Positions 1 to 63,675 of a stretch of 63,675 bases of DNA are shown in pieces. This DNA comes from a virus: IMG/VR virus record IMGVR_UViG_3300031963_000137, positions 1 through 63,675 of that record. One strand, 5' to 3'. The notes under the pieces were generated by a model. It had not been told where the DNA came from and ran no database searches. It saw nothing but the letters and a program-made list of their open reading frames with translations. Made by a program: the position numbers and the translations under genes. Position 1 is the first letter of the stretch. The number at the start of each line of letters is the position of its first letter.

Positions 1-1526
1 CCGCCACCACCGCCACCGCCGCCGCCACCGCCGCCACCACCGCCGCCACCGCCCATTCCACCACCGCCACCACCGCCGCCGCCGCCACCACCGCCGCCGC
101 CACCGCCCATTCCACCACCGCCACCACCGCCGCCGCCACCGCCCATTCCACCACCGCCACCACCTCCAGATGGTGCTGGACCACCCATCGCACCACCGCC
201 GCCGCCACCGCCCATTCCACCACCGCCAGACGGTGCTCCTCCCATTTGACCAGCAGTGCCAGTACTGACTCTGCTATCACTATCCCGCACTGCCACTTTA
301 TTATCCTTACCTATTACTGTTTTTTCACCATGTTTGATATTGCCGGTACTGACTTGAATATTTGCATTCTTTGCATACTCACTTTTGTTAATTTGATTAA
401 CAACTTTCTGTTGTTGTTTTGCAGTCATATCTGCATCAATTATTTTTCTCAGGTCTTTGGAAAGACCAGCATCTTTTGCAATTTCTTTTAGTCTGTTTGC
501 ACCACCATCATATAGTTGCTTAGTATTATAATTATAATAAACTGTAGTAGGTGGTGGTGGTGGTGATGGTTGGTTTGGAGAACTTACTGGTGGAGCTGGT
601 GGTTGAGGAATAAACGATCCACCGCCACCACCGCCACCGCCACCACCGCCACCGCCACCACCGCCGCCATCATCAGATGGTGGAAACCCTGGGTTAAATG
701 GATAATCTGGTTCGTTACCAGGTCCACCTATAACATTAATTACCTGAGTAATATTAGTTTCAACTCTTACTGGTCTTGTAACAATAACATTCTCCTGAAC
801 CATATTAACTTTACCTTCGGCATAATAATTCTCTTCTGCCGCCGTTGTATATGTACCAACAACTAGAGAATTATTTCTGCTACTTGTTAATCTAAAAGGT
901 CTAGTTCCTGCTTGGAAAACGGGATTAACATCAACGTTTGGGTTTGGAATAAAAAATGAACCAATAACAACACCTTCATCATTAGTTACCAACTTAACAT
1001 CAGTAACAACAGCCTCTGCTTTACTGGTAGAACCTCTTAATTTCATACCATTGGCAATGTATCCAAGAAAATCTGATGTTCTGTCGGATAAACTAAAAGT
1101 ATCTACATTTAAAATAGTTGAGGTTGATGAATAATTTTCGGGAATTATTAAATTGGAATTATATGGATTTACATCAAAAATATCTTGGGGATTTGTATAA
1201 TCCCCATACTTATGATTTTGTTTTGCCACTCTAAATCTAATAGTTGGCAAACTTGGGGAATCAAAAGAACCAATAACAGTTTCTGAAACTTGAAAGACTC
1301 CACTCGTCATTCTAATTTCAATTAGTTTTGGGACAACAAATGAATTAACATCAACTCCATTAAAAAATGCAAAAACCCTTGTCAAAGGTTTCATTCTTTT
1401 TGAAATAAATTCAATATTCCTGGACCTCATATAAGGTAGGATTTTAGTATCTAAAACCCTATCTCCAAAAGATACTGTTTTAGATACTGGTTCTTTATTA
1501 GGTGTTGGTGGTTTTACTATCGACAT
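1..1526 (-). CDS. Gly-rich virion structural protein, partial (C-terminus cut)
   Basis: The reading frame opens at 1526 (MSIVKPPTPN) and has no stop before the left edge, so at least 508 residues are present. The first ~285 residues look like a globular structural domain. A Gly tract follows near residue 290, then a Lys-rich stretch (about 335-425), then a long Gly/Met low-complexity tail (positions 1-240). The DUF4815 protein encoded just upstream ends with a similar Gly/Met tract. A late-type promoter box lies 55 nt upstream. It is probably a baseplate or tail-fibre associated virion protein; no enzymatic motif is visible. Confidence 0.75.
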   Translation of the reverse strand, partial: MSIVKPPTPNKEPVSKTVSFGDRVLDTKILPYMRSRNIEFISKRMKPLTRVFAFFNGVDVNSFVVPKLIEIRMTSGVFQVSETVIGSFDSPSLPTIRFRVAKQNHKYGDYTNPQDIFDVNPYNSNLIIPENYSSTSTILNVDTFSLSDRTSDFLGYIANGMKLRGSTSKAEAVVTDVKLVTNDEGVVIGSFFIPNPNVDVNPVFQAGTRPFRLTSSRNNSLVVGTYTTAAEENYYAEGKVNMVQENVIVTRPVRVETNITQVINVIGGPGNEPDYPFNPGFPPSDDGGGGGGGGGGGGGGGGGSFIPQPPAPPVSSPNQPSPPPPPTTVYYNYNTKQLYDGGANRLKEIAKDAGLSKDLRKIIDADMTAKQQQKVVNQINKSEYAKNANIQVSTGNIKHGEKTVIGKDNKVAVRDSDSRVSTGTAGQMGGAPSGGGGMGGGGGGGAMGGPAPSGGGGGGGMGGGGGGGGGGGMGGGGGGGGGGGGGGGGGMGGGGGGGGGGGGGGGGG

Positions 1527-1580
1527 ATTTTTTATTACCTACAATTTTACTATTAAGTAAATCGTTTATCTAAGATATTT

Positions 1581-1588
1581 TATTTATG
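1581..1588 (-). promoter_or_regulatory. Late-type promoter box (CATAAATA)
   Basis: Reads CATAAATA on the minus strand, close to the T4 late consensus TATAAATA. It lies between the DUF4815 stop and the start of the Gly-rich structural gene. Confidence 0.55.
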
Positions 1589-1601
1589 ATGGATGAACCT
1601 C

Positions 1602-4600
1602 TCAACGAATAGTACCCATTCTTGGACCCTTTATACCAAGTCCCATACCAGCACCCATGACTGAACCAGTATTGTTTGTTGGTTTACTGAGAATATTTGG
1701 ATCCTTAATTTGTGGTTTTCCTCTTTCATCCCGTTTATTTCTGCCAGTTAATGGATCTTTTGTTCTATCAACCAAACCTTTTTTACCTTTTTCTATTTGT
1801 GTCCCAACTGTATTTCTAACTTTAATACCTTTTGCATATTCATATTCAAGAACTTGTCTATCTTCCTCAGTAAATACCGCTGGTCTCATTACTCCTGGTT
1901 TATACTTGCCCTTTAATTCTGCATATTTTGCGTCAGATATTATCGCACTACCCATGCTGCCACCGCCACCGAAGCCACCGCCCATTCCACCACCCATATT
2001 TCCACCAGTCTTGTCCTTAGATGGCAATATTACTGGGCCAGCTGGTAGAATTCTTTCTTTGGGAAATGGTTTTGCTGCAAGAGGTGGTGCTGCGGGTTGC
2101 TTAACTGGTCTTGGATTCACTGGTGAAGATATCGAATTTGCAGGGGATTGTGTCGCAGGTGTTGTTTTTGGTGGAGCCCAAGTCTCATGAGAATTCCAAG
2201 TAACTGGAGCAAGACCTGTTTGTTGGTCTGACTGTGTACTTTGTGTCTGCAGACTAGTTTCTGTATATGCGTCACCAATCTCCACAGTGTTTGCTTTCAC
2301 CCTAACTTGATCTACCCATACGTCAGAAGATGGATATAAATCAATTGTTCCCGTATAAAAATCTTCGGCAAAGGGATTTACGCTAACTGCCCTAGTTGCA
2401 TATGGTTGATTTAATAGTCTAACTTCTGTATAATCCAGAGTTACAAGTTGTCCTGTTTTTCTTACACCGGAGCCTATGATATTATTATCAACTCTAGCGT
2501 CAGCATTTGGTCTTAATGCTGGACTATTTCTATTTAATTTTATTCTAGATGTTGTTCCTAATTGCAAATCAAGTGAAGTCGTATAGTGAGTTGGTCTTAA
2601 TTCCAAATTCTTAGTGTCTATGGAATTTTTAACAATTGTTGATTTATTTTGAGCGATTGTAGTTGAAAAATTATCAACAAAAAATCCAGATTTAAATCTA
2701 TTTAAACCATTCTCATCAGTCACTGTAAAATTAGAAGCCTCAATTTCCAAAGCAGAAAGAGAAGTATAATACTCTAAATTTTCTATCCTACTTTCAAGTC
2801 TTCCAATATCTGCCATAGTATATCTTCTATGTTCTTTCAACTCAACTTCTGCAGTTTCGGCATTGCAAAGATAAGGTGGAAGATATACCGTCGCTAATTC
2901 TAGGGCATCGTCATTTGAAGTTGGAACCTGTGGAATTTCTGCAGGAATTCCATATTTTACATAAAATAAACCATTTTTATCCAAAAGTATCTTATCAATT
3001 CTTGGTAGGTAAAACGAATAAGTTAATAATATTGATTCGTCTGAAGCCAAAACATCTGATGCGGAACTACCTAAAGCGGTAATGTCTCTTCCCAAAAACT
3101 CAAATGGCGATCTTGTACCTTCTGTTGCTACTATTGATGACACTCTAGGTCTTATGTCAATAGTATCTGTACTTCTTATTTCACCATCTACTAGTTCAAC
3201 CTCACAAAAATCAAACTGATCGTAAGAATTTGCTGTTGTTATATCTCCAGTATCTGAGAAAGAAAAACTTGCAGACTCAAAGACTACTTTTAATTTTCTT
3301 GTCAGTGTTTTTGTTGTATTTTCCCTGACCAATTTGGAATAATCATAAATCGTTGGTTTTTGATTACTATCAAGACGGAACAGAGTAGTTACATTTCTAT
3401 CACCAACATCAACTGAAGAAACAGTCGCAGTAATTCCACTTTCTCTGAAAGTTATAGTTTCTCCCTCAATAAAAGTGTTTGAGTTTATATAAACAAACCC
3501 TAATTTCAAATCATTTATTTTTTCTACATAAATTCCAATTGCTTTGCTTGTACTACCTATAAACTCTTCCCCTACTAGTAGATCTCCAACTTTATTTGTT
3601 GGGCCATTTAGAGCAGTTAGTACTACGGAAGGTAAATCCGGAGTGTTTGTGTCATTTGACTCAAAAATTCCATATACTTTTGTAACATCTGGTTCAAGTA
3701 AACAAATTTCATTATCTTGCACTCTAGTTCCATATGGATAATTTCCATACACTAGTCCATCATTTAAGGTGGTTGATCCAATTCCAGAAGCAGATGAACT
3801 TGATTTGTCTATTACTAGAACTTTAGCTCTATTTTTATTTTTAATTTTAGACTTTACATTAATTTTTCTAAGGGTTGCAATTAGTTTAGCATTTCCATTT
3901 TCAGTAAGTCCTGTTACAACTAAAGACTTTGACCCATTTGAATAAACAAAATTTTCCTGTCTTAATGATTGTGTAGTACCATTCTCTGTTATTAAAACAT
4001 ATCTTTCCTCATCAAATGGTAAAAATGTTTCGTCCGTGTCTGCAGTTAAAGTCTGTGTTGACCCCTGGGTTATAAGAACATTAAATTGTTTTCTTATAGT
4101 TAAGTTTGTTTCGCTTAAATCGACACTTTCTACATTTTTTTTAGGAAGAACAGTGTATAAAGTATTATCAATAGAATTTTGAACGTTTGATGATAATACT
4201 TTAAAGTCTGATGGATTTATAGCAGTTGTTGGGAGAGCACCATCACATATTCCAATAACTGTTGTTACACCAACAATGGTTAGTGTTTTTCCAGAAACCG
4301 ATTGAACTACAGCTAAAGTAGTTGTAGTTAATCCTGGGTTTGAAAATGCAACTAGATTTCCGGTAGTGACTATTCCAGTAAAAAAGTTTTCTGTGGAAGT
4401 TACTATTGAAGTTCCTCCGGATCTTGCTGATATGTTTACCTGATCTAGCTGCAGTGATACGACGGGAAGAGTGTCGCCTGAGAAAGTATATGCACTTCCT
4501 ACAGTTCCATATACTGACTGAACCTCATTTATGTTATAACTTCTTGTTTTTTTAATTATTCTGTTGTTGTTTTCTCCATTAAAAATTAATTTTTCTCCAA

Positions 4601-6197
4601 TAGAAAAAGTTCCTTTCGTATCATAAACCGTTAAACCCACACCAGCGGCAACAGAATATCGCAAAAATCCTGATGCACCACTTTGTCTACCTTTTACATG
4701 AACCGGTGCAGTTAGTGTTATGGGCTCATTCAAAGTTAACTCAGTATACATCTGAGTATCGTATAAAGATATATCCCACCTATTTTCTTGTGGTCTTGAT
4801 GTAGAATATGAACCAGATTCTAGTGCGAAATCATAGACCCTAGATATGCCAATTTCTTTTCCTGCAGCGGTTGTTGGTGATACCCCCACCCTAGAATCTC
4901 TAAGTGTTATATAATAACTTGTACCAAGACCTATAGAAGGAGATCCATGCACCCTATTTAAGGTAAATGTTGCTCCAGTGGTATAATTTATACTCTGATC
5001 AGCTAATGTTTTTGTAGTTCTTGGTTTTTCTATATCAAAAAACCCAGGACTTATTGATTCAATTTCAAATCCTTTAACATAGGCTTTTGTTGGAGAAATT
5101 ACATATGTCGCAAGACTTTCGCTTGGTTGATTATTTTCATAAGTTAGTTGATTTTCATTGAAAATACCATCATTACCCTTTAAATTATTTAAACTTTCTT
5201 GTAACGTAATTACTGGCGTATTAATATAATAATCGCCAGATTCATCATAAGTTCTTCTTGCAATTTCTTGTGCTAAGATATTATATTCTGGTTTACGGTT
5301 TAATTTGAGAAGTTTTCCATCTTCAATTTCCATTAAAACAATAAAATTACTTAAATCGGTACTGTCTGATGGAATTTGCTCTAATTTTACAAAAATTGAT
5401 AATCTGTCAGCGCCTGGGGCGGCAAAATTGGAAAATCCTTGAGAGTTATCATTTAAAGTCTCATCATCATACGAATCTAGTATTCTTTCGTATATTCTAA
5501 GTCCAACTTTGCAAGTTGGTGTCGTCGTGTAAGGAGATACATATAATATACTCGTAGGAACTGATACAAAAAATCCTCTAATAAAGTAAATACCTTCTTC
5601 TAGGTATACAGCAGATCCCTTAAAAGTGCTTCCACCGGATAATGTTGTTGCAAATCCTTGTCCTCTTAATAGATTTAATTCTTCAATATCTTCTTCGTCA
5701 TCATTTTCTATTGTTTCTGGATTTATTACAATAGTATCATCATCATCTACTAATAAATTTTCTCCGTCTAGAAATCTAGCTTGACCTACGGTAGATCCTG
5801 AAGCAAGGTATTTTACAAATAGTGTAGTATTAACTACGCCGTTTCCTTTTGCAATAAATTCCTGAATTACTGCAGTTACTCCACTCGTTTGTCCCTTTAT
5901 CTGAGTTCCTACAAGGGTATCGAGGTAATAAGTGGAAGGTTTTCCCTGAAAATCATCTTCTAAAATTACGGCATTTAAATCATTTTTATATGTTATATTT
6001 CCCGGAATAACTACAGAACCTTCTTTGAAAAAATGATTTCCAAATTGTTCGATTTGATTTTGTAGAATAGACTGTAGAGTAGTTAATTCTCTTGCTTGTA
6101 CTGGATATCCTGGTTTAAATAATACTCTAAAGAAGTTTTTTTGACTATCATAGTCATCATAATATGGTGATATGTTTAAATTAAGCTCTTGTGCCAT
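1602..6197 (-). CDS. DUF4815-family virion structural protein
   Basis: 1531 residues. The N-terminus has the pattern I associate with the DUF4815 phage family: a YYDDYD motif followed by FKPGYPVQARELTTLQSIL and NQIEQFGNHFF. The middle is beta-rich with many Gly-Ser-Thr repeats, as in fibres and baseplate proteins. The last ~200 residues are Pro-rich, then Gly/Met-rich, then basic. It follows gp8 by 6 nt and is probably co-transcribed with it. Its role is inferred as a baseplate-associated or receptor-contacting component of the tail, since DUF4815 is a family of unknown function. Confidence 0.85.
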   Translation of the reverse strand: MAQELNLNISPYYDDYDSQKNFFRVLFKPGYPVQARELTTLQSILQNQIEQFGNHFFKEGSVVIPGNITYKNDLNAVILEDDFQGKPSTYYLDTLVGTQIKGQTSGVTAVIQEFIAKGNGVVNTTLFVKYLASGSTVGQARFLDGENLLVDDDDTIVINPETIENDDEEDIEELNLLRGQGFATTLSGGSTFKGSAVYLEEGIYFIRGFFVSVPTSILYVSPYTTTPTCKVGLRIYERILDSYDDETLNDNSQGFSNFAAPGADRLSIFVKLEQIPSDSTDLSNFIVLMEIEDGKLLKLNRKPEYNILAQEIARRTYDESGDYYINTPVITLQESLNNLKGNDGIFNENQLTYENNQPSESLATYVISPTKAYVKGFEIESISPGFFDIEKPRTTKTLADQSINYTTGATFTLNRVHGSPSIGLGTSYYITLRDSRVGVSPTTAAGKEIGISRVYDFALESGSYSTSRPQENRWDISLYDTQMYTELTLNEPITLTAPVHVKGRQSGASGFLRYSVAAGVGLTVYDTKGTFSIGEKLIFNGENNNRIIKKTRSYNINEVQSVYGTVGSAYTFSGDTLPVVSLQLDQVNISARSGGTSIVTSTENFFTGIVTTGNLVAFSNPGLTTTTLAVVQSVSGKTLTIVGVTTVIGICDGALPTTAINPSDFKVLSSNVQNSIDNTLYTVLPKKNVESVDLSETNLTIRKQFNVLITQGSTQTLTADTDETFLPFDEERYVLITENGTTQSLRQENFVYSNGSKSLVVTGLTENGNAKLIATLRKINVKSKIKNKNRAKVLVIDKSSSSASGIGSTTLNDGLVYGNYPYGTRVQDNEICLLEPDVTKVYGIFESNDTNTPDLPSVVLTALNGPTNKVGDLLVGEEFIGSTSKAIGIYVEKINDLKLGFVYINSNTFIEGETITFRESGITATVSSVDVGDRNVTTLFRLDSNQKPTIYDYSKLVRENTTKTLTRKLKVVFESASFSFSDTGDITTANSYDQFDFCEVELVDGEIRSTDTIDIRPRVSSIVATEGTRSPFEFLGRDITALGSSASDVLASDESILLTYSFYLPRIDKILLDKNGLFYVKYGIPAEIPQVPTSNDDALELATVYLPPYLCNAETAEVELKEHRRYTMADIGRLESRIENLEYYTSLSALEIEASNFTVTDENGLNRFKSGFFVDNFSTTIAQNKSTIVKNSIDTKNLELRPTHYTTSLDLQLGTTSRIKLNRNSPALRPNADARVDNNIIGSGVRKTGQLVTLDYTEVRLLNQPYATRAVSVNPFAEDFYTGTIDLYPSSDVWVDQVRVKANTVEIGDAYTETSLQTQSTQSDQQTGLAPVTWNSHETWAPPKTTPATQSPANSISSPVNPRPVKQPAAPPLAAKPFPKERILPAGPVILPSKDKTGGNMGGGMGGGFGGGGSMGSAIISDAKYAELKGKYKPGVMRPAVFTEEDRQVLEYEYAKGIKVRNTVGTQIEKGKKGLVDRTKDPLTGRNKRDERGKPQIKDPNILSKPTNNTGSVMGAGMGLGIKGPRMGTIR

Positions 6198-6203
6198 AAT
6201 TTT

Positions 6204-7757
6204 TTAAAACTGCAAAACAACTTTAATGTCTTCTCTTTGATTAATCGACCTAGTTATTGATGGTCTATTATCAATATAAATTATATCTCCAGAGTATTTC
6301 TTTACGTCTGGTTTTGATACACCATTAGTAAATACTTGACCAAGATAATATGTCCTACTATTTATGACTGTAGATATACCACTAAAACTTGTATCTATTC
6401 CCAAAGTAACGGATCCACCATCTATAATTAGTGATCCACCAGATGCGGGTGAAGAAGTAAATTTATTTAACTTAAACCCATATGTTGAGGAGGAAGTTCG
6501 TGAACCATCTGTATTAAATCCAACCAAAGACTTATCTTGCCAATATTTTAATACTCCAGTGATCTTATCATATGAGACCACTCTTCCAACTGCAGTTGAT
6601 CCAATACCAATTGTTTGTCTAACTTGAGTATCTGGAAGAAAAACTGCTGTACTATATCCTATTCCAGTTAATCTTAATGCATAAATACCACTTGCTTTAT
6701 CTGCAGTAAGATTAGAATCCGAATCTATATTTTTTGGATTTCTAACCAAACCAATCCTAGCGATTTGATTTCCTGTGGTAAAAACCGTGTTCTGGTCGCT
6801 ATTCTCTATTCTAGAATGTAACAATACCTGATATGCACCCAATTCTCTATATATATCTGCTCCATGACCGCCATCTGGAGGAATGATTACATCAAAAGAT
6901 GGAGTAATAGTTGCAGTTGGAACACCCCCCGCTACTAAATCTACAGTGCCATAAGTATATCCAGAACCACCATCTGAAACTGTTACAGAAGAAACTTTGG
7001 AATCACCATCAACAACAATAGTTACCTTCGCATCTGAACCATCTCCGTTAATTGGAATATTTGTATAAACCGCATTAGCAGTTCCAACACCAACACCACG
7101 GTTTTTAATCGTTACGATTTTTATTTGCCCACTTGTTGCGGCATTATTTCTTATGGATGCATTTTCCGTATTTGTTAACCAGTTTCTTGGTACTGGTATA
7201 AAATTTGCAGAATCAAATTTTAATATCTCATTTGGTTTTATTGTAAAAAGATATTTCCATATGTACCCATCTCCACTATCGCCCGCTATTCTTGGTTCTA
7301 AGTCGGTAAATGTTGGTTGATCCAAAGAAGGCCTACCAAGAAGATTTTCTGGATCTGTCCCATTATGTAAACATATATAAACTTTATAATCTTCGTTGAC
7401 AACATAATAATTTGCGCCGTATAGATGAGTTGCTTCAGATGGTTTTGATGTGTTAGTTCTACTTATATCATGTCTATACATATCATAAGTTGTTCCAGAC
7501 GACCAGACATTCTTTTTTACCACCTGTCTAGCGTCTTCACTAAATATTCTCTTCAATGCAATTATAGTATCCCAACAATCATCCTCCTGCTCGAAACTAT
7601 CTTTTGGCGCAGGGGGACTAAAATCCCAGTTTTCGTTATAATTTGTTGGATTTGGTAGTCCAACAAATGAATAATAACTATTTTCTCCAGAGTCTAAATC
7701 TGAGATAAAATTGTTTGCATTTAAAACTCTAAACTGATTTGTTATAATCGCAGCCAT
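6204..7757 (-). CDS. gp8: Baseplate wedge subunit gp8
   Basis: 517 residues, homologous in design to T4 gp8 (334 residues). The N-terminus has TNQFRVLNA and PPAPKDSFEQEDDCWD, matching T4's PPYPTDS...DMW block. The middle has GDGYIWKYLF, matching GDGYVWEYLF of T4. The C-terminus has GDIIYIDNRPSITRSINQRE, matching T4's GEMIYMENRPPI...DQTE. About 180 extra residues, Gly-Ser rich, are inserted before the end. Gp8 dimers link the baseplate wedge to gp7 and gp10. A CATAAATA late box lies 17 nt upstream of the start. Confidence 0.92.
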   Translation of the reverse strand: MAAIITNQFRVLNANNFISDLDSGENSYYSFVGLPNPTNYNENWDFSPPAPKDSFEQEDDCWDTIIALKRIFSEDARQVVKKNVWSSGTTYDMYRHDISRTNTSKPSEATHLYGANYYVVNEDYKVYICLHNGTDPENLLGRPSLDQPTFTDLEPRIAGDSGDGYIWKYLFTIKPNEILKFDSANFIPVPRNWLTNTENASIRNNAATSGQIKIVTIKNRGVGVGTANAVYTNIPINGDGSDAKVTIVVDGDSKVSSVTVSDGGSGYTYGTVDLVAGGVPTATITPSFDVIIPPDGGHGADIYRELGAYQVLLHSRIENSDQNTVFTTGNQIARIGLVRNPKNIDSDSNLTADKASGIYALRLTGIGYSTAVFLPDTQVRQTIGIGSTAVGRVVSYDKITGVLKYWQDKSLVGFNTDGSRTSSSTYGFKLNKFTSSPASGGSLIIDGGSVTLGIDTSFSGISTVINSRTYYLGQVFTNGVSKPDVKKYSGDIIYIDNRPSITRSINQREDIKVVLQF

Positions 7758-7773
7758 TTTTAAGTTTTTTATT

Positions 7774-7781
7774 TATTTATG
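7774..7781 (-). promoter_or_regulatory. Late-type promoter box (CATAAATA)
   Basis: CATAAATAAATA on the minus strand, directly before gp8 and overlapping the end of the intergenic gap after the fibre-like gene. Confidence 0.6.
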
Positions 7782-7783
7782 AG

Positions 7784-9718
7784 TTATACTGCAACCGTAC
7801 TTAAGGTGCCAGCATCATCTACAATTAAACGGTATTGCGTACCATTGGGCGATGTAAGAATAATACCCTGAGATGTATTAATACCAACCTTTACATCACC
7901 TATAACATCAAGTGTTTTGCTTGGCGATGTTGAATTAATTCCAACTAAACCATTTGATGTTGTAGTAATTACAGTTCCACCAGTTCCAACATTAAAAGTA
8001 GAAGTTGATGTAACTATACCAGAAACATTTAGATTCTGATAAATTTCTACACCTGCACTATTAAATGTGGAATAATTAATCAATCCAGTTTCATCAGTTA
8101 TTCTTACTTGCTTAGCACCCACTATGACTGGAAAATTACCAGAAATATCTCTTACATGACTGCTTCTACCACCAACCCATTCATTAGAAGCGTGATAAAC
8201 TTTAAATGAATTTGAATTACCTAAATTTAATTCTTTGTCATCTATGAAAAATGCGTGATCGGAAAAATTGACATCATTGTTGAGATATAATGGTTGACTA
8301 AAAGTAGAAACCCCAGATACGCTAAGTTGGTTTGCAAAAAATGTAGATCCACTTATCGTATTAACAGTAGATAAAGTTGAAACTCCAGAAACATTGAGTT
8401 GATCTGAAGATAAATTTGTTACGGTGCAAGCAACTCCAGTGAAATTCGTAATAATACCACTGATAATAGACGCATTTGTAATATTTGAATTGGTTAAAGT
8501 ACTGATGCCACTTGAGTTTATATTGGAAATTGTTAATTGGTTTGAGGTTAATACTTCAGTATCACCTATCTTATACGATTTATTCGATGGAATATTTATA
8601 TTTTCGCTAGATTTTAATGATTCACTGCTGTAGTTCCAAAGGAATGTTTTTCTAATGTTAGTTGAACCAATACCAATACCTGAACCATCTAAAAGTAGAT
8701 CTGTTTCTACAATTGTAGCAATTCCAACTGTAAAATCTCCAATAGTAATCTCTCCAGTAGAAACACTAAATTGAGATCCATCAACATAAAGATCTCCCTT
8801 TATTCTTAGAGATCCTGTATTATTACCAACTCCAGATGGATCAATAATAATTTCAGAAGGTCCGCTAATTGTGTTTTGGTTTATATTAATTGCAGAACCT
8901 TCGGAACCAACTGAAAATTGGGTTGATGTTATAATACCAGAAGAGATAATATTTGTATTTGAAATTGTTACTAGTGTAGATATGCCACTATAATTTAGAT
9001 TTGATCCATCTAGATTGGATATAGATGCGTTTGTACTAGTTAAACTAGTTACTACTCCACTTCCAACATTTAGTGTGGTTAAAGTAGCCGCTATTCCTAT
9101 TATATTAGCGATATTTCCATTTGTTATCGTAGCAGCAGACCCTGTTACTGTTAAATTTCCAAGAGTGCAATTTATAATATTTGCATCGGTACTATTAAGG
9201 GTTGTTATTGTCGCTGCAGTTCCTGTTAAATTCGTTACTGTTCCACTAGAACTATTAAGCCTTGTTATAGTACCGGCAGCACTTACTAAATTAGTTACAT
9301 TATTATTTGTACTGGTTGAATTTGTGACAGTTAAATCCGTTCCAAAATAAGTTGTAATAGTAGCTGCAGTTCCGGTTAAATTGGTAATGGTGCTATTTGT
9401 ATTAATAATATTTGCAATTGTACCAAAACCAGAGTTAACTTGACCGTTAAAAGTTACTGATGTCACAACACCAGTAAAACTTCCATCACCAGATACAGTC
9501 AAAGAACTGCTTGCATTTGTAGTTCCAATACCAACACTTAGTGTGGTGTTAATTCCGGTGGAATTTTTATTCCAAATACCAACGTTTAAAGTTGCACCAT
9601 TTCCAAGAAAACTATACAACTCATTAAAATTACTATTAATTTTAATAGCACCAACTAATAGTGTATCACCATCACCAACATTGGGAGCAGAACCAGTATT
9701 TATCCCTAATTTTGCCAT
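7784..9718 (-). CDS. Fibre-like virion protein with gp9/gp10-type N-terminus
   Basis: 644 residues. The first ~40 (GSAPNVGDGDTLLVGAIKIN followed by SNFNELYSFLGNG) match the N-terminal attachment segment shared by T4 gp10 (DDGTGDYLRKGGIKINENFDELY) and gp9. Residues ~90-300 are short Thr/Ile/Asn repeats (ITTL, VTNLTGTAATIT types) suggesting a trimeric beta-helical shaft, and the end is more globular. It sits between gp7 and gp8 genes, where T4 keeps its wedge genes. Likely a short fibre or wedge pin; assignment to gp9 or gp10 is not possible by eye. Confidence 0.8.
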   Translation of the reverse strand: MAKLGINTGSAPNVGDGDTLLVGAIKINSNFNELYSFLGNGATLNVGIWNKNSTGINTTLSVGIGTTNASSSLTVSGDGSFTGVVTSVTFNGQVNSGFGTIANIINTNSTITNLTGTAATITTYFGTDLTVTNSTSTNNNVTNLVSAAGTITRLNSSSGTVTNLTGTAATITTLNSTDANIINCTLGNLTVTGSAATITNGNIANIIGIAATLTTLNVGSGVVTSLTSTNASISNLDGSNLNYSGISTLVTISNTNIISSGIITSTQFSVGSEGSAININQNTISGPSEIIIDPSGVGNNTGSLRIKGDLYVDGSQFSVSTGEITIGDFTVGIATIVETDLLLDGSGIGIGSTNIRKTFLWNYSSESLKSSENINIPSNKSYKIGDTEVLTSNQLTISNINSSGISTLTNSNITNASIISGIITNFTGVACTVTNLSSDQLNVSGVSTLSTVNTISGSTFFANQLSVSGVSTFSQPLYLNNDVNFSDHAFFIDDKELNLGNSNSFKVYHASNEWVGGRSSHVRDISGNFPVIVGAKQVRITDETGLINYSTFNSAGVEIYQNLNVSGIVTSTSTFNVGTGGTVITTTSNGLVGINSTSPSKTLDVIGDVKVGINTSQGIILTSPNGTQYRLIVDDAGTLSTVAV

Positions 9719-9740
9719 TGATAGATATACCTTTTTTAGA

Positions 9741-9748
9741 TATTTATG
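9741..9748 (-). promoter_or_regulatory. Late-type promoter box (CATAAATA)
   Basis: CATAAATATC on the minus strand, 23 nt upstream of the fibre-like gene start at 9718. Confidence 0.6.
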
Positions 9749-9750
9749 AG

Positions 9751-12700
9751 TTAATTGTAGTCATTATATTTCAATGGATTAAATCTAATAACAGATGCGG
9801 AAGTGCTAATTCCACCAATTCCATAAGAGTTAAATTCATTTGGCGATGTTCGATTAAGATTGGAAATTTTTCCCCATGTAAAATTACCACCATAGTAAAC
9901 AGTATTGTATGGAATTAGTGAAGATGTGTCGAAATAATCAAAAGTATAACTAGTAGAGTCAAAAGTGATTGCAGGAGATCCGAATCCAATAGTGCTAAGT
10001 CCGACAGATGAATCGTCATCAGATTTTGTAACTACTCTTTTAACAGAAGTTGTTCCAATTCCAACTATTTCAGAAGTAATAGTTTGTATATTACTTACTT
10101 GATATATTCCATCAATGTATTGTGTAGAAACTCCAATTACTGAGTCATCATTTCTATAATTTGTATAAGTTTCTGTTGTTAGACTTACATTTGAATTTTG
10201 TATGACAAAATAATCTCCAATTTCTATCTGACTAATTGTGACGGCAGTTCCAACAATATCCTCATCTCTTAGTATAGAATTATTTGGAATATGGAAATCG
10301 AATATTTTATATTTACTAATACCAATCATAGTTTTTCCATATCCAACCACAGCTCCAAAATCACCAGAATAACTAATATTATCAATTACTTCAGACTTGG
10401 GTGTTGGTGGTTCAACTAAAACAACAGGAGAACTCAACGTTGTATATCCAGACCCTACAAAATCTATATTAATTGATGAGACTGTACCTGCAACAGAAAC
10501 ATTTGTTGTCGCTCTTGCTGCATACTCGCTTCCAAATCCTATTGGATTTTGAATGGTAATTGAAGGTGGGTTTATTGGATCATATCCAATACCACCATCA
10601 GTAATTAATATCGAAGAAACAATGCCCGCAGAAGAAATAATTGCTGTTACTGATGCCGAAACAATCACATCTTGAGATGCGACCAATATCTTATTTTGGG
10701 GTTCTTGTGCTACAAGATATTCTTTTTTGCTGTCAAAAAATGTCTTTACACTTTCAACGTATATTTCAGTAGAACCAACACTAACACTTTGAATTATATT
10801 TGTTGTTGGTTGAATAATTGGTTCATTTATAATTCTATCTTTTGTGAATAATTTATTGTCAATAAACAAATCATCTGTCTGTCGATATAAATTAATAGTT
10901 CTTAACAGCGATTGATTCTGTGATATTCCTGGACCTGGATAATTATTGGTATTAACTGAGTCAACAGAGTTTATTCTAGTTATTATTCTATCATTTTGAC
11001 TTAAAGCGGGAGATTCATTCGTTATTCTTACAAAATCTCCAATCTTAATTTTTTGTTGTGGAGTTACATTTGCAATATCAACACTCGATGTTCCTTGATA
11101 GAAAATAATTCTGCAAGTATCTCCATACTTTGGAGCCTCAGTGAATAGTATTGTACTTCCTCCATCAAATATGTAACTTCTATTTGGAACTTGTAAGATG
11201 TCATTTAAAAATACTAACAATGTTGCCTGAACTTCAATCAACGATCCGAGTCTTGATTTTATGGAAACAGCAGATTCGTTATACGTTAATGGGAATAAAG
11301 TTCTAATTCCATCAAACAAATCATCTAGAGGATCGAAAATTTGTAAGTCACCAAAGAACAATCCTGAGAATGTGTCGGATGTTGTTCTATCAATTTCTAA
11401 AGAAAACTCTGAGAAAGTTAAACTATTATCTGTTGGTATACCGACAATTCCACCAATATCAACTGTCAATACTTCCCCTTGTCCGTATCCATATCCAAAG
11501 TTTTTAATATCAAAGTTAATTACACTTGATCCGTTGCCGACAACAATATCAACTTTTGCACCAGTTCCAAATCCAGTTGAAGATGATTGGCTATAAACTA
11601 ATGGAATATTTGAATATGGTAGAGGATTATCAAAGACAACTTTTGGTGGATTTGATCTTGTATATCCAATACCAGGATTAGTGACAGCAACACTTACAAT
11701 TCTTCCATTACTTACTGCAGCTGTTCCAATGAATTGAATATTCGGAGTACCAGTTGATGAAGTATAAACTCCAACATTGACAAAAGTTTGAATTCCTGCT
11801 CTATATCCAGAACCGCTATTTCCAATACTAATCGAAGATATTGTACCTGCAGCAGAAACTATCGCAGTTCCACCTGCAGCAACCAGAGGTTGATATCCAA
11901 ATCCACCTGTTGAAGCAACCGATACAATTATTCCACCTTTAGGAACATTTGTTGAATTGATGTCATAAGATGAAGTTGGAGTAGATCCTGTAAATGTTAT
12001 TGTTGTAATTCCCGCACTTTCTTCAAGTAAATAATCTCCAATAATTGTTTTAGGTATAGTTAATCTCTGTGGACTTTGTGCTACCTGATTGATTAATAAA
12101 ATTCCATTGCTAGTAACAATTCCTGATAGATTATTTTTATTTGATTTTAAGATAAAATCTGTTTTAATACCATTGAAAGAATCTGAAATATCATCGAGAA
12201 TGTAATTTGTAGAATATGCTTCACTTGCAGTATTTTTAAATCCGGATCTTAAAAAGATTCTTCCACTAAAAGTAGAATGAGTTGTTATTCCAGTCCAATC
12301 AGTTTCATTATTTGCTGATGTCGGAACTGGTGTTGGTCCATATGGTGGATTAATAAAGTTGATCTTGTTATTTGTTATGTTATAAGATCCAAAAAGTTTT
12401 GTAACCAAAGAGTTCTGGGAGTGTGTTGATATACCAGTACCCATCCAGGATCTATCAACCAAAATTGAGTTTGTTTGGCCGTATCCAACACTCCTAACCT
12501 TCATTATTTCGTCATCAATCTTCAGAAGATCACCACCAAAAATAGAAGTTATTCCGGATAGACGAACAACGTCGTCAGATATTAATAACGGTGCTGCAAG
12601 AGTTGAAGTGACCGCTGTAGAAACAATAGGAGATTGGATAACATTGTCAATTGTTATCAATGATTTTGAATTTTGATTTGTAGATGTTAATTTGTGTATA

Positions 12701-15700
12701 GAACCTATTCCAACTGATGTAATATTTAAAACTTGAGGGACTTCTTTTAGAGCATTCTGAGCCGTAGAAGCAAGTTTAATTGTCGAATCGTTTATTTTAA
12801 CAACGTATAAATTAGAATGTAACTTATCAGTAACTCCAATTCCAGCAAAAGAAGTTTCTGCAATTCCTATTGGACGGGCAAGTTCCCCTTCATAACTATA
12901 GGTTACTCTTTCTCCAGTGACAAAGAAATGATTTGGTAGTCTGATGGTGCTATCTGTTATATTAACAATACTTGGATTGTTTCCATCAAATGTTCTTTGG
13001 AATATCGGAAGTTGTTTATATAGTAGATCAAATTCTCTCCTAACTTCGGATGAAGTAGAATTATAAATTGCATTCCCAGTTTCAACTGAACCACTAAGTA
13101 AATCTATTCTAGAAGCGCCTGGATCTGTTATTCCAACTCCTAAAATATTTTCAAATACTCTAACTTCCAATTCAGTATTTTGAATTGGAATAAAGCAAAG
13201 TTGAACATTATCTCCAGTAATTTTTGCACTAACTTCACCGAGATTTAAATCTGTATAAATTTTTCCAAACTCCAGTATGTTTGCATCCACATTTGTGCTT
13301 GCAACAACAACTTCAGACATTTGATGTCTATTGTTTACTTTATCGGAAATAGAAATAATATAATATGAAGAATTAAAGTCTCTCTTATCGTATTCGCAAA
13401 TTACATTTTCTCCAGGAATTGCAGTTGCTCCTACTGATACATAATTAGACTTTAATCTATTTGTAGATACATTCAAATAACCGGAATTAATAGAGGTAGA
13501 GTCATTTGCTAATGAATATACGACAGAATTGACGGTGCATGAAGTGTTAAACCCTACATTTGGGGTAAAACTTATATTTAAGGTAGATCCAGAAAGATAA
13601 GCTCCATAAGTTCCAAAACCTGATGAAGATGATGTTATATTGTTATTAAAAGATCCATATTCTAAAAACACAACATCTGTTCCATCATGAATGACACTTA
13701 TTTCATTATATTCATAGAATGTATTATTATCTGAAGAAATTTGTACTAAAATTTTTGATGCTCGATAAGATGATGCAATAGAAACTATATTAGTCGCATT
13801 TGTATCATTTTCTGAAATTGTATAATTTGAGGTTTTAATCTCAACAATATTACCTAAGAAAATAGTTGATATTCCAGATGCATCATTCTCTAAATCATAT
13901 GAAATATAATTTATGTTGAAATTATTTGTTTTATATTGGTTTGGATAAAATAGGAGATTAGCTTCGTTTCCAATGAAAGATACATCAAATGACCCCAAAT
14001 CTCCAACAGTTTCTACCCTAGCATATTGGTTTATATGAGCGTAATTGCCATCATGTAATATAGTTACCAAAGAGATTTGTTTCTCGCTAGAAAATCTTCT
14101 ATCAAAAACATCAATAATATATTTTTTACTTCTATTAGTATTTCTCTTGAAACTATTAACTGCCACAGATCTTGAAGATCTCTCTTCACTATTAAATTGA
14201 TTGCTTATATCATCAACAATTAATACTCTATTGTTTAAAACTTGTGTATAATTGGATACTTCAGTATTTTGGAATATAATTTCGTTAGATAAAATTTCGG
14301 AATCTATAGTTATTGTTTTTTCTTTTACAAAATCAAAATCATTAACACAATTGAATCCAACAACTTGGGGAGAAAATGACTCTACATCAATTTCGCCAAA
14401 GTCTTGTGTGGTAGATATTCCAGTGAAACTATCAATTCCGGACTCAACAACTAAATCGCCAAATTTTTTAAATCCTAAAGTATGATTTTGTGAAGTAACT
14501 ACTTCATCCCATTTATTATACTCTACTTTCGATTTAATAGAGTACGAGAAGAACTGATAATAATCACTATCATGAATTTTTTGATAATCATTATTTAAAA
14601 ATCCACTTTGAGTTTGAAATCCCTTTTTAACTATTGAATTTGATGATACTGAATAGTCTGCCTCATATTTTTCTACAGACAATATAATTGCATGAGTATT
14701 TGATGAAGAACCTCTTATTGTTTCTCCAACAATGAAAGTTTCATCGCTAAAAATTTTTAATGATTTTGAAATAGAATCCCACTCATCAACAATTCCTATA
14801 GAATTTTTAGATTTTACTTCTTCTTTGTTGAAAAAGTTATTATATAGTAGATCCGCTTCAAATATTGGGAAAAACTTTTTGGGAACTATTTTTGCCGATA
14901 AATTTTGATTTACAAAAACTCCTGGATTTTCATTGCCATTTAAATATTCTGATAAATTATAAGTTACGTATGGATATCCTCCAATATTAACATTTGCAGA
15001 GGTTAGGGAGAATAAACTATATCCGTAAGATGATGAATTGTATCCTCTAAGAGTAGTTCCAATCCCAACACTTGTTCCTTCAATTAAAACCTCATCTCCG
15101 ACAGAAAATGGAAAATCTTCAGAATTTGAGTATGTACTAGCTAATGAAACGATTACATCTTTAGTTGCTGGATTAAAAGTGATTGAATTAATTCCTATTC
15201 CATTAGAATTATTAATTGGGAGAATTATTGGTTGTTGGTCGCTTAGTTTTGCAGTGTCTCTTATGACAGTAACTACCCTATCACCCAAATCGAAAGTTAA
15301 ATCAACATCATCAATAACTTCATTTCTAGTGGAGTCTATTAGTATTAAGTCTGGTGCTATGTTATAATTCTTTCCTACAGATGTTATTCCAATTCTGTTG
15401 ATAGAAAGTAAAGGATCTACTCTTACAATATACGGTAGTTTGATAGTTGGTCTTATAGTATTATCTGCAGAATACTCAAAACCAATGTCTTCAATCTCCG
15501 TTGCAACAATTTTACCAACACTTGATGATTTCGGAACTACTAAAGCAAATTTACCTTCGGATGATGCAATTGATGTGATCTTAGGTAAAAACTTATATTG
15601 ATTTCCGCCCGAAATAAATTTAAAGTTATCAATCTCACCATCAGCGAAGAATGAATCTGTTGTGTATGATAATTTAGCTTCAGATGACAAATATGAAACT

Positions 15701-18700
15701 CTTTCTGGTTTATCCTTTGTATTATATGAGAAAGTTGTTGATGTAATTCCAGAAATTAAATGACTTCCAGAATAAACACTATCTTTGATCTCTATTTTAT
15801 TATTTTCTATAATATCTTCAAAGTCTCTGATTATTTCATTATTTTCTGCATAGTTTGTATTTGTATTAATTGGTTCTAATCCATAATACAGAACTTTTGG
15901 TAAAGTATTGGAGACAGATAAAGTAACTTTAGCATCTGTAGTTATACCAACAGTTCCTGATTTTACAATCTCAAATGAATTTTGAACTCCAGATGATTCG
16001 ATAGTGTTTTTTAATTTTTGATCTGTATATAATTTAAAATCAAAAGATGGATATGGAATGGAATTTATAAGATGACTCAAAGAACTATCTGATAAATCAA
16101 AAATAACACTTTGATTTCTGAATACTTCAATTTTTGGATTTATTAATGATAGAGTACCGTTTCCAGTACTAGTTAAATTTATGTAATTTGGTTCTGATAG
16201 TGTAGTTTCATGGTATGTCGTTGTTAGTTTAATTTTATTTTCATCGATAACTAAAATGAAATATATTTGGTTGTTTTCTAGCCCACCAACTGGAGAATTT
16301 GATGTGTAAATTGCCTTTTGCCCCGTTTTATATCCATGAGAAACTATGGTAATAGTATCCTTAATTGTGTCAACATCTGATGTAAGAAAATCTTTTGGAT
16401 TGACTACCATCCTACGATGGTAACCATTATATTTGATAGCGTAATTTACACTCAATTGGGAAAGGGTCAGCATTGTAACTCTATCATTCACCTGAAGACC
16501 ATGAGAAGATGCTGTAGATACAGTAACTAAGTTTTTGTCAACTTTTCCTACAATTATATCTTTATAATCGGTTTTAAAACTATGTACGACTCCGGTGCCA
16601 ATACCAGTAAAGAATAAAGTATTTGTAAATATTTCGGTGTTTATTCCTACAAAATTTCCAGCAGAACCAATTCCAATAGGATTCGTTGCAATTCCGATTA
16701 AATTATTTTTTGTTACGGCTGCATAAACTATTTGGTTATTTAATAATTCAAAAGATGATTGTCCGTCAGTTGATACTGAAATTGATGTTCCACCATTATT
16801 TGAATAGATTAAAGAATCTCCTGTGAGTAAATTATGATCTGGTAAGAAAATTGATTTAGTTGGAATAAACAAAGTTGTTCTTCCGAATCCAGGATTGGAA
16901 AAAACTAAAGTGTGTCCTATACCAATTCCATTTATAGTTCCGAGACCAACAGAATCTGATGGATTAAAGTAAATTTCTTGATTTAAAGATCTACTGTATA
17001 TTGATGTGATTACTCCTGAAGTAATTTCAAATTTTCTAGATCTTTGCGATAGCAGTGAAGATATTGAATGGGATGACCCAACAGTATTTTCATAACCTCT
17101 AACAACTCTTATTCTTTTTAGTTCTGGTTCAATATTTAAAACTTTTACTTTTTCCGTTTCAATTTCTAAAATATCATTTTCCCTTATATAAGGATATCCT
17201 AAAAATCCAGCAACTTCAAAATAAGTAACAATACCAGTTGATGTTATTGAATCTGCTGCAGAAACTAAAACTAAAGTATCAGTTCTTACACCAACTCTGT
17301 ATGATCCATTTAAACCACTTCCAAATGTACTTATCCCACTGACATTTATTATGTCAAAATCTGAAAGATTGTGTGGAGAATAAGAAAAACCTATGAATGT
17401 ATTGCCTCCAAAGTTACTTGGATAAAATTCTACATTTAAAATGGAGGTTGTGCTCGAAGAAACTTGATTTACGACTTTGCCCTTTAATTGAGAAACTTCA
17501 AATGATGCTTCTTGTCCTCCAGTTCCTTGATTATTGAAGATAATACGATCTCCAATTTTATAATTTTTTCCAGAAGAAGTTATTCCAACAGAGTCAATAA
17601 AACCAACACTAGTTTTTTTAACTATTGAATTTTGCGATTTTATTTTTTCTGGTTGAGTTAAGAAGTAATAACCACTTCTATTATTTTGTAATTTGTAAGG
17701 TTTTGTATTTCTAAAAAATTCCGTTTTATTTAAATCTACCTCATCTTGATTTGAGGTAAGTTTAAAATTATAATCTATAGGGATAGATTTAAATTTATTA
17801 CCTATTAAATATGGAAATACTGGTTTTCTATAATTTCTAAATGATCCAGATTGTTCGTTATTATTTGTATCTATTGTTGCAAAGTATGCATAAGTTCCTT
17901 TTGGATATTCTGGAGTAACTCCAAATCTACCATTAAACTCATCAAGATCTCCAGAATTTGTATATTCGTAATCTTCAACAAAAAATCCTGCTGAATACGT
18001 AGATGTACTTGGTCTCTCAGATTTTAAAGATAATGTATATCCAGACTTTAAGAGTTTTATTGGTCCTCCACTAGAGGTTGAGTGTCCATATGGACCATAA
18101 ATTGGATTACCATCATAAGCCCACCCAATTATTGGAGAATGTGTGTTTGAAAGTAATTCTACACCAGCATCTAATCTAAGATCTGGAGTGAAAATTTCGG
18201 TATCGTTAAGATTTGATATTCTACCCAGTATCCTTCTTAGATATCTTGGAGCATATGCATGAGTATATGCTAATCCATACTTAGAACCAATCTCTGGGTG
18301 AATAATACCATCATCATCGGAAATTATATTATCTGTAAGATTTTTTTGTACTAAATTAATTTTCCAAGTCTTTGGAACAGATTGGAATGCTGCCCCAGAC
18401 CCAGATGGAATAACATTAATCGCAGTGGTTGCAGTTGTAAATCCTTGTCCCCCATTAATTACTTTAATTTCTGAGATAGAACCATTAGAAATAACAGGAG
18501 ATAATATCGCACCAAAACCTTTACCAACAATTTCTAAAGATGGTGGAGAATTGTACTCAGAACCACCCTTAATGATTATTACTTGGGATATTTTATCTCC
18601 AGAAACAATTGGCAATAGTTGTGCATTTTTTCCAGTTTTTAATGTAAATGTTGCTTGTCTGTTGAAATTTAATATATCTTCAGAACCATACCCAAATCCT

Positions 18701-21700
18701 CCAGTTTCTATGAATACTGATTTAATTTCTCCACGCACAATTGGTTGAACAATTGCGTTAAAATTTTGATTTGTTCTTGAAGATACCCCTATTATTCCAT
18801 CTAATTTTACTGTAATTGGTTCATAATTGAAATTGTGAATTCCAGATCCTTTTGTTTTGAAATTTACAAATTGTTTTGTTTTATAATAAAAATCTTGCGT
18901 AGTAGTTACACCGACAACAGCAGAACCAATACCAACTGTTAATGCAGTACCGACCCTAGATAATTTAAAATAATTTTCATCGATTGATGTTACGTAATAA
19001 GATTTTCCTGAAGATAAACCAACTATTTCTTGTCCCGTTGTTGAATATACTACAATTTCGCCTGTCTTATAATTATGATTTGGTGCAAAAACTGAATTAG
19101 AACTAGTGCTAATTCCTGATGGAAATACAGAAATTTTTCTATTTCGGTATCCTTTTCCAGGATTTGTAATTTTAATTGAACTTACTTTCTTTTTTATTAT
19201 TTGTGAAGAAAAGTTGTGTATTCCCACACCATAAGAAGTTAAGTCCACGGTGTTAATACCAACAAGAGCATCTTCATATGTCTTATGAAGTGTTATTGTA
19301 TTTGAATCAATTACATAAGTATAATAAGTAGAATCTGTTGATAATCCACCAATAGATTGCTGACCCTTTGTTTTATAAATAATGCCTTCAGCATCTCTAA
19401 ATTTATGATACGTTGTGAACCCTATAGTATTATTTGCTAGATTTACAAGTCCAATCGATTCAGTAGAGTTAAAAGAAACTGTATGTTCGACTGGGAATAA
19501 ATCTACTTCTGCTATTGCACCACTTCCACTTCCGCCTGTTATAGAAACAGTTGGAGGTTTTAAATAATCAAAACCGCCATCTATGACAACAATATTTTCA
19601 AATAAACCTTCAACTTCACAATATGCACTAGCGCCAGTGCCTACAGAATCTGATATTGAAAGAACTGGTGGTGTGATTACATCATAATCCTCCCCAGAAG
19701 CTAAAACATTTATCTTTTCTAATGGACCATAAAAAACAGTGTCATCTGATTTATAATTTAAAATTTCTACACCGTTTGCAAGTATGCCAATAGTTCCCGT
19801 TTTAGTTTCATTTACTTCAGATACTTCTTGTGGTTTTTTTAATTTTTTTACTAATTTTTGAGACTGCAAGTACTTATTTGCCTGATCTGACATAACAATC
19901 TCATTATCCGTTACAGTCCCTGTAAGAGATATGTAAATATTTTTATATAAATTTTCTCTACTTCTAGATAATTTTATAGTAGATGAGTCAACTTTTTTTA
20001 CAAAATAAATTCCTTCTGATATATTCAGTGAATTTTCTGTGGATTTTGGTTTATAAAAGATGGAATCTCCCGTTAAAAAGTTGTGCTGCCCTACATTGAT
20101 ATTTTCAGAATAGTCAAAAGTTCCACTAAAAGTTACTGATCTTTTTTTAGTTTCTAGTTGAGAATTGAAATAATTAGGTATCGATGAAGATGTTACGAGA
20201 TAATTTCCTAAATTATCAACGTAAACATTCTGAACATTTGCAGTATAAACACTTGCTTCGGGAAAATTTTGAAATTTTCCTTTTGATAAAACCCTATGAA
20301 CCCAATCTTTCTTAGTCGTATCTATTTCGCCCTGACCACTTATATTAAATGATTTTGGATTCGAAATTGATATTATGGTAGACTCAATTTTTGTACCATC
20401 TGTCAAAAATACTGAGATCCTATCTCCAATATGAAAATCGTTAGCATCAAAGGTCTTTACTTGATACGTGAAATTCTGAGTATCAATCAAAACTAAAGAA
20501 TCTATCTGATATCTTGTTGCAACGTTAAACATCCAATTGTTTGCAACAATATCTTCACTATATTTTCCTAGCGTCTTAATTTTTATATTATTTCCTTCAG
20601 AAAAAAGTTTTGTATCAGAACCTAGATTAATATCAGATAAAACACCAGTAACTCTAACTTTTACGATATTATTTGTTCCTATTCCAGAATATGCATAAGC
20701 ATAAGAGTCAATTCTAATGTCTTGAGTCTGTGGAATAACTTGTGAAATTCCAGAGCATTCATAAAATTGAGTATATGATTTTGATTTATAACTTATGGAA
20801 ATGGAAGTTCCGTTATTCAAATCTGCAATTAAAGTTCCTGAATTTGGAAATCCTAGTGTGGAATCAACATCTATAACACTAGAACCAATTGAAACTGGGG
20901 TAATAGTTTTTGTGATTGGATGTATAGAAAATTCTCCGGAATTACTATTACTTTCATTTGGATTATAATCTAGACTAAGAACATAATATTCTTTTTCTCC
21001 TCTAATAATTCTTTCAACATTGTTTATAGAACCAAATGCTTTTTGAAAAAAGTCAGTTTTGTCTTGGAATAAAGTTCTATTTACAATTTTTTCAGGATCT
21101 CCCTCAATAGCTTCAACGACTAAATCTTTTACAATCCGATATTGAGCATTTGATGGGATTAGTAAATAATCGCGAGGTTTAATTACCTCAATCTCATCTC
21201 CATATAATGCTTTGAATAAAATTTTAAAAGATTGATCTGTACCTTTAGATGAATAAAAATCCTTTGACTGCTTAATAAATATATCCTGATTTAAATCAGA
21301 ATAGAGTTTTCTATCCTCAAAACCAGGAGCAAACTGTTTTTTTATTTTTATAAAAAATTCTTTTAAAAATAAAATGCTAAGGTTAGTAACTGTTGAGCCT
21401 TCAAGATGTTCGTTAATTTGCGATGTAGAAAATACTAAATGATCTTTGCGACTTGGATTTTCATACGAGGTTACTCCACTAAAGCCTCTTACACAACCAT
21501 TAAAAGATGTATTTGTCTTTGATGTATATGTGATAATTTCATTATCAATCTGGATAAGTCCATAAGAATTGGGAAATCCTCCGGTAGATACTACATTAAT
21601 AGTATCATCTGTTAAAGAAATACTAGATGTAGTTTTTGTCGAACTAGTTAATTTAGTTAAGTTATCTATTTTTACATACTCATCAATATTATTGAGAATA

Positions 21701-21837
21701 TCTAAAGCACCACTTTGATATTCCAGTGATGAATAATATGTAGATAAAAATTCTTCAACTAATGGAAATTCTTCCTTTACAAAATCTGGAAGTTGATTTT
21801 CAATAACTGAACTAATTTTAACTCGTGTGTTTCCCAT
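9751..21837 (-). CDS. gp7: Giant baseplate wedge gp7-like protein with YHYH-type segment
   Basis: 4028 residues, the largest gene in the window, about four times T4 gp7 (1032). Residues 189-220 (KDFYSSKGTDQSFKILFKAL then YGDEIEV) match the T4 gp7 segment containing YDFYSTKG...FKVLYNEEVEIE, and this is the basis for the gp7 call. Near residues 1235-1255 there is IIGWAYDGNPIYGPYGHS, typical of the YHYH domain. Most of the remainder is beta-rich repeats with recurrent GGxGY and PPxVSI turns, as in long tail-associated proteins. It lies between gp6 and gp8 as in T4. Likely a wedge core fused to a very long host-contacting or fibre-like extension. Confidence 0.82.
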   Translation of the reverse strand: MGNTRVKISSVIENQLPDFVKEEFPLVEEFLSTYYSSLEYQSGALDILNNIDEYVKIDNLTKLTSSTKTTSSISLTDDTINVVSTGGFPNSYGLIQIDNEIITYTSKTNTSFNGCVRGFSGVTSYENPSRKDHLVFSTSQINEHLEGSTVTNLSILFLKEFFIKIKKQFAPGFEDRKLYSDLNQDIFIKQSKDFYSSKGTDQSFKILFKALYGDEIEVIKPRDYLLIPSNAQYRIVKDLVVEAIEGDPEKIVNRTLFQDKTDFFQKAFGSINNVERIIRGEKEYYVLSLDYNPNESNSNSGEFSIHPITKTITPVSIGSSVIDVDSTLGFPNSGTLIADLNNGTSISISYKSKSYTQFYECSGISQVIPQTQDIRIDSYAYAYSGIGTNNIVKVRVTGVLSDINLGSDTKLFSEGNNIKIKTLGKYSEDIVANNWMFNVATRYQIDSLVLIDTQNFTYQVKTFDANDFHIGDRISVFLTDGTKIESTIISISNPKSFNISGQGEIDTTKKDWVHRVLSKGKFQNFPEASVYTANVQNVYVDNLGNYLVTSSSIPNYFNSQLETKKRSVTFSGTFDYSENINVGQHNFLTGDSIFYKPKSTENSLNISEGIYFVKKVDSSTIKLSRSRENLYKNIYISLTGTVTDNEIVMSDQANKYLQSQKLVKKLKKPQEVSEVNETKTGTIGILANGVEILNYKSDDTVFYGPLEKINVLASGEDYDVITPPVLSISDSVGTGASAYCEVEGLFENIVVIDGGFDYLKPPTVSITGGSGSGAIAEVDLFPVEHTVSFNSTESIGLVNLANNTIGFTTYHKFRDAEGIIYKTKGQQSIGGLSTDSTYYTYVIDSNTITLHKTYEDALVGINTVDLTSYGVGIHNFSSQIIKKKVSSIKITNPGKGYRNRKISVFPSGISTSSNSVFAPNHNYKTGEIVVYSTTGQEIVGLSSGKSYYVTSIDENYFKLSRVGTALTVGIGSAVVGVTTTQDFYYKTKQFVNFKTKGSGIHNFNYEPITVKLDGIIGVSSRTNQNFNAIVQPIVRGEIKSVFIETGGFGYGSEDILNFNRQATFTLKTGKNAQLLPIVSGDKISQVIIIKGGSEYNSPPSLEIVGKGFGAILSPVISNGSISEIKVINGGQGFTTATTAINVIPSGSGAAFQSVPKTWKINLVQKNLTDNIISDDDGIIHPEIGSKYGLAYTHAYAPRYLRRILGRISNLNDTEIFTPDLRLDAGVELLSNTHSPIIGWAYDGNPIYGPYGHSTSSGGPIKLLKSGYTLSLKSERPSTSTYSAGFFVEDYEYTNSGDLDEFNGRFGVTPEYPKGTYAYFATIDTNNNEQSGSFRNYRKPVFPYLIGNKFKSIPIDYNFKLTSNQDEVDLNKTEFFRNTKPYKLQNNRSGYYFLTQPEKIKSQNSIVKKTSVGFIDSVGITSSGKNYKIGDRIIFNNQGTGGQEASFEVSQLKGKVVNQVSSSTTSILNVEFYPSNFGGNTFIGFSYSPHNLSDFDIINVSGISTFGSGLNGSYRVGVRTDTLVLVSAADSITSTGIVTYFEVAGFLGYPYIRENDILEIETEKVKVLNIEPELKRIRVVRGYENTVGSSHSISSLLSQRSRKFEITSGVITSIYSRSLNQEIYFNPSDSVGLGTINGIGIGHTLVFSNPGFGRTTLFIPTKSIFLPDHNLLTGDSLIYSNNGGTSISVSTDGQSSFELLNNQIVYAAVTKNNLIGIATNPIGIGSAGNFVGINTEIFTNTLFFTGIGTGVVHSFKTDYKDIIVGKVDKNLVTVSTASSHGLQVNDRVTMLTLSQLSVNYAIKYNGYHRRMVVNPKDFLTSDVDTIKDTITIVSHGYKTGQKAIYTSNSPVGGLENNQIYFILVIDENKIKLTTTYHETTLSEPNYINLTSTGNGTLSLINPKIEVFRNQSVIFDLSDSSLSHLINSIPYPSFDFKLYTDQKLKNTIESSGVQNSFEIVKSGTVGITTDAKVTLSVSNTLPKVLYYGLEPINTNTNYAENNEIIRDFEDIIENNKIEIKDSVYSGSHLISGITSTTFSYNTKDKPERVSYLSSEAKLSYTTDSFFADGEIDNFKFISGGNQYKFLPKITSIASSEGKFALVVPKSSSVGKIVATEIEDIGFEYSADNTIRPTIKLPYIVRVDPLLSINRIGITSVGKNYNIAPDLILIDSTRNEVIDDVDLTFDLGDRVVTVIRDTAKLSDQQPIILPINNSNGIGINSITFNPATKDVIVSLASTYSNSEDFPFSVGDEVLIEGTSVGIGTTLRGYNSSSYGYSLFSLTSANVNIGGYPYVTYNLSEYLNGNENPGVFVNQNLSAKIVPKKFFPIFEADLLYNNFFNKEEVKSKNSIGIVDEWDSISKSLKIFSDETFIVGETIRGSSSNTHAIILSVEKYEADYSVSSNSIVKKGFQTQSGFLNNDYQKIHDSDYYQFFSYSIKSKVEYNKWDEVVTSQNHTLGFKKFGDLVVESGIDSFTGISTTQDFGEIDVESFSPQVVGFNCVNDFDFVKEKTITIDSEILSNEIIFQNTEVSNYTQVLNNRVLIVDDISNQFNSEERSSRSVAVNSFKRNTNRSKKYIIDVFDRRFSSEKQISLVTILHDGNYAHINQYARVETVGDLGSFDVSFIGNEANLLFYPNQYKTNNFNINYISYDLENDASGISTIFLGNIVEIKTSNYTISENDTNATNIVSIASSYRASKILVQISSDNNTFYEYNEISVIHDGTDVVFLEYGSFNNNITSSSSGFGTYGAYLSGSTLNISFTPNVGFNTSCTVNSVVYSLANDSTSINSGYLNVSTNRLKSNYVSVGATAIPGENVICEYDKRDFNSSYYIISISDKVNNRHQMSEVVVASTNVDANILEFGKIYTDLNLGEVSAKITGDNVQLCFIPIQNTELEVRVFENILGVGITDPGASRIDLLSGSVETGNAIYNSTSSEVRREFDLLYKQLPIFQRTFDGNNPSIVNITDSTIRLPNHFFVTGERVTYSYEGELARPIGIAETSFAGIGVTDKLHSNLYVVKINDSTIKLASTAQNALKEVPQVLNITSVGIGSIHKLTSTNQNSKSLITIDNVIQSPIVSTAVTSTLAAPLLISDDVVRLSGITSIFGGDLLKIDDEIMKVRSVGYGQTNSILVDRSWMGTGISTHSQNSLVTKLFGSYNITNNKINFINPPYGPTPVPTSANNETDWTGITTHSTFSGRIFLRSGFKNTASEAYSTNYILDDISDSFNGIKTDFILKSNKNNLSGIVTSNGILLINQVAQSPQRLTIPKTIIGDYLLEESAGITTITFTGSTPTSSYDINSTNVPKGGIIVSVASTGGFGYQPLVAAGGTAIVSAAGTISSISIGNSGSGYRAGIQTFVNVGVYTSSTGTPNIQFIGTAAVSNGRIVSVAVTNPGIGYTRSNPPKVVFDNPLPYSNIPLVYSQSSSTGFGTGAKVDIVVGNGSSVINFDIKNFGYGYGQGEVLTVDIGGIVGIPTDNSLTFSEFSLEIDRTTSDTFSGLFFGDLQIFDPLDDLFDGIRTLFPLTYNESAVSIKSRLGSLIEVQATLLVFLNDILQVPNRSYIFDGGSTILFTEAPKYGDTCRIIFYQGTSSVDIANVTPQQKIKIGDFVRITNESPALSQNDRIITRINSVDSVNTNNYPGPGISQNQSLLRTINLYRQTDDLFIDNKLFTKDRIINEPIIQPTTNIIQSVSVGSTEIYVESVKTFFDSKKEYLVAQEPQNKILVASQDVIVSASVTAIISSAGIVSSILITDGGIGYDPINPPSITIQNPIGFGSEYAARATTNVSVAGTVSSINIDFVGSGYTTLSSPVVLVEPPTPKSEVIDNISYSGDFGAVVGYGKTMIGISKYKIFDFHIPNNSILRDEDIVGTAVTISQIEIGDYFVIQNSNVSLTTETYTNYRNDDSVIGVSTQYIDGIYQVSNIQTITSEIVGIGTTSVKRVVTKSDDDSSVGLSTIGFGSPAITFDSTSYTFDYFDTSSLIPYNTVYYGGNFTWGKISNLNRTSPNEFNSYGIGGISTSASVIRFNPLKYNDYN

Positions 21838-21840
21838 TTT

Positions 21841-23748
21841 TTACTTTCTTATAAGACTTCCGTTTGTGTAACTTGTAGTTGCCGTATAGAATGAAGCAGA
21901 ACTGTCATAACCAGTTTCAATTTCATCCAACTTCATTTTTAAATCACTGCTATTAATATCTAGTTGCAAATAAAGATCCTGTTTTCCAATGACATCATTC
22001 GAAAGTGGTATTGCAGAAATTTCAATTATTGAATTTCCATTAGATTTTTTAACTGTTGAAGCTATATTGATAGGAGACAAATTAATTTCTCCCTTAACAT
22101 AATCAATGACACCTACAGACTGTTTAACAATTATGGCATCACTGCCTGTTCTTGTTGCAAAAATAAAAAGAGTTCCTGTTTGCTTATCGGCGTTTGGTAT
22201 ATCTCCAAGATAAACGGTGTCTTGTATGCCGACAATATTAAATCCGGAAGATTTAATATTGTATCCACTGGCACTTTTTACATAAAAACTATTTCCATAG
22301 CAAATTTCGTATTCTGCTAACTGGTTTACCAAAACATTCAAATCCCTTCTTATATTGACTAATGTAATATTTGAAGTTATTGATTGATGACTATCATCAA
22401 TAATTTTCTGAAATTTGCTATACTTAAATTTAGCTCCGTACTTATTAATCTCAGTGGAGTTTGCATAAGTATTAATATTATTGTAGATGATAGATCTTAT
22501 AGAATCTGCATCTGGAGCTAAGTTTCCATTATAGTTTGCAGTAACATCAACTTCAACGTATATGTACTTCAGATCTATAAAGTCTACAACTATCCCAGCA
22601 ACGCTATAATCTCTCAGTTTAACTTTTAGGTTTTCTTTTATAGTTTGTGGAATAAAAGTACCATTATATGGTTTTACGCTAACGAAGATTCTCCCAAATT
22701 CGGGTGGATCTAGAGTTTCTCCTCCATAAACAGAAACTGATTGAGCTTCTGGATAAATTCTGGGTATAATAACCTCATAGTCTGAGGCAGTAACTGCTCT
22801 GTTTTGGGTCGAATAAAATCTTGGAGCGTACTTTTTAATTGAATTGATTGATTCAATTTCTTGCCCGCCACTTGATGTAATATTAGTTGTCAGTAAAGAA
22901 ATGCCAGAAGTTATTGATAACCCAGAATTATCTAATATTCTTCCATTAAAAACAAATGAATTAACGCCATTTGCTGATTCTCCATTTGTCACCAAATAAG
23001 ATGCCTCAATATAATTCAGAGAATCTAATTTTTCTCCAAATACACCATCTCCAAAAATAAGTTCATATCTTTCATCTTCAACTTCTTGGAGGAAAAAAAT
23101 CTTTGAAGATGATGTTATAGAAAATAAATTATTTGACTGTACGAACTTTCTTGATACTGAACTTGATTGATTATCTCTTACCGTAACAGTAATAAGTGAA
23201 CTATCAATATTTGGGTTTGATAGAATAAATCTTTGATTTGCAATTTCTGAAGAAACTGTAAAATTGTCGGTTACATAGTTTCCTTCATAAATGGCAATAT
23301 CTTCAAACAATGCAATTCCATTTACAACAGGAACTGTCACATCACTTAAAATAGCAAAAGAATATCCTTGATCTCCTATTGTTGGTGTCGTAGCCACTAC
23401 ACCTTTCTTTAATGTTAAAGTGAGGGGATTTGTTGCGAGATCTGTTGTGTCTACAAAGAATGAGATATTTGCTCTAGATGCGGTTCTAGACTTAGGAATA
23501 TAACCAATATTTCTTGCAAGAGAAACCACATTTTCTCTTAGGGTTGCACTATCAATAAAAACCTCATTGCTAAGCATGTTAGCATTATATGAGGAAATAT
23601 ATGTGTTATACGCTAAGGTATCAATTAAAACTGATAGATTTGATCCTTCGAAGTCATAATCAGTAAAATTTGAATTCGATCTAAGGTACTCCTTAATCGA
23701 ACTTTTTATTTGGTCGAAATCTAGATTTGTAAAATTAACTAATGGCAT
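21841..23748 (-). CDS. gp6: Baseplate wedge subunit gp6
   Basis: 635 residues, close to T4 gp6 (660). The N-terminus MPLVNFTNLDFDQIKSSIKE and the block with YDFEGSNLSVLIDTLAYNTY and RENVVSLARNIGYIP are hallmarks of the gp6/baseplate J family. Gp6 dimers form the ring that joins the six wedges around the hub. The start overlaps the gp25 stop by one base and gp7 follows after 3 nt, so the three form one operon. Confidence 0.96.
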   Translation of the reverse strand: MPLVNFTNLDFDQIKSSIKEYLRSNSNFTDYDFEGSNLSVLIDTLAYNTYISSYNANMLSNEVFIDSATLRENVVSLARNIGYIPKSRTASRANISFFVDTTDLATNPLTLTLKKGVVATTPTIGDQGYSFAILSDVTVPVVNGIALFEDIAIYEGNYVTDNFTVSSEIANQRFILSNPNIDSSLITVTVRDNQSSSVSRKFVQSNNLFSITSSSKIFFLQEVEDERYELIFGDGVFGEKLDSLNYIEASYLVTNGESANGVNSFVFNGRILDNSGLSITSGISLLTTNITSSGGQEIESINSIKKYAPRFYSTQNRAVTASDYEVIIPRIYPEAQSVSVYGGETLDPPEFGRIFVSVKPYNGTFIPQTIKENLKVKLRDYSVAGIVVDFIDLKYIYVEVDVTANYNGNLAPDADSIRSIIYNNINTYANSTEINKYGAKFKYSKFQKIIDDSHQSITSNITLVNIRRDLNVLVNQLAEYEICYGNSFYVKSASGYNIKSSGFNIVGIQDTVYLGDIPNADKQTGTLFIFATRTGSDAIIVKQSVGVIDYVKGEINLSPINIASTVKKSNGNSIIEISAIPLSNDVIGKQDLYLQLDINSSDLKMKLDEIETGYDSSASFYTATTSYTNGSLIRK

Positions 23749-24149
23749 TATCGTGTTGGTTCTAATGCGAACGAGAGTTGTTGTGCGGGAACATCGATCC
23801 CAACAATGTTATAAATGACAGTAACGTTAAACTCATTACTGTCATAATTTGGTACTACATTTACTTCAATTAAATCAACTCTTGGTTCATAGTTTACAAT
23901 TGTAAATTCAATCTCATCTTTAATAGCAATTGCAGTATTATCATCTAAGTTTTCAAATAAAAATCTAGAAATCCTTGATCCAATATTTTCATTAAAAAAT
24001 CTTTCTCCAGGAGAAGTAAATACAAGATTTCTAATTGAACGAGATATAGCCGTTTCATTTTTAAGTGCGATTAAGTCATAATTTAAAGGGCTGACCAAAA
24101 AGGACATACTTAAGTCTTTAAATCCTATGCTTGTCCTTTCTAAAGGCAT
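23748..24149 (-). CDS. gp25: Baseplate wedge subunit gp25
   Basis: 133 residues, same length as T4 gp25 (132). It contains the family pattern with AISRSIRNLVFTSPGERFF, then GSRISRFLFE, and YEPRVDLIEV near the end. Gp25 is the lysozyme-like wedge protein whose homologs also occur in type VI secretion; with gp6 and gp53 it forms the inner wedge that triggers sheath contraction. A late-type promoter box lies 23 nt upstream, so gp25 probably heads the 25-6-7 operon. Confidence 0.96.
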   Translation of the reverse strand: MPLERTSIGFKDLSMSFLVSPLNYDLIALKNETAISRSIRNLVFTSPGERFFNENIGSRISRFLFENLDDNTAIAIKDEIEFTIVNYEPRVDLIEVNVVPNYDSNEFNVTVIYNIVGIDVPAQQLSFALEPTR

Positions 24150-24171
24150 GAAATCGCACTTAAATCTATCT

Positions 24172-24179
24172 TATTTATT
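24172..24179 (-). promoter_or_regulatory. Late-type promoter box (AATAAATA)
   Basis: AATAAATA on the minus strand, 23 nt upstream of gp25, overlapping the stop codon of the preceding 83-residue gene. Confidence 0.6.
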
Positions 24180-24429
24180 AGGGTTTTACCTCATATAGGG
24201 GTTCCGTACCATAACCCCAGTCATCATAATCCTCATCATTTCTGATTTTAGAGTGAATTTCATTTTGATGAAAAAAATCGTGTTTTTTGGGAGTTATTTC
24301 ATCATTTGCAATCTCACGAAGCATCTTTTGCTTCTGAATTTGTTGCTCCCAACCATATTCTGAAGACAAATATTGGGTCCCCCACTGGTTTTTCATAAAA
24401 TTTTGGTCTTTATCAACTTGTTTTGTCAT
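24178..24429 (-). CDS. Conserved-looking hypothetical protein
   Basis: 83 residues, charged and Gln-rich (WGTQYLSSEYGWEQQIQKQK), no membrane segment. The C-terminus is acidic and aromatic (DEDYDDWGYGTEPLYEV). It starts inside the end of the upstream gene (17-nt overlap) and stops 28 nt before gp25. I do not recognise a family. Confidence 0.7.
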   Translation of the reverse strand: MTKQVDKDQNFMKNQWGTQYLSSEYGWEQQIQKQKMLREIANDEITPKKHDFFHQNEIHSKIRNDEDYDDWGYGTEPLYEVKP

Positions 24430-25105
24430 TTTTTGCTCCTGATTCGTTAAAATCAGAACTTTTTACGGGGTTGCTATCCCGAATTTTTGTAATTTCGTAC
24501 ATAAAATCGTCAGATGTTTCAATTTTTCTACGATTTTCGACAGAATATTCGGTTAAATCAATTTCATACCCTGGATTTTTGGTAATTCTGTTCTTAGTCC
24601 ATGCATCATCGTACCATAAAATCTTATTATTTGGGTATGCATAGAAATTTCCATTATCCATCTTAAAAAAGTGAGCACATTTATGCTCAGGAGTTTCACT
24701 AAAGTTAGTATTCAGTGTAGATTTTGATTCCCACGACCAATCAAGAGTAAAAAGATAAGTTCCTTCATTCTTTTCTCCGCGATAATTGATTAATTCGGCC
24801 CGTAAGTTAGCAAGTCTCGAACGAATTTGAATGTCAATATAGGGAGAAAAACAATCCCACCACATACACTCTTCTAATTCGGGTGCTGGTGCATTTGGTT
24901 TCCAACAAAATGCATGAATTGGTCTACGAGTCCAGTTGACTCCATTCTCTAGAAACGCCTCAAAGAGGGGTACATGCTTCTCTAAGGACGCTACGGAGTG
25001 TACGTCACATAAAGTTACCTCACCATGACCTTTTTTGTGATTGTAGAGGAACTCATTACGAATATAACAGGTAATCGTTGGAAGATTATGATTTAGATAT
25101 GCCAT
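24413..25105 (-). CDS. Hypothetical protein, 230 aa, Trp/Cys-rich
   Basis: The start is taken at MAYLNHNLPTITCYIRNEF (25105); an in-frame ATG four codons upstream is too close to the terminator hairpin. The protein is soluble and rich in Trp, His and Cys (HAFCWKP, MWWDCFSPYIDIQIR, HKCAHFFKMDNGNFYAYPNN). From memory similar proteins occur next to gp25 in other cyanophages, function unknown. A virion or assembly role is possible from position only. Confidence 0.8.
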   Translation of the reverse strand: MAYLNHNLPTITCYIRNEFLYNHKKGHGEVTLCDVHSVASLEKHVPLFEAFLENGVNWTRRPIHAFCWKPNAPAPELEECMWWDCFSPYIDIQIRSRLANLRAELINYRGEKNEGTYLFTLDWSWESKSTLNTNFSETPEHKCAHFFKMDNGNFYAYPNNKILWYDDAWTKNRITKNPGYEIDLTEYSVENRRKIETSDDFMYEITKIRDSNPVKSSDFNESGAKNDKTS

Positions 25106-25115
25106 ATTATGATAC

Positions 25116-25140
25116 AAAAAAAGCAGGAGTAAATCCTGCT
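25116..25140 (-). terminator. Rho-independent terminator
   Basis: Minus strand: 7-bp stem AGCAGGA/TCCTGCT with a 5-nt loop followed by seven T. It ends the 26211-25153 operon, just before the 230-residue gene. Confidence 0.85.
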
Positions 25141-25152
25141 CTATCTATAATA

Positions 25153-25296
25153 TTAACCTCTACCTTGACCGCGATACCTTTTCTTACGCCCATTACGAGA
25201 GGTTGCACTGAGTAGTGTGCGAGCAGAACGTCCTTGACGAGTCTTCTTCGGTGCTCCGGGTTCGAACACAGTCTTATTACTTCCACCTTTAGCCAT
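25153..25296 (-). CDS. Small basic protein, 47 aa
   Basis: MAKGGSNKTVFEPGAPKKTR, then Arg/Lys/Gly-rich to the end (NGRKKRYRGQGRG). The start overlaps the stop of the upstream gene by 8 nt. Strongly basic, so nucleic-acid or ribosome binding is possible, but no motif supports a function. The terminator follows the stop. Confidence 0.75.
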   Translation of the reverse strand: MAKGGSNKTVFEPGAPKKTRQGRSARTLLSATSRNGRKKRYRGQGRG

Positions 25297-25444
25297 CGTT
25301 AATTTCCTCCAGTTCAATTAAATTAGGATCAACATCTTCATCCGAGTAAAAACGCTCAGCGAAGTCTTGAAGAACCTCACTACATTCTTCGGCAGTGAGG
25401 TTCATATAAATTTTACGTCCTTTATAAAGTACGTTATAACTCAT
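25289..25444 (-). CDS. Small acidic protein, 51 aa
   Basis: MSYNVLYKGRKIYMNLTAEE followed by a helical acidic half (CSEVLQDFAERFYSDEDVDP). The start overlaps the glycosyltransferase stop by one base (TAATG), and the end overlaps the next gene. Looks translationally coupled; function unknown. Confidence 0.75.
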   Translation of the reverse strand: MSYNVLYKGRKIYMNLTAEECSEVLQDFAERFYSDEDVDPNLIELEEINDG

Positions 25445-26211
25445 TAGATTACGCGAGTTTTTTCATGTCCGACTCTAATACGAGGATCGCACCAGATTTC
25501 GAAGCCCTCTTCCTTTGCATCAAGACAGAATGAAACATCTTCTCCACACATATCTTGAACTGCTCCAGACTCAAAGACTTGCATCTTAGGCGCAAACCAA
25601 GGATATTCAAGTCTCTCAAAAACTCCATTCTTAATCATAACCCATCCAAAACCTGTATAATCTACAGTGAATGGCTTACGACGCTTTGAAATTGATTCCA
25701 CAGTTTCATGATTCATCACTCCACCATTCTTACGGAAATCATCCTCTTCTAACCAGTGTGCGACAGAAGTTGTGTGACCGTCCTCAGTTGCATACCAACC
25801 TGCAACGATCTCTTTTTCCTCACCCTCTTCATTGAGAGCAACATCACAGAGTTGCCAGAACTTTTCACTTGTAAAAACAATATCACTATCAATCCATAGT
25901 TGATAATCATATTGTAGTTTTCCATCCCAAGGAACCTGCTTTGGTCCCCTTAGAACATTTGCTCCGAGTACTTTACAACGTGCAAAGTTAACCATTGATG
26001 AGTAATCTTGCGAAATCTGAATACTCATTCCATTCTGTACTAGATCAAAACAAAGTTGTACGAATGCTTTGAGAAAAATAAAAGAACATCCTCTACCAGG
26101 AAGACAGAAGACAATTGATTTACCTTTCATTCGTTCTTTAATTGCATCATAATCCCATTCTTGTTCTTTGGGTTTAGGTGCAGTAGCTTTAACAGTGAAT
26201 CCTTTTGCCAT
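25444..26211 (-). CDS. GT-A-like glycosyltransferase
   Basis: 255 residues. After a Lys-rich lead there is a Rossmann-like strand (KSIVFCLPGRGCS, residues 31-43), a DxD-type motif in LWIDSDIVF (D108-D110), and near the C-terminus GEDVSFCLDAKEEGFEIW, typical of the acceptor side of GT-A enzymes. Expected to transfer a sugar from a nucleotide-sugar. The acceptor is unknown and could be a virion protein or host envelope. It heads a three-gene operon ending at the terminator at 25116. Confidence 0.65.
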   Translation of the reverse strand: MAKGFTVKATAPKPKEQEWDYDAIKERMKGKSIVFCLPGRGCSFIFLKAFVQLCFDLVQNGMSIQISQDYSSMVNFARCKVLGANVLRGPKQVPWDGKLQYDYQLWIDSDIVFTSEKFWQLCDVALNEEGEEKEIVAGWYATEDGHTTSVAHWLEEDDFRKNGGVMNHETVESISKRRKPFTVDYTGFGWVMIKNGVFERLEYPWFAPKMQVFESGAVQDMCGEDVSFCLDAKEEGFEIWCDPRIRVGHEKTRVI

Positions 26212-26269
26212 AAGTTAAAATAACCTTCAACATCAATTTTAACAGTCTATATATGCGTTGTCAATTTTT

Positions 26270-26470
26270 CTAGTGTGATGAATTTAGAACCACTTCCTTA
26301 TTCATAACTAACTCCTCATACTGCAAATCCTCCTTCTGAATATTCATATCAAGAAACTCAATCATTCTGTGTAACATCTCCCATGTTTCAGAAAATTTAT
26401 CCTCTGAAAGGCTGTGATATATGCACCTGTCCTTTGCGTATATGTGATATATCTTCTCTTCTTTTCTCAT
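26270..26470 (-). CDS. Hypothetical protein, 66 aa
   Basis: MRKEEKIYHIYAKDRCIYHS with a helical, acidic second half (ETWEMLHRMIEFLDMNIQ). From memory this is a frequent small cyanophage protein of unknown role. It stands alone between the glycosyltransferase and the 54-residue gene, downstream of an A/T-rich leader. Confidence 0.75.
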   Translation of the reverse strand: MRKEEKIYHIYAKDRCIYHSLSEDKFSETWEMLHRMIEFLDMNIQKEDLQYEELVMNKEVVLNSSH

Positions 26471-26492
26471 AAAAAATTTTTTCGGAATTTTT

Positions 26493-26657
26493 TTATCTAG
26501 TCATTGCATTATATATCATGACTATCAGTATTCCAAGGGGCACTCCAATAATTCGGAATACCTTCCCTGGATACCGTATTAACCATCCTGCAAAGACAAC
26601 CTTCCAGAATCCCCAGTGGGGACCCCTATTCCAATATGGGGTTTTTGCTCTTCTCAT
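26493..26657 (-). CDS. Small membrane protein, 54 aa
   Basis: MRRAKTPYWNRGPHWGFWKV followed by one hydrophobic span (IIGVPLGILIVMIYNAM) at the C-terminus. Basic and aromatic N-terminal half, so probably N-in. No recognised family; possibly a host-membrane modifier. Confidence 0.7.
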   Translation of the reverse strand: MRRAKTPYWNRGPHWGFWKVVFAGWLIRYPGKVFRIIGVPLGILIVMIYNAMTR

Positions 26658-26735
26658 ACCTTCCGGAAAATTTTTAAGAGATTGATATAACTTGGTCGAT
26701 TTGTCACCTCTGTAGGTTAGGGTAGTTTGGGTTTT

Positions 26736-26810
26736 TTATAACCGCAACGCCGCCGCGACGATATAAACAATCGGCGCAAAACGCTGCCGATCACTGTTAT
26801 CACCAAGCAT
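26736..26810 (-). CDS. Possible 24-aa mini-protein
   Basis: MLGDNSDRQRFAPIVYIVAA then ALRL and a stop. The codons are GC-rich compared with the neighbours (GCG runs). Its shape, a polar start and hydrophobic end, resembles tiny membrane peptides. No Shine-Dalgarno is seen, so this is tentative. Confidence 0.35.
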   Translation of the reverse strand: MLGDNSDRQRFAPIVYIVAAALRL

Positions 26811-26817
26811 AACATAA

Positions 26818-26845
26818 GTGCCCCTCAGTGTCAACCAAGGGGCAC
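26818..26845. repeat. 8-bp inverted repeat (GTGCCCCT/AGGGGCAC)
   Basis: Perfect 8-bp stem with a 12-nt loop directly after the stop of the 46-residue gene. There is no T-run, so it could be an mRNA 3'-end stabiliser rather than a classic terminator. Confidence 0.6.
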
Positions 26846-26856
26846 ACAGTAGACTA

Positions 26857-26997
26857 TCAGAACTCGATCGTATTCAGTGTCCCCAGACTATCAGTATCCT
26901 CAGCAACATTGTCACTGGTGAGATAGTCAAGAATCGACAGAATCTCAGTGCCGTTATCACATTCAGCCAGCATCGAGATCATCACAGACTTAGACAT
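26857..26997 (-). CDS. Small protein, paralog of the upstream gene
   Basis: 46 residues starting MSKSVMISMLAECDNGTEIL. Start chosen at 26997 because this aligns with the neighbouring paralog (MSKTVILSMLAQGNTGDEIL); a longer frame exists but its extension lies in the A/C-rich leader. Both share the EILSILD core and an acidic tail. No Shine-Dalgarno sequence; the leader is A/C-rich. Function unknown. Confidence 0.75.
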   Translation of the reverse strand: MSKSVMISMLAECDNGTEILSILDYLTSDNVAEDTDSLGTLNTIEF

Positions 26998-27090
26998 GTT
27001 GAGTGTTTGAGTGTTAGTTAGTGTGTGGTGAGTTGGGTATATTTTATGACCCCCCAATTCATAGGGTCACTGATGCTAACTGTACTGTAC

Positions 27091-27228
27091 TCAGTTAACT
27101 GCGAAGACTTCAGCGCAACTATCAATGCCCTCTTGCTCAATGTCAGAGACGATAACATCGAGGATGGAGAGAATCTCATCACCAGTGTTACCTTGTGCCA
27201 GCATCGAAAGGATAACGGTCTTGGACAT
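27091..27228 (-). CDS. Small protein, tandem paralog
   Basis: 45 residues: MSKTVILSMLAQGNTGDEIL, then SILD and an acidic, Cys-containing end. It is about 50% identical to the next gene downstream, a tandem duplication. Leader lacks a Shine-Dalgarno sequence. From memory, proteins of this type are common in marine Synechococcus and their phages; role unknown. Confidence 0.75.
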   Translation of the reverse strand: MSKTVILSMLAQGNTGDEILSILDVIVSDIEQEGIDSCAEVFAVN

Positions 27229-27297
27229 AATAACGAAGAAAAGTGTAGTGAACTGTGAGTGCCTAGTTTATACTCATGCGACAGGAGTTGGTGTTAC

Positions 27298-27543
27298 TTA
27301 GAAGTCGAACACGTCGCTATTCAGTTGGATCACATTCACCCTAGGGTCAGAGAACTTAACACCGTCAGGAGTAGAGTATCCAACACCGATCTCTTTTACG
27401 AAGGTTTGGTAATCACCACACTCACGAGCGAGGTTATACAAACCCTCATCATTGTTGATCCAGAGAGCAACATTCCAGGTCTCATAATTCTCCCAACCGT
27501 TATAGGAAATGTCGAGAGCATTGCGTTGGAAAGTGTTAGTCAT
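27298..27543 (-). CDS. NYETWN-motif small protein
   Basis: 81 residues containing YNGWENYETWNVALWINND, a motif I know from short phage proteins of unknown function. Acidic and soluble. It lies 45 nt downstream of the first intercistronic element, with an A/C-rich leader. Confidence 0.8.
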   Translation of the reverse strand: MTNTFQRNALDISYNGWENYETWNVALWINNDEGLYNLARECGDYQTFVKEIGVGYSTPDGVKFSDPRVNVIQLNSDVFDF

Positions 27544-27589
27544 TTGGTAAGTCTTGAGTGTTAGCGGGGCGGTGAACTTGTGCCCCTCA

Positions 27590-27616
27590 TACTATTAGGA
27601 CACTTTACGGGGCCCA
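27590..27616 (-). repeat. Intercistronic element, copy 1
   Basis: Minus strand GGGCC-CCGT-AAAGTGTCC-TA (core 27598-27615), between the 48-aa gene and the NYETWN gene. The tail reads TAATAGTATG. Confidence 0.85.
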
Positions 27617-27619
27617 GTA

Positions 27620-27766
27620 TTAGTCACTCACCCTACTTTGAATATCACTGAGAATCTCAGCTATCACCTCTACGCTATCCCTATCGTTCTGCTCTAGTTG
27701 TTGCATAACGTCTTGCAGTTGTGGTAGGATACTGATGACTAGTTGCGGCACCCTGATAATACTCAT
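27620..27766 (-). CDS. Small helical protein, 48 aa
   Basis: MSIIRVPQLVISILPQLQDV, then a Gln/Asp-rich helix (MQQLEQNDRDSVEVIAEILS). Amphipathic throughout, no membrane span. Its stop codon is 4 nt from the first intercistronic element. A late-like TAAATA lies 57 nt upstream inside a hairpin loop. Confidence 0.7.
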   Translation of the reverse strand: MSIIRVPQLVISILPQLQDVMQQLEQNDRDSVEVIAEILSDIQSRVSD

Positions 27767-27799
27767 TTCACCCAAATTCTTATACTTTAGTGGTCTCAT

Positions 27800-27851
27800 A
27801 GTTTTGTTAACATAACTGGGGGTATTTAGGGGGGGTTATGTTAACAAAACT
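27800..27851. repeat. 17-bp perfect inverted repeat with 18-nt loop
   Basis: Arms 27800-27816 and 27835-27851 (AGTTTTGTTAACATAAC and its complement) pair without mismatch. The loop, read on the minus strand, is C-rich with TAAATA in the middle. No other such structure is seen in the window. Confidence 0.9.
27823..27829 (-). promoter_or_regulatory. Late-promoter-like CTAAATA in hairpin loop
   Basis: CTAAATACCCCCA on the minus strand, inside the loop of the 17-bp inverted repeat. A similar ATAAATACCCCCA occurs at 28106. Confidence 0.4.
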
Positions 27852-27863
27852 CACATCACTAAA

Positions 27864-28037
27864 TCACCACTTATCAGGACGGCTGAGGTCTTCCACGTAT
27901 GCCGAAACCTTCTCAGCTGGTTCCAATTTGAATACCTTCTCCCACTCTAATTGATGAGGGTCGAAGTCCTCAAAGACTTCAAGTTCCAGAGTGACCCTAT
28001 AACGCTGCTTCTGGGCTTGACGATATGCAACCGACAT
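27864..28037 (-). CDS. Conserved small protein, 57 aa
   Basis: MSVAYRQAQKQRYRVTLELE, then EDFDPHQLEWEKVF and a C-terminal SAYVEDLSRPDKW. I recall near-identical layouts as a conserved small protein of marine cyanophages. Soluble, beta-strand followed by acidic loops; function unknown. A late-type box lies 69 nt upstream. Confidence 0.78.
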   Translation of the reverse strand: MSVAYRQAQKQRYRVTLELEVFEDFDPHQLEWEKVFKLEPAEKVSAYVEDLSRPDKW

Positions 28038-28105
28038 AAGTGTGCTCCGTGAGTGTTACTGAGGACAGTATAAGATGCTGAGGGCATTGTGTCAAGGTCT
28101 GGGGG

Positions 28106-28113
28106 TATTTATG
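28106..28113 (-). promoter_or_regulatory. Late-type promoter box (CATAAATA)
   Basis: CATAAATACCCCCAG on the minus strand, 69 nt upstream of the 57-residue gene; shares the C-run with the box at 27823. Confidence 0.5.
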
Positions 28114-28385
28114 AGGGGGTTTATATGTGGCGGAGGATGTGTGGGGATTTGATGACGCGGGGGTGCTTGACATTTCTGGGAGTTTGTGATAGCTTGCGCG
28201 CAAAGATAACAAGACTCTGAGGCATTTAAAGGGCATTAAAAGGGTCTCTAATTGATACGAATTCTTATCATTATCACCTCTTAATAACAATAATTATCGC
28301 ACAAATAAATCACTCAGCTATAATTAAAAAAGGCTTTTTCAAACGTTTTAATACATTTTTGACACTAAATCACGTTTTTAGGCAT

Positions 28386-28411
28386 AAAAAAAGACCTCAC
28401 GAATGAGGTCT
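28386..28411 (-). terminator. Strong rho-independent terminator
   Basis: Minus strand: 8-bp stem AGACCTCA/TGAGGTCT, 4-nt loop TTCG, then a T-run. It lies 11 nt after the last gene of the small-gene array and probably ends the long leftward transcript. Confidence 0.92.
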
Positions 28412-28421
28412 CTATGTATAT

Positions 28422-28658
28422 TCAATCAAGTGCTAATCGGTAACGAGCATAATCCTCTGCATCGCTACGTTTGCGGAATCGTGCTTCTTCTCCTTCAAAT
28501 CGTAGAGGCAAATACCTATACTTCTTACCTTCCTTAGTCATAACAATTCGGGAGAATAGGTGCAGTGAGTAACTACCATCCTCACTTCTTTCCTTCTCTT
28601 TCTTGACAATGAAAGGGAGAACTTGTTGATCGTTGAATGACTGTTTAGAGAGTAACAT
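28422..28658 (-). CDS. Hypothetical protein, 78 aa
   Basis: Basic and Arg-rich (RFEGEEARFRKRSDAEDYAR), beginning MLLSKQSFNDQQVLPFIVKK. The last ~35 residues look like a beta-strand plus a helix that aligns sequence display (ending in YRLALD). Last gene before the terminator. No family recognised. Confidence 0.75.
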   Translation of the reverse strand: MLLSKQSFNDQQVLPFIVKKEKERSEDGSYSLHLFSRIVMTKEGKKYRYLPLRFEGEEARFRKRSDAEDYARYRLALD

Positions 28659-28672
28659 GACGGAATTGATTA

Positions 28673-28858
28673 TCAGAAACGAATGATAAGTTGATCTAGA
28701 CCAAAGACATCAGAATCATATGGAGCAGACACTAACTCTACACCTGACTGATAATACATTGGCAAATCATCAAATCCAGAATCACAAATGACGACATCTT
28801 GATTGAGTTGATCTTCGGTGAGAGATTGCAGTTGTGAGAGAAGTTCTTTGTAAGTCAT
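28673..28858 (-). CDS. Hypothetical acidic protein, 61 aa
   Basis: MTYKELLSQLQSLTEDQLNQ then DVVICDSGFDDLPMYY and a C-terminal LDQLIIRF. The pattern (short helix, then strands with Asp) resembles many small cyanophage proteins that begin MT-x-x-E-L. The ATG overlaps the preceding stop. Confidence 0.75.
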   Translation of the reverse strand: MTYKELLSQLQSLTEDQLNQDVVICDSGFDDLPMYYQSGVELVSAPYDSDVFGLDQLIIRF

Positions 28859-29037
28859 TTGGTATAATCAATAATGAGTTGTTCGAGTGTATGAAGCGTC
28901 TTTACATTCCAGTTCTTAATATCACCATGAGGAGCATACAGTTTGCTATACCATCGACCATAAAGTTCAGGATTTAGATGTTGAACTTTCTCTAGAGTGT
29001 CAGCAATGAGAAAGTCAATTTGTTCTTGGTAATTCAC
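28855..29037 (-). CDS. Hypothetical protein, 60 aa (GTG start)
   Basis: NYQEQIDFLIADTLEKVQHL after a GTG start that overlaps the upstream TGA (GTGA). Helical N-half, then YAPHGDIKNWNVKTLH. Coupled to the genes on both sides by 4-nt overlaps. Function unknown. Confidence 0.72.
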   Translation of the reverse strand: MNYQEQIDFLIADTLEKVQHLNPELYGRWYSKLYAPHGDIKNWNVKTLHTLEQLIIDYTK

Positions 29038-29165
29038 TGTACTAATTCAGCAGGACTTCCACAGGAGAGATAGAATTGAACCATCCTTTGTGCTTCATCA
29101 AGTGTAGGAAAGCTTTGCGTTCTCCATTGTTGTTGATAAGGCGTAAAGTATCGGATTGTGAACAT
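29034..29165 (-). CDS. Hypothetical protein, 43 aa
   Basis: MFTIRYFTPYQQQWRTQSFP, then a helix (TLDEAQRMVQFYLS). It overlaps the next gene by GTGA. The fold suggested is a strand-helix pair as in many short phage proteins; no function known. Confidence 0.68.
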   Translation of the reverse strand: MFTIRYFTPYQQQWRTQSFPTLDEAQRMVQFYLSCGSPAELVQ

Positions 29166-29166
29166 T

Positions 29167-29343
29167 TTAGTTTTGATTGTTGGAATAAAGAATGTCTAGC
29201 ATTTGTTGGTAGTAGTTATCTGCTTCTACCTCACATTGATGAGACTGAGTTGCATCTTCAATCTCATATTGTTTCATATTAAGAGAGTGAATCACGTTGT
29301 CTAGAAGATTAGTCAGTGCTTCAATCTTTTGTTCGTTAGTCAT
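29167..29343 (-). CDS. Hypothetical protein, 58 aa
   Basis: Start at MTNEQKIEALTNLLDNVIHS (29343), because it forms TAATG with the upstream stop; the ORF extends 4 codons further. Mostly helical and acidic. Ends YSNNQN. Unknown function. Confidence 0.72.
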   Translation of the reverse strand: MTNEQKIEALTNLLDNVIHSLNMKQYEIEDATQSHQCEVEADNYYQQMLDILYSNNQN

Positions 29344-29498
29344 TACAAACACCAATCAGCTCCTTCGGGATCGAATAACGTCCAGTTGCTAATATCTTGT
29401 GGGATGATATTATCTCGGGCAAAATCTCTTGCTTCTTGTTCAGTCTCAAACTCGTGAAAGTCGAGAATGTCATCATCGTTTTGGAGAAGATAAGACAT
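29343..29498 (-). CDS. Hypothetical acidic protein, 51 aa
   Basis: MSYLLQNDDDILDFHEFETE, then EARDFARDNIIPQDISNW. Very acidic, no membrane segment. Overlaps the downstream start by one base, and its ATG is adjacent to the upstream stop. Unknown. Confidence 0.72.
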   Translation of the reverse strand: MSYLLQNDDDILDFHEFETEQEARDFARDNIIPQDISNWTLFDPEGADWCL

Positions 29499-29815
29499 CA
29501 CTTAAGCACCATACCTTCAGTGAAAGGAATTGTGTTGTCATTATCTACAACAAACCATTCAAAGTCACGTTGAAAGATACGGGCATCATTTCCGTGAACT
29601 TTCAGAATAGCATTGAGACGTGATTTGGTGGTAGGAGTCTTATACCCACAGGTGTAAAGTTCAAGGAAGGTATCACCAATCGTTGCAATATGATTGCCAT
29701 GAAGCATAACATATGAAGCATCACGTTCGGGCGAATAAGTTACCTCCGTGTTGTCATTTTTCCAGTCAGTGCAATCACAGATTGCTTTGTTCATTTGGGA
29801 TTCGATCTTTCTCAT
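29498..29815 (-). CDS. Hypothetical protein, 105 aa
   Basis: Start taken at MRKIESQMNKAICDCTDWKN (29815), 20 nt after an intercistronic element; the same frame stays open through the element, which is judged non-coding. Beta-rich, with RLNAILKVHGNDARIFQRD near the middle. No domain recognised. Confidence 0.72.
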   Translation of the reverse strand: MRKIESQMNKAICDCTDWKNDNTEVTYSPERDASYVMLHGNHIATIGDTFLELYTCGYKTPTTKSRLNAILKVHGNDARIFQRDFEWFVVDNDNTIPFTEGMVLK

Positions 29816-29835
29816 GGTAGGAAGTGTTGTGGTTA

Positions 29836-29862
29836 TACTACTAGGACACTTTGGGTGGCCCA
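29836..29862 (-). repeat. Intercistronic element, copy 2
   Basis: GGGCC-ACCC-AAAGTGTCC-TAGTA on the minus strand (core 29844-29861), followed by TATAACCACAACAC before the start at 29815. Confidence 0.88.
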
Positions 29863-29873
29863 CTATTTGTTAC

Positions 29874-30128
29874 TCAGAACTTTTCGATCCATTGTTGAAT
29901 CTTTTGCAGTGCAGTTTGTTGATCGTTACACTTACACTTGCGGAACTTGGTAGTGTTTAATCCCTTGGAAATTAGTTCCAGTTTGCCATCAGCAAGACAG
30001 AAGATTCCATAGCGTGAGTTATGAAAAATGTTGTTAATCCATGACTCTTGACTATCAGCACTGACCTTAATAAAAGTGGAATTGCGCCCACTTAAAGTGC
30101 TATTGTCGATGTGAAGATAAGGGAACAT
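29874..30128 (-). CDS. Hypothetical protein, 84 aa
   Basis: MFPYLHIDNSTLSGRNSTFI, then RYGIFCLADGKLELIS and a helical basic end with CKCNDQQTALQKIQQW. Soluble. It stops just before element copy 2. Function unknown. Confidence 0.72.
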   Translation of the reverse strand: MFPYLHIDNSTLSGRNSTFIKVSADSQESWINNIFHNSRYGIFCLADGKLELISKGLNTTKFRKCKCNDQQTALQKIQQWIEKF

Positions 30129-30132
30129 AATT

Positions 30133-30315
30133 TCAGAGAGAGAATACTTTATATGTCACAAGTTGGGAATCTCGATCATACTTTTCATAGGACCAAGTAC
30201 CTTCGGTTTGTTCAACATAAGAGTGAACATTGTCATTGGAATCTTCTTTCCAAAAGGCACCAGTTTCAGGTTGGAAGAAATAACCAGAAGCGATAAGTGC
30301 GTCAGTGAATGTCAT
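30133..30315 (-). CDS. Small protein of the MTFT-ALIASGY family
   Basis: Start at MTFTDALIASGYFFQPETGA (30315), chosen because it aligns with the paralog at 32491 (MMTFTEALIASGYVF). Aromatic and acidic after the first 20 residues. About 60 residues, no membrane span. Function unknown. Confidence 0.75.
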   Translation of the reverse strand: MTFTDALIASGYFFQPETGAFWKEDSNDNVHSYVEQTEGTWSYEKYDRDSQLVTYKVFSL

Positions 30316-30342
30316 TGTGATTTCAGTGTTAAGTAACAATAA

Positions 30343-30549
30343 TCAGGCAGCGATTGCAGACTCTAGACATACCTCACGGGTTTCCATGATAGCATAATCA
30401 AAACCCTCAACTTCTTCTAGGTGCTTTTGATAAGCAACAGCAGCAGAGAAACAATCAAACAAGCGGAGAGATTTGAAGTTTTCACCTTCATAATCATAAC
30501 CACCGATTACAGCGTAGACTTTCATTTCGGACATTTGGGAAGCGTTCAT
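30343..30549 (-). CDS. Hypothetical protein, 68 aa
   Basis: The ATG at 30549 is part of the intercistronic element (TAGTATGA). A later ATG at 30525 would give MKVYAVIGGYDYEG, which matches other small proteins here (44542, 31737), so the true start is uncertain. The rest contains FDCFSAAVAYQKHLEEVEGF. Unknown. Confidence 0.72.
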   Translation of the reverse strand: MNASQMSEMKVYAVIGGYDYEGENFKSLRLFDCFSAAVAYQKHLEEVEGFDYAIMETREVCLESAIAA

Positions 30550-30575
30550 ACTACTAGGACACTTTGGGTGGCCCA
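30549..30575 (-). repeat. Intercistronic element, copy 3
   Basis: Core 30557-30574, GGGCC-ACCC-AAAGTGTCC on the minus strand, running directly into ATG 30549. Confidence 0.88.
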
Positions 30576-30594
30576 GTGTTTATCATCATCAATA

Positions 30595-30750
30595 TCAAGA
30601 CTTTTTATAATCTCGATTCATTGCAGCAACTTGATAGGATGAACGTGCCACAATTTCATTCCTAGAAGTGTGTTGAGATTGTGCGCGATGATTATATCCT
30701 ACCCACACAAAACCTTGTGTTTTAAGGTCACATGCAACATTGTAAATCAT
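30595..30750 (-). CDS. Hypothetical protein, 51 aa
   Basis: Start taken at MIYNVACDLKTQGFVWVGYN (30750), just after the upstream stop at 30755; a longer ATG at 30783 would overlap by 29 nt. Basic, with RAQSQHTSRNEIVARSSY. Ends before element copy 3. Unknown. Confidence 0.65.
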   Translation of the reverse strand: MIYNVACDLKTQGFVWVGYNHRAQSQHTSRNEIVARSSYQVAAMNRDYKKS

Positions 30751-30754
30751 GAGA

Positions 30755-30982
30755 TCAAGAATAGTAAAGATTTGCAATTTCATTGCGAAGACGATTCAGA
30801 GTCTCCCAGTTTGAAATATATCCAACCTCGGAAGAGATGCTATCATCGAAGGTCGCATATCCAAGGACATCGACAATATCGTTCACATACAATCCTTGGT
30901 GAGCATTGAGTTCTTCATCATCAAACTGGTTGAAGTAACGAACCAGAAAGTTGAGTGCTTCAGTGTAAAGTTCTTGAGTCAT
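30755..30982 (-). CDS. Hypothetical protein, 75 aa
   Basis: Start at MTQELYTEALNFLVRYFNQF (30982); two codons upstream an ATG also exists. Acidic and helical, with NDIVDVLGYATFDD and a C-terminal LRNEIANLYYS. Unknown function. Confidence 0.72.
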   Translation of the reverse strand: MTQELYTEALNFLVRYFNQFDDEELNAHQGLYVNDIVDVLGYATFDDSISSEVGYISNWETLNRLRNEIANLYYS

Positions 30983-31006
30983 TTGCATTTGATAGTATTT
31001 GGCAAT

Positions 31007-31174
31007 TCAGCGAAGTGTCAGAGAGCGAGTATCAATCCAAACACCTTTATCAGTACCCATTCGGAAACTATGATCCCACACAAAGTGTGTCGCTTCCTGA
31101 TTGGTAAGAATAAACTGTTTGCAGAGAATCTCTACTGCTTCAAAGATATTTGAGAATCGGAGAGTTGTAGACAT
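31007..31174 (-). CDS. Hypothetical protein, 55 aa
   Basis: Start at MSTTLRFSNIFEAVEILCKQ (31174), 23 nt after an intercistronic element. Then NQEATHFVWDHSFRMG. The frame stays open through the element but those residues would be element-encoded. Unknown. Confidence 0.7.
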   Translation of the reverse strand: MSTTLRFSNIFEAVEILCKQFILTNQEATHFVWDHSFRMGTDKGVWIDTRSLTLR

Positions 31175-31197
31175 TTTGGGAAGTCTGTAAGGGGTTA

Positions 31198-31224
31198 TAC
31201 TACTAGGACACTTTGGGTGGCCCA
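31198..31224 (-). repeat. Intercistronic element, copy 4
   Basis: Core 31206-31223 on the minus strand. The repeat extends to 31240 into the 3' end of the upstream gene, matching copy 7 over 45 nt with one difference. Confidence 0.88.
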
Positions 31225-31371
31225 CTAATCATTTGAAACTAAAATCGTCGGACCTTCAACTTGACAAAACTCCAACAGATAGTAATCAATAGTGATTCCA
31301 AGTTGTGATGCTTCAGTATAAAACTGTTGATATTGTTGACCGTCAAGAATAAAGAAATCAGTTTCAATCAT
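31225..31371 (-). CDS. Hypothetical protein, 48 aa
   Basis: Start at MIETDFFILDGQQYQQFYTE (31371). The stop codon TAG touches element copy 4, and its last codons (VSND) lie in a stretch shared with copy 7. Acidic, ends QVEGPTILVSND. Unknown. Confidence 0.68.
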   Translation of the reverse strand: MIETDFFILDGQQYQQFYTEASQLGITIDYYLLEFCQVEGPTILVSND

Positions 31372-31516
31372 GGGGTGCGATAATGTCAGCGACAGTGTGT
31401 AATGTGGTTGAAGTTGTGTTACGAACTGCAGGAGAAAGTATAAACGCAACAGCAAAGATCAGGAGAATTGTCTTCACTTTGTCGGGTGACTTGAATGTTA
31501 GACTTTTGCGTGACAT
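31364..31516 (-). CDS. Small membrane protein, 50 aa
   Basis: MSRKSLTFKSPDKVKTILLI with one hydrophobic span (TILLIFAVAFILSPAV), then a Thr-rich tail. Basic N-terminus, so N-in orientation is likely. It overlaps the next gene by 8 nt. Unknown. Confidence 0.7.
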   Translation of the reverse strand: MSRKSLTFKSPDKVKTILLIFAVAFILSPAVRNTTSTTLHTVADIIAPHD

Positions 31517-31521
31517 TCAAA

Positions 31522-31737
31522 CTAAGATCCACCGTACACATATTCGATTACACCTGCCTCATCAAGTCCTACAGATTCGATGACAGTGAATCGTGCATAG
31601 TTATCAAACTCATCTGCATAGTAATCTCCAACCTCTTTGATAAACAACTCGCGGCATTGTTCTTTGTTCTCAGCAGCAATAACTACCATTCCAGAGGTAT
31701 AATCAGAGAGGACATTGTTAATGATAAACAGTTTCAT
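31522..31737 (-). CDS. Small protein, MK-x-I/Y family
   Basis: 71 residues. MKLFIINNVLSDYTSGMVVI then AAENKEQCRELFIKEVGDY; layout close to the gene at 44542 (KYLYIVDYW...VIAENDIECHDIL). Acidic C-terminus. Possibly a family of small beta-alpha proteins; function unknown. Confidence 0.75.
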   Translation of the reverse strand: MKLFIINNVLSDYTSGMVVIAAENKEQCRELFIKEVGDYYADEFDNYARFTVIESVGLDEAGVIEYVYGGS

Positions 31738-31752
31738 GGTTTTAGTTAAGTT

Positions 31753-31983
31753 TCAGTCGAAGCGAGAGGATACATCAGGACCAGGATTCTCAAGGTGTGC
31801 AACACTATCAGCAACACCTTCAGCAGTTAGTGCAAATTGTACTTTTTTGCCTTCGTGATAGATGTCAAAGACAGATTGGACGTAAGGTGTTAGGTTGCCT
31901 TGCGAATCCCAGGCATTTCGTGTATGCGAAGTCTCAACGATTTCGTAGACTTTAGAGGTGAGAGGTGAAGTGTAGGTCATCAT
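31753..31983 (-). CDS. Hypothetical protein, 76 aa
   Basis: The ATG at 31983 is the end of an intercistronic element (GTATGATGAC); a second ATG follows at 31980. Then TYTSPLTSKVYEIVETSHTR and a C-terminal half with KKVQFALTAEGVADSV. Soluble. Unknown. Confidence 0.72.
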   Translation of the reverse strand: MMTYTSPLTSKVYEIVETSHTRNAWDSQGNLTPYVQSVFDIYHEGKKVQFALTAEGVADSVAHLENPGPDVSSRFD

Positions 31984-32009
31984 ACTACTAGGACACTTTG
32001 GGGGGCCCA
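31983..32009 (-). repeat. Intercistronic element, copy 5
   Basis: Core 31991-32008: GGGCC-CCCC-AAAGTGTCC. The element abuts the ATG at 31983. Confidence 0.88.
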
Positions 32010-32240
32010 CTATTTGTTTCGGGTGGATTCAGTTGTTACACTCTCCACCAATTCTTGCAGTTCATCGTCATCATAATAGTGCGACAGTTCTTCCATCAAT
32101 TCACTCTCTTTATAGTCAATCATACTATCACAAATTGTGTCAATCGCAAATGCACACAAATCGCGCACATCCATATTGTCAACAACTCGCTCAGCATAGA
32201 GTTGAACGATCTTGGAAAGTTGGTCTTGAGAAAGTGTCAT
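32010..32240 (-). CDS. Hypothetical acidic protein, 76 aa
   Basis: Start at MTLSQDQLSKIVQLYAERVV (32240); the ORF reaches 32270 but that extension lies over the upstream gene. Mostly helical, acidic (MIDYKESELMEELSHYYDDD). From memory, helical acidic proteins of this layout recur in cyanophages. Function unknown. Confidence 0.75.
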   Translation of the reverse strand: MTLSQDQLSKIVQLYAERVVDNMDVRDLCAFAIDTICDSMIDYKESELMEELSHYYDDDELQELVESVTTESTRNK

Positions 32241-32266
32241 TTTGTTTGTAGGATTAGGAAGGGAAA

Positions 32267-32491
32267 TCATTGAATAACAGTGCTAGTATCAGGATTGAAA
32301 GTAACTTCGGAGATCACATCAAAATCATCACTCATCTTGACATAATTCCAGAGAGTGTCAGTCTCATCATCCACATTTTCCTGATAAAGGTGAATGAAAC
32401 CGTCATCACCTTGTTTTACATAACAACCATCATAATTCTCATCATCAAATACATAACCAGATGCAATCAGTGCTTCAGTAAATGTCATCAT
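32267..32491 (-). CDS. Small protein of the MTFT-ALIASGY family
   Basis: MMTFTEALIASGYVFDDENY; 74 residues, acidic. It is the longer paralog of the gene at 30315. Its ATG overlaps the upstream stop (ATGA). Function unknown. Confidence 0.78.
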   Translation of the reverse strand: MMTFTEALIASGYVFDDENYDGCYVKQGDDGFIHLYQENVDDETDTLWNYVKMSDDFDVISEVTFNPDTSTVIQ

Positions 32492-32622
32492 TTGCAGTAG
32501 TTAGGGTTAATTTGGCAGAACTGATCTGCTTGGCGTTCTTGATACTCACTGGTCGTTGCGTGTGCTATCAAACCAAAGCGAAGACCGAGTGCTAGAGTAG
32601 CAATCAAAAAAGCAATTCGCAT
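32488..32622 (-). CDS. Small secreted-like protein, 44 aa
   Basis: MRIAFLIATLALGLRFGLIA, then HATTSEYQERQADQFCQ ending in PNYCK. The hydrophobic start looks like a signal peptide or membrane anchor, and two Cys remain in the mature part. Translationally coupled on both sides. Unknown. Confidence 0.68.
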   Translation of the reverse strand: MRIAFLIATLALGLRFGLIAHATTSEYQERQADQFCQINPNYCK

Positions 32623-32768
32623 CAGACTTCATCCCTCATTTCGGTGAGTTTGTCATACAGAGCAGGAATATCTGTCTCTGTAAGTTCAGTCAAATAGCAC
32701 CAATCGCTAGACTCAAGAACTGCAAGAAGAGTATCAATCTCTTCAAAAGTGAGAGTGGTTTGTGTCAT
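32622..32768 (-). CDS. Hypothetical acidic protein, 48 aa
   Basis: MTQTTLTFEEIDTLLAVLES, then a Leu/Thr-rich acidic helix ending LTEMRDEV. The ATG overlaps the downstream stop by one base. Unknown. Confidence 0.7.
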   Translation of the reverse strand: MTQTTLTFEEIDTLLAVLESSDWCYLTELTETDIPALYDKLTEMRDEV

Positions 32769-32770
32769 AT

Positions 32771-32956
32771 TCAATCAACGACAGAGTAACAAGCAACCCA
32801 GGAAGGAATCCCAGAGAGTGATAACGAACCATTGCGGGCATCGCAATAGTCTTGTGCGTCATCTTCAGTGTAGAAAGGTCCAATATACTCGGGAGAATTG
32901 AGTGCATTGGAATCGAAGCGAACTGTGAATGTTTCAGTCATTGTGGTTTGTCTCAT
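32771..32956 (-). CDS. Hypothetical protein, 61 aa
   Basis: ATG 32956 abuts the intercistronic element; a start at 32941 (MTETFTVRFDSNALNSPEY) is also possible. Then YTEDDAQDYCDARNGSL and PSWVACYSVVD. A small alpha-beta protein by look, unknown. Confidence 0.72.
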   Translation of the reverse strand: MRQTTMTETFTVRFDSNALNSPEYIGPFYTEDDAQDYCDARNGSLSLSGIPSWVACYSVVD

Positions 32957-32982
32957 ACTACTAGGACACTTTGCAGGGCCCA
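32956..32982 (-). repeat. Intercistronic element, copy 6
   Basis: Core 32964-32981: GGGCC-CTGC-AAAGTGTCC, adjoining the ATG at 32956. Confidence 0.88.
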
Positions 32983-32989
32983 GTGTTTA

Positions 32990-33316
32990 TCAGTTACGCA
33001 TCAGGGAAAGATAACCATCCTCGGAGAGAGTATCCTCAGACAGGTTGACATTGCGAGCACAAGAGATTGCATCAGCAAAGTTATCGAAAGTACCAAAGTT
33101 TTTCTGATTACCACACCAGCAACCTTTGTACTCATAAATCATTGCTTCCACAGTAAATACATCGTTTTTGAAGTTACGATCTACACTGTGCTTGATATAA
33201 ACTTTCCCGTCATTTCGGGTGTACTTATCGAAGATGGAAGACTTGAAAGTAAGAGTGAAATCAGTGATGAAATCACCAGTGAGATTGATGCTTTTTTGGA
33301 AGAGAGTTTCAGTCAT
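32990..33316 (-). CDS. Hypothetical protein, 108 aa
   Basis: MTETLFQKSINLTGDFITDF and then beta-rich sequence with KVYIKHSVDRNFKNDVF and YKGCWCGNQKNFGTFDNF. Contains a Cys pair (CWC). It starts 27 nt after element copy 7. Unknown. Confidence 0.72.
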   Translation of the reverse strand: MTETLFQKSINLTGDFITDFTLTFKSSIFDKYTRNDGKVYIKHSVDRNFKNDVFTVEAMIYEYKGCWCGNQKNFGTFDNFADAISCARNVNLSEDTLSEDGYLSLMRN

Positions 33317-33342
33317 TTAGTGGTTTTTCGTTTGAGTCCTTA

Positions 33343-33369
33343 TACTACTAGGACACTTTAGGTGGCCCA
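33343..33369 (-). repeat. Intercistronic element, copy 7
   Basis: Core 33351-33368: GGGCC-ACCT-AAAGTGTCC. Matches copy 4 over 45 nt, including 16 nt that lie in the upstream gene's 3' end. Confidence 0.88.
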
Positions 33370-33373
33370 CTAA

Positions 33374-33517
33374 TCATTTGAAACTCACATTCACTCCAAC
33401 AATTCTAGCAGTAGGATTGCGTACTTTTGCTGTCTCGCGTGCATCTTTTGGAGAGTTAGCATATACTTCCTCCTTAAAGACTTTGCCACCAACGTAGAGA
33501 TCAACGATGTACTTCAT
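33374..33517 (-). CDS. Conserved small protein, 47 aa
   Basis: MKYIVDLYVGGKVFKEEVYA, then NSPKDARETAKVRNPTARIV. This strand-strand-helix pattern is common in small cyanophage proteins. The final codons lie in DNA shared with element copy 4. Function unknown. Confidence 0.75.
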   Translation of the reverse strand: MKYIVDLYVGGKVFKEEVYANSPKDARETAKVRNPTARIVGVNVSFK

Positions 33518-33530
33518 GTGCTTGTTTGTA

Positions 33531-33646
33531 TTTTAGAAAAAATTGATGATTTCACTGCAGTGGATGACCTTTGACCCGTGTGCAGTGAAATTGCAGAAAA
33601 ATCAGGTTTTTGGTTGAGTGGTGGACTGGGTTCTCGGTGAGACTCA
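33531..33646. repeat. 115-bp direct repeat, copy A
   Basis: Shares long blocks with 39754-39870: TTTTAGAAAAAAT, GCAGTGGATG, TGCAGTGAAATTGCAGAAAA and GGTGAGACTCA in the same order. In this copy an 11-bp inverted repeat is present (33549-33559 with 33581-33591). Lies upstream of the 47-aa gene on the minus strand. Confidence 0.8.
33549..33591. repeat. 11-bp inverted repeat in copy A
   Basis: ATTTCACTGCA (33549-33559) pairs with TGCAGTGAAAT (33581-33591), 21-nt loop. Not preserved in copy B. Confidence 0.75.
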
Positions 33647-33654
33647 AGTGAGAA

Positions 33655-33849
33655 TCACAGGGTCTGCCAGTCTTGTGCCTCTTTCAAGTTAGAGTTAAAG
33701 AACTTTTGCAAGATAGACTCAATTACAGGTTGCCACTGTTTGTCTTTAATTGAGTCACGATTCTGTGCTTCGACAAGAAACTTAAGGATGCAAGTCTCTT
33801 CGTTTGGAGTGAAGTCAACGCGAGTGAAAGTGTAACCGTCAGTCATCAT
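33655..33849 (-). CDS. Hypothetical protein, 64 aa
   Basis: MMTDGYTFTRVDFTPNEETC, then a helical C-terminus (DKQWQPVIESILQKFFNSNL). The first ATG overlaps the upstream stop as ATGATGA; a second ATG is at 33846. Unknown. Confidence 0.72.
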   Translation of the reverse strand: MMTDGYTFTRVDFTPNEETCILKFLVEAQNRDSIKDKQWQPVIESILQKFFNSNLKEAQDWQTL

Positions 33850-34073
33850 TTAATCCAGCAACTTTTGTTTGATTTGTTTTGTGCTCTTGCAAAAGAACCA
33901 GCATCGTGGCATAATTTAGAGAGTTTAATTAGAACCTCACGATCTTTCACTGGACGCTCAAATGCAAGATCATTGTTCATACTTAGAGAGACCAAATCTC
34001 TCAACAATCTTTCACATCGAAGTGCCTCATTGATTGTAAAGTTTTCGTTGATAATTGGGCGAAAGTTCTTCAT
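33846..34073 (-). CDS. Hypothetical protein, 75 aa
   Basis: Start at MKNFRPIINENFTINEALRC (34073). Helical with acidic and basic patches (CERLLRDLVSLSMNND, VLIKLSKLCHDAGSFARAQN). Coupled to both neighbours. Unknown. Confidence 0.72.
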   Translation of the reverse strand: MKNFRPIINENFTINEALRCERLLRDLVSLSMNNDLAFERPVKDREVLIKLSKLCHDAGSFARAQNKSNKSCWIK

Positions 34074-34075
34074 AA

Positions 34076-34243
34076 TCAAACAGGAAAAACTTCTACAGAA
34101 CGAATAAGATTTGTGCGATCTTGTGCTAGGTAATCATCAGCGATTTTACCACACGATGAACGAGATTGAATAATCTTTTCCTCATAAAGATTCTCATCTT
34201 CATCAGGAACCCAATACTCAATCAGCATACGATAGGTTTTCAT
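34076..34243 (-). CDS. Small protein, 55 aa, MK-x-Y family
   Basis: MKTYRMLIEYWVPDEDENLY, then RSSCGKIADDYLAQDRTN. Similar in layout to the gene at 44542 (MKYLYIVDYWVPFPSSEY). Its ATG overlaps the upstream stop (TGATG). Confidence 0.74.
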   Translation of the reverse strand: MKTYRMLIEYWVPDEDENLYEEKIIQSRSSCGKIADDYLAQDRTNLIRSVEVFPV

Positions 34244-34491
34244 CAGTAGTGTGCCTCAGAGTAGTCAAGAACTTCGCTGTACTTAGCGATACCATCATAG
34301 CAACGCTTTGCCATTTCAGAATCACCTTCAGCGATGTAACCTTTCAGAAACTCAAAGCAGTATTTGATACGCTGCTCTGGAGTAACTTTAGCGAGTTGTT
34401 GTTGCTTACGCTCATAGGCAGCGTTGTAGGCAAACATCTCACGATCTTCGAGGGAGATGTTGTGAAACTTGCGGTCGGTAGTGTTATTCAT
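34243..34491 (-). CDS. Hypothetical protein, 82 aa
   Basis: ATG 34491 abuts an intercistronic element. Starts MNNTTDRKFHNISLEDREMF, helical, with AYNAAYERKQQQLAKVTPEQ and YIAEGDSEMAKRCYDGIAKY. Tetratricopeptide-like helices by eye, but no repeat is convincing. Unknown. Confidence 0.72.
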   Translation of the reverse strand: MNNTTDRKFHNISLEDREMFAYNAAYERKQQQLAKVTPEQRIKYCFEFLKGYIAEGDSEMAKRCYDGIAKYSEVLDYSEAHY

Positions 34492-34517
34492 ACTACTAGG
34501 ACACTTTGCAGGGCCCA
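34491..34517 (-). repeat. Intercistronic element, copy 8
   Basis: Core 34499-34516: GGGCC-CTGC-AAAGTGTCC, running into ATG 34491. Confidence 0.88.
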
Positions 34518-34524
34518 CTATTTG

Positions 34525-34779
34525 TTACCAGCGGCCTTGTTGTATGAGAATCTTTTTGATTTCAGTATAAATGAACTGACGAAGTTTAGTGTCGGCAGTG
34601 TTATCAAAAGCATAATAAAGACGATTCAAATACTCATTCTGTGTCAGTCCAATGTTACCATCACCACCGATTTCATTGAGTGATGAACCTGCCTGCACAC
34701 GATTCTTTCCAAAGTTGCCAGACACACGCCCAGTTGTTCTCAGTTTGGGCTTTATCTTTGAGAGATTAGAGTATGTCAT
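34525..34779 (-). CDS. Hypothetical protein, 84 aa
   Basis: Basic N-half (KIKPKLRTTGRVSGNFGKNR) and a helical C-half (NEYLNRLYYAFDNTADTKLR). Overlaps the upstream gene by ATGA. Unknown. Confidence 0.7.
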   Translation of the reverse strand: MTYSNLSKIKPKLRTTGRVSGNFGKNRVQAGSSLNEIGGDGNIGLTQNEYLNRLYYAFDNTADTKLRQFIYTEIKKILIQQGRW

Positions 34780-34961
34780 TTGAATTGTTCTAGAACATCA
34801 ATAAAGTGTTGGATACAATCTTTGGGGATGTGGATGGTTTGGTATCCAGGACCATTACCATCTTCCACACTCACAGTGCCATACTCATCAGCAGTAAAAT
34901 CAAAACTCCAACCATCTTCTTCGTGTTCGATTTTGATGTGTTTGGTGATAGTGTAAGTCAT
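34776..34961 (-). CDS. Hypothetical protein, 61 aa
   Basis: MTYTITKHIKIEHEEDGWSF followed by a Gly/Asp-rich strand region (DGNGPGYQTIHIPKDC) and a helix. Likely a small beta-alpha fold. Coupled by ATGA on both sides. Unknown. Confidence 0.72.
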   Translation of the reverse strand: MTYTITKHIKIEHEEDGWSFDFTADEYGTVSVEDGNGPGYQTIHIPKDCIQHFIDVLEQFK

Positions 34962-35131
34962 TCATCCTCCTCATAAGGAAACATTTCGTCGTATTCTTCG
35001 TCAGTTAGAGTGAGATACTGAACATCAGCATTTTTGTGCTCTTCAGCATACACTAATTGATAGTGTGCGAAAGAAGATGGGTCACTGCTAGCATACTCTA
35101 CCAGACCATCAACAATACAAAGGTAGTTCAT
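34958..35131 (-). CDS. Hypothetical acidic protein, 57 aa
   Basis: MNYLCIVDGLVEYASSDPSS, then an acidic tail (TDEEYDEMFPYEEDE). Overlaps both neighbours by 4 nt. Unknown. Confidence 0.7.
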   Translation of the reverse strand: MNYLCIVDGLVEYASSDPSSFAHYQLVYAEEHKNADVQYLTLTDEEYDEMFPYEEDE

Positions 35132-35352
35132 CGTGCCAAAGATAAGTTGTATTTGATAATCAAAAGGTCTCGCACTTGTTCTCGGTCGATACTATCACCA
35201 CAGAACGGCACTTCTTTAATCTTTGCAATCCTGATAATGTCGTTGGTTGCTTTACGAACTAGAGTACGATTTGCACCCATCGGATATAATCCATCAGGAC
35301 CATAGAACGACATCACATAATCAATGAAATCGTTAATAAACTCTTTAGACAT
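35128..35352 (-). CDS. Hypothetical protein, 74 aa
   Basis: Start at MSKEFINDFIDYVMSFYGPD (35352). Contains ANRTLVRKATNDIIRIAKIK and IDREQVRDLLIIKYNLSL, helical and basic. Possibly a nucleic-acid-binding helix bundle, but no signature is seen. Confidence 0.7.
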   Translation of the reverse strand: MSKEFINDFIDYVMSFYGPDGLYPMGANRTLVRKATNDIIRIAKIKEVPFCGDSIDREQVRDLLIIKYNLSLAR

Positions 35353-35354
35353 AA

Positions 35355-35789
35355 TCACTTAGCGTAGAGATAACCACCAGACCAATCGGCATTCTCCAGC
35401 AGATATTCACGATCTTTGATCAATCGCAGATCATAACGAACACCTTTGGCAGGAGATTTCCAAGTCGCAGACTTATATACTTCGCCAGTGTTCTTGTCAA
35501 TGAAGCAATGAACGGAGCGGGAACCGCCACCACTCACAAAGATGACTTTGTGATACTTTTTACCAGTCTCAACAGTATAATCAATGTCACACTTGCCAGA
35601 CTTGAGTTCATCAACCTTGCGAATGTGATACTCTACATTCTCACCACGCTCAGCAGAAGTCTGATGACCGCGAATAGAATACTGACGATAGTTGTCTTTC
35701 AGTGCTTCAATCAGCAGGAGAGTGTGCTTATACACATTCTCTGCGATGGTTTGTTTTGCTTGTGCTTGCATTTCAGTGGTTGTACTCAT
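35355..35789 (-). CDS. Hypothetical protein, 144 aa
   Basis: ATG 35789 abuts an intercistronic element. Begins MSTTTEMQAQAKQTIAENVY, with a long helix, then a beta-rich C-half containing HKVIFVSGGGSRSVHCFIDK and KGVRYDLRLIKDREYL. Looks like a soluble enzyme-sized domain but I recognise no family. Confidence 0.75.
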   Translation of the reverse strand: MSTTTEMQAQAKQTIAENVYKHTLLLIEALKDNYRQYSIRGHQTSAERGENVEYHIRKVDELKSGKCDIDYTVETGKKYHKVIFVSGGGSRSVHCFIDKNTGEVYKSATWKSPAKGVRYDLRLIKDREYLLENADWSGGYLYAK

Positions 35790-35815
35790 ACTACTAGGAC
35801 ACTTTGCAGGGCCCA
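35789..35815 (-). repeat. Intercistronic element, copy 9
   Basis: Core 35797-35814: GGGCC-CTGC-AAAGTGTCC, adjoining ATG 35789. Confidence 0.88.
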
Positions 35816-35816
35816 A

Positions 35817-36731
35817 TTACCAACTCTTTGCCATTGTGAAGTTTGCGTGAGAGAATGTCTCGCGATCCACTACTTTGAAGATGCCGTAATCGTTTTTGAT
35901 TACATAACCCTCGTGGAAACTTGCCACATCCCACAGGAAACATTCGATGTCGTCTTCTTCGTGAATGAAGAGGAACAAATCATCCTTGATTGTCTTCACC
36001 AACTTCCAAAGCCGGATGAGGTTCTTGTCACAATCACATTTTTCTGCAATTTCATCCTCACAGATGATACGTTGCTCCCTGATGCAAGCATTGATCTCTT
36101 TTTTGATTTGTGATGCCTTGCGATCACTCACAAACTCACACAGAGTTGACATTTGCTTGGCAAACTTACACACATCTGCCAAATCCTCACGATAAGGATT
36201 CAGGGACACTGCAGGTTGCACGAATAAGCATTTCTTAGTGCTTGCAAACTTGCTGGTGATAGGGTGTGCTACCATTTCAGGCAGACGCTCACCAGTGTAG
36301 TAAGTATGGGGAGCAACGATAATCTCTTGACGAACAACCTCAGGAAACTTATAGGTAATGGTGTTGGGTTTGAATGTATCAAGACCCTTACCGAAACCAA
36401 TCCAATCTCCCTGATACACATTGTTAGTGCGAGGCAGGAAATCCAAGCAATAGATGAGGATTTGCGTTACGCGAGGTTGACCGCCAAAATGGGTAAAGAT
36501 GTCGTCCTCGTTATAGCACAGGCGAATCTTTTGCTTATTAAATGCTGCTTTGGTGCAGACAAAAAACTTACCATTCTCAGGATTAGTGCCCCAAACAATA
36601 GCAGGAGCGCCATCCATCTTGACACTGATAGTAGAATCAGCACTGAACCAATCGAGCACCGAAAGATCACCATTTAGGATAGAATCTTCGGGATGTTCGA
36701 TATGTTTGTTTTGCATTGGTTGCTTACTCAT
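35817..36731 (-). CDS. ATP-dependent ligase-like nucleotidyltransferase
   Basis: 304 residues from ATG 36731, which abuts an intercistronic element. Residues 38-41 are KMDG, the KxDG lysine motif where ligases and capping enzymes form the lysine-AMP adduct (K38). Near the C-terminus EGYVIK (274-279) matches motif IV and FKVV (K286) matches motif V. The order and spacing fit the covalent nucleotidyltransferase superfamily. No OB-fold extension is apparent, so it may be an RNA-ligase-like or minimal DNA-ligase-like enzyme. Substrate unknown; repair of broken nucleic acid is an inference. Confidence 0.65.
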   Translation of the reverse strand: MSKQPMQNKHIEHPEDSILNGDLSVLDWFSADSTISVKMDGAPAIVWGTNPENGKFFVCTKAAFNKQKIRLCYNEDDIFTHFGGQPRVTQILIYCLDFLPRTNNVYQGDWIGFGKGLDTFKPNTITYKFPEVVRQEIIVAPHTYYTGERLPEMVAHPITSKFASTKKCLFVQPAVSLNPYREDLADVCKFAKQMSTLCEFVSDRKASQIKKEINACIREQRIICEDEIAEKCDCDKNLIRLWKLVKTIKDDLFLFIHEEDDIECFLWDVASFHEGYVIKNDYGIFKVVDRETFSHANFTMAKSW

Positions 36732-36757
36732 ACTACTAGGACACTTTGCAGGGCCCA
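36731..36757 (-). repeat. Intercistronic element, copy 10
   Basis: Core 36739-36756: GGGCC-CTGC-AAAGTGTCC, directly before the ligase-like gene start. Confidence 0.88.
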
Positions 36758-36760
36758 GAA

Positions 36761-36964
36761 TCAAACCTCTGCCAGTTTCTGTAGACGATTGCGAATATCA
36801 AAGAGTTCCATATCATCCATATCTACAGCATCCAAATCTACAGGAGCAAACTCCTCCAGATTTACACTACCATCAGAATAAATGGGGGCATAGTACAACT
36901 CATCGCCATCTTCTTGCGATAGAGTATAAACGCAACCGTGATTAGTGGAAGTAACGAAAATCAT
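36761..36964 (-). CDS. Acidic hypothetical protein, 67 aa
   Basis: Start at MIFVTSTNHGCVYTLSQEDG (36964) rather than the ATG at 37000, which falls in the terminator hairpin. Then ELYYAPIYSDGSVNLEEF and an acidic end. From memory, this YAPIYSDGS pattern recurs in cyanophage small proteins. Function unknown. Confidence 0.75.
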   Translation of the reverse strand: MIFVTSTNHGCVYTLSQEDGDELYYAPIYSDGSVNLEEFAPVDLDAVDMDDMELFDIRNRLQKLAEV

Positions 36965-36989
36965 TGGAGTTTCAAGAACAAAGGTACAA

Positions 36990-37022
36990 TAAAGGAGCAC
37001 CTGCTAAATTACAAGTGCTCCT
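36990..37022 (-). terminator. Probable terminator hairpin
   Basis: 8-bp stem AGGAGCAC/GTGCTCCT with a 14-nt loop, followed on the minus strand by TTTATTG. The T-run is short, so efficiency is uncertain. It separates the 80-aa gene from the 67-aa gene. Confidence 0.6.
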
Positions 37023-37032
37023 GTGCTAATTA

Positions 37033-37275
37033 TCAAACTGCTACACGACGTGCAGACAGTTGTTGATTCACAAAGTTCAATACTTGCTTCACATAAGGAG
37101 AAACAGTTTGAGTGAACTTAACCACATCTTCACGAAGTTTGTTGACTTCATACTGATGGATTTGCCAGCGAACCTGAATGTCTTGGAAGTATTGATCGCG
37201 AGTAATCAGTACCTGAGGGACGGACACTTCGGGAGCAACAACAACATTAGTGGTTTGCTTGCGAGCGCGAGGCAT
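37033..37275 (-). CDS. Basic helical protein, 80 aa
   Basis: Start at MPRARKQTTNVVVAPEVSVP (37275). Then a helical half with EVNKLREDVVKFTQTVSPYV and a C-terminal SARRVAV. No membrane segment. It starts 18 nt after element copy 11. Unknown. Confidence 0.7.
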   Translation of the reverse strand: MPRARKQTTNVVVAPEVSVPQVLITRDQYFQDIQVRWQIHQYEVNKLREDVVKFTQTVSPYVKQVLNFVNQQLSARRVAV

Positions 37276-37292
37276 GAAATGAATGCGTCTTA

Positions 37293-37319
37293 CATTACTA
37301 GGACACTTTACAGGGCCCA
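37293..37319 (-). repeat. Intercistronic element, copy 11
   Basis: Core 37301-37318: GGGCC-CTGT-AAAGTGTCC followed by TAGTAATG; lies 3 nt before the stop of the methyltransferase-like gene. Confidence 0.86.
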
Positions 37320-37321
37320 CT

Positions 37322-38398
37322 CTATGCAAAGAATGATTTTAGTGGATTTTGATTGATCCTATGCTGTTCTGGTAGTGCTTGCCAGATAGTTTTCTCAATA
37401 ATATCAAATCTGAGGTTATATGCACCATTTGTGGATGCAAAAGATACTTCAGACCAGTTAATTGATTGCATCACACTATCAAGAATCTTCTTGTCAGTAA
37501 GTGCTACAATTCCATAACCTCTACGATGTGGCAAATCCTCAAAATGTGTGTAATACTTCATTGCTTCTGCACCAAAACATGTAGAAGGTAGATAATAGTC
37601 ACATGCGTAGAGATGTTTCTTATTTCTTGTGCTTCCTGGAGTTCCACCATCAGACAAAGAATACAATTTCACAATGTTACTCAGATCAACCTTTTCTTCC
37701 TCAATTTTGTGATGTTTGGCCCAAATCTGAAAGACAACATTAACGCTAACATCTTTGCCACCAGGATAATGAAACTCAGAATCTACAACCTCACTATGAA
37801 TGAGATTCATATCTTTGACTCTTGATTTGCAACTACCCTTTCCGTTGCTATCAAATAGTTGTGGCAAAATAAAGCACACAAAATCAGAGAACTGTGCGGC
37901 ATGATTGATAAACTTAAGTGCCAAATGTCCTCGCAATCCGAATGGTGGATTACCGATACATACGTTCTTCTCAGTGGTAGGTTTCCAGCGTAAAAAGTCC
38001 TGTTTCTCTACACCTTCACAGCGAGGTTCAATGTCTACACCAACGCGCTGATAGATGGGTAGAACCTTATAGAAACTACCATCGCCAGCTGAGGGTTCAA
38101 TGAACGTATATTCACGCAAATCTACACCAAGATCACCCAGAACTTTGAGAGTTTGCTTGTAGCAATACTCTGCAGTATCTGGGTGAGTAAAGAACTGATC
38201 TTTCTCTTTATCAGTGAAATTGGAGTAGAGAATTGGAACACCTGCTAACCGACACAAATCAAAGTAGTATTGTGGCGGAACCTCTTTCTTCTCCATCCAC
38301 CGATTTACTGTACCTTTGTGTAGATACAACTCCTCGCAGACAGCATCAATGCCAAACTTTTGGTAGATGGGAAGAAAGAAGTCGTAGATGTTTTTCAT
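37322..38398 (-). CDS. DNA adenine-methyltransferase-like protein
   Basis: 358 residues. Residues ~15-45 look like a helix-turn-helix (GIDAVCEELYLHKGTVNRWM). EPSAGDGSF (101-109) is SAM-binding motif I and NPPFG (150-154) is catalytic motif IV of N6-adenine or N4-cytosine enzymes. The target-recognition part would be in residues ~180-350. Its ATG overlaps the stop of the nuclease-like gene upstream, so the two are translationally coupled. Likely modifies DNA, either phage self-protection or regulation; specificity unknown. Confidence 0.8.
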   Translation of the reverse strand: MKNIYDFFLPIYQKFGIDAVCEELYLHKGTVNRWMEKKEVPPQYYFDLCRLAGVPILYSNFTDKEKDQFFTHPDTAEYCYKQTLKVLGDLGVDLREYTFIEPSAGDGSFYKVLPIYQRVGVDIEPRCEGVEKQDFLRWKPTTEKNVCIGNPPFGLRGHLALKFINHAAQFSDFVCFILPQLFDSNGKGSCKSRVKDMNLIHSEVVDSEFHYPGGKDVSVNVVFQIWAKHHKIEEEKVDLSNIVKLYSLSDGGTPGSTRNKKHLYACDYYLPSTCFGAEAMKYYTHFEDLPHRRGYGIVALTDKKILDSVMQSINWSEVSFASTNGAYNLRFDIIEKTIWQALPEQHRINQNPLKSFFA

Positions 38399-39000
38399 GC
38401 AAGTTTGTTTGTCAGGAACTCCGATAGTGCTTCATCATCTGGATTTTCTACATCATAGCAGAAAGTATAACCATTAGCAACACCCAGATGAACTTGCTTG
38501 TCGCGAAAATCCCACTTGTATTTGTCATTTTGATCGTTACGGAGAGTTGGTTTTGTGCCAAAGATTCCGTGACGAGCATCAAAAGTCACCTCAGAATAAT
38601 CAAGAATAGTGAACCAAATCGTAGAATACTCAAAGTCAATGAAGACCAGTTTATCCCACTTCTCAGAGGCATAAAGATTCTCATGTTGCCATGCAGATTT
38701 CTTACCAGTTCCACGGCTAGCAGTCTTTACTTCGATGCGGAGTTTTGTACTATCAGGACGGTTAATCCAAATGTCATAAACACCGTCAGAGTTGTTGATG
38801 TTTTGATCCTCATCCCATTCTACATTGTAGGGAGTCAGTGCTTTGATAAACTTATAGAGAGTTTGTTCTCCCCACTTACCACGTTCGTCGTTGCTAAGTT
38901 GTACGATCTCTTCAAAGTAAGATCCTTTCCAATAGTTACGCTCACGCAGTTTCTTGACAGCATCGCTGACAGTTTCGTTAAGAATGGTGCGGGATGACAT
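38395..39000 (-). CDS. PD-(D/E)XK nuclease-like protein
   Basis: 201 residues from ATG 39000. KWGEQTLYKFI supplies the helix Glu (E45), GVYDIWIN the Asp (D76), and RIEVKTASRG the ExK pair (E90, K92), the classic order of a PD-(D/E)XK site. It starts 17 nt after an element and overlaps the methyltransferase-like gene by 4 nt. A coupled nuclease and methylase suggest a restriction-modification-like unit carried by the phage. No sequence-specific cleavage can be claimed. Confidence 0.65.
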   Translation of the reverse strand: MSSRTILNETVSDAVKKLRERNYWKGSYFEEIVQLSNDERGKWGEQTLYKFIKALTPYNVEWDEDQNINNSDGVYDIWINRPDSTKLRIEVKTASRGTGKKSAWQHENLYASEKWDKLVFIDFEYSTIWFTILDYSEVTFDARHGIFGTKPTLRNDQNDKYKWDFRDKQVHLGVANGYTFCYDVENPDDEALSEFLTNKLA

Positions 39001-39017
39001 GAATTGAGTTGTGCTTA

Positions 39018-39044
39018 TATTATTGGGACAATTTAAAGGGCCCA
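39018..39044 (-). repeat. Intercistronic element, copy 12 (divergent)
   Basis: Core 39026-39043: GGGCC-CTTT-AAATTGTCC then CAATA. Two core positions differ from the others (AAAG->AAAT, TGTCCT->TGTCCC). Precedes the nuclease-like gene. Confidence 0.8.
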
Positions 39045-39047
39045 CTA

Positions 39048-39227
39048 TCAGTCAATGGGAAGTTTTGCCACACTTTTACCATTCTTGTGATCTGTGATAT
39101 ACTTTCGTGCAGAACTTTCAGTCCTACAAAGTTTCTCAAGTTGCTGACCGTTGTGGATAATAAGATACTGCTTCCCATAAGGAATAGCAGCATATGTATC
39201 CTTAAACATCGTAAATCCTTCTTTCAT
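39048..39227 (-). CDS. Hypothetical basic protein, 59 aa
   Basis: MKEGFTMFKDTYAAIPYGKQ then YLIIHNGQQLEKLCRTESSA. Overlaps the upstream 176-aa gene by ATGA. Basic C-terminus (KNGKSVAKL). Unknown; sits between the nuclease-like and the 176-aa protein. Confidence 0.68.
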   Translation of the reverse strand: MKEGFTMFKDTYAAIPYGKQYLIIHNGQQLEKLCRTESSARKYITDHKNGKSVAKLPID

Positions 39228-39754
39228 ACAAGAAACCTCTTTTCATATTCCAGCAAATCAGATGGTGCAGGAATAATGTTGTCATCACATTCTACAGCAT
39301 TTTCCCATCTTGCACCACTCTTTTGATATAGTTTGATATTAAGATGCTGGTACTTTAGGTTAGTTGGAACGTGTACTTTATAGTCAATTCCATCATTCTC
39401 AGTCAGCAAGCTAAGTTGCTTATTCTCACTCTTAGTCACTGTAATTGTGGAGCAAGATAACCAGAACAGATTCTCAAAAACATCATAATCTGATAGGTAT
39501 TTGTCTGGGTTATCCATAATCATTCGACCAATGAATTGAGGTGACAAACAATGGTCGTGAGTGCGCTCTTTTGGATTATTCTTTGCTTCCTCACTTATCA
39601 ATCCAAGATGATTCACTTGAGCGCAATCAAATACACCAATGTAGTAAATGCGTGTGATAGGTCGGAAGAAATCAGGGTCGCCCCAGTTGTCTACATTAGC
39701 ACTCAAAGAGTTGAATGTAGTCTGACAGTAGGCTTTCCAGTTCTTGGAGTTCAT
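39224..39754 (-). CDS. Hypothetical protein, 176 aa
   Basis: MNSKNWKAYCQTTFNSLSAN; the middle has DVFENLFWLSCSTITVTK and the C-half TNLKYQHLNIKLYQKSGARW. Soluble, no catalytic motif seen. Its start adjoins copy B of the 115-bp repeat. Being coupled to the nuclease-methylase cluster it might be an accessory factor, but that is only positional. Confidence 0.7.
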   Translation of the reverse strand: MNSKNWKAYCQTTFNSLSANVDNWGDPDFFRPITRIYYIGVFDCAQVNHLGLISEEAKNNPKERTHDHCLSPQFIGRMIMDNPDKYLSDYDVFENLFWLSCSTITVTKSENKQLSLLTENDGIDYKVHVPTNLKYQHLNIKLYQKSGARWENAVECDDNIIPAPSDLLEYEKRFLV

Positions 39755-39870
39755 TTTAGAAAAAATCGGTGTTTTTGTTGCAGTGGATGGGTTCTAGGTC
39801 GGTTGCAGTGAAATTGCAGAAAAATCAGGGTTTTGGTCTAGGTGGCCACTGGATTCTTGGGTGAGACTCA
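39754..39870. repeat. 115-bp direct repeat, copy B
   Basis: Counterpart of 33531-33646. It spans from the start codon of the 176-aa gene to the last codon of the helicase gene. TAAAAT near the left end could serve as a -10 box, but no -35 match is convincing. Confidence 0.75.
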
Positions 39871-41112
39871 CCGCCTCACCACCGATACGGCAGGTTCTCC
39901 CTTCTCGAAGATGGTATCAACCACAGACTGAACTGCGCGAGCGGTGCTGATACCAACCTTGCTGTAGACAGGAATGCAAACCAGACCGAACGATTTGCTA
40001 TACTGACTCAGGTTGCCAGGTTCGATACGTCCTTCGCGCATAGCTTTGGCATCATCGTGATGCAAACGGATGCAACGTCCGATGGTCTGACTGATGCCAA
40101 TGAAGTCCATATTACGCAGGAACAGCACTGCTTCCAGACCGCTCACATTGATACCCTCAGCAAGGATACTGTGGTGAAGAACAACAAACTTCTTATCGTT
40201 ATCCTTACCCCATGCAGATAGAGTGTCGAAGAATACCTCACGGTTGACCTTCTGACCGTCAATAACTGCGCCAGTCTTGGCAGTAATATACATCCAAGAG
40301 TATCCGCGACATTCCAGTTGGAAACAGAAATCAGTTTCAGTCACCAGCGATACGATTTGCTTGGTTGCCTTAGCACAAATCAGAATCTTGCCGACCTTGT
40401 TCTCATCAATCGTTTCCAGCAGATTCTCAGAATCGCGGTCGAAGTTGGTCTGCTTACCAGTTACCATAGCCAGTTGCTTGACGATGACTTTGGGGGGCAC
40501 AATGTAACCACCTTCAACCAACTCAGGAGCAGGAACTTTGCAGATTACCTGACCGTAAACATCAGCATCATTCATCCCAGGTTTGCCAGTAGCAAGGGAA
40601 TGTTTGGGAGTTGCAGTGAAGAAATAGCAGCGGCGAGCAGTAGCAGCAAAGTGCTCTGTTGCAGGGAAAAAGTGACGCTGAACGCTGTTATGTGCCTCAT
40701 CAAAGTAAATAGTATCCACATCAACTTCTGCCACTTGCAGACGCGACAGAGAGTTGTAGGTAGTTACAATCAAGCGATGGCTATCAGCATTGGCATCAAC
40801 CCAGTTACGAATCTCACGGGGGCGAGTAGAGGATTCGTGATGAGTTTCGCCACTGTGAACGTGCAAAACTTTAGCGTTGGTGATGAACTCCAGGAACTCG
40901 CTAGAGAGTTGCTCTGCCAACAAAATACGAGGAGCAACAACAACAATGGTCTGGGGAGTTTCAGACTGCAACTCACGCAGAGCATCATAGATCATCTTGA
41001 GAGTCTTGCCACCGCCAGTAGGAACAATGATCTGACCTTTATCATGCTGTTGCATAGCAGCAACACCACGTTCTTGATGCGGACGAAGTTGGATTTGCAT
41101 TGGTTTCATCAT
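39868..41112 (-). CDS. Superfamily 2 DEAH helicase
   Basis: 414 residues. Motif I is PTGGGKT (31-37), motif II DEAH (138-141), motif III TATP (166-169), and motif VI QTIGRCIR near residue 345. N-terminal QLRPHQERGVAAMQQ is the Q-motif-like start of UvsW/RecG-type SF2 enzymes. It lacks the ~100-residue N-terminal domain of T4 UvsW, so it is a helicase core only. Expected to unwind or translocate on nucleic acid with ATP. Element copy 13 ends right before ATG 41112. Confidence 0.85.
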   Translation of the reverse strand: MMKPMQIQLRPHQERGVAAMQQHDKGQIIVPTGGGKTLKMIYDALRELQSETPQTIVVVAPRILLAEQLSSEFLEFITNAKVLHVHSGETHHESSTRPREIRNWVDANADSHRLIVTTYNSLSRLQVAEVDVDTIYFDEAHNSVQRHFFPATEHFAATARRCYFFTATPKHSLATGKPGMNDADVYGQVICKVPAPELVEGGYIVPPKVIVKQLAMVTGKQTNFDRDSENLLETIDENKVGKILICAKATKQIVSLVTETDFCFQLECRGYSWMYITAKTGAVIDGQKVNREVFFDTLSAWGKDNDKKFVVLHHSILAEGINVSGLEAVLFLRNMDFIGISQTIGRCIRLHHDDAKAMREGRIEPGNLSQYSKSFGLVCIPVYSKVGISTARAVQSVVDTIFEKGEPAVSVVRR

Positions 41113-41113
41113 C

Positions 41114-41140
41114 TAGTATTAGGACACTTTGCAGGGCCCA
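41114..41140 (-). repeat. Intercistronic element, copy 13
   Basis: Core 41122-41139: GGGCC-CTGC-AAAGTGTCC then TAATACTAG and ATGATG of the helicase gene. Confidence 0.86.
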
Positions 41141-41143
41141 GTA

Positions 41144-41344
41144 TCAGTTACAAACTTTTTTATAGCAGTTCAGTCTATCAATTACACCTTGCATTGTAGC
41201 ACGATTGTAACCATTTGCAAAGGGTAGACTTCTCTCAGTTTCAGGATTAGAACCAAAATCAACATTTTGGGAGACATTAACACCCTCTTGAAGAAGGCGA
41301 ATGACATCATCAAAGACAAAATCAGGGATTTGAATGTAATTCAT
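41144..41344 (-). CDS. Hypothetical protein, 66 aa
   Basis: Start at MNYIQIPDFVFDDVIRLLQE (41344), downstream of the terminator. Then RSLPFANGYNRATMQGVIDR. Mixed alpha-beta, acidic start. The stop lies 4 nt before element copy 13. Unknown. Confidence 0.72.
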   Translation of the reverse strand: MNYIQIPDFVFDDVIRLLQEGVNVSQNVDFGSNPETERSLPFANGYNRATMQGVIDRLNCYKKVCN

Positions 41345-41371
41345 TGTTCTCAGTGGTTTGGTATCTAAAGA

Positions 41372-41408
41372 CAAAAATAGCACGCTTAGAGGTCAATCTG
41401 AGCGTGCT
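41372..41408 (-). terminator. Rho-independent terminator
   Basis: 12-bp stem with one G-T pair (AGCACGCTTAGA/TCTGAGCGTGCT), 6-nt loop, followed on the minus strand by ATTTTTG. It falls between the 51-aa gene and the 66-aa gene. Confidence 0.85.
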
Positions 41409-41420
41409 GGTGGGGTTTAA

Positions 41421-41576
41421 TCAACCTCCAAACATTTCATCAAACAACCAATCACCAGAACGCTCTTTTTCTTCCCAGACTTTGTTAGCGTTTGCTTCAA
41501 TCATTGCTCGTTCAATCTTAATGTCAAGGGCAGATTTAGTGCTGAACCAGTTACCGTTGCGGTCTTGCCAGAGCAT
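41421..41576 (-). CDS. Hypothetical protein, 51 aa
   Basis: MLWQDRNGNWFSTKSALDIK, then an acidic helix with ANANKVWEEKERSGDWL. No membrane segment. It starts 25 nt after element copy 14; terminator follows its stop. Unknown. Confidence 0.7.
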   Translation of the reverse strand: MLWQDRNGNWFSTKSALDIKIERAMIEANANKVWEEKERSGDWLFDEMFGG

Positions 41577-41600
41577 AATGTCGTTTGAGTGTTGTCCTTA

Positions 41601-41627
41601 TACTACTAGGACACTTTAGAGGGCCCA
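41601..41627 (-). repeat. Intercistronic element, copy 14
   Basis: Core 41609-41626: GGGCC-CTCT-AAAGTGTCC followed by TAGTATAAG. Confidence 0.86.
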
Positions 41628-41637
41628 GTATTTGTTA

Positions 41638-42216
41638 TCAGGGTTGATATTTGGAAGCGGGAAGATCTCTACCTTTGATGATGTCTGAATGTAAACGCTT
41701 ACCAGCTCTTACCATCTTCTTCTTCTCATCTCTAGTATATTCGTGCTTGGTTGTTCTTTCAATCTTCTCACCTTTTGGCGCTTCTTCTTTCTTCTTGGTG
41801 AGAAGTTTTGATGCTTGCTTTACTAAATCTTTTGATTTAGGTTTTGCTGCTGGAGTTTCACCACCAGACTTTGCTGCTCTTCTAGCAAGTGCTGCCTTTC
41901 TTCTTTCTTCCTTTGCTGCTGCTAGTTGTCTCTCTCTAGCAGATCCACGCTCTTGTTCTGGTGCTTGAGTTCTAGTTTCAGAACTACGCTGAGTTCCAAT
42001 ATCTTTGCGTGGTTTGTATTCTTTTGCAGGTACAGTTGTGCCACCTGGACCTCTCTTAGTTCTGCGTCTTTCAGCTTCAGTCTTCTTGCGTTCTTTACCT
42101 ATTCTTCCACCCGCACCCTGGCGGGTGATGGATGCACCACCACCCCAACCAAGTTGTTTAGCGGCATCGGCATCAGATGCTTCGCAAAGAGACATAAACT
42201 GTGAAAAGGTACGCAT
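41638..42216 (-). CDS. Basic protein with capsid-targeting-like N-terminus
   Basis: 192 residues, very rich in Lys/Arg/Ala. Begins MRTFSQFMSLCEASDADAAK: LCE at 10-12 fits the gp21 prohead protease consensus (L/I)xE, and the layout resembles T4 internal protein IPIII (MKTYQEFIAE). Its late-type box (42243) supports a virion role. Inferred to be an internal head protein packaged and cut, leaving a basic mature part. Confidence 0.6.
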   Translation of the reverse strand: MRTFSQFMSLCEASDADAAKQLGWGGGASITRQGAGGRIGKERKKTEAERRRTKRGPGGTTVPAKEYKPRKDIGTQRSSETRTQAPEQERGSARERQLAAAKEERRKAALARRAAKSGGETPAAKPKSKDLVKQASKLLTKKKEEAPKGEKIERTTKHEYTRDEKKKMVRAGKRLHSDIIKGRDLPASKYQP

Positions 42217-42242
42217 TGGACTATCTAAACACTACTTTTTAG

Positions 42243-42249
42243 TATTTAG
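42243..42249 (-). promoter_or_regulatory. Late-type promoter box (CTAAATA)
   Basis: TTCTAAATACTAAAAAG on the minus strand, 27 nt before the basic 192-residue gene. Confidence 0.5.
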
Positions 42250-42446
42250 AAGTCCTCTTCCTTTGCTTTATATGAACCCTTGAAGACACGTCCTTCAGCA
42301 TAAAATTGCTTCACACGTTCGCGGCGAGTAGCAATCAAAAGATCATACTCTTCTTGCTGTTGTTTGGTGAAGTTGAAATCTTGACGCCTCCAAGCATCTT
42401 TCAGTTCTTGAATGTGGGGGAGCACGTTAGGGATTTGTTCGATCAT
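42246..42446 (-). CDS. Hypothetical protein, 66 aa
   Basis: MIEQIPNVLPHIQELKDAWR, helical and charged (KQQQEEYDLLIATRRERVKQ), ends KAKEEDF. Its end overlaps the late-type box. Unknown. Confidence 0.72.
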   Translation of the reverse strand: MIEQIPNVLPHIQELKDAWRRQDFNFTKQQQEEYDLLIATRRERVKQFYAEGRVFKGSYKAKEEDF

Positions 42447-42490
42447 TTTAGAATAATAAAGGATCAGGAGTCAGTGTGGGGGATTTGGTA

Positions 42491-42508
42491 GACAGTTTGA
42501 GAACTGTC
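42491..42508. repeat. 7-bp inverted repeat at a stop codon
   Basis: GACAGTT/AACTGTC with a TGAG loop, overlapping the stop codon of the 44-aa gene. No T-run. Confidence 0.5.
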
Positions 42509-42641
42509 AGTAGTCGATGTTTGATTTAAGATATTCATTCATATTGAAATCTTTTACATCTTCAACAAGATCAGAAAGATCTTCGTCAATGAAGTCGAAG
42601 TTTTCAAGTTCCTCAATTTGAATGTCGTCGAACCAGTCCAT
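42507..42641 (-). CDS. Small acidic protein, 44 aa
   Basis: MDWFDDIQIEELENFDFIDE with LSDLVEDVKDFNMNEYL: about one residue in three is Asp or Glu. It follows element copy 15 after 16 nt. A DNA-mimic role is conceivable but unproven. Confidence 0.65.
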   Translation of the reverse strand: MDWFDDIQIEELENFDFIDEDLSDLVEDVKDFNMNEYLKSNIDY

Positions 42642-42657
42642 AGTGTGTGGGTGATTA

Positions 42658-42684
42658 CATTATTAGGACACTTTACAGGGCCCA
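42658..42684 (-). repeat. Intercistronic element, copy 15
   Basis: Core 42666-42683: GGGCC-CTGT-AAAGTGTCC, then TAATAATGT. Confidence 0.86.
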
Positions 42685-42690
42685 ATAATA

Positions 42691-43338
42691 TTAAAGTGGA
42701 GAGTTGCTAGTGTTTTGAATCATTCTCTTCATAAATCCACTAGAAGGTTGTGTTTTTTGTGGTTGCTTCACTTTCATTGGAGGAGGTCCAGATGGCTTCA
42801 TAGCAGAACGAAGATTTTGTTGTGATGTTGTGTCAAGTGGAATTACATTTTCTGGTTTGATTGCATCACCCACAGCTTCTCTAGCAATTTCTCTTTTTAT
42901 CTCTGATTTTAGTTGTTCTTTTTCTCTTCTTTTTGCAAGTCTTTTTCTATTTGCATTTACTCGCGCAGATATTCTTTCCTTAAACTGACTAACACCTTCT
43001 CTTTGTCTTTGCATTAGTTGCTTTCTTCTTTGCTCCAAATCTTCAAATAGATCATGATCTAGATGATTTGGATCCATTGAAGGACTTTGTTCTTCAATCT
43101 TCTTGACTGATTTTGCCAACTTCTTCAGTCTTTGTTTTACTGCCTTTCCACCACTACGCTTTACAACTAGCTTATCAATTTCTTTCTTTTTTGGTTTACC
43201 CAATGGTCCATCATAACTCTGAAGAGTATATGAAATAGTTCCTTCACTGTCTCTCTTATAAGTTCCTGGAACTGCGTGTGGAGCAGTATCGGGTTTTTTA
43301 CCTTCGCAGATTTCGTAGAACTCTCTAAATGTTAGCAT
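42691..43338 (-). CDS. Basic protein with capsid-targeting-like N-terminus
   Basis: 215 residues. Begins MLTFREFYEICEGKKPDTAP: ICE at residues 10-12, the same place as LCE in the 192-aa protein, with the same TF-x-x-F spacing. The remainder is Lys/Arg-rich with long helices (KRLAKRREKEQLKSEIKREI). A late-type box is 20 nt upstream. Together with the other protein it suggests a pair of internal head proteins processed by gp21. Alternative: a basic DNA-binding protein of another kind. Confidence 0.6.
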   Translation of the reverse strand: MLTFREFYEICEGKKPDTAPHAVPGTYKRDSEGTISYTLQSYDGPLGKPKKKEIDKLVVKRSGGKAVKQRLKKLAKSVKKIEEQSPSMDPNHLDHDLFEDLEQRRKQLMQRQREGVSQFKERISARVNANRKRLAKRREKEQLKSEIKREIAREAVGDAIKPENVIPLDTTSQQNLRSAMKPSGPPPMKVKQPQKTQPSSGFMKRMIQNTSNSPL

Positions 43339-43357
43339 CTTACTTATACTTTTTGAT

Positions 43358-43365
43358 TATTTATT
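43358..43365 (-). promoter_or_regulatory. Late-type promoter box (AATAAATA)
   Basis: AATAAATAATCAAAAAGTA on the minus strand, 20 nt before the 215-aa gene; overall similar to the box at 42243. Confidence 0.55.
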
Positions 43366-43366
43366 T

Positions 43367-43633
43367 TTACTCAAACTCAAGAGTTCTATTTGATACTTTC
43401 ATAGGTGGAGTTTTATATTCTGGAAGTGTAGAAGTTTCAACGTATACTTCTATCTTAGTCTCATCATTCCAATGACGGATTGCATTTGCCACAATGAAAC
43501 AGTTGGTAATGAGAATGGATAGAAACATCAAAAGGCGGATAAGAGCAATCTTATCCGCTTCTTTATCACATTTACTTGCTTTTTCACCCAATGCTTTAGC
43601 AAGCAGTCGCCAGACAGTTTTGTTCTTCTTCAT
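43367..43633 (-). CDS. Small membrane protein, 88 aa
   Basis: Start at MKKNKTVWRLLAKALGEKAS (43633), inside the upstream gene's end by 38 nt. One hydrophobic span (IRLLMFLSILITNCFIVANA), N-terminus basic. A perfect 10-bp hairpin (43535-43558) lies within it. Function unknown. Confidence 0.7.
   Translation of the reverse strand: MKKNKTVWRLLAKALGEKASKCDKEADKIALIRLLMFLSILITNCFIVANAIRHWNDETKIEVYVETSTLPEYKTPPMKVSNRTLEFE
43535..43558. repeat. 10-bp inverted repeat with T-run inside a gene
   Basis: GCGGATAAGA/TCTTATCCGC, 4-nt loop, followed on the minus strand by CTTTTG. It looks like a terminator but lies in the coding sequence of the 88-aa protein. Confidence 0.8.
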
Positions 43634-43859
43634 AGACCGATTCTCTTGATTTAACATACTCCAACTGTTTCCATTGATTATTATAGCAAATTACAAGCAA
43701 TCTTTCATTTGCGTGAATAGAGCAGGCGCGATAATTGAGTTCATCTTTAGGCCGAACACTATATTCAATAGTAATGTATTCTTCGCACTTGAAATAAACC
43801 CAGCCCTCAACACCTTTAGTCCATTTTACATAGTCGTTGACTCTTGGAGTGTAATCCAT
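43596..43859 (-). CDS. Hypothetical protein, 87 aa
   Basis: MDYTPRVNDYVKWTKGVEGW is the start, followed by strands (VYFKCEEYITIEYSVRPKDE) with several Cys. It ends with CLATAC. An SH3-like or KOW-like small fold is possible from the pattern, but no match is firm. Confidence 0.7.
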   Translation of the reverse strand: MDYTPRVNDYVKWTKGVEGWVYFKCEEYITIEYSVRPKDELNYRACSIHANERLLVICYNNQWKQLEYVKSRESVYEEEQNCLATAC

Positions 43860-43861
43860 AT

Positions 43862-44152
43862 CTAAACAAAAAACGCATCCAATGGAGATTGCTTAAGTGG
43901 CATCGCAGTATAATTCCGCGTATCCTTGATATTTACACGAGCACCGATGGACTTACTATTGATGGGGGAGAAGTATTCTCTGGTTTTGGTATTGTAGAAG
44001 GAGTGTATAGTCCTGGTTGGAGCACCGCCATTATAGACAAACTTGCGAGTGTTGCATAACCAAATACTGACAACATTTCGCTTGAAGTCTTCACATTCAT
44101 AATAGTATCCTTCTGGAGGAGAATATGGAAGAGGTGGAACTTCAACAGTCAT
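43862..44152 (-). CDS. Hypothetical protein, 96 aa
   Basis: Start at MTVEVPPLPYSPPEGYYYEC (44152). Beta-rich with SIWLCNTRKFVYNGGAPTRT and SPINSKSIGARVNIKD. Followed by the next gene after 2 nt. Unknown. Confidence 0.7.
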   Translation of the reverse strand: MTVEVPPLPYSPPEGYYYECEDFKRNVVSIWLCNTRKFVYNGGAPTRTIHSFYNTKTREYFSPINSKSIGARVNIKDTRNYTAMPLKQSPLDAFFV

Positions 44153-44309
44153 AGAACTTATCTTGCGACATATACTCAATTTGTTTTTGTAGTTGTGAGA
44201 TTTCTTGTTCCTGTTCTTTAATTTTCTTTTCCAAATGATCTATTCGTTTCTGATACTGTTCCTTGAGATCAAACAACATTTTATTTGTGTGAGAAACGTG
44301 GTTAGTCAT
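44142..44309 (-). CDS. Coiled-coil protein, 55 aa
   Basis: MTNHVSHTNKMLFDLKEQYQ followed by a Lys/Glu heptad helix (HLEKKIKEQEQEISQLQKQI). Presumably an oligomerising peptide. Overlaps the next gene by 11 nt. Unknown partner. Confidence 0.72.
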   Translation of the reverse strand: MTNHVSHTNKMLFDLKEQYQKRIDHLEKKIKEQEQEISQLQKQIEYMSQDKFYDC

Positions 44310-44311
44310 AA

Positions 44312-44542
44312 TCAAGTCGTGAAATGTTCAACAATACGGGATTCTTCGTCATCCACAAGTGCAAAACGAGGAGCAGCAACTACACGCTCCATAATTTTAC
44401 TTTCGTATCGGTCATCATAATCATCTGAGTCTCGTAGAATATCGTGGCACTCAATATCATTTTCAGCAATAACATTGATTACTCCACCATACTCAGAAGA
44501 AGGAAAAGGAACCCAGTAGTCAACAATATACAGATACTTCAT
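44312..44542 (-). CDS. Small protein, MK-x-Y family, 76 aa
   Basis: MKYLYIVDYWVPFPSSEYGG then VINVIAENDIECHDILRDSD. Similar in layout to genes 31737 and 34243. Acidic. Unknown. Confidence 0.75.
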   Translation of the reverse strand: MKYLYIVDYWVPFPSSEYGGVINVIAENDIECHDILRDSDDYDDRYESKIMERVVAAPRFALVDDEESRIVEHFTT

Positions 44543-44568
44543 TTGTTTTTGTAAATTACCTCTTGAGT

Positions 44569-44667
44569 TTAGAACTGTTTGTTTTCTTTGTCAATATCAT
44601 TGGCAACTATAAGAGAAACTCCTACAGTCAAAAGGATACCAACTCCCATACCAAGAATAAAAGTCAT
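44569..44667 (-). CDS. Membrane mini-protein, 32 aa
   Basis: MTFILGMGVGILLTVGVSLI then VANDIDKENKQF: a single transmembrane span with an acidic tail. One of a run of mini membrane genes at 44.5-45.8 kb. Confidence 0.62.
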   Translation of the reverse strand: MTFILGMGVGILLTVGVSLIVANDIDKENKQF

Positions 44668-44804
44668 CAATAAAATTCAGCAAGATAGTAGTCAACAGGA
44701 ACTTCAAGTTTAGCCGCTTCGCGCTCAACTTCTTTCCAGAACTCTTCTGCTACTTTGCACATTTCTGCCCGTTTAATGAGGTCTCGGATGTTTTTAGGAA
44801 TCAT
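44667..44804 (-). CDS. Small helical protein, 45 aa
   Basis: MIPKNIRDLIKRAEMCKVAE, then EFWKEVEREAAKLEV. Amphipathic helix. Overlaps neighbours by 1-4 nt. Unknown. Confidence 0.68.
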   Translation of the reverse strand: MIPKNIRDLIKRAEMCKVAEEFWKEVEREAAKLEVPVDYYLAEFY

Positions 44805-44926
44805 TTAGACTTCTCCTTGAGTTGATTTTCTTCGCGTGGATACATTACCTTATAGTAATATATCATAATGGACGATACAAATGCAACAAGTGCAGTGTAA
44901 ATTGTAAACGCAAGTCCGATACTCAT
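44801..44926 (-). CDS. Membrane mini-protein, 41 aa
   Basis: MSIGLAFTIYTALVAFVSSI with a span to about residue 25, then a charged tail (YPREENQLKEKSK). N-out or C-in orientation likely. Unknown. Confidence 0.68.
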   Translation of the reverse strand: MSIGLAFTIYTALVAFVSSIMIYYYKVMYPREENQLKEKSK

Positions 44927-45057
44927 TTCATTTGTTGAGTTGCTTGTTGGCGATAGTGCGATTTATAGAGAACACTATCGCGTTGAATTAGAAACACATT
45001 CCAACCAAGAATGACTGCAAAACCAATCAATCCCGTGACAATGTACTTTTTATTCAT
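44923..45057 (-). CDS. Membrane mini-protein, 44 aa
   Basis: MNKKYIVTGLIGFAVILGWN: span from residue ~6 to 24, then a polar tail (DSVLYKSHYRQQATQQMK). A 9-bp inverted repeat (44950-44981) lies in it. Unknown. Confidence 0.68.
   Translation of the reverse strand: MNKKYIVTGLIGFAVILGWNVFLIQRDSVLYKSHYRQQATQQMK
44950..44981. repeat. 9-bp inverted repeat in a coding region
   Basis: GCGATAGTG/CACTATCGC with a 14-nt loop inside the 44-aa gene. No T-run follows. Confidence 0.55.
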
Positions 45058-45461
45058 TTATTCATTTGAAGTGTAGGAACAGGCATACCACCTTCGGTAG
45101 GAACATAGATGGTAACATTACCATTCTTTGCGCCATCTTCGATACCAGTGATATACAGGTACTGCAGATACTCACGGTTATCTTTCAGTGAATCACCAAT
45201 AATCTGGTTTGCTTTGGCAACACCACCAGCGCGAATAATCTCTGCTTCAGCAAGTTGTTGTGCAGAATCTTTCTTTGCTTGTGCTTCAAGCACTGCTACC
45301 TGGCGAGTGTATTCTGCTTTTTGCAATTCTGCTTTACCAGCAAGAGATTGTTGCCACACATTGTATTGGGGACCACCAATAAAGATGATACCACCAATCA
45401 CAACGACACCGATAGCAAGGAGAGCAACACCAGGGTCAATAAATCCGTTTTGTTGTTTCAT
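45054..45461 (-). CDS. Membrane-anchored prohibitin/SPFH-tail-like protein
   Basis: 135 residues. N-terminal anchor (DPGVALLAIGVVVIGGIIFI), then a Lys/Ala/Gln helix (KAELQKAEYTRQVAVLEAQA, AEAEIIRAGGVAKANQIIGD) and a polar C-terminus. This helix resembles the tail after the SPFH domain of prohibitins and stomatins. The SPFH domain itself is missing. Possibly part of a membrane scaffold. Confidence 0.6.
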   Translation of the reverse strand: MKQQNGFIDPGVALLAIGVVVIGGIIFIGGPQYNVWQQSLAGKAELQKAEYTRQVAVLEAQAKKDSAQQLAEAEIIRAGGVAKANQIIGDSLKDNREYLQYLYITGIEDGAKNGNVTIYVPTEGGMPVPTLQMNK

Positions 45462-45571
45462 TTTTGTTCAAACTCCTTTACAATTTCATTAATTCGTTTG
45501 TTGGACTGATAATTACGGATAATATCCATAATACAATATCCAAAGGCAAATCCTGCCATAATTTCAATCAT
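45458..45571 (-). CDS. Membrane mini-protein, 37 aa
   Basis: MIEIMAGFAFGYCIMDIIRN, then YQSNKRINEIVKEFEQK. A short hydrophobic start, basic-acidic tail. Coupled to the neighbouring SPFH-tail-like gene. Unknown. Confidence 0.65.
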   Translation of the reverse strand: MIEIMAGFAFGYCIMDIIRNYQSNKRINEIVKEFEQK

Positions 45572-45759
45572 TTAGAAGAAACTCCAGTATCTTTAAAAAT
45601 CAGATTAGCAAGAGCAATGATAGCAAAGTTCTGCCAGAAGGTCAAAGACACGTTGAACCAAGACAGAATGAGTCCAAGTAACCACGCTTCAAAGAAAAGT
45701 CCAGCAGTAGCAAGGACAATAACAACAAAGACAGCAGCAAGAGTAGTAGAAGTTTTCAT
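45568..45759 (-). CDS. Small membrane protein, 63 aa
   Basis: MKTSTTLAAVFVVIVLATAG then LFFEAWLLGLILSWFNVSLT: two hydrophobic spans. Holin-sized, but there is no other support for a lysis role. Unknown. Confidence 0.7.
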   Translation of the reverse strand: MKTSTTLAAVFVVIVLATAGLFFEAWLLGLILSWFNVSLTFWQNFAIIALANLIFKDTGVSSK

Positions 45760-45762
45760 AGG

Positions 45763-46203
45763 TCAAACGTGAAGAGCAGCAGAGGGGATTTCAACAACTT
45801 CGGGAAGTTTGCTTTCTACATAACAGTTCATATTATAGCACACCCATTCACCATTGCGGAAGACATAGTGATACTCTTCACCATTAGCAGGAAGAAGATA
45901 CTCACAAAGGTCAGCATCAAGGCGAGGAGGGCAATTTTCACCGCGCTGAGAGTAGTATTGGGGCCCATATTTTTGAGAACCAACTCCTTTCACACCAGGA
46001 ATAATTTCTTCATTAGTCCAACATTCTTCGGACCAGCAAGAACTCATATCACCACCATCAATCAGTTCGGCAACTTGTTGACGAGTGTTGTAATGAGTCT
46101 TCAGAATACGACCCAACCATTCGGGATACGAATCCCAATGGTGGTACACAGAGAGAATAGAACCGTTTTTGAGTTCAAGACCGATGCGACCCCGAGTTGA
46201 CAT
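45763..46203 (-). CDS. Hypothetical protein, 146 aa
   Basis: MSTRGRIGLELKNGSILSVY and HHWDSYPEWLGRILKTHYNT; then Cys-containing part (CWSEECWTNEEIIPG). From memory a common phage protein of unknown function with a HHWDG-type motif. It starts 16 nt after element copy 16. Confidence 0.8.
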   Translation of the reverse strand: MSTRGRIGLELKNGSILSVYHHWDSYPEWLGRILKTHYNTRQQVAELIDGGDMSSCWSEECWTNEEIIPGVKGVGSQKYGPQYYSQRGENCPPRLDADLCEYLLPANGEEYHYVFRNGEWVCYNMNCYVESKLPEVVEIPSAALHV

Positions 46204-46219
46204 TTAAGTGATGTGCTTA

Positions 46220-46246
46220 CATTACTAGGACACTTTCAGGGGCCCA
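46220..46246 (-). repeat. Intercistronic element, copy 16 (rightmost)
   Basis: Core 46228-46245: GGGCC-CCTG-AAAGTGTCC, then TAGTAATGT. No copy occurs to the right of this point. Confidence 0.86.
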
Positions 46247-46253
46247 ATAAGAA

Positions 46254-46418
46254 TCAACCACCACGCTCTCGCAAACTGCGTACAAGATACTCGGTAAATT
46301 GCTCCATCTTCTCAGGAACCACAGCAGCAGGGAGTTGATTGATTACATTTTTAAGTGCGGTCATTTCATTGAACTCTTCATCTGTCAATTTTTGGTTCCC
46401 TTTTGAAGAAAGTGTCAT
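46254..46418 (-). CDS. Hypothetical protein, 54 aa
   Basis: MTLSSKGNQKLTDEEFNEMT, then ALKNVINQLPAAVVPEKME, a helix pair. GGGAG Shine-Dalgarno 8 nt upstream. From memory conserved in cyanophages. Unknown function. Confidence 0.78.
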   Translation of the reverse strand: MTLSSKGNQKLTDEEFNEMTALKNVINQLPAAVVPEKMEQFTEYLVRSLRERGG

Positions 46419-46455
46419 ACTTTTGCTCCCGCGATTATGTTCGTATCCTAACAGT

Positions 46456-46462
46456 ATTTAAG
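46456..46462 (-). promoter_or_regulatory. Late-promoter-like box (TTAAATA)
   Basis: CCTTAAATACTGTT on the minus strand, 38 nt before the start at 46418. Confidence 0.4.
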
Positions 46463-46510
46463 GGAGATATGAGGTTTCTTAATATTCTCTTTGGGATTGG
46501 TTAATTGTTC

Positions 46511-46741
46511 TTAACTAAAGAACGTTCCGAAAGATCCTTTATCTTCACCAAATCCTTTCATACGATCTTCCAATTTATCCAAAAGTTGATCTGTCTTAAT
46601 TAGACTATCAATCCTACAAATCATCTCTGAAATCTGACGCGAAACAAAAGGTTTCTCTTGTCGTGCAGAGTATGCCAGAGCATTTCTTAGATTTGCTTCT
46701 GCTTCTTTTAGACTTTGTTCTACTGATTCACTCAGGGCCAT
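46511..46741 (-). CDS. Helical protein, 76 aa
   Basis: MALSESVEQSLKEAEANLRN and SEMICRIDSLIKTDQLLDKL: amphipathic helices, then a Gly/Phe tail (GFGEDKGSFGTFF). Likely a small coiled-coil. Overlaps the next gene by 14 nt. Unknown. Confidence 0.75.
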   Translation of the reverse strand: MALSESVEQSLKEAEANLRNALAYSARQEKPFVSRQISEMICRIDSLIKTDQLLDKLEDRMKGFGEDKGSFGTFFS

Positions 46742-47255
46742 TTACTTTCCTCAATTCAAAACTACCGTCTCCACGGTCAATCCATTCTACCATATCTCCC
46801 TCTTTTAGATTTGCTGCTTCCAGAAGGTCATCTGGAAAAGTTACAAAATATTCACCACTTGCTCCATCAACTTCAACAGGAAGTTGCCACTTTACTACTT
46901 TATCTTTTACTGGATAAATGTCTCCATCTTCAGTTATATGAAGTTTGGATTCTTCTGGATAATACTGTTCTTCCCAAAAATCACTCCAAGCACCTTTACA
47001 TTCGGGTGATGAGTCATCTTTATCACAACTCAAGACTTCATTTAGATAATCCTGATATTTGTTATTGTCAACACCACTATTCAAAAGAGCAAGAAGTTCA
47101 TATGCTTGAGATGTTTGATGCTTGTAAGTGTAATAGTTTTCTTTTACTACACCGACAATCACATCATAAATCTCCTGAGGTGTTGCTTCACCAACAGACA
47201 TTGCATCGTGCATCCAATTCTCAAGATTTTCAAGAGAATATTTTTTATAATCCAT
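46728..47255 (-). CDS. Protein with AbrB-like C-terminal domain, 175 aa
   Basis: Start at MDYKKYSLENLENWMHDAMS (47255). N-half helical (QEIYDVIVGVVKENYYTYKH), Cys-containing middle, and the last ~45 residues (FVTFPDDLLEAANLKEGDMV then EWIDRGDGSFELRKV) follow the swapped-hairpin AbrB/MazE pattern. AbrB-type domains bind DNA as dimers, so a regulator is plausible. T4-like phages often carry such fusions; exact role unknown. Confidence 0.6.
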   Translation of the reverse strand: MDYKKYSLENLENWMHDAMSVGEATPQEIYDVIVGVVKENYYTYKHQTSQAYELLALLNSGVDNNKYQDYLNEVLSCDKDDSSPECKGAWSDFWEEQYYPEESKLHITEDGDIYPVKDKVVKWQLPVEVDGASGEYFVTFPDDLLEAANLKEGDMVEWIDRGDGSFELRKVNGPE

Positions 47256-47257
47256 AA

Positions 47258-47461
47258 TCAATCTTTGGGTTTGGGTTTAGAGCAGTCGTGGCAGTAGTAA
47301 GAGAAACCATCACGAAAGTATTTTACAACCTGATAGTGGTCCTTGTCAAGTGGTTTTTCCACTCCACATTTATCACAAATCCTTGTCTTTCTTGATGGAC
47401 TTTCGTACTCGTTTGAGTTCTTTGAGTTCCATTTTAATATTTTTGTAAGCAGCGTCAGCAT
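47258..47461 (-). CDS. Zinc-finger-like small protein, 67 aa
   Basis: Two Cys pairs, CDKC and CHDC about 25 residues apart, form a zinc-ribbon-like unit (residues ~29-59). The annotated start at 47461 overlaps the next gene by 89 nt, which is unusually long here; a later non-ATG start near residue 28 is possible. Function unknown. Confidence 0.55.
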   Translation of the reverse strand: MLTLLTKILKWNSKNSNEYESPSRKTRICDKCGVEKPLDKDHYQVVKYFRDGFSYYCHDCSKPKPKD

Positions 47462-47573
47462 CTAATTTGCCTCCAATCTCCATTGCAATAATAATATCTA
47501 CTCGTGTACCAAAGTGTGCTAATGCGCGTTCGAATGAATCCAATTCATACATCTTTTTTGTTCCAATTTTCAA
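47373..47573 (-). CDS. Hypothetical protein, 66 aa
   Basis: MKIGTKKMYELDSFERALAH, then FGTRVDIIIAMEIGGKLDAD and a basic helix. Overlaps both neighbours by 29-89 nt. Unknown. Confidence 0.65.
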   Translation of the reverse strand: MKIGTKKMYELDSFERALAHFGTRVDIIIAMEIGGKLDADAAYKNIKMELKELKRVRKSIKKDKDL

Positions 47574-47796
47574 GAGTTAGAATATCTATACGAGCATCAA
47601 CTGCATCAATGGAATTAGATAGTTCATATAAACAATTTGATGTTTCTATATTTTCTTCCTCAAGTCTTTTTACATCCATTAGAAGACATAAATATCTTTC
47701 CTCTAATTCTGCCAACCTACAAGAAATACTGCTGACAGTAGTTGATAGTGGTTTTTCATTCGGAGAAATAAACCATTTAATAAACTTTCTAATCAT
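47545..47796 (-). CDS. Coiled-coil-like protein, 83 aa
   Basis: Start at MIRKFIKWFISPNEKPLSTT (47796). Basic hydrophobic start, then coiled-coil (RLAELEERYLCLLMDVKRLE, EENIETSNCLYELSNS). Could be membrane-associated. Unknown. Confidence 0.65.
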   Translation of the reverse strand: MIRKFIKWFISPNEKPLSTTVSSISCRLAELEERYLCLLMDVKRLEEENIETSNCLYELSNSIDAVDARIDILTLENWNKKDV

Positions 47797-47968
47797 TATC
47801 AAGTAATCCAACAGATTTCAAATAACGTCTATATGACATAAAACGCCCCAGAGATGGTTGTCCTGGAGCATTTAGTTGATGACAAATTTCACAATAACAT
47901 AACCACTCATACCAAGGAGTAGTTTTATCAAGAACGTGATAAGGATATTCTACAGTAGTTCTTTCCAA
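47789..47968 (-). CDS. Hypothetical protein with TTG start, 59 aa
   Basis: No ATG in the frame. AAAGGAGA lies about 8 nt before TTG (47968), a good Shine-Dalgarno. Contains ERTTVEYPYHVLDKTTPWYE, then CEICH, a single Cys pair, and RRYLKSVGLLDND. It overlaps the gene to the right by 19 nt. Unknown. Confidence 0.6.
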   Translation of the reverse strand: MERTTVEYPYHVLDKTTPWYEWLCYCEICHQLNAPGQPSLGRFMSYRRYLKSVGLLDND

Positions 47969-48117
47969 AATTGCTCTCCTTTTTGTAGTGCCAATACAAC
48001 AGTTGTGTGCTCTCGTGCGTGTCTATCAAGGTCTTTATCTTGAAAGTAAATGTTAGACCTTTCTACAGCACACTTAAAGATGTTAGCCCAAAATTGTTGA
48101 TTAGGTGTTAGACGCAT
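47950..48117 (-). CDS. Hypothetical protein, 55 aa
   Basis: MRLTPNQQFWANIFKCAVER, then a helical basic-acidic rest ending FWKELL. Its end contains the TTG start of the next gene. Unknown. Confidence 0.68.
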   Translation of the reverse strand: MRLTPNQQFWANIFKCAVERSNIYFQDKDLDRHAREHTTVVLALQKGEQFWKELL

Positions 48118-48295
48118 TATCATTCTTCAGGTCAGGATGTGGAGCATAAAGGGGTCCAGGATAATTACCAGCAAACTTTCGTTCATTCACACTTTTTACA
48201 GTTTCGTGAAGTTGTTTGAGTGCCTCAATAGTTTCTGGTGTTTCAATCCATTCCCAAGAATTTCCGTTTTTATCTACAAAATTACGTTCAGTCAT
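48101..48295 (-). CDS. Hypothetical protein, 64 aa
   Basis: MTERNFVDKNGNSWEWIETP, then GNYPGPLYAPHPDLKND. I recall the LYAPHPDL end as common in cyanophage small proteins. Unknown function. Confidence 0.74.
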   Translation of the reverse strand: MTERNFVDKNGNSWEWIETPETIEALKQLHETVKSVNERKFAGNYPGPLYAPHPDLKNDNASNT

Positions 48296-48510
48296 AGTTT
48301 TCCTCCAACTTCTCCAGAATAACTCTTTTCAGGTGATTTGTCAAACTCACCTTCTTGTTTTGCTTTCAAATACCAACGAGTAGCAGTTACGCATTGGTCT
48401 TCAGTTAGTGATGTGATAATACCACTACCATCGGGATAGTGCGATTGCCAAGTTCCCCAACTTTTCTTCTCCACATAGAAAGCATCGTCGTCATAAAATT
48501 GTTTATCCAT
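48292..48510 (-). CDS. Hypothetical protein, 72 aa
   Basis: MDKQFYDDDAFYVEKKSWGT, then SHYPDGSGIITSLTEDQCVT and WYLKAKQEGEFD. Acidic and basic mix, beta-like start, helical middle. Unknown. Confidence 0.72.
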   Translation of the reverse strand: MDKQFYDDDAFYVEKKSWGTWQSHYPDGSGIITSLTEDQCVTATRWYLKAKQEGEFDKSPEKSYSGEVGGKL

Positions 48511-48658
48511 AATGACTCAATTGCCTCTTTAGTTCTACTTGTGTTGAAATCAATTTACTGTATAGAAACTCTTGATACTCATTACCTTCCAAGAGTTTTG
48601 TAAGATTATCAATCTGCATTAGAGCAAGAATGAGTTTGGTTTTATCATTCATTGTCAT
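48503..48658 (-). CDS. Helical protein, 51 aa
   Basis: MTMNDKTKLILALMQIDNLT, then KLLEGNEYQEFLYSKLISTQ. Leu-rich amphipathic helices. Overlaps its neighbours. Unknown. Confidence 0.7.
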   Translation of the reverse strand: MTMNDKTKLILALMQIDNLTKLLEGNEYQEFLYSKLISTQVELKRQLSHYG

Positions 48659-48794
48659 TTAGTTTTTGAAGATGTTCCATAATGACTTTGATGAAGTCTT
48701 CTTCAGTCCAGGTGTTGAGAATACTTTCCGTAGGAGAAGTCTCGTCCCAACTGATAGTGAATGATTTGTCTTCATTTTCAATTACTTGTATCAT
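48645..48794 (-). CDS. Hypothetical protein, 49 aa
   Basis: MIQVIENEDKSFTISWDETS, then NTWTEEDFIKVIMEHLQ. The fold looks strand-strand-helix. Coupled by short overlaps. Unknown. Confidence 0.7.
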   Translation of the reverse strand: MIQVIENEDKSFTISWDETSPTESILNTWTEEDFIKVIMEHLQKLNDNE

Positions 48795-49029
48795 TTTTCA
48801 TCGCTGATTGAGTGTTATTACAATGTAAGAAGTATTTGTATTCGGCAAGTGCTCCATAATGCCATTGAATTATATCACATCCTTTATATGTACCAACCAC
48901 TTTTGTTTCTTGCGAATGTTCTGTTGGGCTATCACCCCAAGAGATAAAACCAATAATAATAATAGCAACTACAACAGCACCAACTACTCCAAGAAACTCT
49001 TTCCGTGCTTGTTTATCATCTTCAGTCAT
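48778..49029 (-). CDS. Small membrane protein, 83 aa
   Basis: Start at MTEDDKQARKEFLGVVGAVV (49029), one span (VVGAVVVAIIIIGFISWG), then a polar part with two Cys (CDIIQWHYGALAEYKYFLHC). Probably N-in with an outside Cys domain. Unknown. Confidence 0.7.
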   Translation of the reverse strand: MTEDDKQARKEFLGVVGAVVVAIIIIGFISWGDSPTEHSQETKVVGTYKGCDIIQWHYGALAEYKYFLHCNNTQSAMKNDTSN

Positions 49030-49252
49030 TTTCTGTCTCCCAAAGTTCATCCCAAGGTGCTTTTTTATTCATAATTTTCCTGAGTCTTTCTACTTTCTCA
49101 GGGTCTGGTGGTGCATTAATTGCAGCAATCAGAGCATCATATGCTTCTTGACTCACATACATCTTTTGTGGTTTCATACCAAGATGCTTGATACATTTGC
49201 GTTCGTATCTCCACTCTTTATACCTATACCATAATGACCGTAGAAAGTTCAT
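49022..49252 (-). CDS. Small protein with TacA-antitoxin-like C-terminus
   Basis: 76 residues. N-half basic and aromatic (LRSLWYRYKEWRYERKCIKH). Residues 31-68 (MYVSQEAYDALIAAINAPPD, then EKVERLRKIMNKKAPWDE) resemble the C-terminal toxin-binding part of DUF1778/TacA antitoxins (pattern AL-x-x-PP...LR-x-LL-x-x-x-x-PW). The ribbon-helix-helix DNA-binding domain of those antitoxins is absent. It could bind a host GNAT-type toxin or a different partner; this is inference from pattern. Confidence 0.55.
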   Translation of the reverse strand: MNFLRSLWYRYKEWRYERKCIKHLGMKPQKMYVSQEAYDALIAAINAPPDPEKVERLRKIMNKKAPWDELWETEND

Positions 49253-49524
49253 TTATTTCTCATTACATAAGAATAGTATGGGTCTCTGCCCGATAGATTG
49301 TATGGGTCAAATCCTGGTCGAGTCATAATCCATTCATCTTCCATTTGCATATAACCCCATGAAAGTTCTTCAAAAAATGCAAGTCTATCAATATTATCTT
49401 CTAATTGCAAACGAAAGTCAATGCAGTTTCTCCAAGACCACCAACACTCTTCAAACCAATAAGTAATCAACATAAGAACTGATATTACAAATAATGTTAT
49501 CCAACTCTTTTTAATTTTTTCCAT
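49249..49524 (-). CDS. Membrane protein, 91 aa
   Basis: MEKIKKSWITLFVISVLMLI, span residues ~8-24, then a Trp-rich region (WFEECWWSWRNCIDFRLQLE) and acidic tail. Overlaps its neighbours by 4-14 nt. Unknown. Confidence 0.7.
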   Translation of the reverse strand: MEKIKKSWITLFVISVLMLITYWFEECWWSWRNCIDFRLQLEDNIDRLAFFEELSWGYMQMEDEWIMTRPGFDPYNLSGRDPYYSYVMRNK

Positions 49525-49672
49525 TGATACTCCACCAGAAATCTTGTGCTCTTATATAATCATCCAACCGATAATCGGAATGGTTGATGAGACGATACCA
49601 ATACCAGAATGGAGTATGTTTAATCGGAAAAAATCCGATTATCCACTTATTTAAGAACACAGGAAAGTCCAT
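49511..49672 (-). CDS. Aromatic small protein, 53 aa
   Basis: MDFPVFLNKWIIGFFPIKHT then PFWYWYRLINHSDYRLDDYI. Very aromatic; may be membrane-peripheral. A perfect short inverted repeat AATCGGA...TCCGATT lies at 49622-49639, inside this gene. Unknown. Confidence 0.66.
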   Translation of the reverse strand: MDFPVFLNKWIIGFFPIKHTPFWYWYRLINHSDYRLDDYIRAQDFWWSINGKN

Positions 49673-49857
49673 CAGCAGGTTTCATCACTCCAAAAATAAT
49701 TTAGTTGATTATCTTTTGCTACGATGTTTAGGTGATAAATTTTATTGTCTTGTGTATAGCACCCAACCCAGAGAGCATTAGAATCCATACTCTCTAAGTG
49801 AAACATTTTGAGATTCTCCAGTACAATTTCATCTGGATTCTTTACCCACTTACTCAT
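49672..49857 (-). CDS. Hypothetical protein, 61 aa
   Basis: MSKWVKNPDEIVLENLKMFH, then WVGCYTQDNKIYHLNIVAKD. Beta-rich C-half. Coupled to both neighbours. Unknown. Confidence 0.7.
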   Translation of the reverse strand: MSKWVKNPDEIVLENLKMFHLESMDSNALWVGCYTQDNKIYHLNIVAKDNQLNYFWSDETC

Positions 49858-49967
49858 TTTGCTTTCTGTTCTACATTAGAAGTTGCATAGTGTTTGTCAA
49901 TATGAACGGCTGATACTACAATTACCAGACCACAAATTGCAGCGAGCATTACATCTCCAAGTTTCAT
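49854..49967 (-). CDS. Membrane mini-protein, 37 aa
   Basis: MKLGDVMLAAICGLVIVVSA with a single span, then a polar tail. A strong AAGGAG Shine-Dalgarno is 6 nt upstream. Unknown. Confidence 0.68.
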   Translation of the reverse strand: MKLGDVMLAAICGLVIVVSAVHIDKHYATSNVEQKAK

Positions 49968-50030
49968 TGTTTTCTCCTTAGTTTTCATTTCTACGTAGTT
50001 GTCAATAAATGAACTTTGTATTAAATGTTA

Positions 50031-50342
50031 TTATTTCAGCAACTCATCAACATCAACTTGATAAAAGTCCATTGGTTTGTTTTTACCCAACAATCCTAGC
50101 ACATATCCCTCAAAATCCGTAGAATCCGACTCGTAGATGACATGGCCGTGATTATTGTCACTCTCAGTATAGTTGGCAAGATAATCAGAGAATGTGACAA
50201 AGATTGCCATAGCTCGTGCTTTATCGTGCTCCGTAAGTGTTTTATGTGGATGTGCCACAATACACATAATGGTGTTGAATAGTTCCTCTGGCGTATAAGA
50301 AAACGCTGGCGCTTCTTCGTTGAGTTTCAATGGATTAGTCAT
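50031..50342 (-). CDS. Hypothetical protein, 103 aa
   Basis: MTNPLKLNEEAPAFSYTPEE, helical (LFNTIMCIVAHPHKTLTEHD), then GHVIYESDSTDFEGYVLGLL. Acidic. Unknown; a phage regulator of host function cannot be excluded. Confidence 0.72.
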   Translation of the reverse strand: MTNPLKLNEEAPAFSYTPEELFNTIMCIVAHPHKTLTEHDKARAMAIFVTFSDYLANYTESDNNHGHVIYESDSTDFEGYVLGLLGKNKPMDFYQVDVDELLK

Positions 50343-50656
50343 TTTTTAGATTTTGGAGTGCGAGTAGTGTTTCTAGTGGAATCCACGCTGGATTTTCGTT
50401 TGCGAACTGGACTTTTACTTCCGTCACTTTTTGGTTGAGACTTTTGCTCCACACTTCTCTTGTGTTTTTTACTGGTGTCAATGGGTTTTCCATCACGATA
50501 ATCAATCTTTGTTTTCTTAGTATCTAGTTTATACCTTTCTAGGTATTTGTCAAGGTGTTCTTGACACTCAAACCAACAAATTGTAGGGTTCTTTCCGTCA
50601 CCAAACTCTAGTCTAAATCCAAACTTATCATATGGAAACAGTTCAGTGGAAATCAT
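50339..50656 (-). CDS. Protein with Lys/Ser-rich tail, 105 aa
   Basis: N-half: FRLEFGDGKNPTICWFECQE and HLDKYLERYKLD, a compact motif. C-half: KKHKRSVEQKSQPKSDGSKS and KRKSSVDSTRN, basic and probably disordered, as in nucleic-acid-binding tails. Overlaps its neighbours by ATGA. Unknown. Confidence 0.7.
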   Translation of the reverse strand: MISTELFPYDKFGFRLEFGDGKNPTICWFECQEHLDKYLERYKLDTKKTKIDYRDGKPIDTSKKHKRSVEQKSQPKSDGSKSPVRKRKSSVDSTRNTTRTPKSKK

Positions 50657-51033
50657 CGGGTGATGTGTTCGTACTCAACTAATCTACCATACTTGAAGTG
50701 GATTCTGCAACGGGGCCAGTCTTCCCACTGTCCATCCCAAGTTGCAGGATAAACCTCAACATAATCGGTGATGTAGCAGGGTTCTACTTTACCGTGTTTC
50801 CCTGTTGGTATCCATTCAAAGTTTAAAAATCCTCTTTTTGGATCATAACGATCATCATCTTCCTTAATATCTTCAAATGTATGAGTTTCCCTGTAAGTAA
50901 GTTCATATAAAGATCCATCAGGTGCAATCCAATAATGGCACATTGCACAAGCAAGTCCTTTAGTTTGCATTGGTACATTAGTGAATTGTTCTCCCAAATC
51001 ATAAGAAGAACGAATGTCGTCATATAGTCCCAT
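50653..51033 (-). CDS. Hypothetical protein, 126 aa
   Basis: MGLYDDIRSSYDLGEQFTNV and PMQTKGLACAMCHYWIAPDG; single Cys pair (CAMC), then a beta-rich half (YITDYVEVYPATWDGQWEDW). A zinc-binding or compact beta domain. Unknown. Confidence 0.72.
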   Translation of the reverse strand: MGLYDDIRSSYDLGEQFTNVPMQTKGLACAMCHYWIAPDGSLYELTYRETHTFEDIKEDDDRYDPKRGFLNFEWIPTGKHGKVEPCYITDYVEVYPATWDGQWEDWPRCRIHFKYGRLVEYEHITR

Positions 51034-51191
51034 TATTTTTCTCCAAGTTTAACAGGAAACTCCTCATCACTCAAGTCATTATACAACAGTTTTGCAAAGA
51101 TTTCATATGCAGGTTGTCTGGTTTCAATCGCAGATGAGGTTGCAACAGACCACATAATCCTCAACTGAAACTTATCAGGCAAAGTCTTCAT
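51033..51191 (-). CDS. Hypothetical protein, 52 aa
   Basis: MKTLPDKFQLRIMWSVATSS, then RQPAYEIFAKLLYNDLSDEE, helical. A second ATG lies one codon upstream (51194). Unknown. Confidence 0.68.
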   Translation of the reverse strand: MKTLPDKFQLRIMWSVATSSAIETRQPAYEIFAKLLYNDLSDEEFPVKLGEK

Positions 51192-51555
51192 CATTCAACT
51201 CCACATCTTTTACAAGGTCTTTGACTCTATCAAAAAAGTCTTCATCAAGCGGAACAACTTTTTCCTTACCACTATCAATATCATCAACCATTTGAAGCAA
51301 ACTATCCAAGAAGTGTTTAGGATAAATTTCATCTTCAAGACTATCCCAGAAGTAAAGAATACACTGCTCCAATGGGTCATCAGTTTTGAGAAGTGCATAG
51401 TCTTGATAGTTATTTCCCATCAAGTCAGCCCAATTCTTAAAGGCATACCAGCAATTATACCAACCCTGAATAATACAAGATTGCCAATAGTATTCAATCC
51501 AGGATAGTTTAACTTTCTTTGTATTAGTCCCTAGAAGTGGTCTTGAGAATATCAT
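51175..51555 (-). CDS. Hypothetical acidic protein, 126 aa
   Basis: MIFSRPLLGTNTKKVKLSWI then aromatic start (YYWQSCIIQGWYNCWYAFKN), followed by acidic helices (FLDSLLQMVDDIDSGKEKV) to the end. No signal peptide. Unknown. Confidence 0.72.
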   Translation of the reverse strand: MIFSRPLLGTNTKKVKLSWIEYYWQSCIIQGWYNCWYAFKNWADLMGNNYQDYALLKTDDPLEQCILYFWDSLEDEIYPKHFLDSLLQMVDDIDSGKEKVVPLDEDFFDRVKDLVKDVELNDEDFA

Positions 51556-51728
51556 TGTAAGTATCGCGGTTTTTCTGTGTCAAACTGGTAGAACTTCACG
51601 TCTTTCATATCAAGGCACATTCGCACAGTTTCGTGCTCTCTGTGTTCCCTATCTGTTCCTCTATATAGTCCCCTGCGTTGATAAGCACAGCACCAAACAT
51701 TATAGTAAATTTTAGATTTCTCGTTCAT
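51552..51728 (-). CDS. Hypothetical protein, 58 aa
   Basis: MNEKSKIYYNVWCCAYQRRG, then GTDREHREHETVRMCLDMKD, basic, with CC and a single C. From memory a frequent small cyanophage protein. Unknown. Confidence 0.7.
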   Translation of the reverse strand: MNEKSKIYYNVWCCAYQRRGLYRGTDREHREHETVRMCLDMKDVKFYQFDTEKPRYLQ

Positions 51729-51729
51729 T

Positions 51730-52101
51730 TCAATCCCAACTTACGTTCTGAATTAGGAATCCAGGCATTACATAAGTCCACGAACCAAGTTCTTGATTTC
51801 CACCAACCTTATATTCCCATTTGTATTCATATTTGTTATGAGAATCCCAGGTCATATATCCTTTCTCTTTATCAAATCGACCCTTAATAGTGAGGCCAAA
51901 CTTATTGGAAAAGATGTTACGAGTGCGAAGTGCTCCACCAGTTTCGCGAGTTTCAATCACCACACAGGTATCAGGATAGGTTTGACTACCTGCCTCCAAA
52001 ATGCAAGGAGTTTCATAACGAAATGGACGATAAGTTTTTACATCCTGTGCGAAAGCAGGGGAAGAGAAGAGAATAAAGGCAAGAGCAAATAGTTTTTTCA
52101 T
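51730..52101 (-). CDS. Secreted protein, 123 aa
   Basis: Start at MKKLFALAFILFSSPAFAQD (52101): a canonical signal peptide with a likely AFA-Q cut. The mature part is beta-rich with two Cys (CILEAGSQTYPDTCVVIETR) and ends WTYVMPGFLIQNVSWD. Likely periplasmic or in the envelope. It overlaps the RlpA-like gene, so a shared envelope role is plausible. Confidence 0.75.
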   Translation of the reverse strand: MKKLFALAFILFSSPAFAQDVKTYRPFRYETPCILEAGSQTYPDTCVVIETRETGGALRTRNIFSNKFGLTIKGRFDKEKGYMTWDSHNKYEYKWEYKVGGNQELGSWTYVMPGFLIQNVSWD

Positions 52102-52412
52102 CCGATTACACGATAACAAACAGTAGCATTACCCTTACGGGTTGATTGAATGTGAGCGAATGCAGCATAACTTAAGTCAATGTCTGCATGAGAATATGGA
52201 CCTCTATCATTTACACGAACAATTACCTGTTTTCCATTGTCTTGATTTGTGACCCTAATTCTACTTCCCATTGGGAGATATGGGTGAGCGGCAGTCCAAC
52301 GATAAGCGTCAAATCTTTCACCATTTGCAGTAATTTGGCCGTGAAATCCATCACCAATTCCATAAAAAGTTGCAATTCCACAGGTAAGTCCAGCAATTAA
52401 AGATTCTACCAT
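52098..52412 (-). CDS. RlpA-like double-psi beta-barrel protein
   Basis: 104 residues. GIATFYG (12-18), TANGERFD (28-35), TAAHPYLPMGSRIRVTN (40-56) and VRVNDRGPY (65-73, D69) are the RlpA barrel motifs, including the His and Asp that serve in the lytic transglycosylase. The first ~10 residues are hydrophobic and may serve as a signal or anchor, but the start is otherwise short. It probably acts on peptidoglycan during infection or lysis. It lacks the SPOR domain of bacterial RlpA. Confidence 0.85.
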   Translation of the reverse strand: MVESLIAGLTCGIATFYGIGDGFHGQITANGERFDAYRWTAAHPYLPMGSRIRVTNQDNGKQVIVRVNDRGPYSHADIDLSYAAFAHIQSTRKGNATVCYRVIG

Positions 52413-52413
52413 A

Positions 52414-52941
52414 TTATGAGAAGTTGTAATGAACTCGGGTGTAGAAATCTTTGAAGCAACTCTTATTAGACAGCTTCATCATCACAGGGGGGATGTAATA
52501 TGAACATTCAGCAAAGAAATCTTCTTTGGAAAGGAATTTGAGACCATGAAGATACCAAGTGCCAAACTGTTTGTGAAACTCTCTCACAGCACGATACTGT
52601 TTGGAATTGATGGGCACATACCGATTATCTTCTGTAAAGTCATCACCATATGGTGTTGCCTGTGTCATCATAATACAAGTGGTTTGACCTTCACCTGTGC
52701 CGAAGTATTCAGAAATCATATACACCCAGTATTCATCACATGGGAATACATCACGCTGATACTTCTGCTCATATTCTACCATACAAGCATCAGCAACCAA
52801 TTGAAAGTTTTCTTTCTTCTTTGCTTGCAGTTCTTCAATCAGTTCTTCGTGTTCAATCTTACGAAGTTCTTTGAGAGCATCAGAATACTTACCGATACCA
52901 GCAATAGCAGTTCTGATTGTTTCGTTGTAATCTTCAGTCAC
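52414..52941 (-). CDS. Hypothetical protein, 175 aa
   Basis: N-half coiled-coil (DALKELRKIEHEELIEELQA), then aromatic and Met-rich (EYWVYMISEYFGTGEGQTTC, IMMTQATPYGDDF). Soluble. Precedes the RlpA-like gene by 1 nt. Unknown. Confidence 0.75.
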   Translation of the reverse strand: MTEDYNETIRTAIAGIGKYSDALKELRKIEHEELIEELQAKKKENFQLVADACMVEYEQKYQRDVFPCDEYWVYMISEYFGTGEGQTTCIMMTQATPYGDDFTEDNRYVPINSKQYRAVREFHKQFGTWYLHGLKFLSKEDFFAECSYYIPPVMMKLSNKSCFKDFYTRVHYNFS

Positions 52942-53216
52942 GATAGAAATACCTTAAGTGTGCGTCCATTGTCTTGTTCTGATATTTGAACATTAGAGCA
53001 GTCATATTGAACAAACTCTCGTCCATTCTTACCAATCACTTCTACACGATTGATAAGTGGATAAGACTTAATGTAATCACCATTCGGTGCTTCATAGTCT
53101 ACATCGTCTTCACCTTGGAAATCACCATATTCAATTCCAAGTGATTCTAATGCTTTGTTTTCTGCTTCTCTTCGTGCTGCTTCTTCAAGCATTTCTTCGT
53201 GTGTTGGGTCAGTCAT
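52938..53216 (-). CDS. Hypothetical protein, 92 aa
   Basis: MTDPTHEEMLEEAARREAEN, then GIEYGDFQGEDDVDYEAPNG and a beta-rich C-half (INRVEVIGKNGREFVQYD). Acidic. Unknown. Confidence 0.72.
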   Translation of the reverse strand: MTDPTHEEMLEEAARREAENKALESLGIEYGDFQGEDDVDYEAPNGDYIKSYPLINRVEVIGKNGREFVQYDCSNVQISEQDNGRTLKVFLS

Positions 53217-53415
53217 TTTTAATCACCTCAAATGTATCATCCGTAAGTTTTCGGTTTAGAATCTTGACTTCAGATTCAAGTGATTCAATTCTATCACAAA
53301 ACTCTGCGATAATGCCAATCAGACAATCATAATCAATATTCTCAATATCCTCTCCATATTCTGGGTCATTATAGGAATAATGGTTGAGTTCTTTTTTGAA
53401 GTTGCGGTCAGTCAT
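53209..53415 (-). CDS. Hypothetical protein, 68 aa
   Basis: Start at MTDRNFKKELNHYSYNDPEY (53415). Acidic then helical coil (CDRIESLESEVKILNRKLTD). Overlaps the upstream gene by ATGA. Unknown. Confidence 0.72.
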   Translation of the reverse strand: MTDRNFKKELNHYSYNDPEYGEDIENIDYDCLIGIIAEFCDRIESLESEVKILNRKLTDDTFEVIKND

Positions 53416-53606
53416 ACACTCCACTCCCTTGCTTCCCAATCCATCAGGCACATATCAGTTTGTTGCTTGTCTGTGTAATTTTCATAAGCATATTGACGAC
53501 ACTCTTCTTCAGTGCCCTCAAATAGCATTTCATACATCTTGTGGTCTCCATCGTAGGTAATCTTATAAAGACCCCACTCATCATAGCAGTCAGGAAAGAA
53601 TGGCAT
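53412..53606 (-). CDS. Hypothetical protein, 64 aa
   Basis: MPFFPDCYDEWGLYKITYDG, then YEMLFEGTEEECRQYAYENY, strand-helix layout like other small proteins here. Unknown. Confidence 0.72.
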   Translation of the reverse strand: MPFFPDCYDEWGLYKITYDGDHKMYEMLFEGTEEECRQYAYENYTDKQQTDMCLMDWEAREWSV

Positions 53607-54337
53607 TATCGTAGTTTACTCTTGATTTTGTTGAGACAATCGTTGAAACCTTCTACTGTACATTCAACATAAACATTTTGAGAACCAGAAGCAGATTGTT
53701 CTTTCGGCAACCACAACTGAATTTGGTCTACCAAATCTTCAATAGAAGTTTCCATATCCCAATCACTATGAGTTGTGAATACATCTTCCCACCAATCATA
53801 AATCAAATCAGTAAGATTTTGTGGTTTATTTTTTTCTCTCCATTCTTTGATAATGTCAAGAGAGTTCTTGAAATTCTTATCATTATCCTCTTCATCAATT
53901 TTCTTTTGAATTTCTTTCCAGTTTTCTGTTTGTTGTGCTTTTACAAATGCCTCTTTGAGTGATTGTGATGTTTGCTCTGGTGTCTGTGGTTTCAACCAAT
54001 CTAATGGGTCTTTATCGGGATTTTCTTCACACCATTCCAGATTCTCCTTCACAACTCTTTCTACATCCTTATGAAGTCGTTCTCCCCGTTCTTGTGCGGT
54101 TTCTTTCACCTTCTCTTCATAAGCAGCATCATAACCCTTCTGGAAAGCATCCCAAGAAATTACATTCCAATTATCTAGTGGAGTAAGGTCTTCACTAACA
54201 TCTTTCACAGGATACTTACCATAAACTCTTTTATATGCTTCTTCTACTGGTGTTTTTGTTTTTTCCAGTTCTTCAAGGAATGAGAGTTTCTTTTCAAGCA
54301 CTTTGATTTGTGCTTTTACTTCTTCAAGTTCAGTCAT
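53606..54337 (-). CDS. Coiled-coil-rich protein, 243 aa
   Basis: Starts MTELEEVKAQIKVLEKKLSF, a coiled coil to about residue 30, then TPVEEAYKRVYGKYPVKDV and GYDAAYEEKVKE. The rest is charged helices with KNKPQNLTDLIYDWWEDVF and ends in a beta part. From memory, related proteins beginning MTELE-x-x-K are found in cyanophages. Function unknown. Confidence 0.76.
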   Translation of the reverse strand: MTELEEVKAQIKVLEKKLSFLEELEKTKTPVEEAYKRVYGKYPVKDVSEDLTPLDNWNVISWDAFQKGYDAAYEEKVKETAQERGERLHKDVERVVKENLEWCEENPDKDPLDWLKPQTPEQTSQSLKEAFVKAQQTENWKEIQKKIDEEDNDKNFKNSLDIIKEWREKNKPQNLTDLIYDWWEDVFTTHSDWDMETSIEDLVDQIQLWLPKEQSASGSQNVYVECTVEGFNDCLNKIKSKLR

Positions 54338-54660
54338 TTCAATTTTTCCTCCATTTTCCTGATTGCATCATTATAACCCAAAAAATACTCTGAAAGACCA
54401 ACACCTTCATAAGTATCAGGCATAAACTCCTTCACAATATTCAGTATCTCAATTACCAACAAATCTTTATGTTCTTTGGATTGTGTGAAGTTTAGTGTTT
54501 CAATCCATCCTTCCAGTTTATTGGAAAGAGTTGGAGGTTCTTCAATCCTCTTATATTTCACACCACCAATCTCAATAGTGTCTGGTGGTTGTTTATCTTT
54601 GTTAAGTGGTCCATAAACTTGTTCCATTAGTTTTTGAAAGTCCTTTTCAATACCAAACAT
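54334..54660 (-). CDS. Hypothetical protein, 108 aa
   Basis: MFGIEKDFQKLMEQVYGPLN, then GGVKYKRIEEPPTLSNKLEG and helices (LLVIEILNIVKEFMPDTYEG). It shares the VYGxxxxD motif context with the next gene. Unknown. Confidence 0.72.
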   Translation of the reverse strand: MFGIEKDFQKLMEQVYGPLNKDKQPPDTIEIGGVKYKRIEEPPTLSNKLEGWIETLNFTQSKEHKDLLVIEILNIVKEFMPDTYEGVGLSEYFLGYNDAIRKMEEKLK

Positions 54661-54860
54661 TACAGGTTCTCCAACTCATCACATACATCAAGAATATCAC
54701 GAGCATCAAGTACCATATCTTCTACACCTTCATCTCCACAACACTGATAGTATTGAAGTTCAAATACTAACTCACGGAGAGCAGCAACTAAACCACTTCC
54801 AGTATATGAGGTTTCGTATGCTTCATTAACTGCTTGTGCTACTTCTTTTTTGTTAGTCAT
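54660..54860 (-). CDS. Small protein, possible paralog group with 60062 and 61653
   Basis: 66 residues: MTNKKEVAQAVNEAYETSYT, then a helical acidic rest ending DILDVCDELENL. Size and ending (D-x-L-x-x-L-x-x-E-L/V-E) resemble genes 60062 and 61653. Unknown function. Confidence 0.72.
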   Translation of the reverse strand: MTNKKEVAQAVNEAYETSYTGSGLVAALRELVFELQYYQCCGDEGVEDMVLDARDILDVCDELENL

Positions 54861-55081
54861 AGGTTCTCTAACTCATCACTCCAAGGATAATGATAATCTA
54901 CCTCAATACATTCTAAAAGTGTGCGGGCAAACATAATCTCACCATAATCAGAACCATCTTCAAAAATATCCCAGTTATGGTGTGGATATTCATAATCAGG
55001 ATTTAGATTATAACAAGTTGGTTGTTCTGCATATTTTTTGAGAACTTTGAGAAGATGGGTGAGTTTTTCGGTGTCAGTCAT
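54857..55081 (-). CDS. Hypothetical protein, 74 aa
   Basis: Start at MTDTEKLTHLLKVLKKYAEQ (55081). Then NWDIFEDGSDYGEIMFARTL and a final SDELENL, the same ending as the next gene. Acidic. Unknown. Confidence 0.72.
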   Translation of the reverse strand: MTDTEKLTHLLKVLKKYAEQPTCYNLNPDYEYPHHNWDIFEDGSDYGEIMFARTLLECIEVDYHYPWSDELENL

Positions 55082-55083
55082 AA

Positions 55084-55242
55084 TCAATAGTTTTCATCAA
55101 CATACAGTTCTGCCTCATCATCTTTTCCTTTATTATACATTACTCGGGCAAACTCCAAGAGGTCTTCCTTACTATAAGCAATCCAACCACCTTGATAATC
55201 GAAGTGTTGTTCAGCAAGTTGTAGAATTTGTTCGTCAGTCAT
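55084..55242 (-). CDS. Hypothetical protein, 52 aa
   Basis: MTDEQILQLAEQHFDYQGGW, then SKEDLLEFARVMYNKGK. Helical, acidic tail. I recall LLEFAR endings in many cyanophage small proteins. Unknown. Confidence 0.7.
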   Translation of the reverse strand: MTDEQILQLAEQHFDYQGGWIAYSKEDLLEFARVMYNKGKDDEAELYVDENY

Positions 55243-55549
55243 CACCAAACTCCTTTTTCAGTTTCTCATACTCTTTGCGTCTGCGTTCTTTTGCTTTGAG
55301 TTTTTCTGCTTTTTCTTTTTCCAGCAACTTCATTCGTTTCTCATACTCTTTGTCGGTTTCGGGACGATGCTTGTAGAGATAAGGAACTTCGTGGTCGTGA
55401 CAATCACCATAATCCCGTTCATACTTTGTTTCAATACCTTCCCAACCAGCATCTAATTCAGATTGAAGTGAAGAAATAATACTCTCAAGGGAACCCTCAA
55501 AGTCCCCATAATACTTTTCAGTTTCTTTTACTTGAATTCGGTTAGTCAT
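55235..55549 (-). CDS. Charged helical protein, 104 aa
   Basis: MTNRIQVKETEKYYGDFEGS, Glu-rich; a Lys/Glu/Arg helix with many charged residues (KEYEKRMKLLEKEKAEKLKA) ends it. Likely coiled-coil or single alpha helix. Unknown. Confidence 0.74.
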   Translation of the reverse strand: MTNRIQVKETEKYYGDFEGSLESIISSLQSELDAGWEGIETKYERDYGDCHDHEVPYLYKHRPETDKEYEKRMKLLEKEKAEKLKAKERRRKEYEKLKKEFGDD

Positions 55550-55728
55550 TCTTCATCCTCATCAAATCCACCAACACCAATATCTACAAAGGTAGAACCA
55601 TTTACCTCCTCAAAGAGTTGGAATTCAAAATCACCTTGATAAAAATTATACCTGTATCCATCAGTAATTCTTACTTCTTGGTCAAGTGGAAACTCTTTGA
55701 GTTTTTCAATAAATTCAGCAACAGTCAT
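55546..55728 (-). CDS. Hypothetical protein, 60 aa
   Basis: MTVAEFIEKLKEFPLDQEVR then ITDGYRYNFYQGDFEFQL and an acidic tail. The EFIEKL-x-x-FP-x-DQEV start is a well-known layout of small phage proteins (helix followed by strands). Function unknown. Confidence 0.75.
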   Translation of the reverse strand: MTVAEFIEKLKEFPLDQEVRITDGYRYNFYQGDFEFQLFEEVNGSTFVDIGVGGFDEDEE

Positions 55729-55898
55729 AATCTTACTTCTTTGAGTTTGGTAATCAATTCAGGCAACCAAAATTTATCAATAGAGAGAATGTAATCACTT
55801 TCAGCATCATTAGGTTCTCCTAACCACACTTCAACCAAATGCTCTTTAGTAGCAATATGAAATGGATTTTCTTTGAATTTGGATTTGTTTTTAGTCAT
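55725..55898 (-). CDS. Hypothetical protein, 57 aa
   Basis: MTKNKSKFKENPFHIATKEH, then WLGEPNDAESDYILSIDKFW. Basic start, acidic middle. Overlaps both neighbours by 4 nt. Unknown. Confidence 0.7.
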   Translation of the reverse strand: MTKNKSKFKENPFHIATKEHLVEVWLGEPNDAESDYILSIDKFWLPELITKLKEVRL

Positions 55899-56227
55899 TT
55901 TACACCTAATAAATCCCTTTCTTCATCAGTCAAACGAGCAATCAGTTCTTGTCGTTTTTGTTCTTTGATTTCTTTCTGTTTCCGTTCTTCAAGTTTCTCA
56001 TCCATCATGTTATTCATCGTGTAGAAATCATAATCTTCTTCATTGTCCCAATCAGATCGTCCTGCATTGTCAATGAAAACAGTTTGATTAGACCATTTGC
56101 CATCATTGTGCCAATCATCACGCAGAGTGATTGCATAACCTTCATCATTTTGACGAAAGGTTATATCAAAAATAGAAAGTTTATGTGCTTTACAGAGAAA
56201 GTCCAGTAGTTCGGTTGCGGTAATCAT
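55895..56227 (-). CDS. Hypothetical protein, 110 aa
   Basis: Start at MITATELLDFLCKAHKLSIF (56227), forming ATGA with the upstream stop. A beta-rich part (GYAITLRDDWHNDGKWSNQT), then a charged coiled tail (KLEERKQKEIKEQKRQELIA). Unknown. Confidence 0.74.
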   Translation of the reverse strand: MITATELLDFLCKAHKLSIFDITFRQNDEGYAITLRDDWHNDGKWSNQTVFIDNAGRSDWDNEEDYDFYTMNNMMDEKLEERKQKEIKEQKRQELIARLTDEERDLLGVK

Positions 56228-56490
56228 TTTTGCCACCCATCAAAGTATTCAGTCAAAATTCCAAATGCGAAACTAAATCTCTGTTGTTGAATATCTACAC
56301 TCATAAGAGAACTACCAAAGAAAGAAAACAAGATGTTAATACCACCAGAAGAATGAACGATACAACCAGGATTTGTATAATTCACCCAGAGTAGTGCTCG
56401 GTTTTTGATGATACCAAACTGCCAAGTGTGGTCTACTACTTCACCATCATCATAAGTTTGTTTGTCGTATTGGAAAAATTTAGTCATCAT
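56224..56490 (-). CDS. Small protein, family of three paralogs (56490, 60642, 61462)
   Basis: ATG 56490 (then 56487) begins MMTKFFQYDKQTYDDGEVVD. Shares with 60642 and 61462 a layout: aromatic start, a central LW-V/D strand, a Gly/Ser-Phe strand (GGINILFSFFGSSLMSVDIQ) and a C-terminal FAFGIL/ WYD-type end. Function unknown. Confidence 0.7.
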   Translation of the reverse strand: MMTKFFQYDKQTYDDGEVVDHTWQFGIIKNRALLWVNYTNPGCIVHSSGGINILFSFFGSSLMSVDIQQQRFSFAFGILTEYFDGWQK

Positions 56491-56701
56491 CAGGTCTAAT
56501 AAGATTAACAAGTTCTTGAATAGTCATATCAGCAAGAGTTCCAAGAGGGATTGCTTCCTCTCTTGAACGAACACACCCATAATCAAATCCATCCTTGTAA
56601 GCAGCATCCATCAAGTGATAGAGTTTCGCAAAATCAGGAGATGAAATATTGAGTGATGCTTTCAGTTCTTTAAGTTTGGTAATAGTGTTGTCGGAAAACA
56701 T
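56480..56701 (-). CDS. Hypothetical protein, 73 aa
   Basis: Start at MFSDNTITKLKELKASLNIS (56701). Then FAKLYHLMDAAYKDGFDYGC and a TIQELVNLIRPDDD end, mostly helical. The longer ORF extends into the upstream gene. Unknown. Confidence 0.7.
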   Translation of the reverse strand: MFSDNTITKLKELKASLNISSPDFAKLYHLMDAAYKDGFDYGCVRSREEAIPLGTLADMTIQELVNLIRPDDD

Positions 56702-56702
56702 T

Positions 56703-56921
56703 TCAGTTCTTTTTGAGGAGTTTGTAGATGGTATCAGCAATAGCAAGTGCTTGTTCTTCATTCATACAAATATAACTATCTCGTTTTTCATTAGTTTCAT
56801 TTTTGAACCAATAAGAAATAGTGCATCCCTCACACCCAGCATCAAGGTGAGTGTCTTCTACTGTATACCAAAAATCTTCGTATTGTTGAATACGAACTTG
56901 ATTGCTGATTTCAATAGGCAT
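56703..56921 (-). CDS. Hypothetical protein, 72 aa
   Basis: MPIEISNQVRIQQYEDFWYT, then CEGCTISYWFKNETNEKRDS and a helical end (NEEQALAIADTIYKLLKKN). AAGGAA Shine-Dalgarno and a good promoter 26 nt upstream. Small beta-alpha protein, unknown. Confidence 0.78.
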   Translation of the reverse strand: MPIEISNQVRIQQYEDFWYTVEDTHLDAGCEGCTISYWFKNETNEKRDSYICMNEEQALAIADTIYKLLKKN

Positions 56922-56946
56922 TTGGAGTTCCTTTGTCTATGAGAGT

Positions 56947-56974
56947 ATTATAAGGCAAAACACACCCACCACAA
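56947..56974 (-). promoter_or_regulatory. Sigma70-type promoter
   Basis: Minus strand TTGTGG (56969-56974), 16-nt spacer, perfect TATAAT (56947-56952), upstream of the 72-aa gene. It overlaps a weak hairpin that could end the transcript from the right. Confidence 0.65.
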
Positions 56975-56993
56975 GGAGGAGTGTGCCAGTTCT

Positions 56994-57221
56994 TCAAGTG
57001 TCCTCAAAATCTCTGGGTTCTACATAAGGGTCTTCACAACCAGTAAATGCGTATTTCTTATTATTCATCTTGTAAAAATTATAATTCAAAGCATACCAGA
57101 AGGTCATCCATTCTCCGTCGTAATATGAAAGTCCTTCATCATAAGAACCAAAGATATTAGTTTCTACTGGAACAGACATCCAAATCTTCCAGTAATCAAA
57201 TATCAGTTTAGTGAGTTTCAT
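56994..57221 (-). CDS. Hypothetical protein, 75 aa
   Basis: Start at MKLTKLIFDYWKIWMSVPVE (57221). Aromatic (WMTFWYALNYNFYKMNNKKY), acidic end. Its fold is not obvious. Unknown. Confidence 0.7.
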   Translation of the reverse strand: MKLTKLIFDYWKIWMSVPVETNIFGSYDEGLSYYDGEWMTFWYALNYNFYKMNNKKYAFTGCEDPYVEPRDFEDT

Positions 57222-57501
57222 AATAAGTATCCTCCTCATATTTCACATAATCACTACAAATATGGCAGAAGAAATCTCCACCAGTATCTTCTGGGTTAGT
57301 TATACACATAACCCATATCCAAAAACACTCCCGAAACCAATACCAACCTGCATCTAACTTTTCAAAGACATTCATAGGACGATTGATTTTCATACTCTTA
57401 TAAACCTCTGGATGAATGAGAATATCAGTTAGATGTTTGTCGTGGTGTTTTTTGATTTCTGCTACAATATCATCCCTGATGAGTTGTTCTATTTCATTCA
57501 T
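57208..57501 (-). CDS. Hypothetical protein, 97 aa
   Basis: Start at MNEIEQLIRDDIVAEIKKHH (57501). Then HPEVYKSMKINRPMNVFEKL, an aromatic block (WYWFRECFWIWVMCI), and a His/Cys end (CHICSDYVKYEEDTYYETH). Possibly zinc-binding. Unknown. Confidence 0.7.
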   Translation of the reverse strand: MNEIEQLIRDDIVAEIKKHHDKHLTDILIHPEVYKSMKINRPMNVFEKLDAGWYWFRECFWIWVMCITNPEDTGGDFFCHICSDYVKYEEDTYYETH

Positions 57502-57661
57502 ACCTAATCTTCTTTGGATTGTTTTTAGTTCCACATACAGGACATTTACCAATATCACCTACCATATCTCTATCACAATAAGCACACCACACCATTCCAT
57601 ACTTTGCTTGTTTGGATTTCTCACGATTTCTTGGTTGATAGTCCTCATCCATTCTTCTCAT
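57494..57661 (-). CDS. Zinc-ribbon mini-protein, 55 aa
   Basis: Start at MRRMDEDYQPRNREKSKQAK (57661). Two CxxC pairs, CAYC and CPVC, 14 residues apart, as in small zinc ribbons. Could bind RNA or a polymerase subunit. Unknown function. Confidence 0.7.
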   Translation of the reverse strand: MRRMDEDYQPRNREKSKQAKYGMVWCAYCDRDMVGDIGKCPVCGTKNNPKKIRYE

Positions 57662-58292
57662 CAACCCACCGAAGAGCAAGACAAGTTTTCATAAAGAACC
57701 GAGCAATCACATTTGGTTTAGTCGGCATATAATACTTGAAATATCTTCCATTACCAAAGGTATAATAACCTTCGTGTTTGTTTCCTTGTTTGATTACAAA
57801 AGAGGTTTCATAAGAACCAGCACCTACACTCAATCCAGTTGTTGTATAAGCAAGATTTAGGTAAGGAAAATGTCCGTGTTCCTTCGCATACTCAAAGTTC
57901 TCAATAATTCTATCAAACTTATAGTCGTATCCTTTTTCAGCATATATTTTAGAATACTCAAATTGTCCCTTTGTTATTTTAATCAGTTTATCAATTTTCT
58001 CATCAAACTCTTGTTGGATTTCATCCAGAGTTTTGGGTTTCTCTGGGATAATAAGGAGATGTTTGACTTTATCAAAGTTTTCATTAGTTTCAGATACTCT
58101 CAATCCAATAGCAGAAAATACTGCCTCTACATCTTTGATAGAAGTTAGTTTAGCGGTATCTACATCATACCATTTACTGTAAATATGTAAAGTTCCTACT
58201 GGTGGAATATAAGTGTTGTTTTGAATGCTTGCTGGGTAAGTATCCAATACTGGTTGTCCTATGTTTTGTTCTGTTGGTTTCCATTCAGTCAT
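57645..58292 (-). CDS. Hypothetical protein, 215 aa
   Basis: MTEWKPTEQNIGQPVLDTYP; the middle has LDEIQQEFDEKIDKLIKITK (helical), the end is beta-rich (GSYETSFVIKQGNKHEGYYT). Ends with CLALRWVDEKNG. One of the larger proteins of the right array. No family recognised. Confidence 0.76.
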   Translation of the reverse strand: MTEWKPTEQNIGQPVLDTYPASIQNNTYIPPVGTLHIYSKWYDVDTAKLTSIKDVEAVFSAIGLRVSETNENFDKVKHLLIIPEKPKTLDEIQQEFDEKIDKLIKITKGQFEYSKIYAEKGYDYKFDRIIENFEYAKEHGHFPYLNLAYTTTGLSVGAGSYETSFVIKQGNKHEGYYTFGNGRYFKYYMPTKPNVIARFFMKTCLALRWVDEKNG

Positions 58293-58426
58293 AGTTTTTC
58301 AATCTCTTCACATAATTCTAACACATTATCATAAATCACAGGAAAATAGTCCAAAGAGTAAGAAGTGCTACCTCCATAAACATCATCAAACTCTACAAAA
58401 AGTTCTTGAAGTTTATAATCAGTCAT
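58289..58426 (-). CDS. Acidic protein, 45 aa
   Basis: MTDYKLQELFVEFDDVYGGS, then SYSLDYFPVIYDNVLELCEE. Acidic, no membrane span. Overlaps by 4 nt on both sides. Unknown. Confidence 0.7.
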   Translation of the reverse strand: MTDYKLQELFVEFDDVYGGSTSYSLDYFPVIYDNVLELCEEIEKL

Positions 58427-58668
58427 TTTGCTTTGTATTCGTTAAAAAACTTATTCATTTCTTTGAGGTATTCTTTTCCCTCATCACTAAAAAAATACTC
58501 ATTCATATTTTCCCAGAAACTTGCCCCTGAACTTTCTATTTTTATTTTCGGTTTATAAGGTTTTCTTTCACACCTATGATAATTTGGAATAAAGAAGTTA
58601 AAAAATCGTCCCAACCAACCAATTTGTTCTCCACATTTAGGACAGCAGTATGATGGGTGGTTATTCAT
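58423..58668 (-). CDS. Hypothetical protein with a Cys pair, 81 aa
   Basis: MNNHPSYCCPKCGEQIGWLG: a CCPKC zinc-knuckle-like start, then aromatic segment, another HRCERK, and a charged C-terminus. Presumably zinc-binding. Unknown. Confidence 0.7.
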   Translation of the reverse strand: MNNHPSYCCPKCGEQIGWLGRFFNFFIPNYHRCERKPYKPKIKIESSGASFWENMNEYFFSDEGKEYLKEMNKFFNEYKAK

Positions 58669-58853
58669 TCCTCATCCTCCATCTCAAAACTCATATTATA
58701 CTCTGGTTCTGGTTGTCCTGCTAACCTATAGCACCAATCACAAAAGTTCATACTCTCTACCATATCAACATCCCAACCACAACATTCCACAGCACTATGA
58801 AGTGTAGAAAGAAACTCTGGGGTTAGAAGTTCTTTGAGTTCTTGTTTAGTCAT
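58665..58853 (-). CDS. Hypothetical protein, 62 aa
   Basis: MTKQELKELLTPEFLSTLHS, then CCGWDVDMVESMNFCDWCYR, three Cys near the middle. Acidic end. Possibly metal-binding. Unknown. Confidence 0.7.
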   Translation of the reverse strand: MTKQELKELLTPEFLSTLHSAVECCGWDVDMVESMNFCDWCYRLAGQPEPEYNMSFEMEDEE

Positions 58854-59122
58854 TCCCCACCTCTCAAATCCTTATCATCAATCAAAATCACAGTATCAAA
58901 CAGAGGTTCGCAACCAAGAATACAATACTCACCAAGTTGATACATAAGAGACCAGAGTTGGAACTTTACATAACCATTCTCATCTTCTTCGTGAGGTTTA
59001 TAAGGATGTTCATTCAGTTTTCCGTGAGAACTCCAAAAGTTATTATGGTCTCGTTCTAACATTCTTTTGCCGTATTCTGTGAGTTTGACTTTGACGGTAT
59101 TGTTGATGTTGAAAGATTTCAT
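58850..59122 (-). CDS. Hypothetical protein, 90 aa
   Basis: Start at MKSFNINNTVKVKLTEYGKR (59122). The start TVKVKLTEYG-x-R resembles a family of short phage proteins with a strand and helix (TVKVKLT...). Middle FQLWSLMYQLGEYCILG. Unknown. Confidence 0.74.
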   Translation of the reverse strand: MKSFNINNTVKVKLTEYGKRMLERDHNNFWSSHGKLNEHPYKPHEEDENGYVKFQLWSLMYQLGEYCILGCEPLFDTVILIDDKDLRGGE

Positions 59123-59331
59123 TTCCGTGCCTCCCAATACTTACCTTCCATCCCACACCCATAATACTTTCGCACATGATCGCAATACTTACCATTATCT
59201 CTTCCAGTCACGACATTTTCAGTCACAAGAGGATTGAGGCATAAGTCAAATGTGTCTCCATATCCAGTAATACGAGCACTCCAATCTCTTTTGTAATGCT
59301 TACAATCCTTACAGAGCTTTATGTCAGTCAT
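59119..59331 (-). CDS. Cys-rich small protein, 70 aa
   Basis: Start at MTDIKLCKDCKHYKRDWSAR (59331). CKDC...CLNP...KYCDHVRKYYGCG gives five Cys, likely two zinc sites. Presumably a zinc-binding mini-domain. Unknown function. Confidence 0.72.
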   Translation of the reverse strand: MTDIKLCKDCKHYKRDWSARITGYGDTFDLCLNPLVTENVVTGRDNGKYCDHVRKYYGCGMEGKYWEARK

Positions 59332-59548
59332 TATAATCATCAAACTTTGGAACAGGACCACAAACCTTTTCTACTTCATAGATAGACCTTTTGCTATCAC
59401 TGCGACAATCCATATTCTTTGCGTATGCTTGTTGATACATCACACGAACTTGTTGTGCGTCCCAGTAATTCATACCAATAACACCTGCAAAGAGACACAG
59501 GATACCAATAACCAATACACTAAAAACAATTGCGTCTTTGTTATCCAT
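59324..59548 (-). CDS. Membrane protein, 74 aa
   Basis: MDNKDAIVFSVLVIGILCLF, span to ~30, then a basic-acidic outside part with CRSDSKRSIYEVEKVCG. One TM, two Cys. Unknown. Confidence 0.7.
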   Translation of the reverse strand: MDNKDAIVFSVLVIGILCLFAGVIGMNYWDAQQVRVMYQQAYAKNMDCRSDSKRSIYEVEKVCGPVPKFDDYND

Positions 59549-59560
59549 TAGTTTTCTCCA

Positions 59561-59746
59561 TCAAATGTCATAAGGTTGTTGAGGGTCTCTGGTCCATACT
59601 TTGGTATACACTAACCACTTCTCTTGTCTGTTATCCATTTCGGCAGACCAGTGATAGCCATCTGTATCAACAGCATCAAGGTAATGAATACCTTTTGTGA
59701 TGTCAATAGTTCGGGTGACAGTTACAAACTTTACTTTTTCAACCAT
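59561..59746 (-). CDS. Hypothetical protein, 61 aa
   Basis: Start at MVEKVKFVTVTRTIDITKGI (59746). Beta-strand-rich, with DTDGYHWSAEMDNRQEKW. Small beta sandwich by look. Unknown. Confidence 0.7.
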   Translation of the reverse strand: MVEKVKFVTVTRTIDITKGIHYLDAVDTDGYHWSAEMDNRQEKWLVYTKVWTRDPQQPYDI

Positions 59747-59748
59747 AG

Positions 59749-59871
59749 TCAATTACCGTTAATGATGTTCCAAAATTGTTTAGAGTTAGCACCAGGAAGA
59801 TGTGGTAGTTTCTTCTCCCAGTATCCTGTGATATGATAATACCACGATTTTAGCACATATGGGAGTTTCAT
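59749..59871 (-). CDS. Small protein, 40 aa
   Basis: MKLPYVLKSWYYHITGYWEK, then GANSKQFWNIINGN. Aromatic and basic; ends overlapping the neighbour. Unknown. Confidence 0.66.
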   Translation of the reverse strand: MKLPYVLKSWYYHITGYWEKKLPHLPGANSKQFWNIINGN

Positions 59872-60062
59872 AGTGCTTCTACCTCATTAGCAAGTTCACA
59901 CAATACATCAACAGGATTTTGAAGTTCTCCACAATCAGTACAAAGTCGTGCTGCTGCTTCGTTGATGATAAAAGCAATCAGTTTTTTGCGGTCATCCTTC
60001 TGTGGTCGCAGTGTGAGTTCCATAGAAGCATCTAGGAGTTCTTGTGCTCTTTGAGTAGTCAT
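59868..60062 (-). CDS. Small helical protein, MTT-x-x-x-QE paralog group
   Basis: MTTQRAQELLDASMELTLRP, then NEAAARLCTDCGELQNPVDV and LCELANEVEAL. Same layout as 61653 (MTTRVQEFMNAVWE...LAQELEE) and similar to 54860. Three paralogs in the right array. Unknown. Confidence 0.75.
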   Translation of the reverse strand: MTTQRAQELLDASMELTLRPQKDDRKKLIAFIINEAAARLCTDCGELQNPVDVLCELANEVEAL

Positions 60063-60382
60063 TCCTCATCCTCCCAGAAGTCTTTCCATTCTACCTTATA
60101 CTCATCAGTCATCTCTTCAACCTCAAAACCACTGACATCTGATTGACGAAGACCAAAATCATTAACAAGTACATTAGCAATTTCATTTGCCAAGTAATCA
60201 CCAAAGTCTTCTGGACTTCTCAAGTCACTATATGGGTTGGTGGCAGGATTGAACTTCACACAGAAAGTCACCTTGTACCCCTCAACACAATCTTTTGATT
60301 CACTCAAAACTTGTTTGCGTTCTTCAATCTGTTTTTCAAGTGCTTGAAGTTGCTTGAAAGAAAGTTTAGAAATGTCAGTCAT
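60059..60382 (-). CDS. Hypothetical protein, 107 aa
   Basis: MTDISKLSFKQLQALEKQIE and a coiled start, then CVEGYKVTFCVKFNPATNPY and a beta-helical end (NDFGLRQSDVSGFEVEEM). Probably a small two-domain protein. Unknown. Confidence 0.74.
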   Translation of the reverse strand: MTDISKLSFKQLQALEKQIEERKQVLSESKDCVEGYKVTFCVKFNPATNPYSDLRSPEDFGDYLANEIANVLVNDFGLRQSDVSGFEVEEMTDEYKVEWKDFWEDEE

Positions 60383-60642
60383 TTGTGTTCTTTATACCAA
60401 CGAAGGTCTCTGGGTCTTACAGTAATTACATCCAAATCAAATTGAAATCGTTTGTATCGGATAAAAAATCCAAGCAAAGTACCGGAGCTGATGCACAAAG
60501 AAAATTCTGGGAGGATAGAATCGGAACCAAAATCATCCCACTGGACTGTAATATCCAGCAGGGCAAAATTGGGAAATTTGAGAACTTGGAAGAAGAACTC
60601 CCAACCATAATCTTCATATTTTTCATAATCAAAGAGTTTCAT
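60379..60642 (-). CDS. Small protein, family of three paralogs (56490, 60642, 61462)
   Basis: MKLFDYEKYEDYGWEFFFQV, then LPEFSLCISSGTLLGFFIRY and a final strand/aromatic tail (RPRDLRWYKEHK). See 61462 for the closest match in layout (start K-x-F, then the LQISMGYGRL strand). Unknown. Confidence 0.74.
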   Translation of the reverse strand: MKLFDYEKYEDYGWEFFFQVLKFPNFALLDITVQWDDFGSDSILPEFSLCISSGTLLGFFIRYKRFQFDLDVITVRPRDLRWYKEHK

Positions 60643-60896
60643 TTCAGTTCCTCTTCTCTTTGAAGTTCATAAAACATAGAATTTAGAAACTCAATTGCGT
60701 GTTTTCCTACAATAAATGCATCCTTATCCTCAAAGAACCTATCCCCTACGGTTCTCATATCATAACCCTCTTTGGTTTCATCAAAGAAAGCAACAACATA
60801 ACATAACTCTTTGTCGTTGCAATCTTTGTACCATCTGACGAGTTCATACTTTTTGTTGAATTCACTCCAACGAAACTGTACCTCACGAAATCTCAT
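60639..60896 (-). CDS. Hypothetical protein, 85 aa
   Basis: MRFREVQFRWSEFNKKYELV, then YVVAFFDETKEGYDMRTVGD and helices. Basic N-half. Overlaps both neighbours by 4 nt. Unknown. Confidence 0.72.
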   Translation of the reverse strand: MRFREVQFRWSEFNKKYELVRWYKDCNDKELCYVVAFFDETKEGYDMRTVGDRFFEDKDAFIVGKHAIEFLNSMFYELQREEELK

Positions 60897-61171
60897 TCTT
60901 GTGTCTCCGTTGGTACTGGGGGTGGGGGAGGTGTTACTGGAGGTAGTATAACAGGTTGTTGAACTGCTTGCACTTGAGGTTGCACCACTTGCTCAACTGG
61001 TGGTGCTGGTTGTGTTGGTTCTTCTAGTTTCCTTTCAAGTTCTTCAATTTTTTGTTCCAATGGTGCAGTCTGTTCGTTTTTGATGTCCTCAGAAATCTTC
61101 CAACTTGCAAGGCCCACACTGAAAATACTTGCAAGTGCAGCAACAACAGAAACAGTCTTAGAAAAACTCAT
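60893..61171 (-). CDS. Membrane-anchored Pro/Val-rich protein, 92 aa
   Basis: N-terminal span (TVSVVAALASIFSVGLASW), then a short coiled-coil (EQKIEELERKLEEP) and a Pro/Gln/Val-rich tail (residues ~52-92) that would reach into the periplasm. Resembles an i-spanin or TonB-like envelope-spanning layout, but no partner lipoprotein is obvious. Function inferred only. Confidence 0.65.
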   Translation of the reverse strand: MSFSKTVSVVAALASIFSVGLASWKISEDIKNEQTAPLEQKIEELERKLEEPTQPAPPVEQVVQPQVQAVQQPVILPPVTPPPPPVPTETQE

Positions 61172-61174
61172 AGT

Positions 61175-61462
61175 TTAGTCTTTAGTAATTTCGTTTGGTT
61201 GAGAATAAAAGAGTTCGTCTCGCCAGTTACGACCAGCAATATCAAAAGTAAAACCTATCTTACCAAGAGAAAATAGAAATGAAAACAACCTTCCATATCC
61301 CATAGAGATTTGTAGATAAGGCCAGTCAAACCAAGAACCATAATCCCCAATATCAACTGCAACTTGAAGAAGTGCTTGTCTTTCGTTAAAGAAAAGAGTC
61401 AAGCAATACTCTTTACCATAATCCTCTCTTGTGTACCATTTTGCTACTTGAAAAATTTTCAT
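61175..61462 (-). CDS. Small protein, family of three paralogs (56490, 60642, 61462)
   Basis: MKIFQVAKWYTREDYGKEYC, then LFFNERQALLQVAVDIGDYG and a strand (LQISMGYGRLFSFLFSLGKI). Ends with FTFDIAGRNWRDELFYSQP. Longest member of the family. Unknown. Confidence 0.75.
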   Translation of the reverse strand: MKIFQVAKWYTREDYGKEYCLTLFFNERQALLQVAVDIGDYGSWFDWPYLQISMGYGRLFSFLFSLGKIGFTFDIAGRNWRDELFYSQPNEITKD

Positions 61463-61653
61463 TCCTCTAGTTCCTGTGCTAGTTGAAGCATATCATTTTT
61501 ATCCAGTACAATCCTACCGTCTTGTGCGTTATAAAACTGAATATTTTCTGCTGCAATAAAAAGAATTGCAGCAACTAACTTTTCTTCAGTATCAGCACCA
61601 TTATTCCGATGCTCCCATACAGCATTCATAAACTCTTGTACTCGTGTAGTCAT
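61459..61653 (-). CDS. Small helical protein, MTT-x-x-x-QE paralog group
   Basis: MTTRVQEFMNAVWEHRNNGA, then a DGRIVLDKNDMLQLAQELEE end. The first half resembles 60062. The DGRIVLDKNDM-type end is a common pattern among such proteins. Unknown. Confidence 0.75.
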   Translation of the reverse strand: MTTRVQEFMNAVWEHRNNGADTEEKLVAAILFIAAENIQFYNAQDGRIVLDKNDMLQLAQELEE

Positions 61654-62216
61654 TGCACTTTACCGTGAAGAGGACAATCGCCATTTACCCATTTACGACC
61701 ATCAGGCATATCTTCATTATCCATTACAGGACACTTGCAACCCTCTTTAACTGCTTCAGGAGAACCTGGAACAAGACCACTCCATTCCTTATGCTGTTCT
61801 GCAGTCATTGCTTCCATTTCTTCTTCGGTATATTGAGGATTGTCGGGTTGCTGGCAGCGTGACAGTTTTGCTTTCAGATCATAAATCTCATCCTGCATCT
61901 CAGCAAATTCTTTTGAATACTCTTCAGAGAGTTTAAGGTCAAACTCATAAGCAATTTTCTTCATATCTTCTTCACTTCGCATATCATTAAATGCAAGTGA
62001 ACAAGCACCTTTCATAATACCAATTTCATTATGTCCCATTGAACGGGCAATCGTTCCAAAGAAACGGAACAGTTGAATGGTGTTGATGTCTTCAGTTGGA
62101 ATCTCAAAAGTATAGTGCTCTTCTGGGAGAGTTTCATCATCATAAATTCCAGACCCACCATAAGTAGGAGTCCATTCAGTATCAAATTGAACTTTGAGTT
62201 TCGCTGTGTAGGTCAT
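61650..62216 (-). CDS. Hypothetical protein with zinc-binding C-terminus, 188 aa
   Basis: Start at MTYTAKLKVQFDTEWTPTYG (62216), because the ORF upstream of it contains the promoter. N-half beta-rich; a coiled middle (KEFAEMQDEIYDLKAKLSRC) ; and a C-terminal CKCPVMDNED...CPLHG, a four-Cys/His cluster. First gene of the long leftward array. Unknown. Confidence 0.75.
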   Translation of the reverse strand: MTYTAKLKVQFDTEWTPTYGGSGIYDDETLPEEHYTFEIPTEDINTIQLFRFFGTIARSMGHNEIGIMKGACSLAFNDMRSEEDMKKIAYEFDLKLSEEYSKEFAEMQDEIYDLKAKLSRCQQPDNPQYTEEEMEAMTAEQHKEWSGLVPGSPEAVKEGCKCPVMDNEDMPDGRKWVNGDCPLHGKVQ

Positions 62217-62238
62217 TGCTCTTGACTTGTATGAGCCT

Positions 62239-62267
62239 ACTATAAAACCCCTGACCGCGAAAGTCAA
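62239..62267 (-). promoter_or_regulatory. Strong sigma70-type promoter
   Basis: TTGACT (62262-62267), 17-nt spacer, TATAGT (62239-62244) on the minus strand. Start of transcription would be near 62231, ahead of the ATG at 62216. Probably the head of the long leftward early transcript. Confidence 0.82.
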
Positions 62268-62294
62268 GGGTGAATGGACGGTTCTTAAACTGGT

Positions 62295-62468
62295 CTATGT
62301 AGTCAAAAGTTTTCTACATATTCGCCTACAAGTCTGTGTATTTTCATCACAATCAGTCAGACATTCAAAGTAGGAATTCATAATTTCGTGCTGGTCTATA
62401 AAGTCATCTAATGTATTCCCGATCTTTTTCCACCCAGCAAGTTGATTGTAAGAAATTAAATTGTGCAT
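62295..62468 (-). CDS. Hypothetical protein, 57 aa
   Basis: Start at MHNLISYNQLAGWKKIGNTL (62468), with GGAGG Shine-Dalgarno. Then a Cys-rich end (CLTDCDENTQTCRRICRKLL). From memory, related proteins are frequent in cyanophages. Unknown function. Confidence 0.78.
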   Translation of the reverse strand: MHNLISYNQLAGWKKIGNTLDDFIDQHEIMNSYFECLTDCDENTQTCRRICRKLLTT

Positions 62469-62531
62469 AATGACCTCCACGCACAAAGAATATCATAATA
62501 AAGAATTTTCGCTCATTTTTATGACCTTACT

Positions 62532-62560
62532 ATTCTATCACTATCTAGGTGTTTTGTCAG
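62532..62560 (-). promoter_or_regulatory. Sigma70-type promoter
   Basis: CTGACA (62555-62560), 17-nt spacer, TAGAAT (62532-62537) on the minus strand. It precedes the 57-aa gene by about 65 nt. Confidence 0.7.
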
Positions 62561-62576
62561 GATTTCTTAACACAAC

Positions 62577-62894
62577 TTAATCCCGATTTCTCCAATCATT
62601 TTCATTGTCACGGCTAAAGAAGTCAATAATATCATCAGCACCATTAAATCCAGTGCGATGATTTGAAGGATCAGGATCACCTAAATCCAGGGCATTCATA
62701 AAATCATCTAAACTCCCTTCTTGCATATCGGGATTTGCAGCACGGCGTCTTGCTTGCCTTAAAAGAGTAGCAGCAGAACGATTTACTTTTGCAAGTTTTT
62801 CACACCAGATCATATCTTCTAAACTCACCTCTTCGTGCATTGCAATCTTCTCACAGATTGCTTCAAGACGGAGGCGATATTGTGTAGAGAGCAT
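62577..62894 (-). CDS. Helical protein, 105 aa
   Basis: MLSTQYRLRLEAICEKIAMH, then EDMIWCEKLAKVNRSAATLL and RQARRRAANPDMQEGSLDDF, then an acidic tail. Has its own late-type promoter. From memory a common cyanophage protein of unknown role; expression late suggests a virion or assembly link. Confidence 0.78.
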   Translation of the reverse strand: MLSTQYRLRLEAICEKIAMHEEVSLEDMIWCEKLAKVNRSAATLLRQARRRAANPDMQEGSLDDFMNALDLGDPDPSNHRTGFNGADDIIDFFSRDNENDWRNRD

Positions 62895-62914
62895 ATGTAT
62901 TATTCAGATAATGA

Positions 62915-63154
62915 TTATTTATTTCTTGATTCTATCTCTCTTTGCAGTTCTTCTGCAAGTTTATATGCGCGTCTCCACATCAAATACTTTACAATGGGAT
63001 TTGCTGGATTATGTAGAATCCACCATTTAGTCTTTTCATATTCTACTTTTGCTAGTTGAGTAAGCATATAAAATGCCCTCGCTACAGATTGGTCTGTTAC
63101 AATCAAGTAAGCAATACAAAAGAAAATAACAAAGTATATGTAAGTGGAATTCAT
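62915..63154 (-). CDS. Membrane protein, 79 aa
   Basis: MNSTYIYFVIFFCIAYLIVT, one span, then basic-aromatic (YEKTKWWILHNPANPIVKYL) and a coiled tail. Possible envelope protein. Unknown. Confidence 0.72.
   Translation of the reverse strand: MNSTYIYFVIFFCIAYLIVTDQSVARAFYMLTQLAKVEYEKTKWWILHNPANPIVKYLMWRRAYKLAEELQREIESRNK
62916..62923 (-). promoter_or_regulatory. Late-type promoter box (AATAAATA)
   Basis: AATAAATAATC on the minus strand, 22 nt before the start of the 105-aa gene; overlaps the end of the membrane-protein gene. Confidence 0.55.
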
Positions 63155-63155
63155 A

Positions 63156-63326
63156 TTATGGATTGTGATAGGCCTTCAAATCATAAAGATATTCAATAAT
63201 ATTAACTTTCAAGGATTCAAGTTCCTTTTCACATTTTAAGTTTTTAGCAATCGTCCTAATTTCTGGGTGATTTGTTTGCAAATCTTCCAGCATCAGATCA
63301 AGTGCCTGAAGTTCTTTTTGTGTCAT
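63156..63326 (-). CDS. Hypothetical helical protein, 56 aa
   Basis: MTQKELQALDLMLEDLQTNH, then a helix CEKELESLKVNIIEYLY. Overlaps the gene upstream by 29 nt. Unknown. Confidence 0.7.
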   Translation of the reverse strand: MTQKELQALDLMLEDLQTNHPEIRTIAKNLKCEKELESLKVNIIEYLYDLKAYHNP

Positions 63327-63486
63327 TTGGTTTTATGATTAGAGGACAAGTTGGGATCGATTGCCTAATAACTTGAACGATTTCTATTCTTTGTTGATTT
63401 GTTAAACCAACTACTCTACTTACTCTACCTATAATGGAGAAGGCATCAGAGCATGATATGGTTGTTGTAAGAAACAGAGCAACCAT
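63298..63486 (-). CDS. Hypothetical exported-like protein, 62 aa
   Basis: MVALFLTTTISCSDAFSIIG: the start looks like a lipoprotein or signal peptide with a Cys (C12). Then VGLTNQQRIEIVQVIRQSIP and a polar tail. No partner is obvious. Unknown. Confidence 0.62.
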   Translation of the reverse strand: MVALFLTTTISCSDAFSIIGRVSRVVGLTNQQRIEIVQVIRQSIPTCPLIIKPNDTKRTSGT

Positions 63487-63508
63487 GGCAGTTTATTTAA
63501 TTCTACTA

Positions 63509-63675
63509 CTATTTAACATCAAAGCAAATATTTTCTTCACCATAGTTGATTACTATCTCTTCTCCAGCAGCAATATCCTTAATAGCAAAATGCTCCATAA
63601 TCATATTTACATGGTCTCTCTTCCAATCCGCATTTGGTTCATAAGAATGATTGTAAAGACCAGCAAAGCCCAATC
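63509..63675 (-). CDS. SET-domain protein, partial (N-terminus cut)
   Basis: C-terminal ~54 residues are present before the stop at 63509. They contain NHSYEPNADW (the NHS-x-x-PN motif; Cys is replaced by Tyr) and AAGEEIVINYGEEN, the two conserved ends of a SET methyltransferase fold with pseudo-knot. Such proteins transfer methyl groups to Lys. Target unknown; the rest lies beyond the right edge. Confidence 0.75.
   Translation of the reverse strand, partial: LGFAGLYNHSYEPNADWKRDHVNMIMEHFAIKDIAAGEEIVINYGEENICFDVK

Follow-up and report, generated by a model that had tools for sequence, protein, structure and literature searches.

T4-like cyanophages are abundant, and repeated signals of several kinds are known from phages. 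In T4 middle promoters a repeated, phage-specific box (the MotA box, accompanied by a -10 and by AsiA) stands upstream of the start. Promoters of T7-like RNA polymerases occur in many near-identical copies per phage, differ between lineages and are conserved past the start, through +1 to +4, with a short bipartite recognition region. For cyanophage Syn9, Doron et al. 2016 (ISME J) reportedly described a novel element for early genes. One paper states that marine T4-like cyanophages lack MotA and AsiA (PMC5780444). In the halovirus HF2, according to another, there are intergenic repeats that are conserved among relatives, and all nine that were reporter-tested had promoter activity (PMC8707807).

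The window described here comprises all 63,675 nt of IMG/VR record IMGVR_UViG_3300031963_000137 (positions 1-63,675). Searching it with GGGCCNNNNAAAGTGTCCNTA, up to three mismatches allowed, returned 16 matches, every one on the minus strand (Table 1), against a mean of 0.22 and a maximum of 2 in 100 shuffles, which bears out the 16 minus-strand copies of the preliminary description at the places it gave. The exact core accounts for 15 copies on the reverse strand and none on the forward strand, and a reversed control pattern gave none; the sixteenth copy, at 39 kb, carries a single core change, AAATTGTCC. Each of the 16 copies has upstream a same-strand stop codon that closes an open frame 38 or more codons long, its triplet beginning 4-23 nt ahead of the copy's first G, and downstream a same-strand ATG that opens 30 or more codons, the flanking frames being open frames and not annotated genes. 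All copies thus lie between reading frames and share one orientation, as had been proposed. Six copies were said to run directly into an ATG, and the six ATGs concerned each open at least 30 codons (Table 1); the copy at 27615 likewise reads TAGTATG, with no frame of 30 codons or more after its ATG. The stretch from 46.3 to 63.7 kb, described earlier as free of the element, contains no match at three mismatches or fewer.

Table 1. Element copies and predicted type I promoter in the window. Element spans run from the left box to RTRA; the GGGCC coordinate is that of the first G.
Feature	Span	Strand	GGGCC	Details
Element copy	27587..27618	-	27615	ATG at position 25, without long frame after it
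Element copy	29833..29864	-	29861	
Element copy	30546..30577	-	30574	terminal ATG 30549
Element copy	31195..31226	-	31223	
Element copy	31980..32011	-	32008	terminal ATG 31983
Element copy	32953..32984	-	32981	terminal ATG 32956
Element copy	33340..33371	-	33368	
Element copy	34488..34519	-	34516	terminal ATG 34491
Element copy	35786..35817	-	35814	terminal ATG 35789
Element copy ahead of DUF6267 gene	36728..36759	-	36756	terminal ATG 36731
Element copy	37290..37321	-	37318	
Element copy, one core change	39015..39046	-	39043	AAATTGTCC
Element copy ahead of UvsW-like helicase gene	41111..41142	-	41139	right end deviates from RTRA
Element copy	41598..41629	-	41626	
Element copy	42655..42686	-	42683	
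Element copy, most upstream	46217..46248	-	46245	
Type I promoter at 56,991, predicted	56940..57007	-		GGACACTT-GAAG-AACTGGCAC, 30 nt, TATAAT 56952-56947, 6 nt; predicted +1 56940; next ATG 56921

The full element reads ANTGGGCC-N4-AAAGTGTCC-TAGTAGT-RTRA and is longer than first described. Its conservation was profiled over 181 distinct copies from the window and viral contigs, with the first G of GGGCC counted as position 0. To the left of the core the profile continues as A (95%), N and T (97%), and to the right as T-A-G-T-R-T-R-A (79-100% per position); T21 reaches 99%, A22 95%, T24 99%, T26 94%, A31 75% and A34 66%. The four spacer bases had been thought to vary freely, but in these copies they are constrained: C (92%) or A fills the first place, C or T the second with one exception, and A appears just once at the third and fourth. 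We define here a type II (proximal) early element of cyanomyoviruses as a left box, N3, AAAGYGT and, at a fixed distance, TA.TRTRA. The window copies share this build except those at 39043, which departs in AAAGYGT, and 41139, which departs at the right end. All 16 begin with the same left box, GGGCC, as one box per phage would have it, although the search pattern itself required GGGCC.

The early-type cluster of T4-like cyanophages carries a family of such elements, of which the window element is the local form. Named cyanophages have the same cluster around uvsW with elements of like build: CTCACC-TCT-AAAGTGT-CC-CTATAGTATGA in SynMITS9220M01 (12 listed), GGGGGTCG..AAAGCGT in S-SM2 (12 listed) and TTAGTTACCTCTAAATTGA in P-TIM68 (13 copies, 0 on the opposite strand). 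A scan by the right half, which left the left box unconstrained, covered at least 365 copies at 112 or more loci. Copies that share the right half have at least 19 five-base forms of the left box, at least 12 of them with eight or more copies. Among the matches listed, the same 5-mer occurs in 666 of 721 within-locus pairs (92%) and in 5885 of 65,709 between-locus pairs (9%), and shuffled boxes gave at most 103 within-locus agreements against the 666 observed. Relatives appear, from these sequences, to retain one half of the signal and exchange the other, each with its own version. Some contigs have a mixed left box. In cellular genomes a longer pattern matched one contig, of 4.9 kb, from a Saprospiraceae MAG. 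A short blastn search of the module against named phages returned no cyanophage and three mycobacteriophage records at E 4; a literature search for the motif strings with cyanophage found no paper, and one on cyanophage inverted repeats or early promoters found only the halovirus paper (PMC8707807).

A second promoter class, type I, was derived from nine named phages, including Syn9, S-PM2, P-SSM2 and S-SRM01, and its sites may be the early element of Doron et al. 2016. The layout is a half-site, 30-31 nt, TANNNT, 6 nt, RT and a leader of 15-23 nt, and was searched for as A.[CGT]TG[GT]C[AC]C 30-31 nt before TANNNT, N6 and RT. R-T stands at the predicted +1 in 41 of 47 sites, and the leader is 15-23 nt long in 41 of the 44 sites having an ATG. 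Within the window the pattern matches only at 59723 and 56991, and only the latter scores well (42.1, against 10.3 for the best of six shuffles and a training median of 43.5); none of the 16 element copies fits it. This site, at 56.99 kb, falls in the part of the window that lacks the 16-copy element. A type I site replaces the window-type element at the DUF6267 junction of S-SRM01. Another phage, Sf-CH8, has no type I site by pattern, yet two of its inverted repeats are visible, and around uvsW of S-SCSM1 neither class of repeated element was seen.

An ATG at position 25 (ATG25) occurs in 271 of 494 family copies. Its frame runs on for 40 or more codons in 248 of the 271, the other two frames in 0 and 10; among the 223 copies without this ATG the same frame is open in 93. 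The copies fall into 44 gene clusters; in several of these a further in-frame ATG within 16 codons is rare or absent. At the DUF6267 junction ATG25 is present in 45 of 46 copies, which carry 14 box types, and 30 copies have no second in-frame ATG up to position 60. A hairpin with a T-run lies within 75 nt upstream of 13 of these 46 copies versus 5 of 436 other copies, and in none of the shifted control windows (0/45, 0/42, 0/44 and 0/44). Over all copies terminators are about as frequent as in control windows (14/487 versus 11/487), the enrichment being confined to this junction; the window's own DUF6267 copy has no visible terminator upstream. ATG25 is the sole start in five of the terminator-preceded copies, and transcription at these should therefore begin between T-run and ATG. 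Translation of ATG25 from read-through mRNA would be an alternative.

In window-type copies that lack ATG25 the distance from position 25 to the ATG is most often 17-18 nt (between 13 and 24 nt in 135 of 207), and both the start signature and this leader length agree with the type I class. Because that class supplies a reference geometry, a start register can be proposed for the window element: judged from sequence, the most likely transcription start is the purine of TAGT-R, at position 25. Copies ending in ATG would then be leaderless. With this start, positions -12 to -7 read TGTCCY, which is not any known -10 box, and TANNNT is absent from them; TAGTRT fits that place for a start at 31-34. 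Since the element would lack a -10 hexamer where host sigma-70 needs it, a phage-specified recognition factor is probable.

Copy number, strand, placement, left-box behaviour, the in-frame ATG and the agreement with type I in start signature and leader length are direct observations. We favour, with a probability of roughly 0.68, the reading that the 16 copies are early promoters of a T4-like cyanophage, with +1 at position 25 and each heading one mini-operon; promoter activity, the exact start, the factor and early timing we infer from sequence. Such a promoter would consist of a phage-specific box at -25 to -21 (GGGCC here), the family-wide AAAGTGTCC at -16 to -8, an A/T-rich TAGTAGT immediately before +1 and the start signature RTRA. 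Where RTRA is ATGA the mRNA would be leaderless; elsewhere the ATG would follow a leader of about 17-18 nt. The left box is probably read by a phage-specified factor that co-evolves with all box copies. More tentatively, these may represent a start-proximal bipartite promoter class (a -25 box and a -16 to -8 block) with no -10 hexamer and leaderless mRNA, used by host RNA polymerase with a phage-specified factor that has switched specificity many times, always with concerted change of about a dozen copies in the genome.

TAGTAT as a plain -10 box was dropped as the favoured reading after the results on the ATG25 frame, the terminator scan and leader length. In that register TAGTRT (21-26) would be the -10, the start would lie about 7 nt further on, at about 31-34, and GGGCC..AAAGTGTCC would be an activator site replacing the -35, much as in T4 middle promoters. 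The strong conservation of T21, A22, T24 and T26 does match TANNNT, A31 and A34 after C could be starts, and two S-SRM01 sites look like window elements, one at 13940 (TATACT-GTAAGC, where the 6-nt gap is absent) and one reading TATAAT-AAGCACA. We nevertheless regard it as unlikely: the commonest leaders would shrink to 8-12 nt, against 15-23 nt in type I, and the transcript would exclude ATG25, whose frame is kept in 248 of 271 copies and which is the sole nearby start in many, some downstream of a terminator, unless ATG25 were used only on read-through mRNA. None of 10 cyanophage records, a set without the window record, yielded MotA or AsiA, which were recovered from the T4 control, and a T4 middle promoter class was set aside for the window element. 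A promoter for a T7-type single-subunit RNA polymerase is scarcely credible and largely refuted. The likeness lies in a short bipartite recognition region and in conservation that extends across +1 to +4, and the Syn5 promoter begins ATTGGGC. However, PF00940 was found in 0 of 16 records, several of them fragmentary and the set including the near relative G001 but not the window, while the T7 positive control was found at 9.9e-110. A Syn5-type promoter was rejected, its 15-mer matching the window once, with three mismatches, against a shuffle mean of 1.04.

It is quite improbable that the element acts at the RNA level, as a processing site or protein-bound translation start on a polycistronic mRNA that makes or marks a 5' end at position 25. 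Such a role would suit the placement of all 16 window copies, each flanked by a same-strand stop codon and a start, and the terminal ATG of 271 of 494 family copies, but the other 223 have no ATG at position 25. Downstream of the uvsW-preceding copies of SynMITS9220M01, S-SM2 and locus L006 comes a strong hairpin, and no ATG within 99 nt of their box opens 30 codons; the type I site that substitutes at the S-SRM01 DUF6267 junction has a TANNNT box. The small stem GGGC/GUCC suggested earlier can form in all 16 window copies (-2.9 kcal/mol) because its bases never change there; the proposed covariation check found 0 pairs changed on both sides. All four pairs are kept in 159 of 494 family copies and in 118 of 150 of the GGGCC type. 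Lacking covariation, family-wide pairing and any Rfam match at gathering scores, a structured RNA element is not supported. Of the three roles offered in the preliminary description, a promoter heading mini-operons is best supported, a translation start stands in part (an ATG ends about half of the family copies, nearly always in frame), and RNA processing is less likely.

For the early-promoter reading, candidates for the recognition factor were sought and none was found. Among the listed SynMITS9220M01 and S-SM2 ORFs with matches in three or all of the four type II genomes and in no more than one of the five type I genomes (Bellamy covered to 200,000 of 204,930 bases), no DNA-binding protein was recognised. 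None of 69 families clearly stands out for background-corrected divergence that tracks the box (best score 12.9; mean 0.3, sd 4.8). A 176-aa protein (39224-39754) was discarded, its apparent outlier status having come with zero-scored no-match pairs and short spurious ORFs; family members from GAAGC- and GTAGC-box phages score like GGGCC ones. Also discarded was a MazE-like protein (46728-47261), present in the type I phage S-SRM01 and weakly in Syn9 and not found in SynMITS9220M01, S-SM2 or P-TIM68.

The element family bears on how T4-like cyanophages without MotA and AsiA take over host transcription. With one half constant and the other swapped, yet nearly fixed in each phage, the family amounts to a natural experiment on promoter specificity, and the swapped box predicts a matching recognition factor and makes such a factor findable. 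Both classes together offer a readable early-operon map for phages without transcript data. The element also points to leaderless early mRNAs, and recognition without a -10 box on the favoured register would be unusual.

Among known systems, T7-like promoters resemble the window element in copy number and lineage variation and differ in that no such polymerase was found in the records searched, while T4 middle promoters differ in box sequence and geometry, and the MotA and AsiA families were not found in the records searched. The halovirus HF2 repeats are likewise short, conserved and placed between genes, but their host is archaeal and a swapped box goes unmentioned in the abstract (PMC8707807). 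In contrast to type I, the window element has no distal half-site placed 30-31 nt ahead of a -10 box and instead carries a lineage-specific box and AAAGTGTCC near the start, often with a terminal ATG. The early promoters of Syn9, like the window element, lie in the cluster around uvsW and stand ahead of gene groups.

A pattern search for GGGCC-N4-AAAGTGTCC-N-TA, allowing at most three mismatches, returned 16 matches in the window where chance would give 0.22, and every one is on the minus strand. On its own strand, each copy has on one side a stop codon that starts 4-23 nt upstream and on the other an open frame, in agreement with the intercistronic placement proposed in the preliminary description; six copies lead straight into an ATG that opens at least 30 codons. 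The exact core occurs 15 times in one orientation and never in the other, and a reversed control pattern was likewise absent from the window. The window and viral contigs together supply 181 distinct copies, in which the unit most often reads A-N-T-GGGCC-C-Y-B-B-AAAGTGTCC-Y-A-R-T-A-G-T-R-T-R-A; the four middle bases, earlier thought to vary freely, are thus constrained (C-Y-B-B), and the element spans roughly 32 nt. Exact copies were found in 71 stretches of viral contigs. In a cellular genome collection a longer pattern matched only once, in a Saprospiraceae MAG; the contig concerned, 4.9 kb long, may be of phage origin and have been binned with that genome.

In the window, a virus record of 63.7 kb, a helicase, a DUF6267 protein and a gp6-like baseplate protein are recognised. 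Among named phages, the closest relatives of the first two proteins are in cyanophages, SynMITS9220M01, S-SM2 and S-SKS1 among them; SynMITS9220M01 and S-SM2 are classified as Kyanoviridae. In SynMITS9220M01, S-SM2, Bellamy and Syn9, the corresponding cluster of small ORFs around uvsW, which we take to be early, has tail fibre genes on one side and gp25/gp6 on the other. Upstream of the first element copy in the window, at a distance of a few hundred bases, a protein with a MazE-type domain (PF04014) is encoded; related proteins occur in G001 (a near relative of the window), the records G003 and G006, and S-SRM01. Between two element copies in the cluster, ARAGORN also called a selenocysteine-type tRNA (anticodon tca), which may be spurious.

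The motif search in related cyanophages that had been proposed recovered elements of the same build at the corresponding cluster of SynMITS9220M01, S-SM2 and P-TIM68, with different left boxes (the 5-mer that reads GGGCC in the window). The family scan used the right half only and left the box unconstrained, so that constancy of the right half is no independent result, whereas the behaviour of the box is. Among the matches listed (365 copies at 112 loci, each a contig piece, exact duplicates removed), boxes agree in 666 of 721 pairs within a locus (92%) and in 5885 of 65,709 pairs between loci (9%); 500 shuffles gave at most 103 agreeing within-locus pairs. Frequent boxes in this set are GGGGC, GGGAC, CTCAC, GGGCC, GTAAC, GGATC and GGGTC, and 364 of the 365 end in C. 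The 46 copies at the DUF6267 junction alone show 14 box types, and some contigs (L056, L043, L152, L214) have mixed boxes. Ten of 20 whole records contain the right-half pattern, in a single orientation within each.

Uniformity of the left box within a phage suggests that a phage-specified factor would read it. Searches for such a factor did not find one. PF00940 polymerase occurred in 0 of 16 records (T7 control positive), and MotA and AsiA were absent from the 10 cyanophage records searched (T4 control positive). Recombination that homogenises the copies is another possible source of uniform boxes and would need no factor.

A second class of putative promoter consists of a half-site, AA[CG]TGGCAC or similar with the opposite arm often 4 nt off, then TANNNT after 30-31 nt, 6 nt and RT. 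It was seen in nine named phages: Syn9, Bellamy, DSL-LC02, S-SRM01, S-SKS1, ACG-2014f, P-SSM2, S-PM2 and S-T4. With the hexamer allowed 18-36 nt downstream there were 57 sites, 47 of them with TANNNT at 30 or 31 nt; in these 47, chosen without the RT condition, R-T stands at the seventh base past the hexamer in 41 (13 from ACG-2014f), and the leader is 15-23 nt in 41 of the 44 having an ATG. One strong site falls in the part of the window's array without the window-type element, and a further pattern match lies below the listing cut-off of the scored scan. Weaker second-class-like sites lie upstream of the strong one. Contig G006 has several second-class sites (17.5 to 42.4 kb) and window-type copies (39.0 to 51.8 kb). 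Four records, the window among them, conserve a degenerate second-class site that has a terminator-like hairpin (window sequence AGGAGCACTTGTAATTTAGCAGGTGCTCCTTTATTGT) and is followed by an ATG, and three half-sites in DSL-LC02 precede a conserved stretch, ACTAAATCCGCCGA. Many ATCTCGACGAG copies near HNH endonuclease genes of S-SRM01, some in both orientations, are a separate repeat system.

Counting from the first G of GGGCC as 0, we place the probable transcription start of the window-type element at position 25, because of a start-signature match, leader lengths and the in-frame ATG there (ATG25), and give this about four times the weight of a start further downstream with TAGTRT as the -10. 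Positions 25-28, R-T-R-A, match the second-class +1 signature, with a purine at 25 in 181/181 copies. P-TIM68 has GTAATCAAGG at the start signature in 5 of 13 copies; six bases past the hexamer, second-class sites read GTAATCAAGG (S-SRM01), GTAAACAAGG (P-SSM2 twice, S-SKS1) and GTAGTCAAGG (S-PM2). Among 494 copies picked by a pattern demanding R-T-R-A, not ATG, 271 have ATG25, and in 248 of these it starts a frame of 40 codons or more, while the other two frames are open in 0 and 10; 93 of the 223 copies without ATG25 are open in the position-25 frame. No open ATG was in range in 16 of these 223, and the first open ATG otherwise lies mostly 17-18 nt past position 25 (135 of 207 within 13-24 nt), a leader length close to that of the second class. 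The downstream register would leave ATG25 usable only on read-through mRNA, but it too has support, as two S-SRM01 sites resemble the window elements in that register (TATACT-GTAAGC at 13940, TATAAT-AAGCACA elsewhere). A start at position 25 comes at a cost: -12 to -7 then reads TGTCCY, which would call for unusual recognition unless the start is indeed further down. In a possible third register, a poor -10 would lie at positions 8-13 (N-A-A-A-G-T) and the start near 20.

In SynMITS9220M01, S-SM2 and contig L006, hairpins of -20.6, -24.6 and -19.1 kcal/mol (75 nt) follow the copies upstream of uvsW and look like a short RNA or an attenuator; within 99 nt of the box, none of these copies has an ATG that leads into 30 or more open codons. 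Both features favour a transcriptional role and count against a purely translational one. A terminator-like hairpin and T-run lies upstream of 13 of the 46 copies at the DUF6267 junction, compared with 5 of the 436 others and none in four shifted-window sets of that junction. In the 12 junction copies listed by a stricter test the T-run starts 18-23 nt before the box. ATG25 is the sole start in 5 of the 13; two of the five ATG25-only copies on the stricter list are near-identical. Across the whole set of copies, this test gave no enrichment (14/487 versus 11/487).

Coordinates of element copies, second-class sites and neighbouring features
Feature	Record	Position (strand)	Score
uvsW-upstream copy, strong hairpin in place of start codon	L006	640	
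Same	SynMITS9220M01 (L092)	13917	
Same	S-SM2 (L093)	13904	
Strong second-class site	window	56,991	42.1 (best of six shuffles 10.3)
Second-class pattern match	window	59,723	
Weaker second-class-like sites	window	62283, 60990 (-)	14.4, 12.7 (best of six shuffles 10.3)
Degenerate second-class site with hairpin	window	37031 (-)	
Same	G001	63966	
Same	G003	54019	
Same	G006	42418	
Three half-sites, conserved stretch	DSL-LC02 (L080)	25.4-26.7 kb	
Repeats near HNH endonuclease genes	S-SRM01 (L095)	18729-24167	
MazE-type protein	window	46728-47261 (-)	
tRNA call (tca)	window	41233-41321 (-)	
Longer-pattern match	L219	1503-1529 (-)	

In the library consulted, no cyanophage paper came up for the motif strings. 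A novel early-gene element was reportedly described in the Syn9 transcriptome by Doron et al. in 2016, and the second class may be that element. Inspected by eye, the half-site AAGTGTCC of Syn9 and Bellamy looks like the AAAGTGTCC block. In the methods of Sullivan et al. 2010 (PMC3037559), the promoter types looked for in cyanophage genomes are sigma-70, T4 late, Pho and NtcA.
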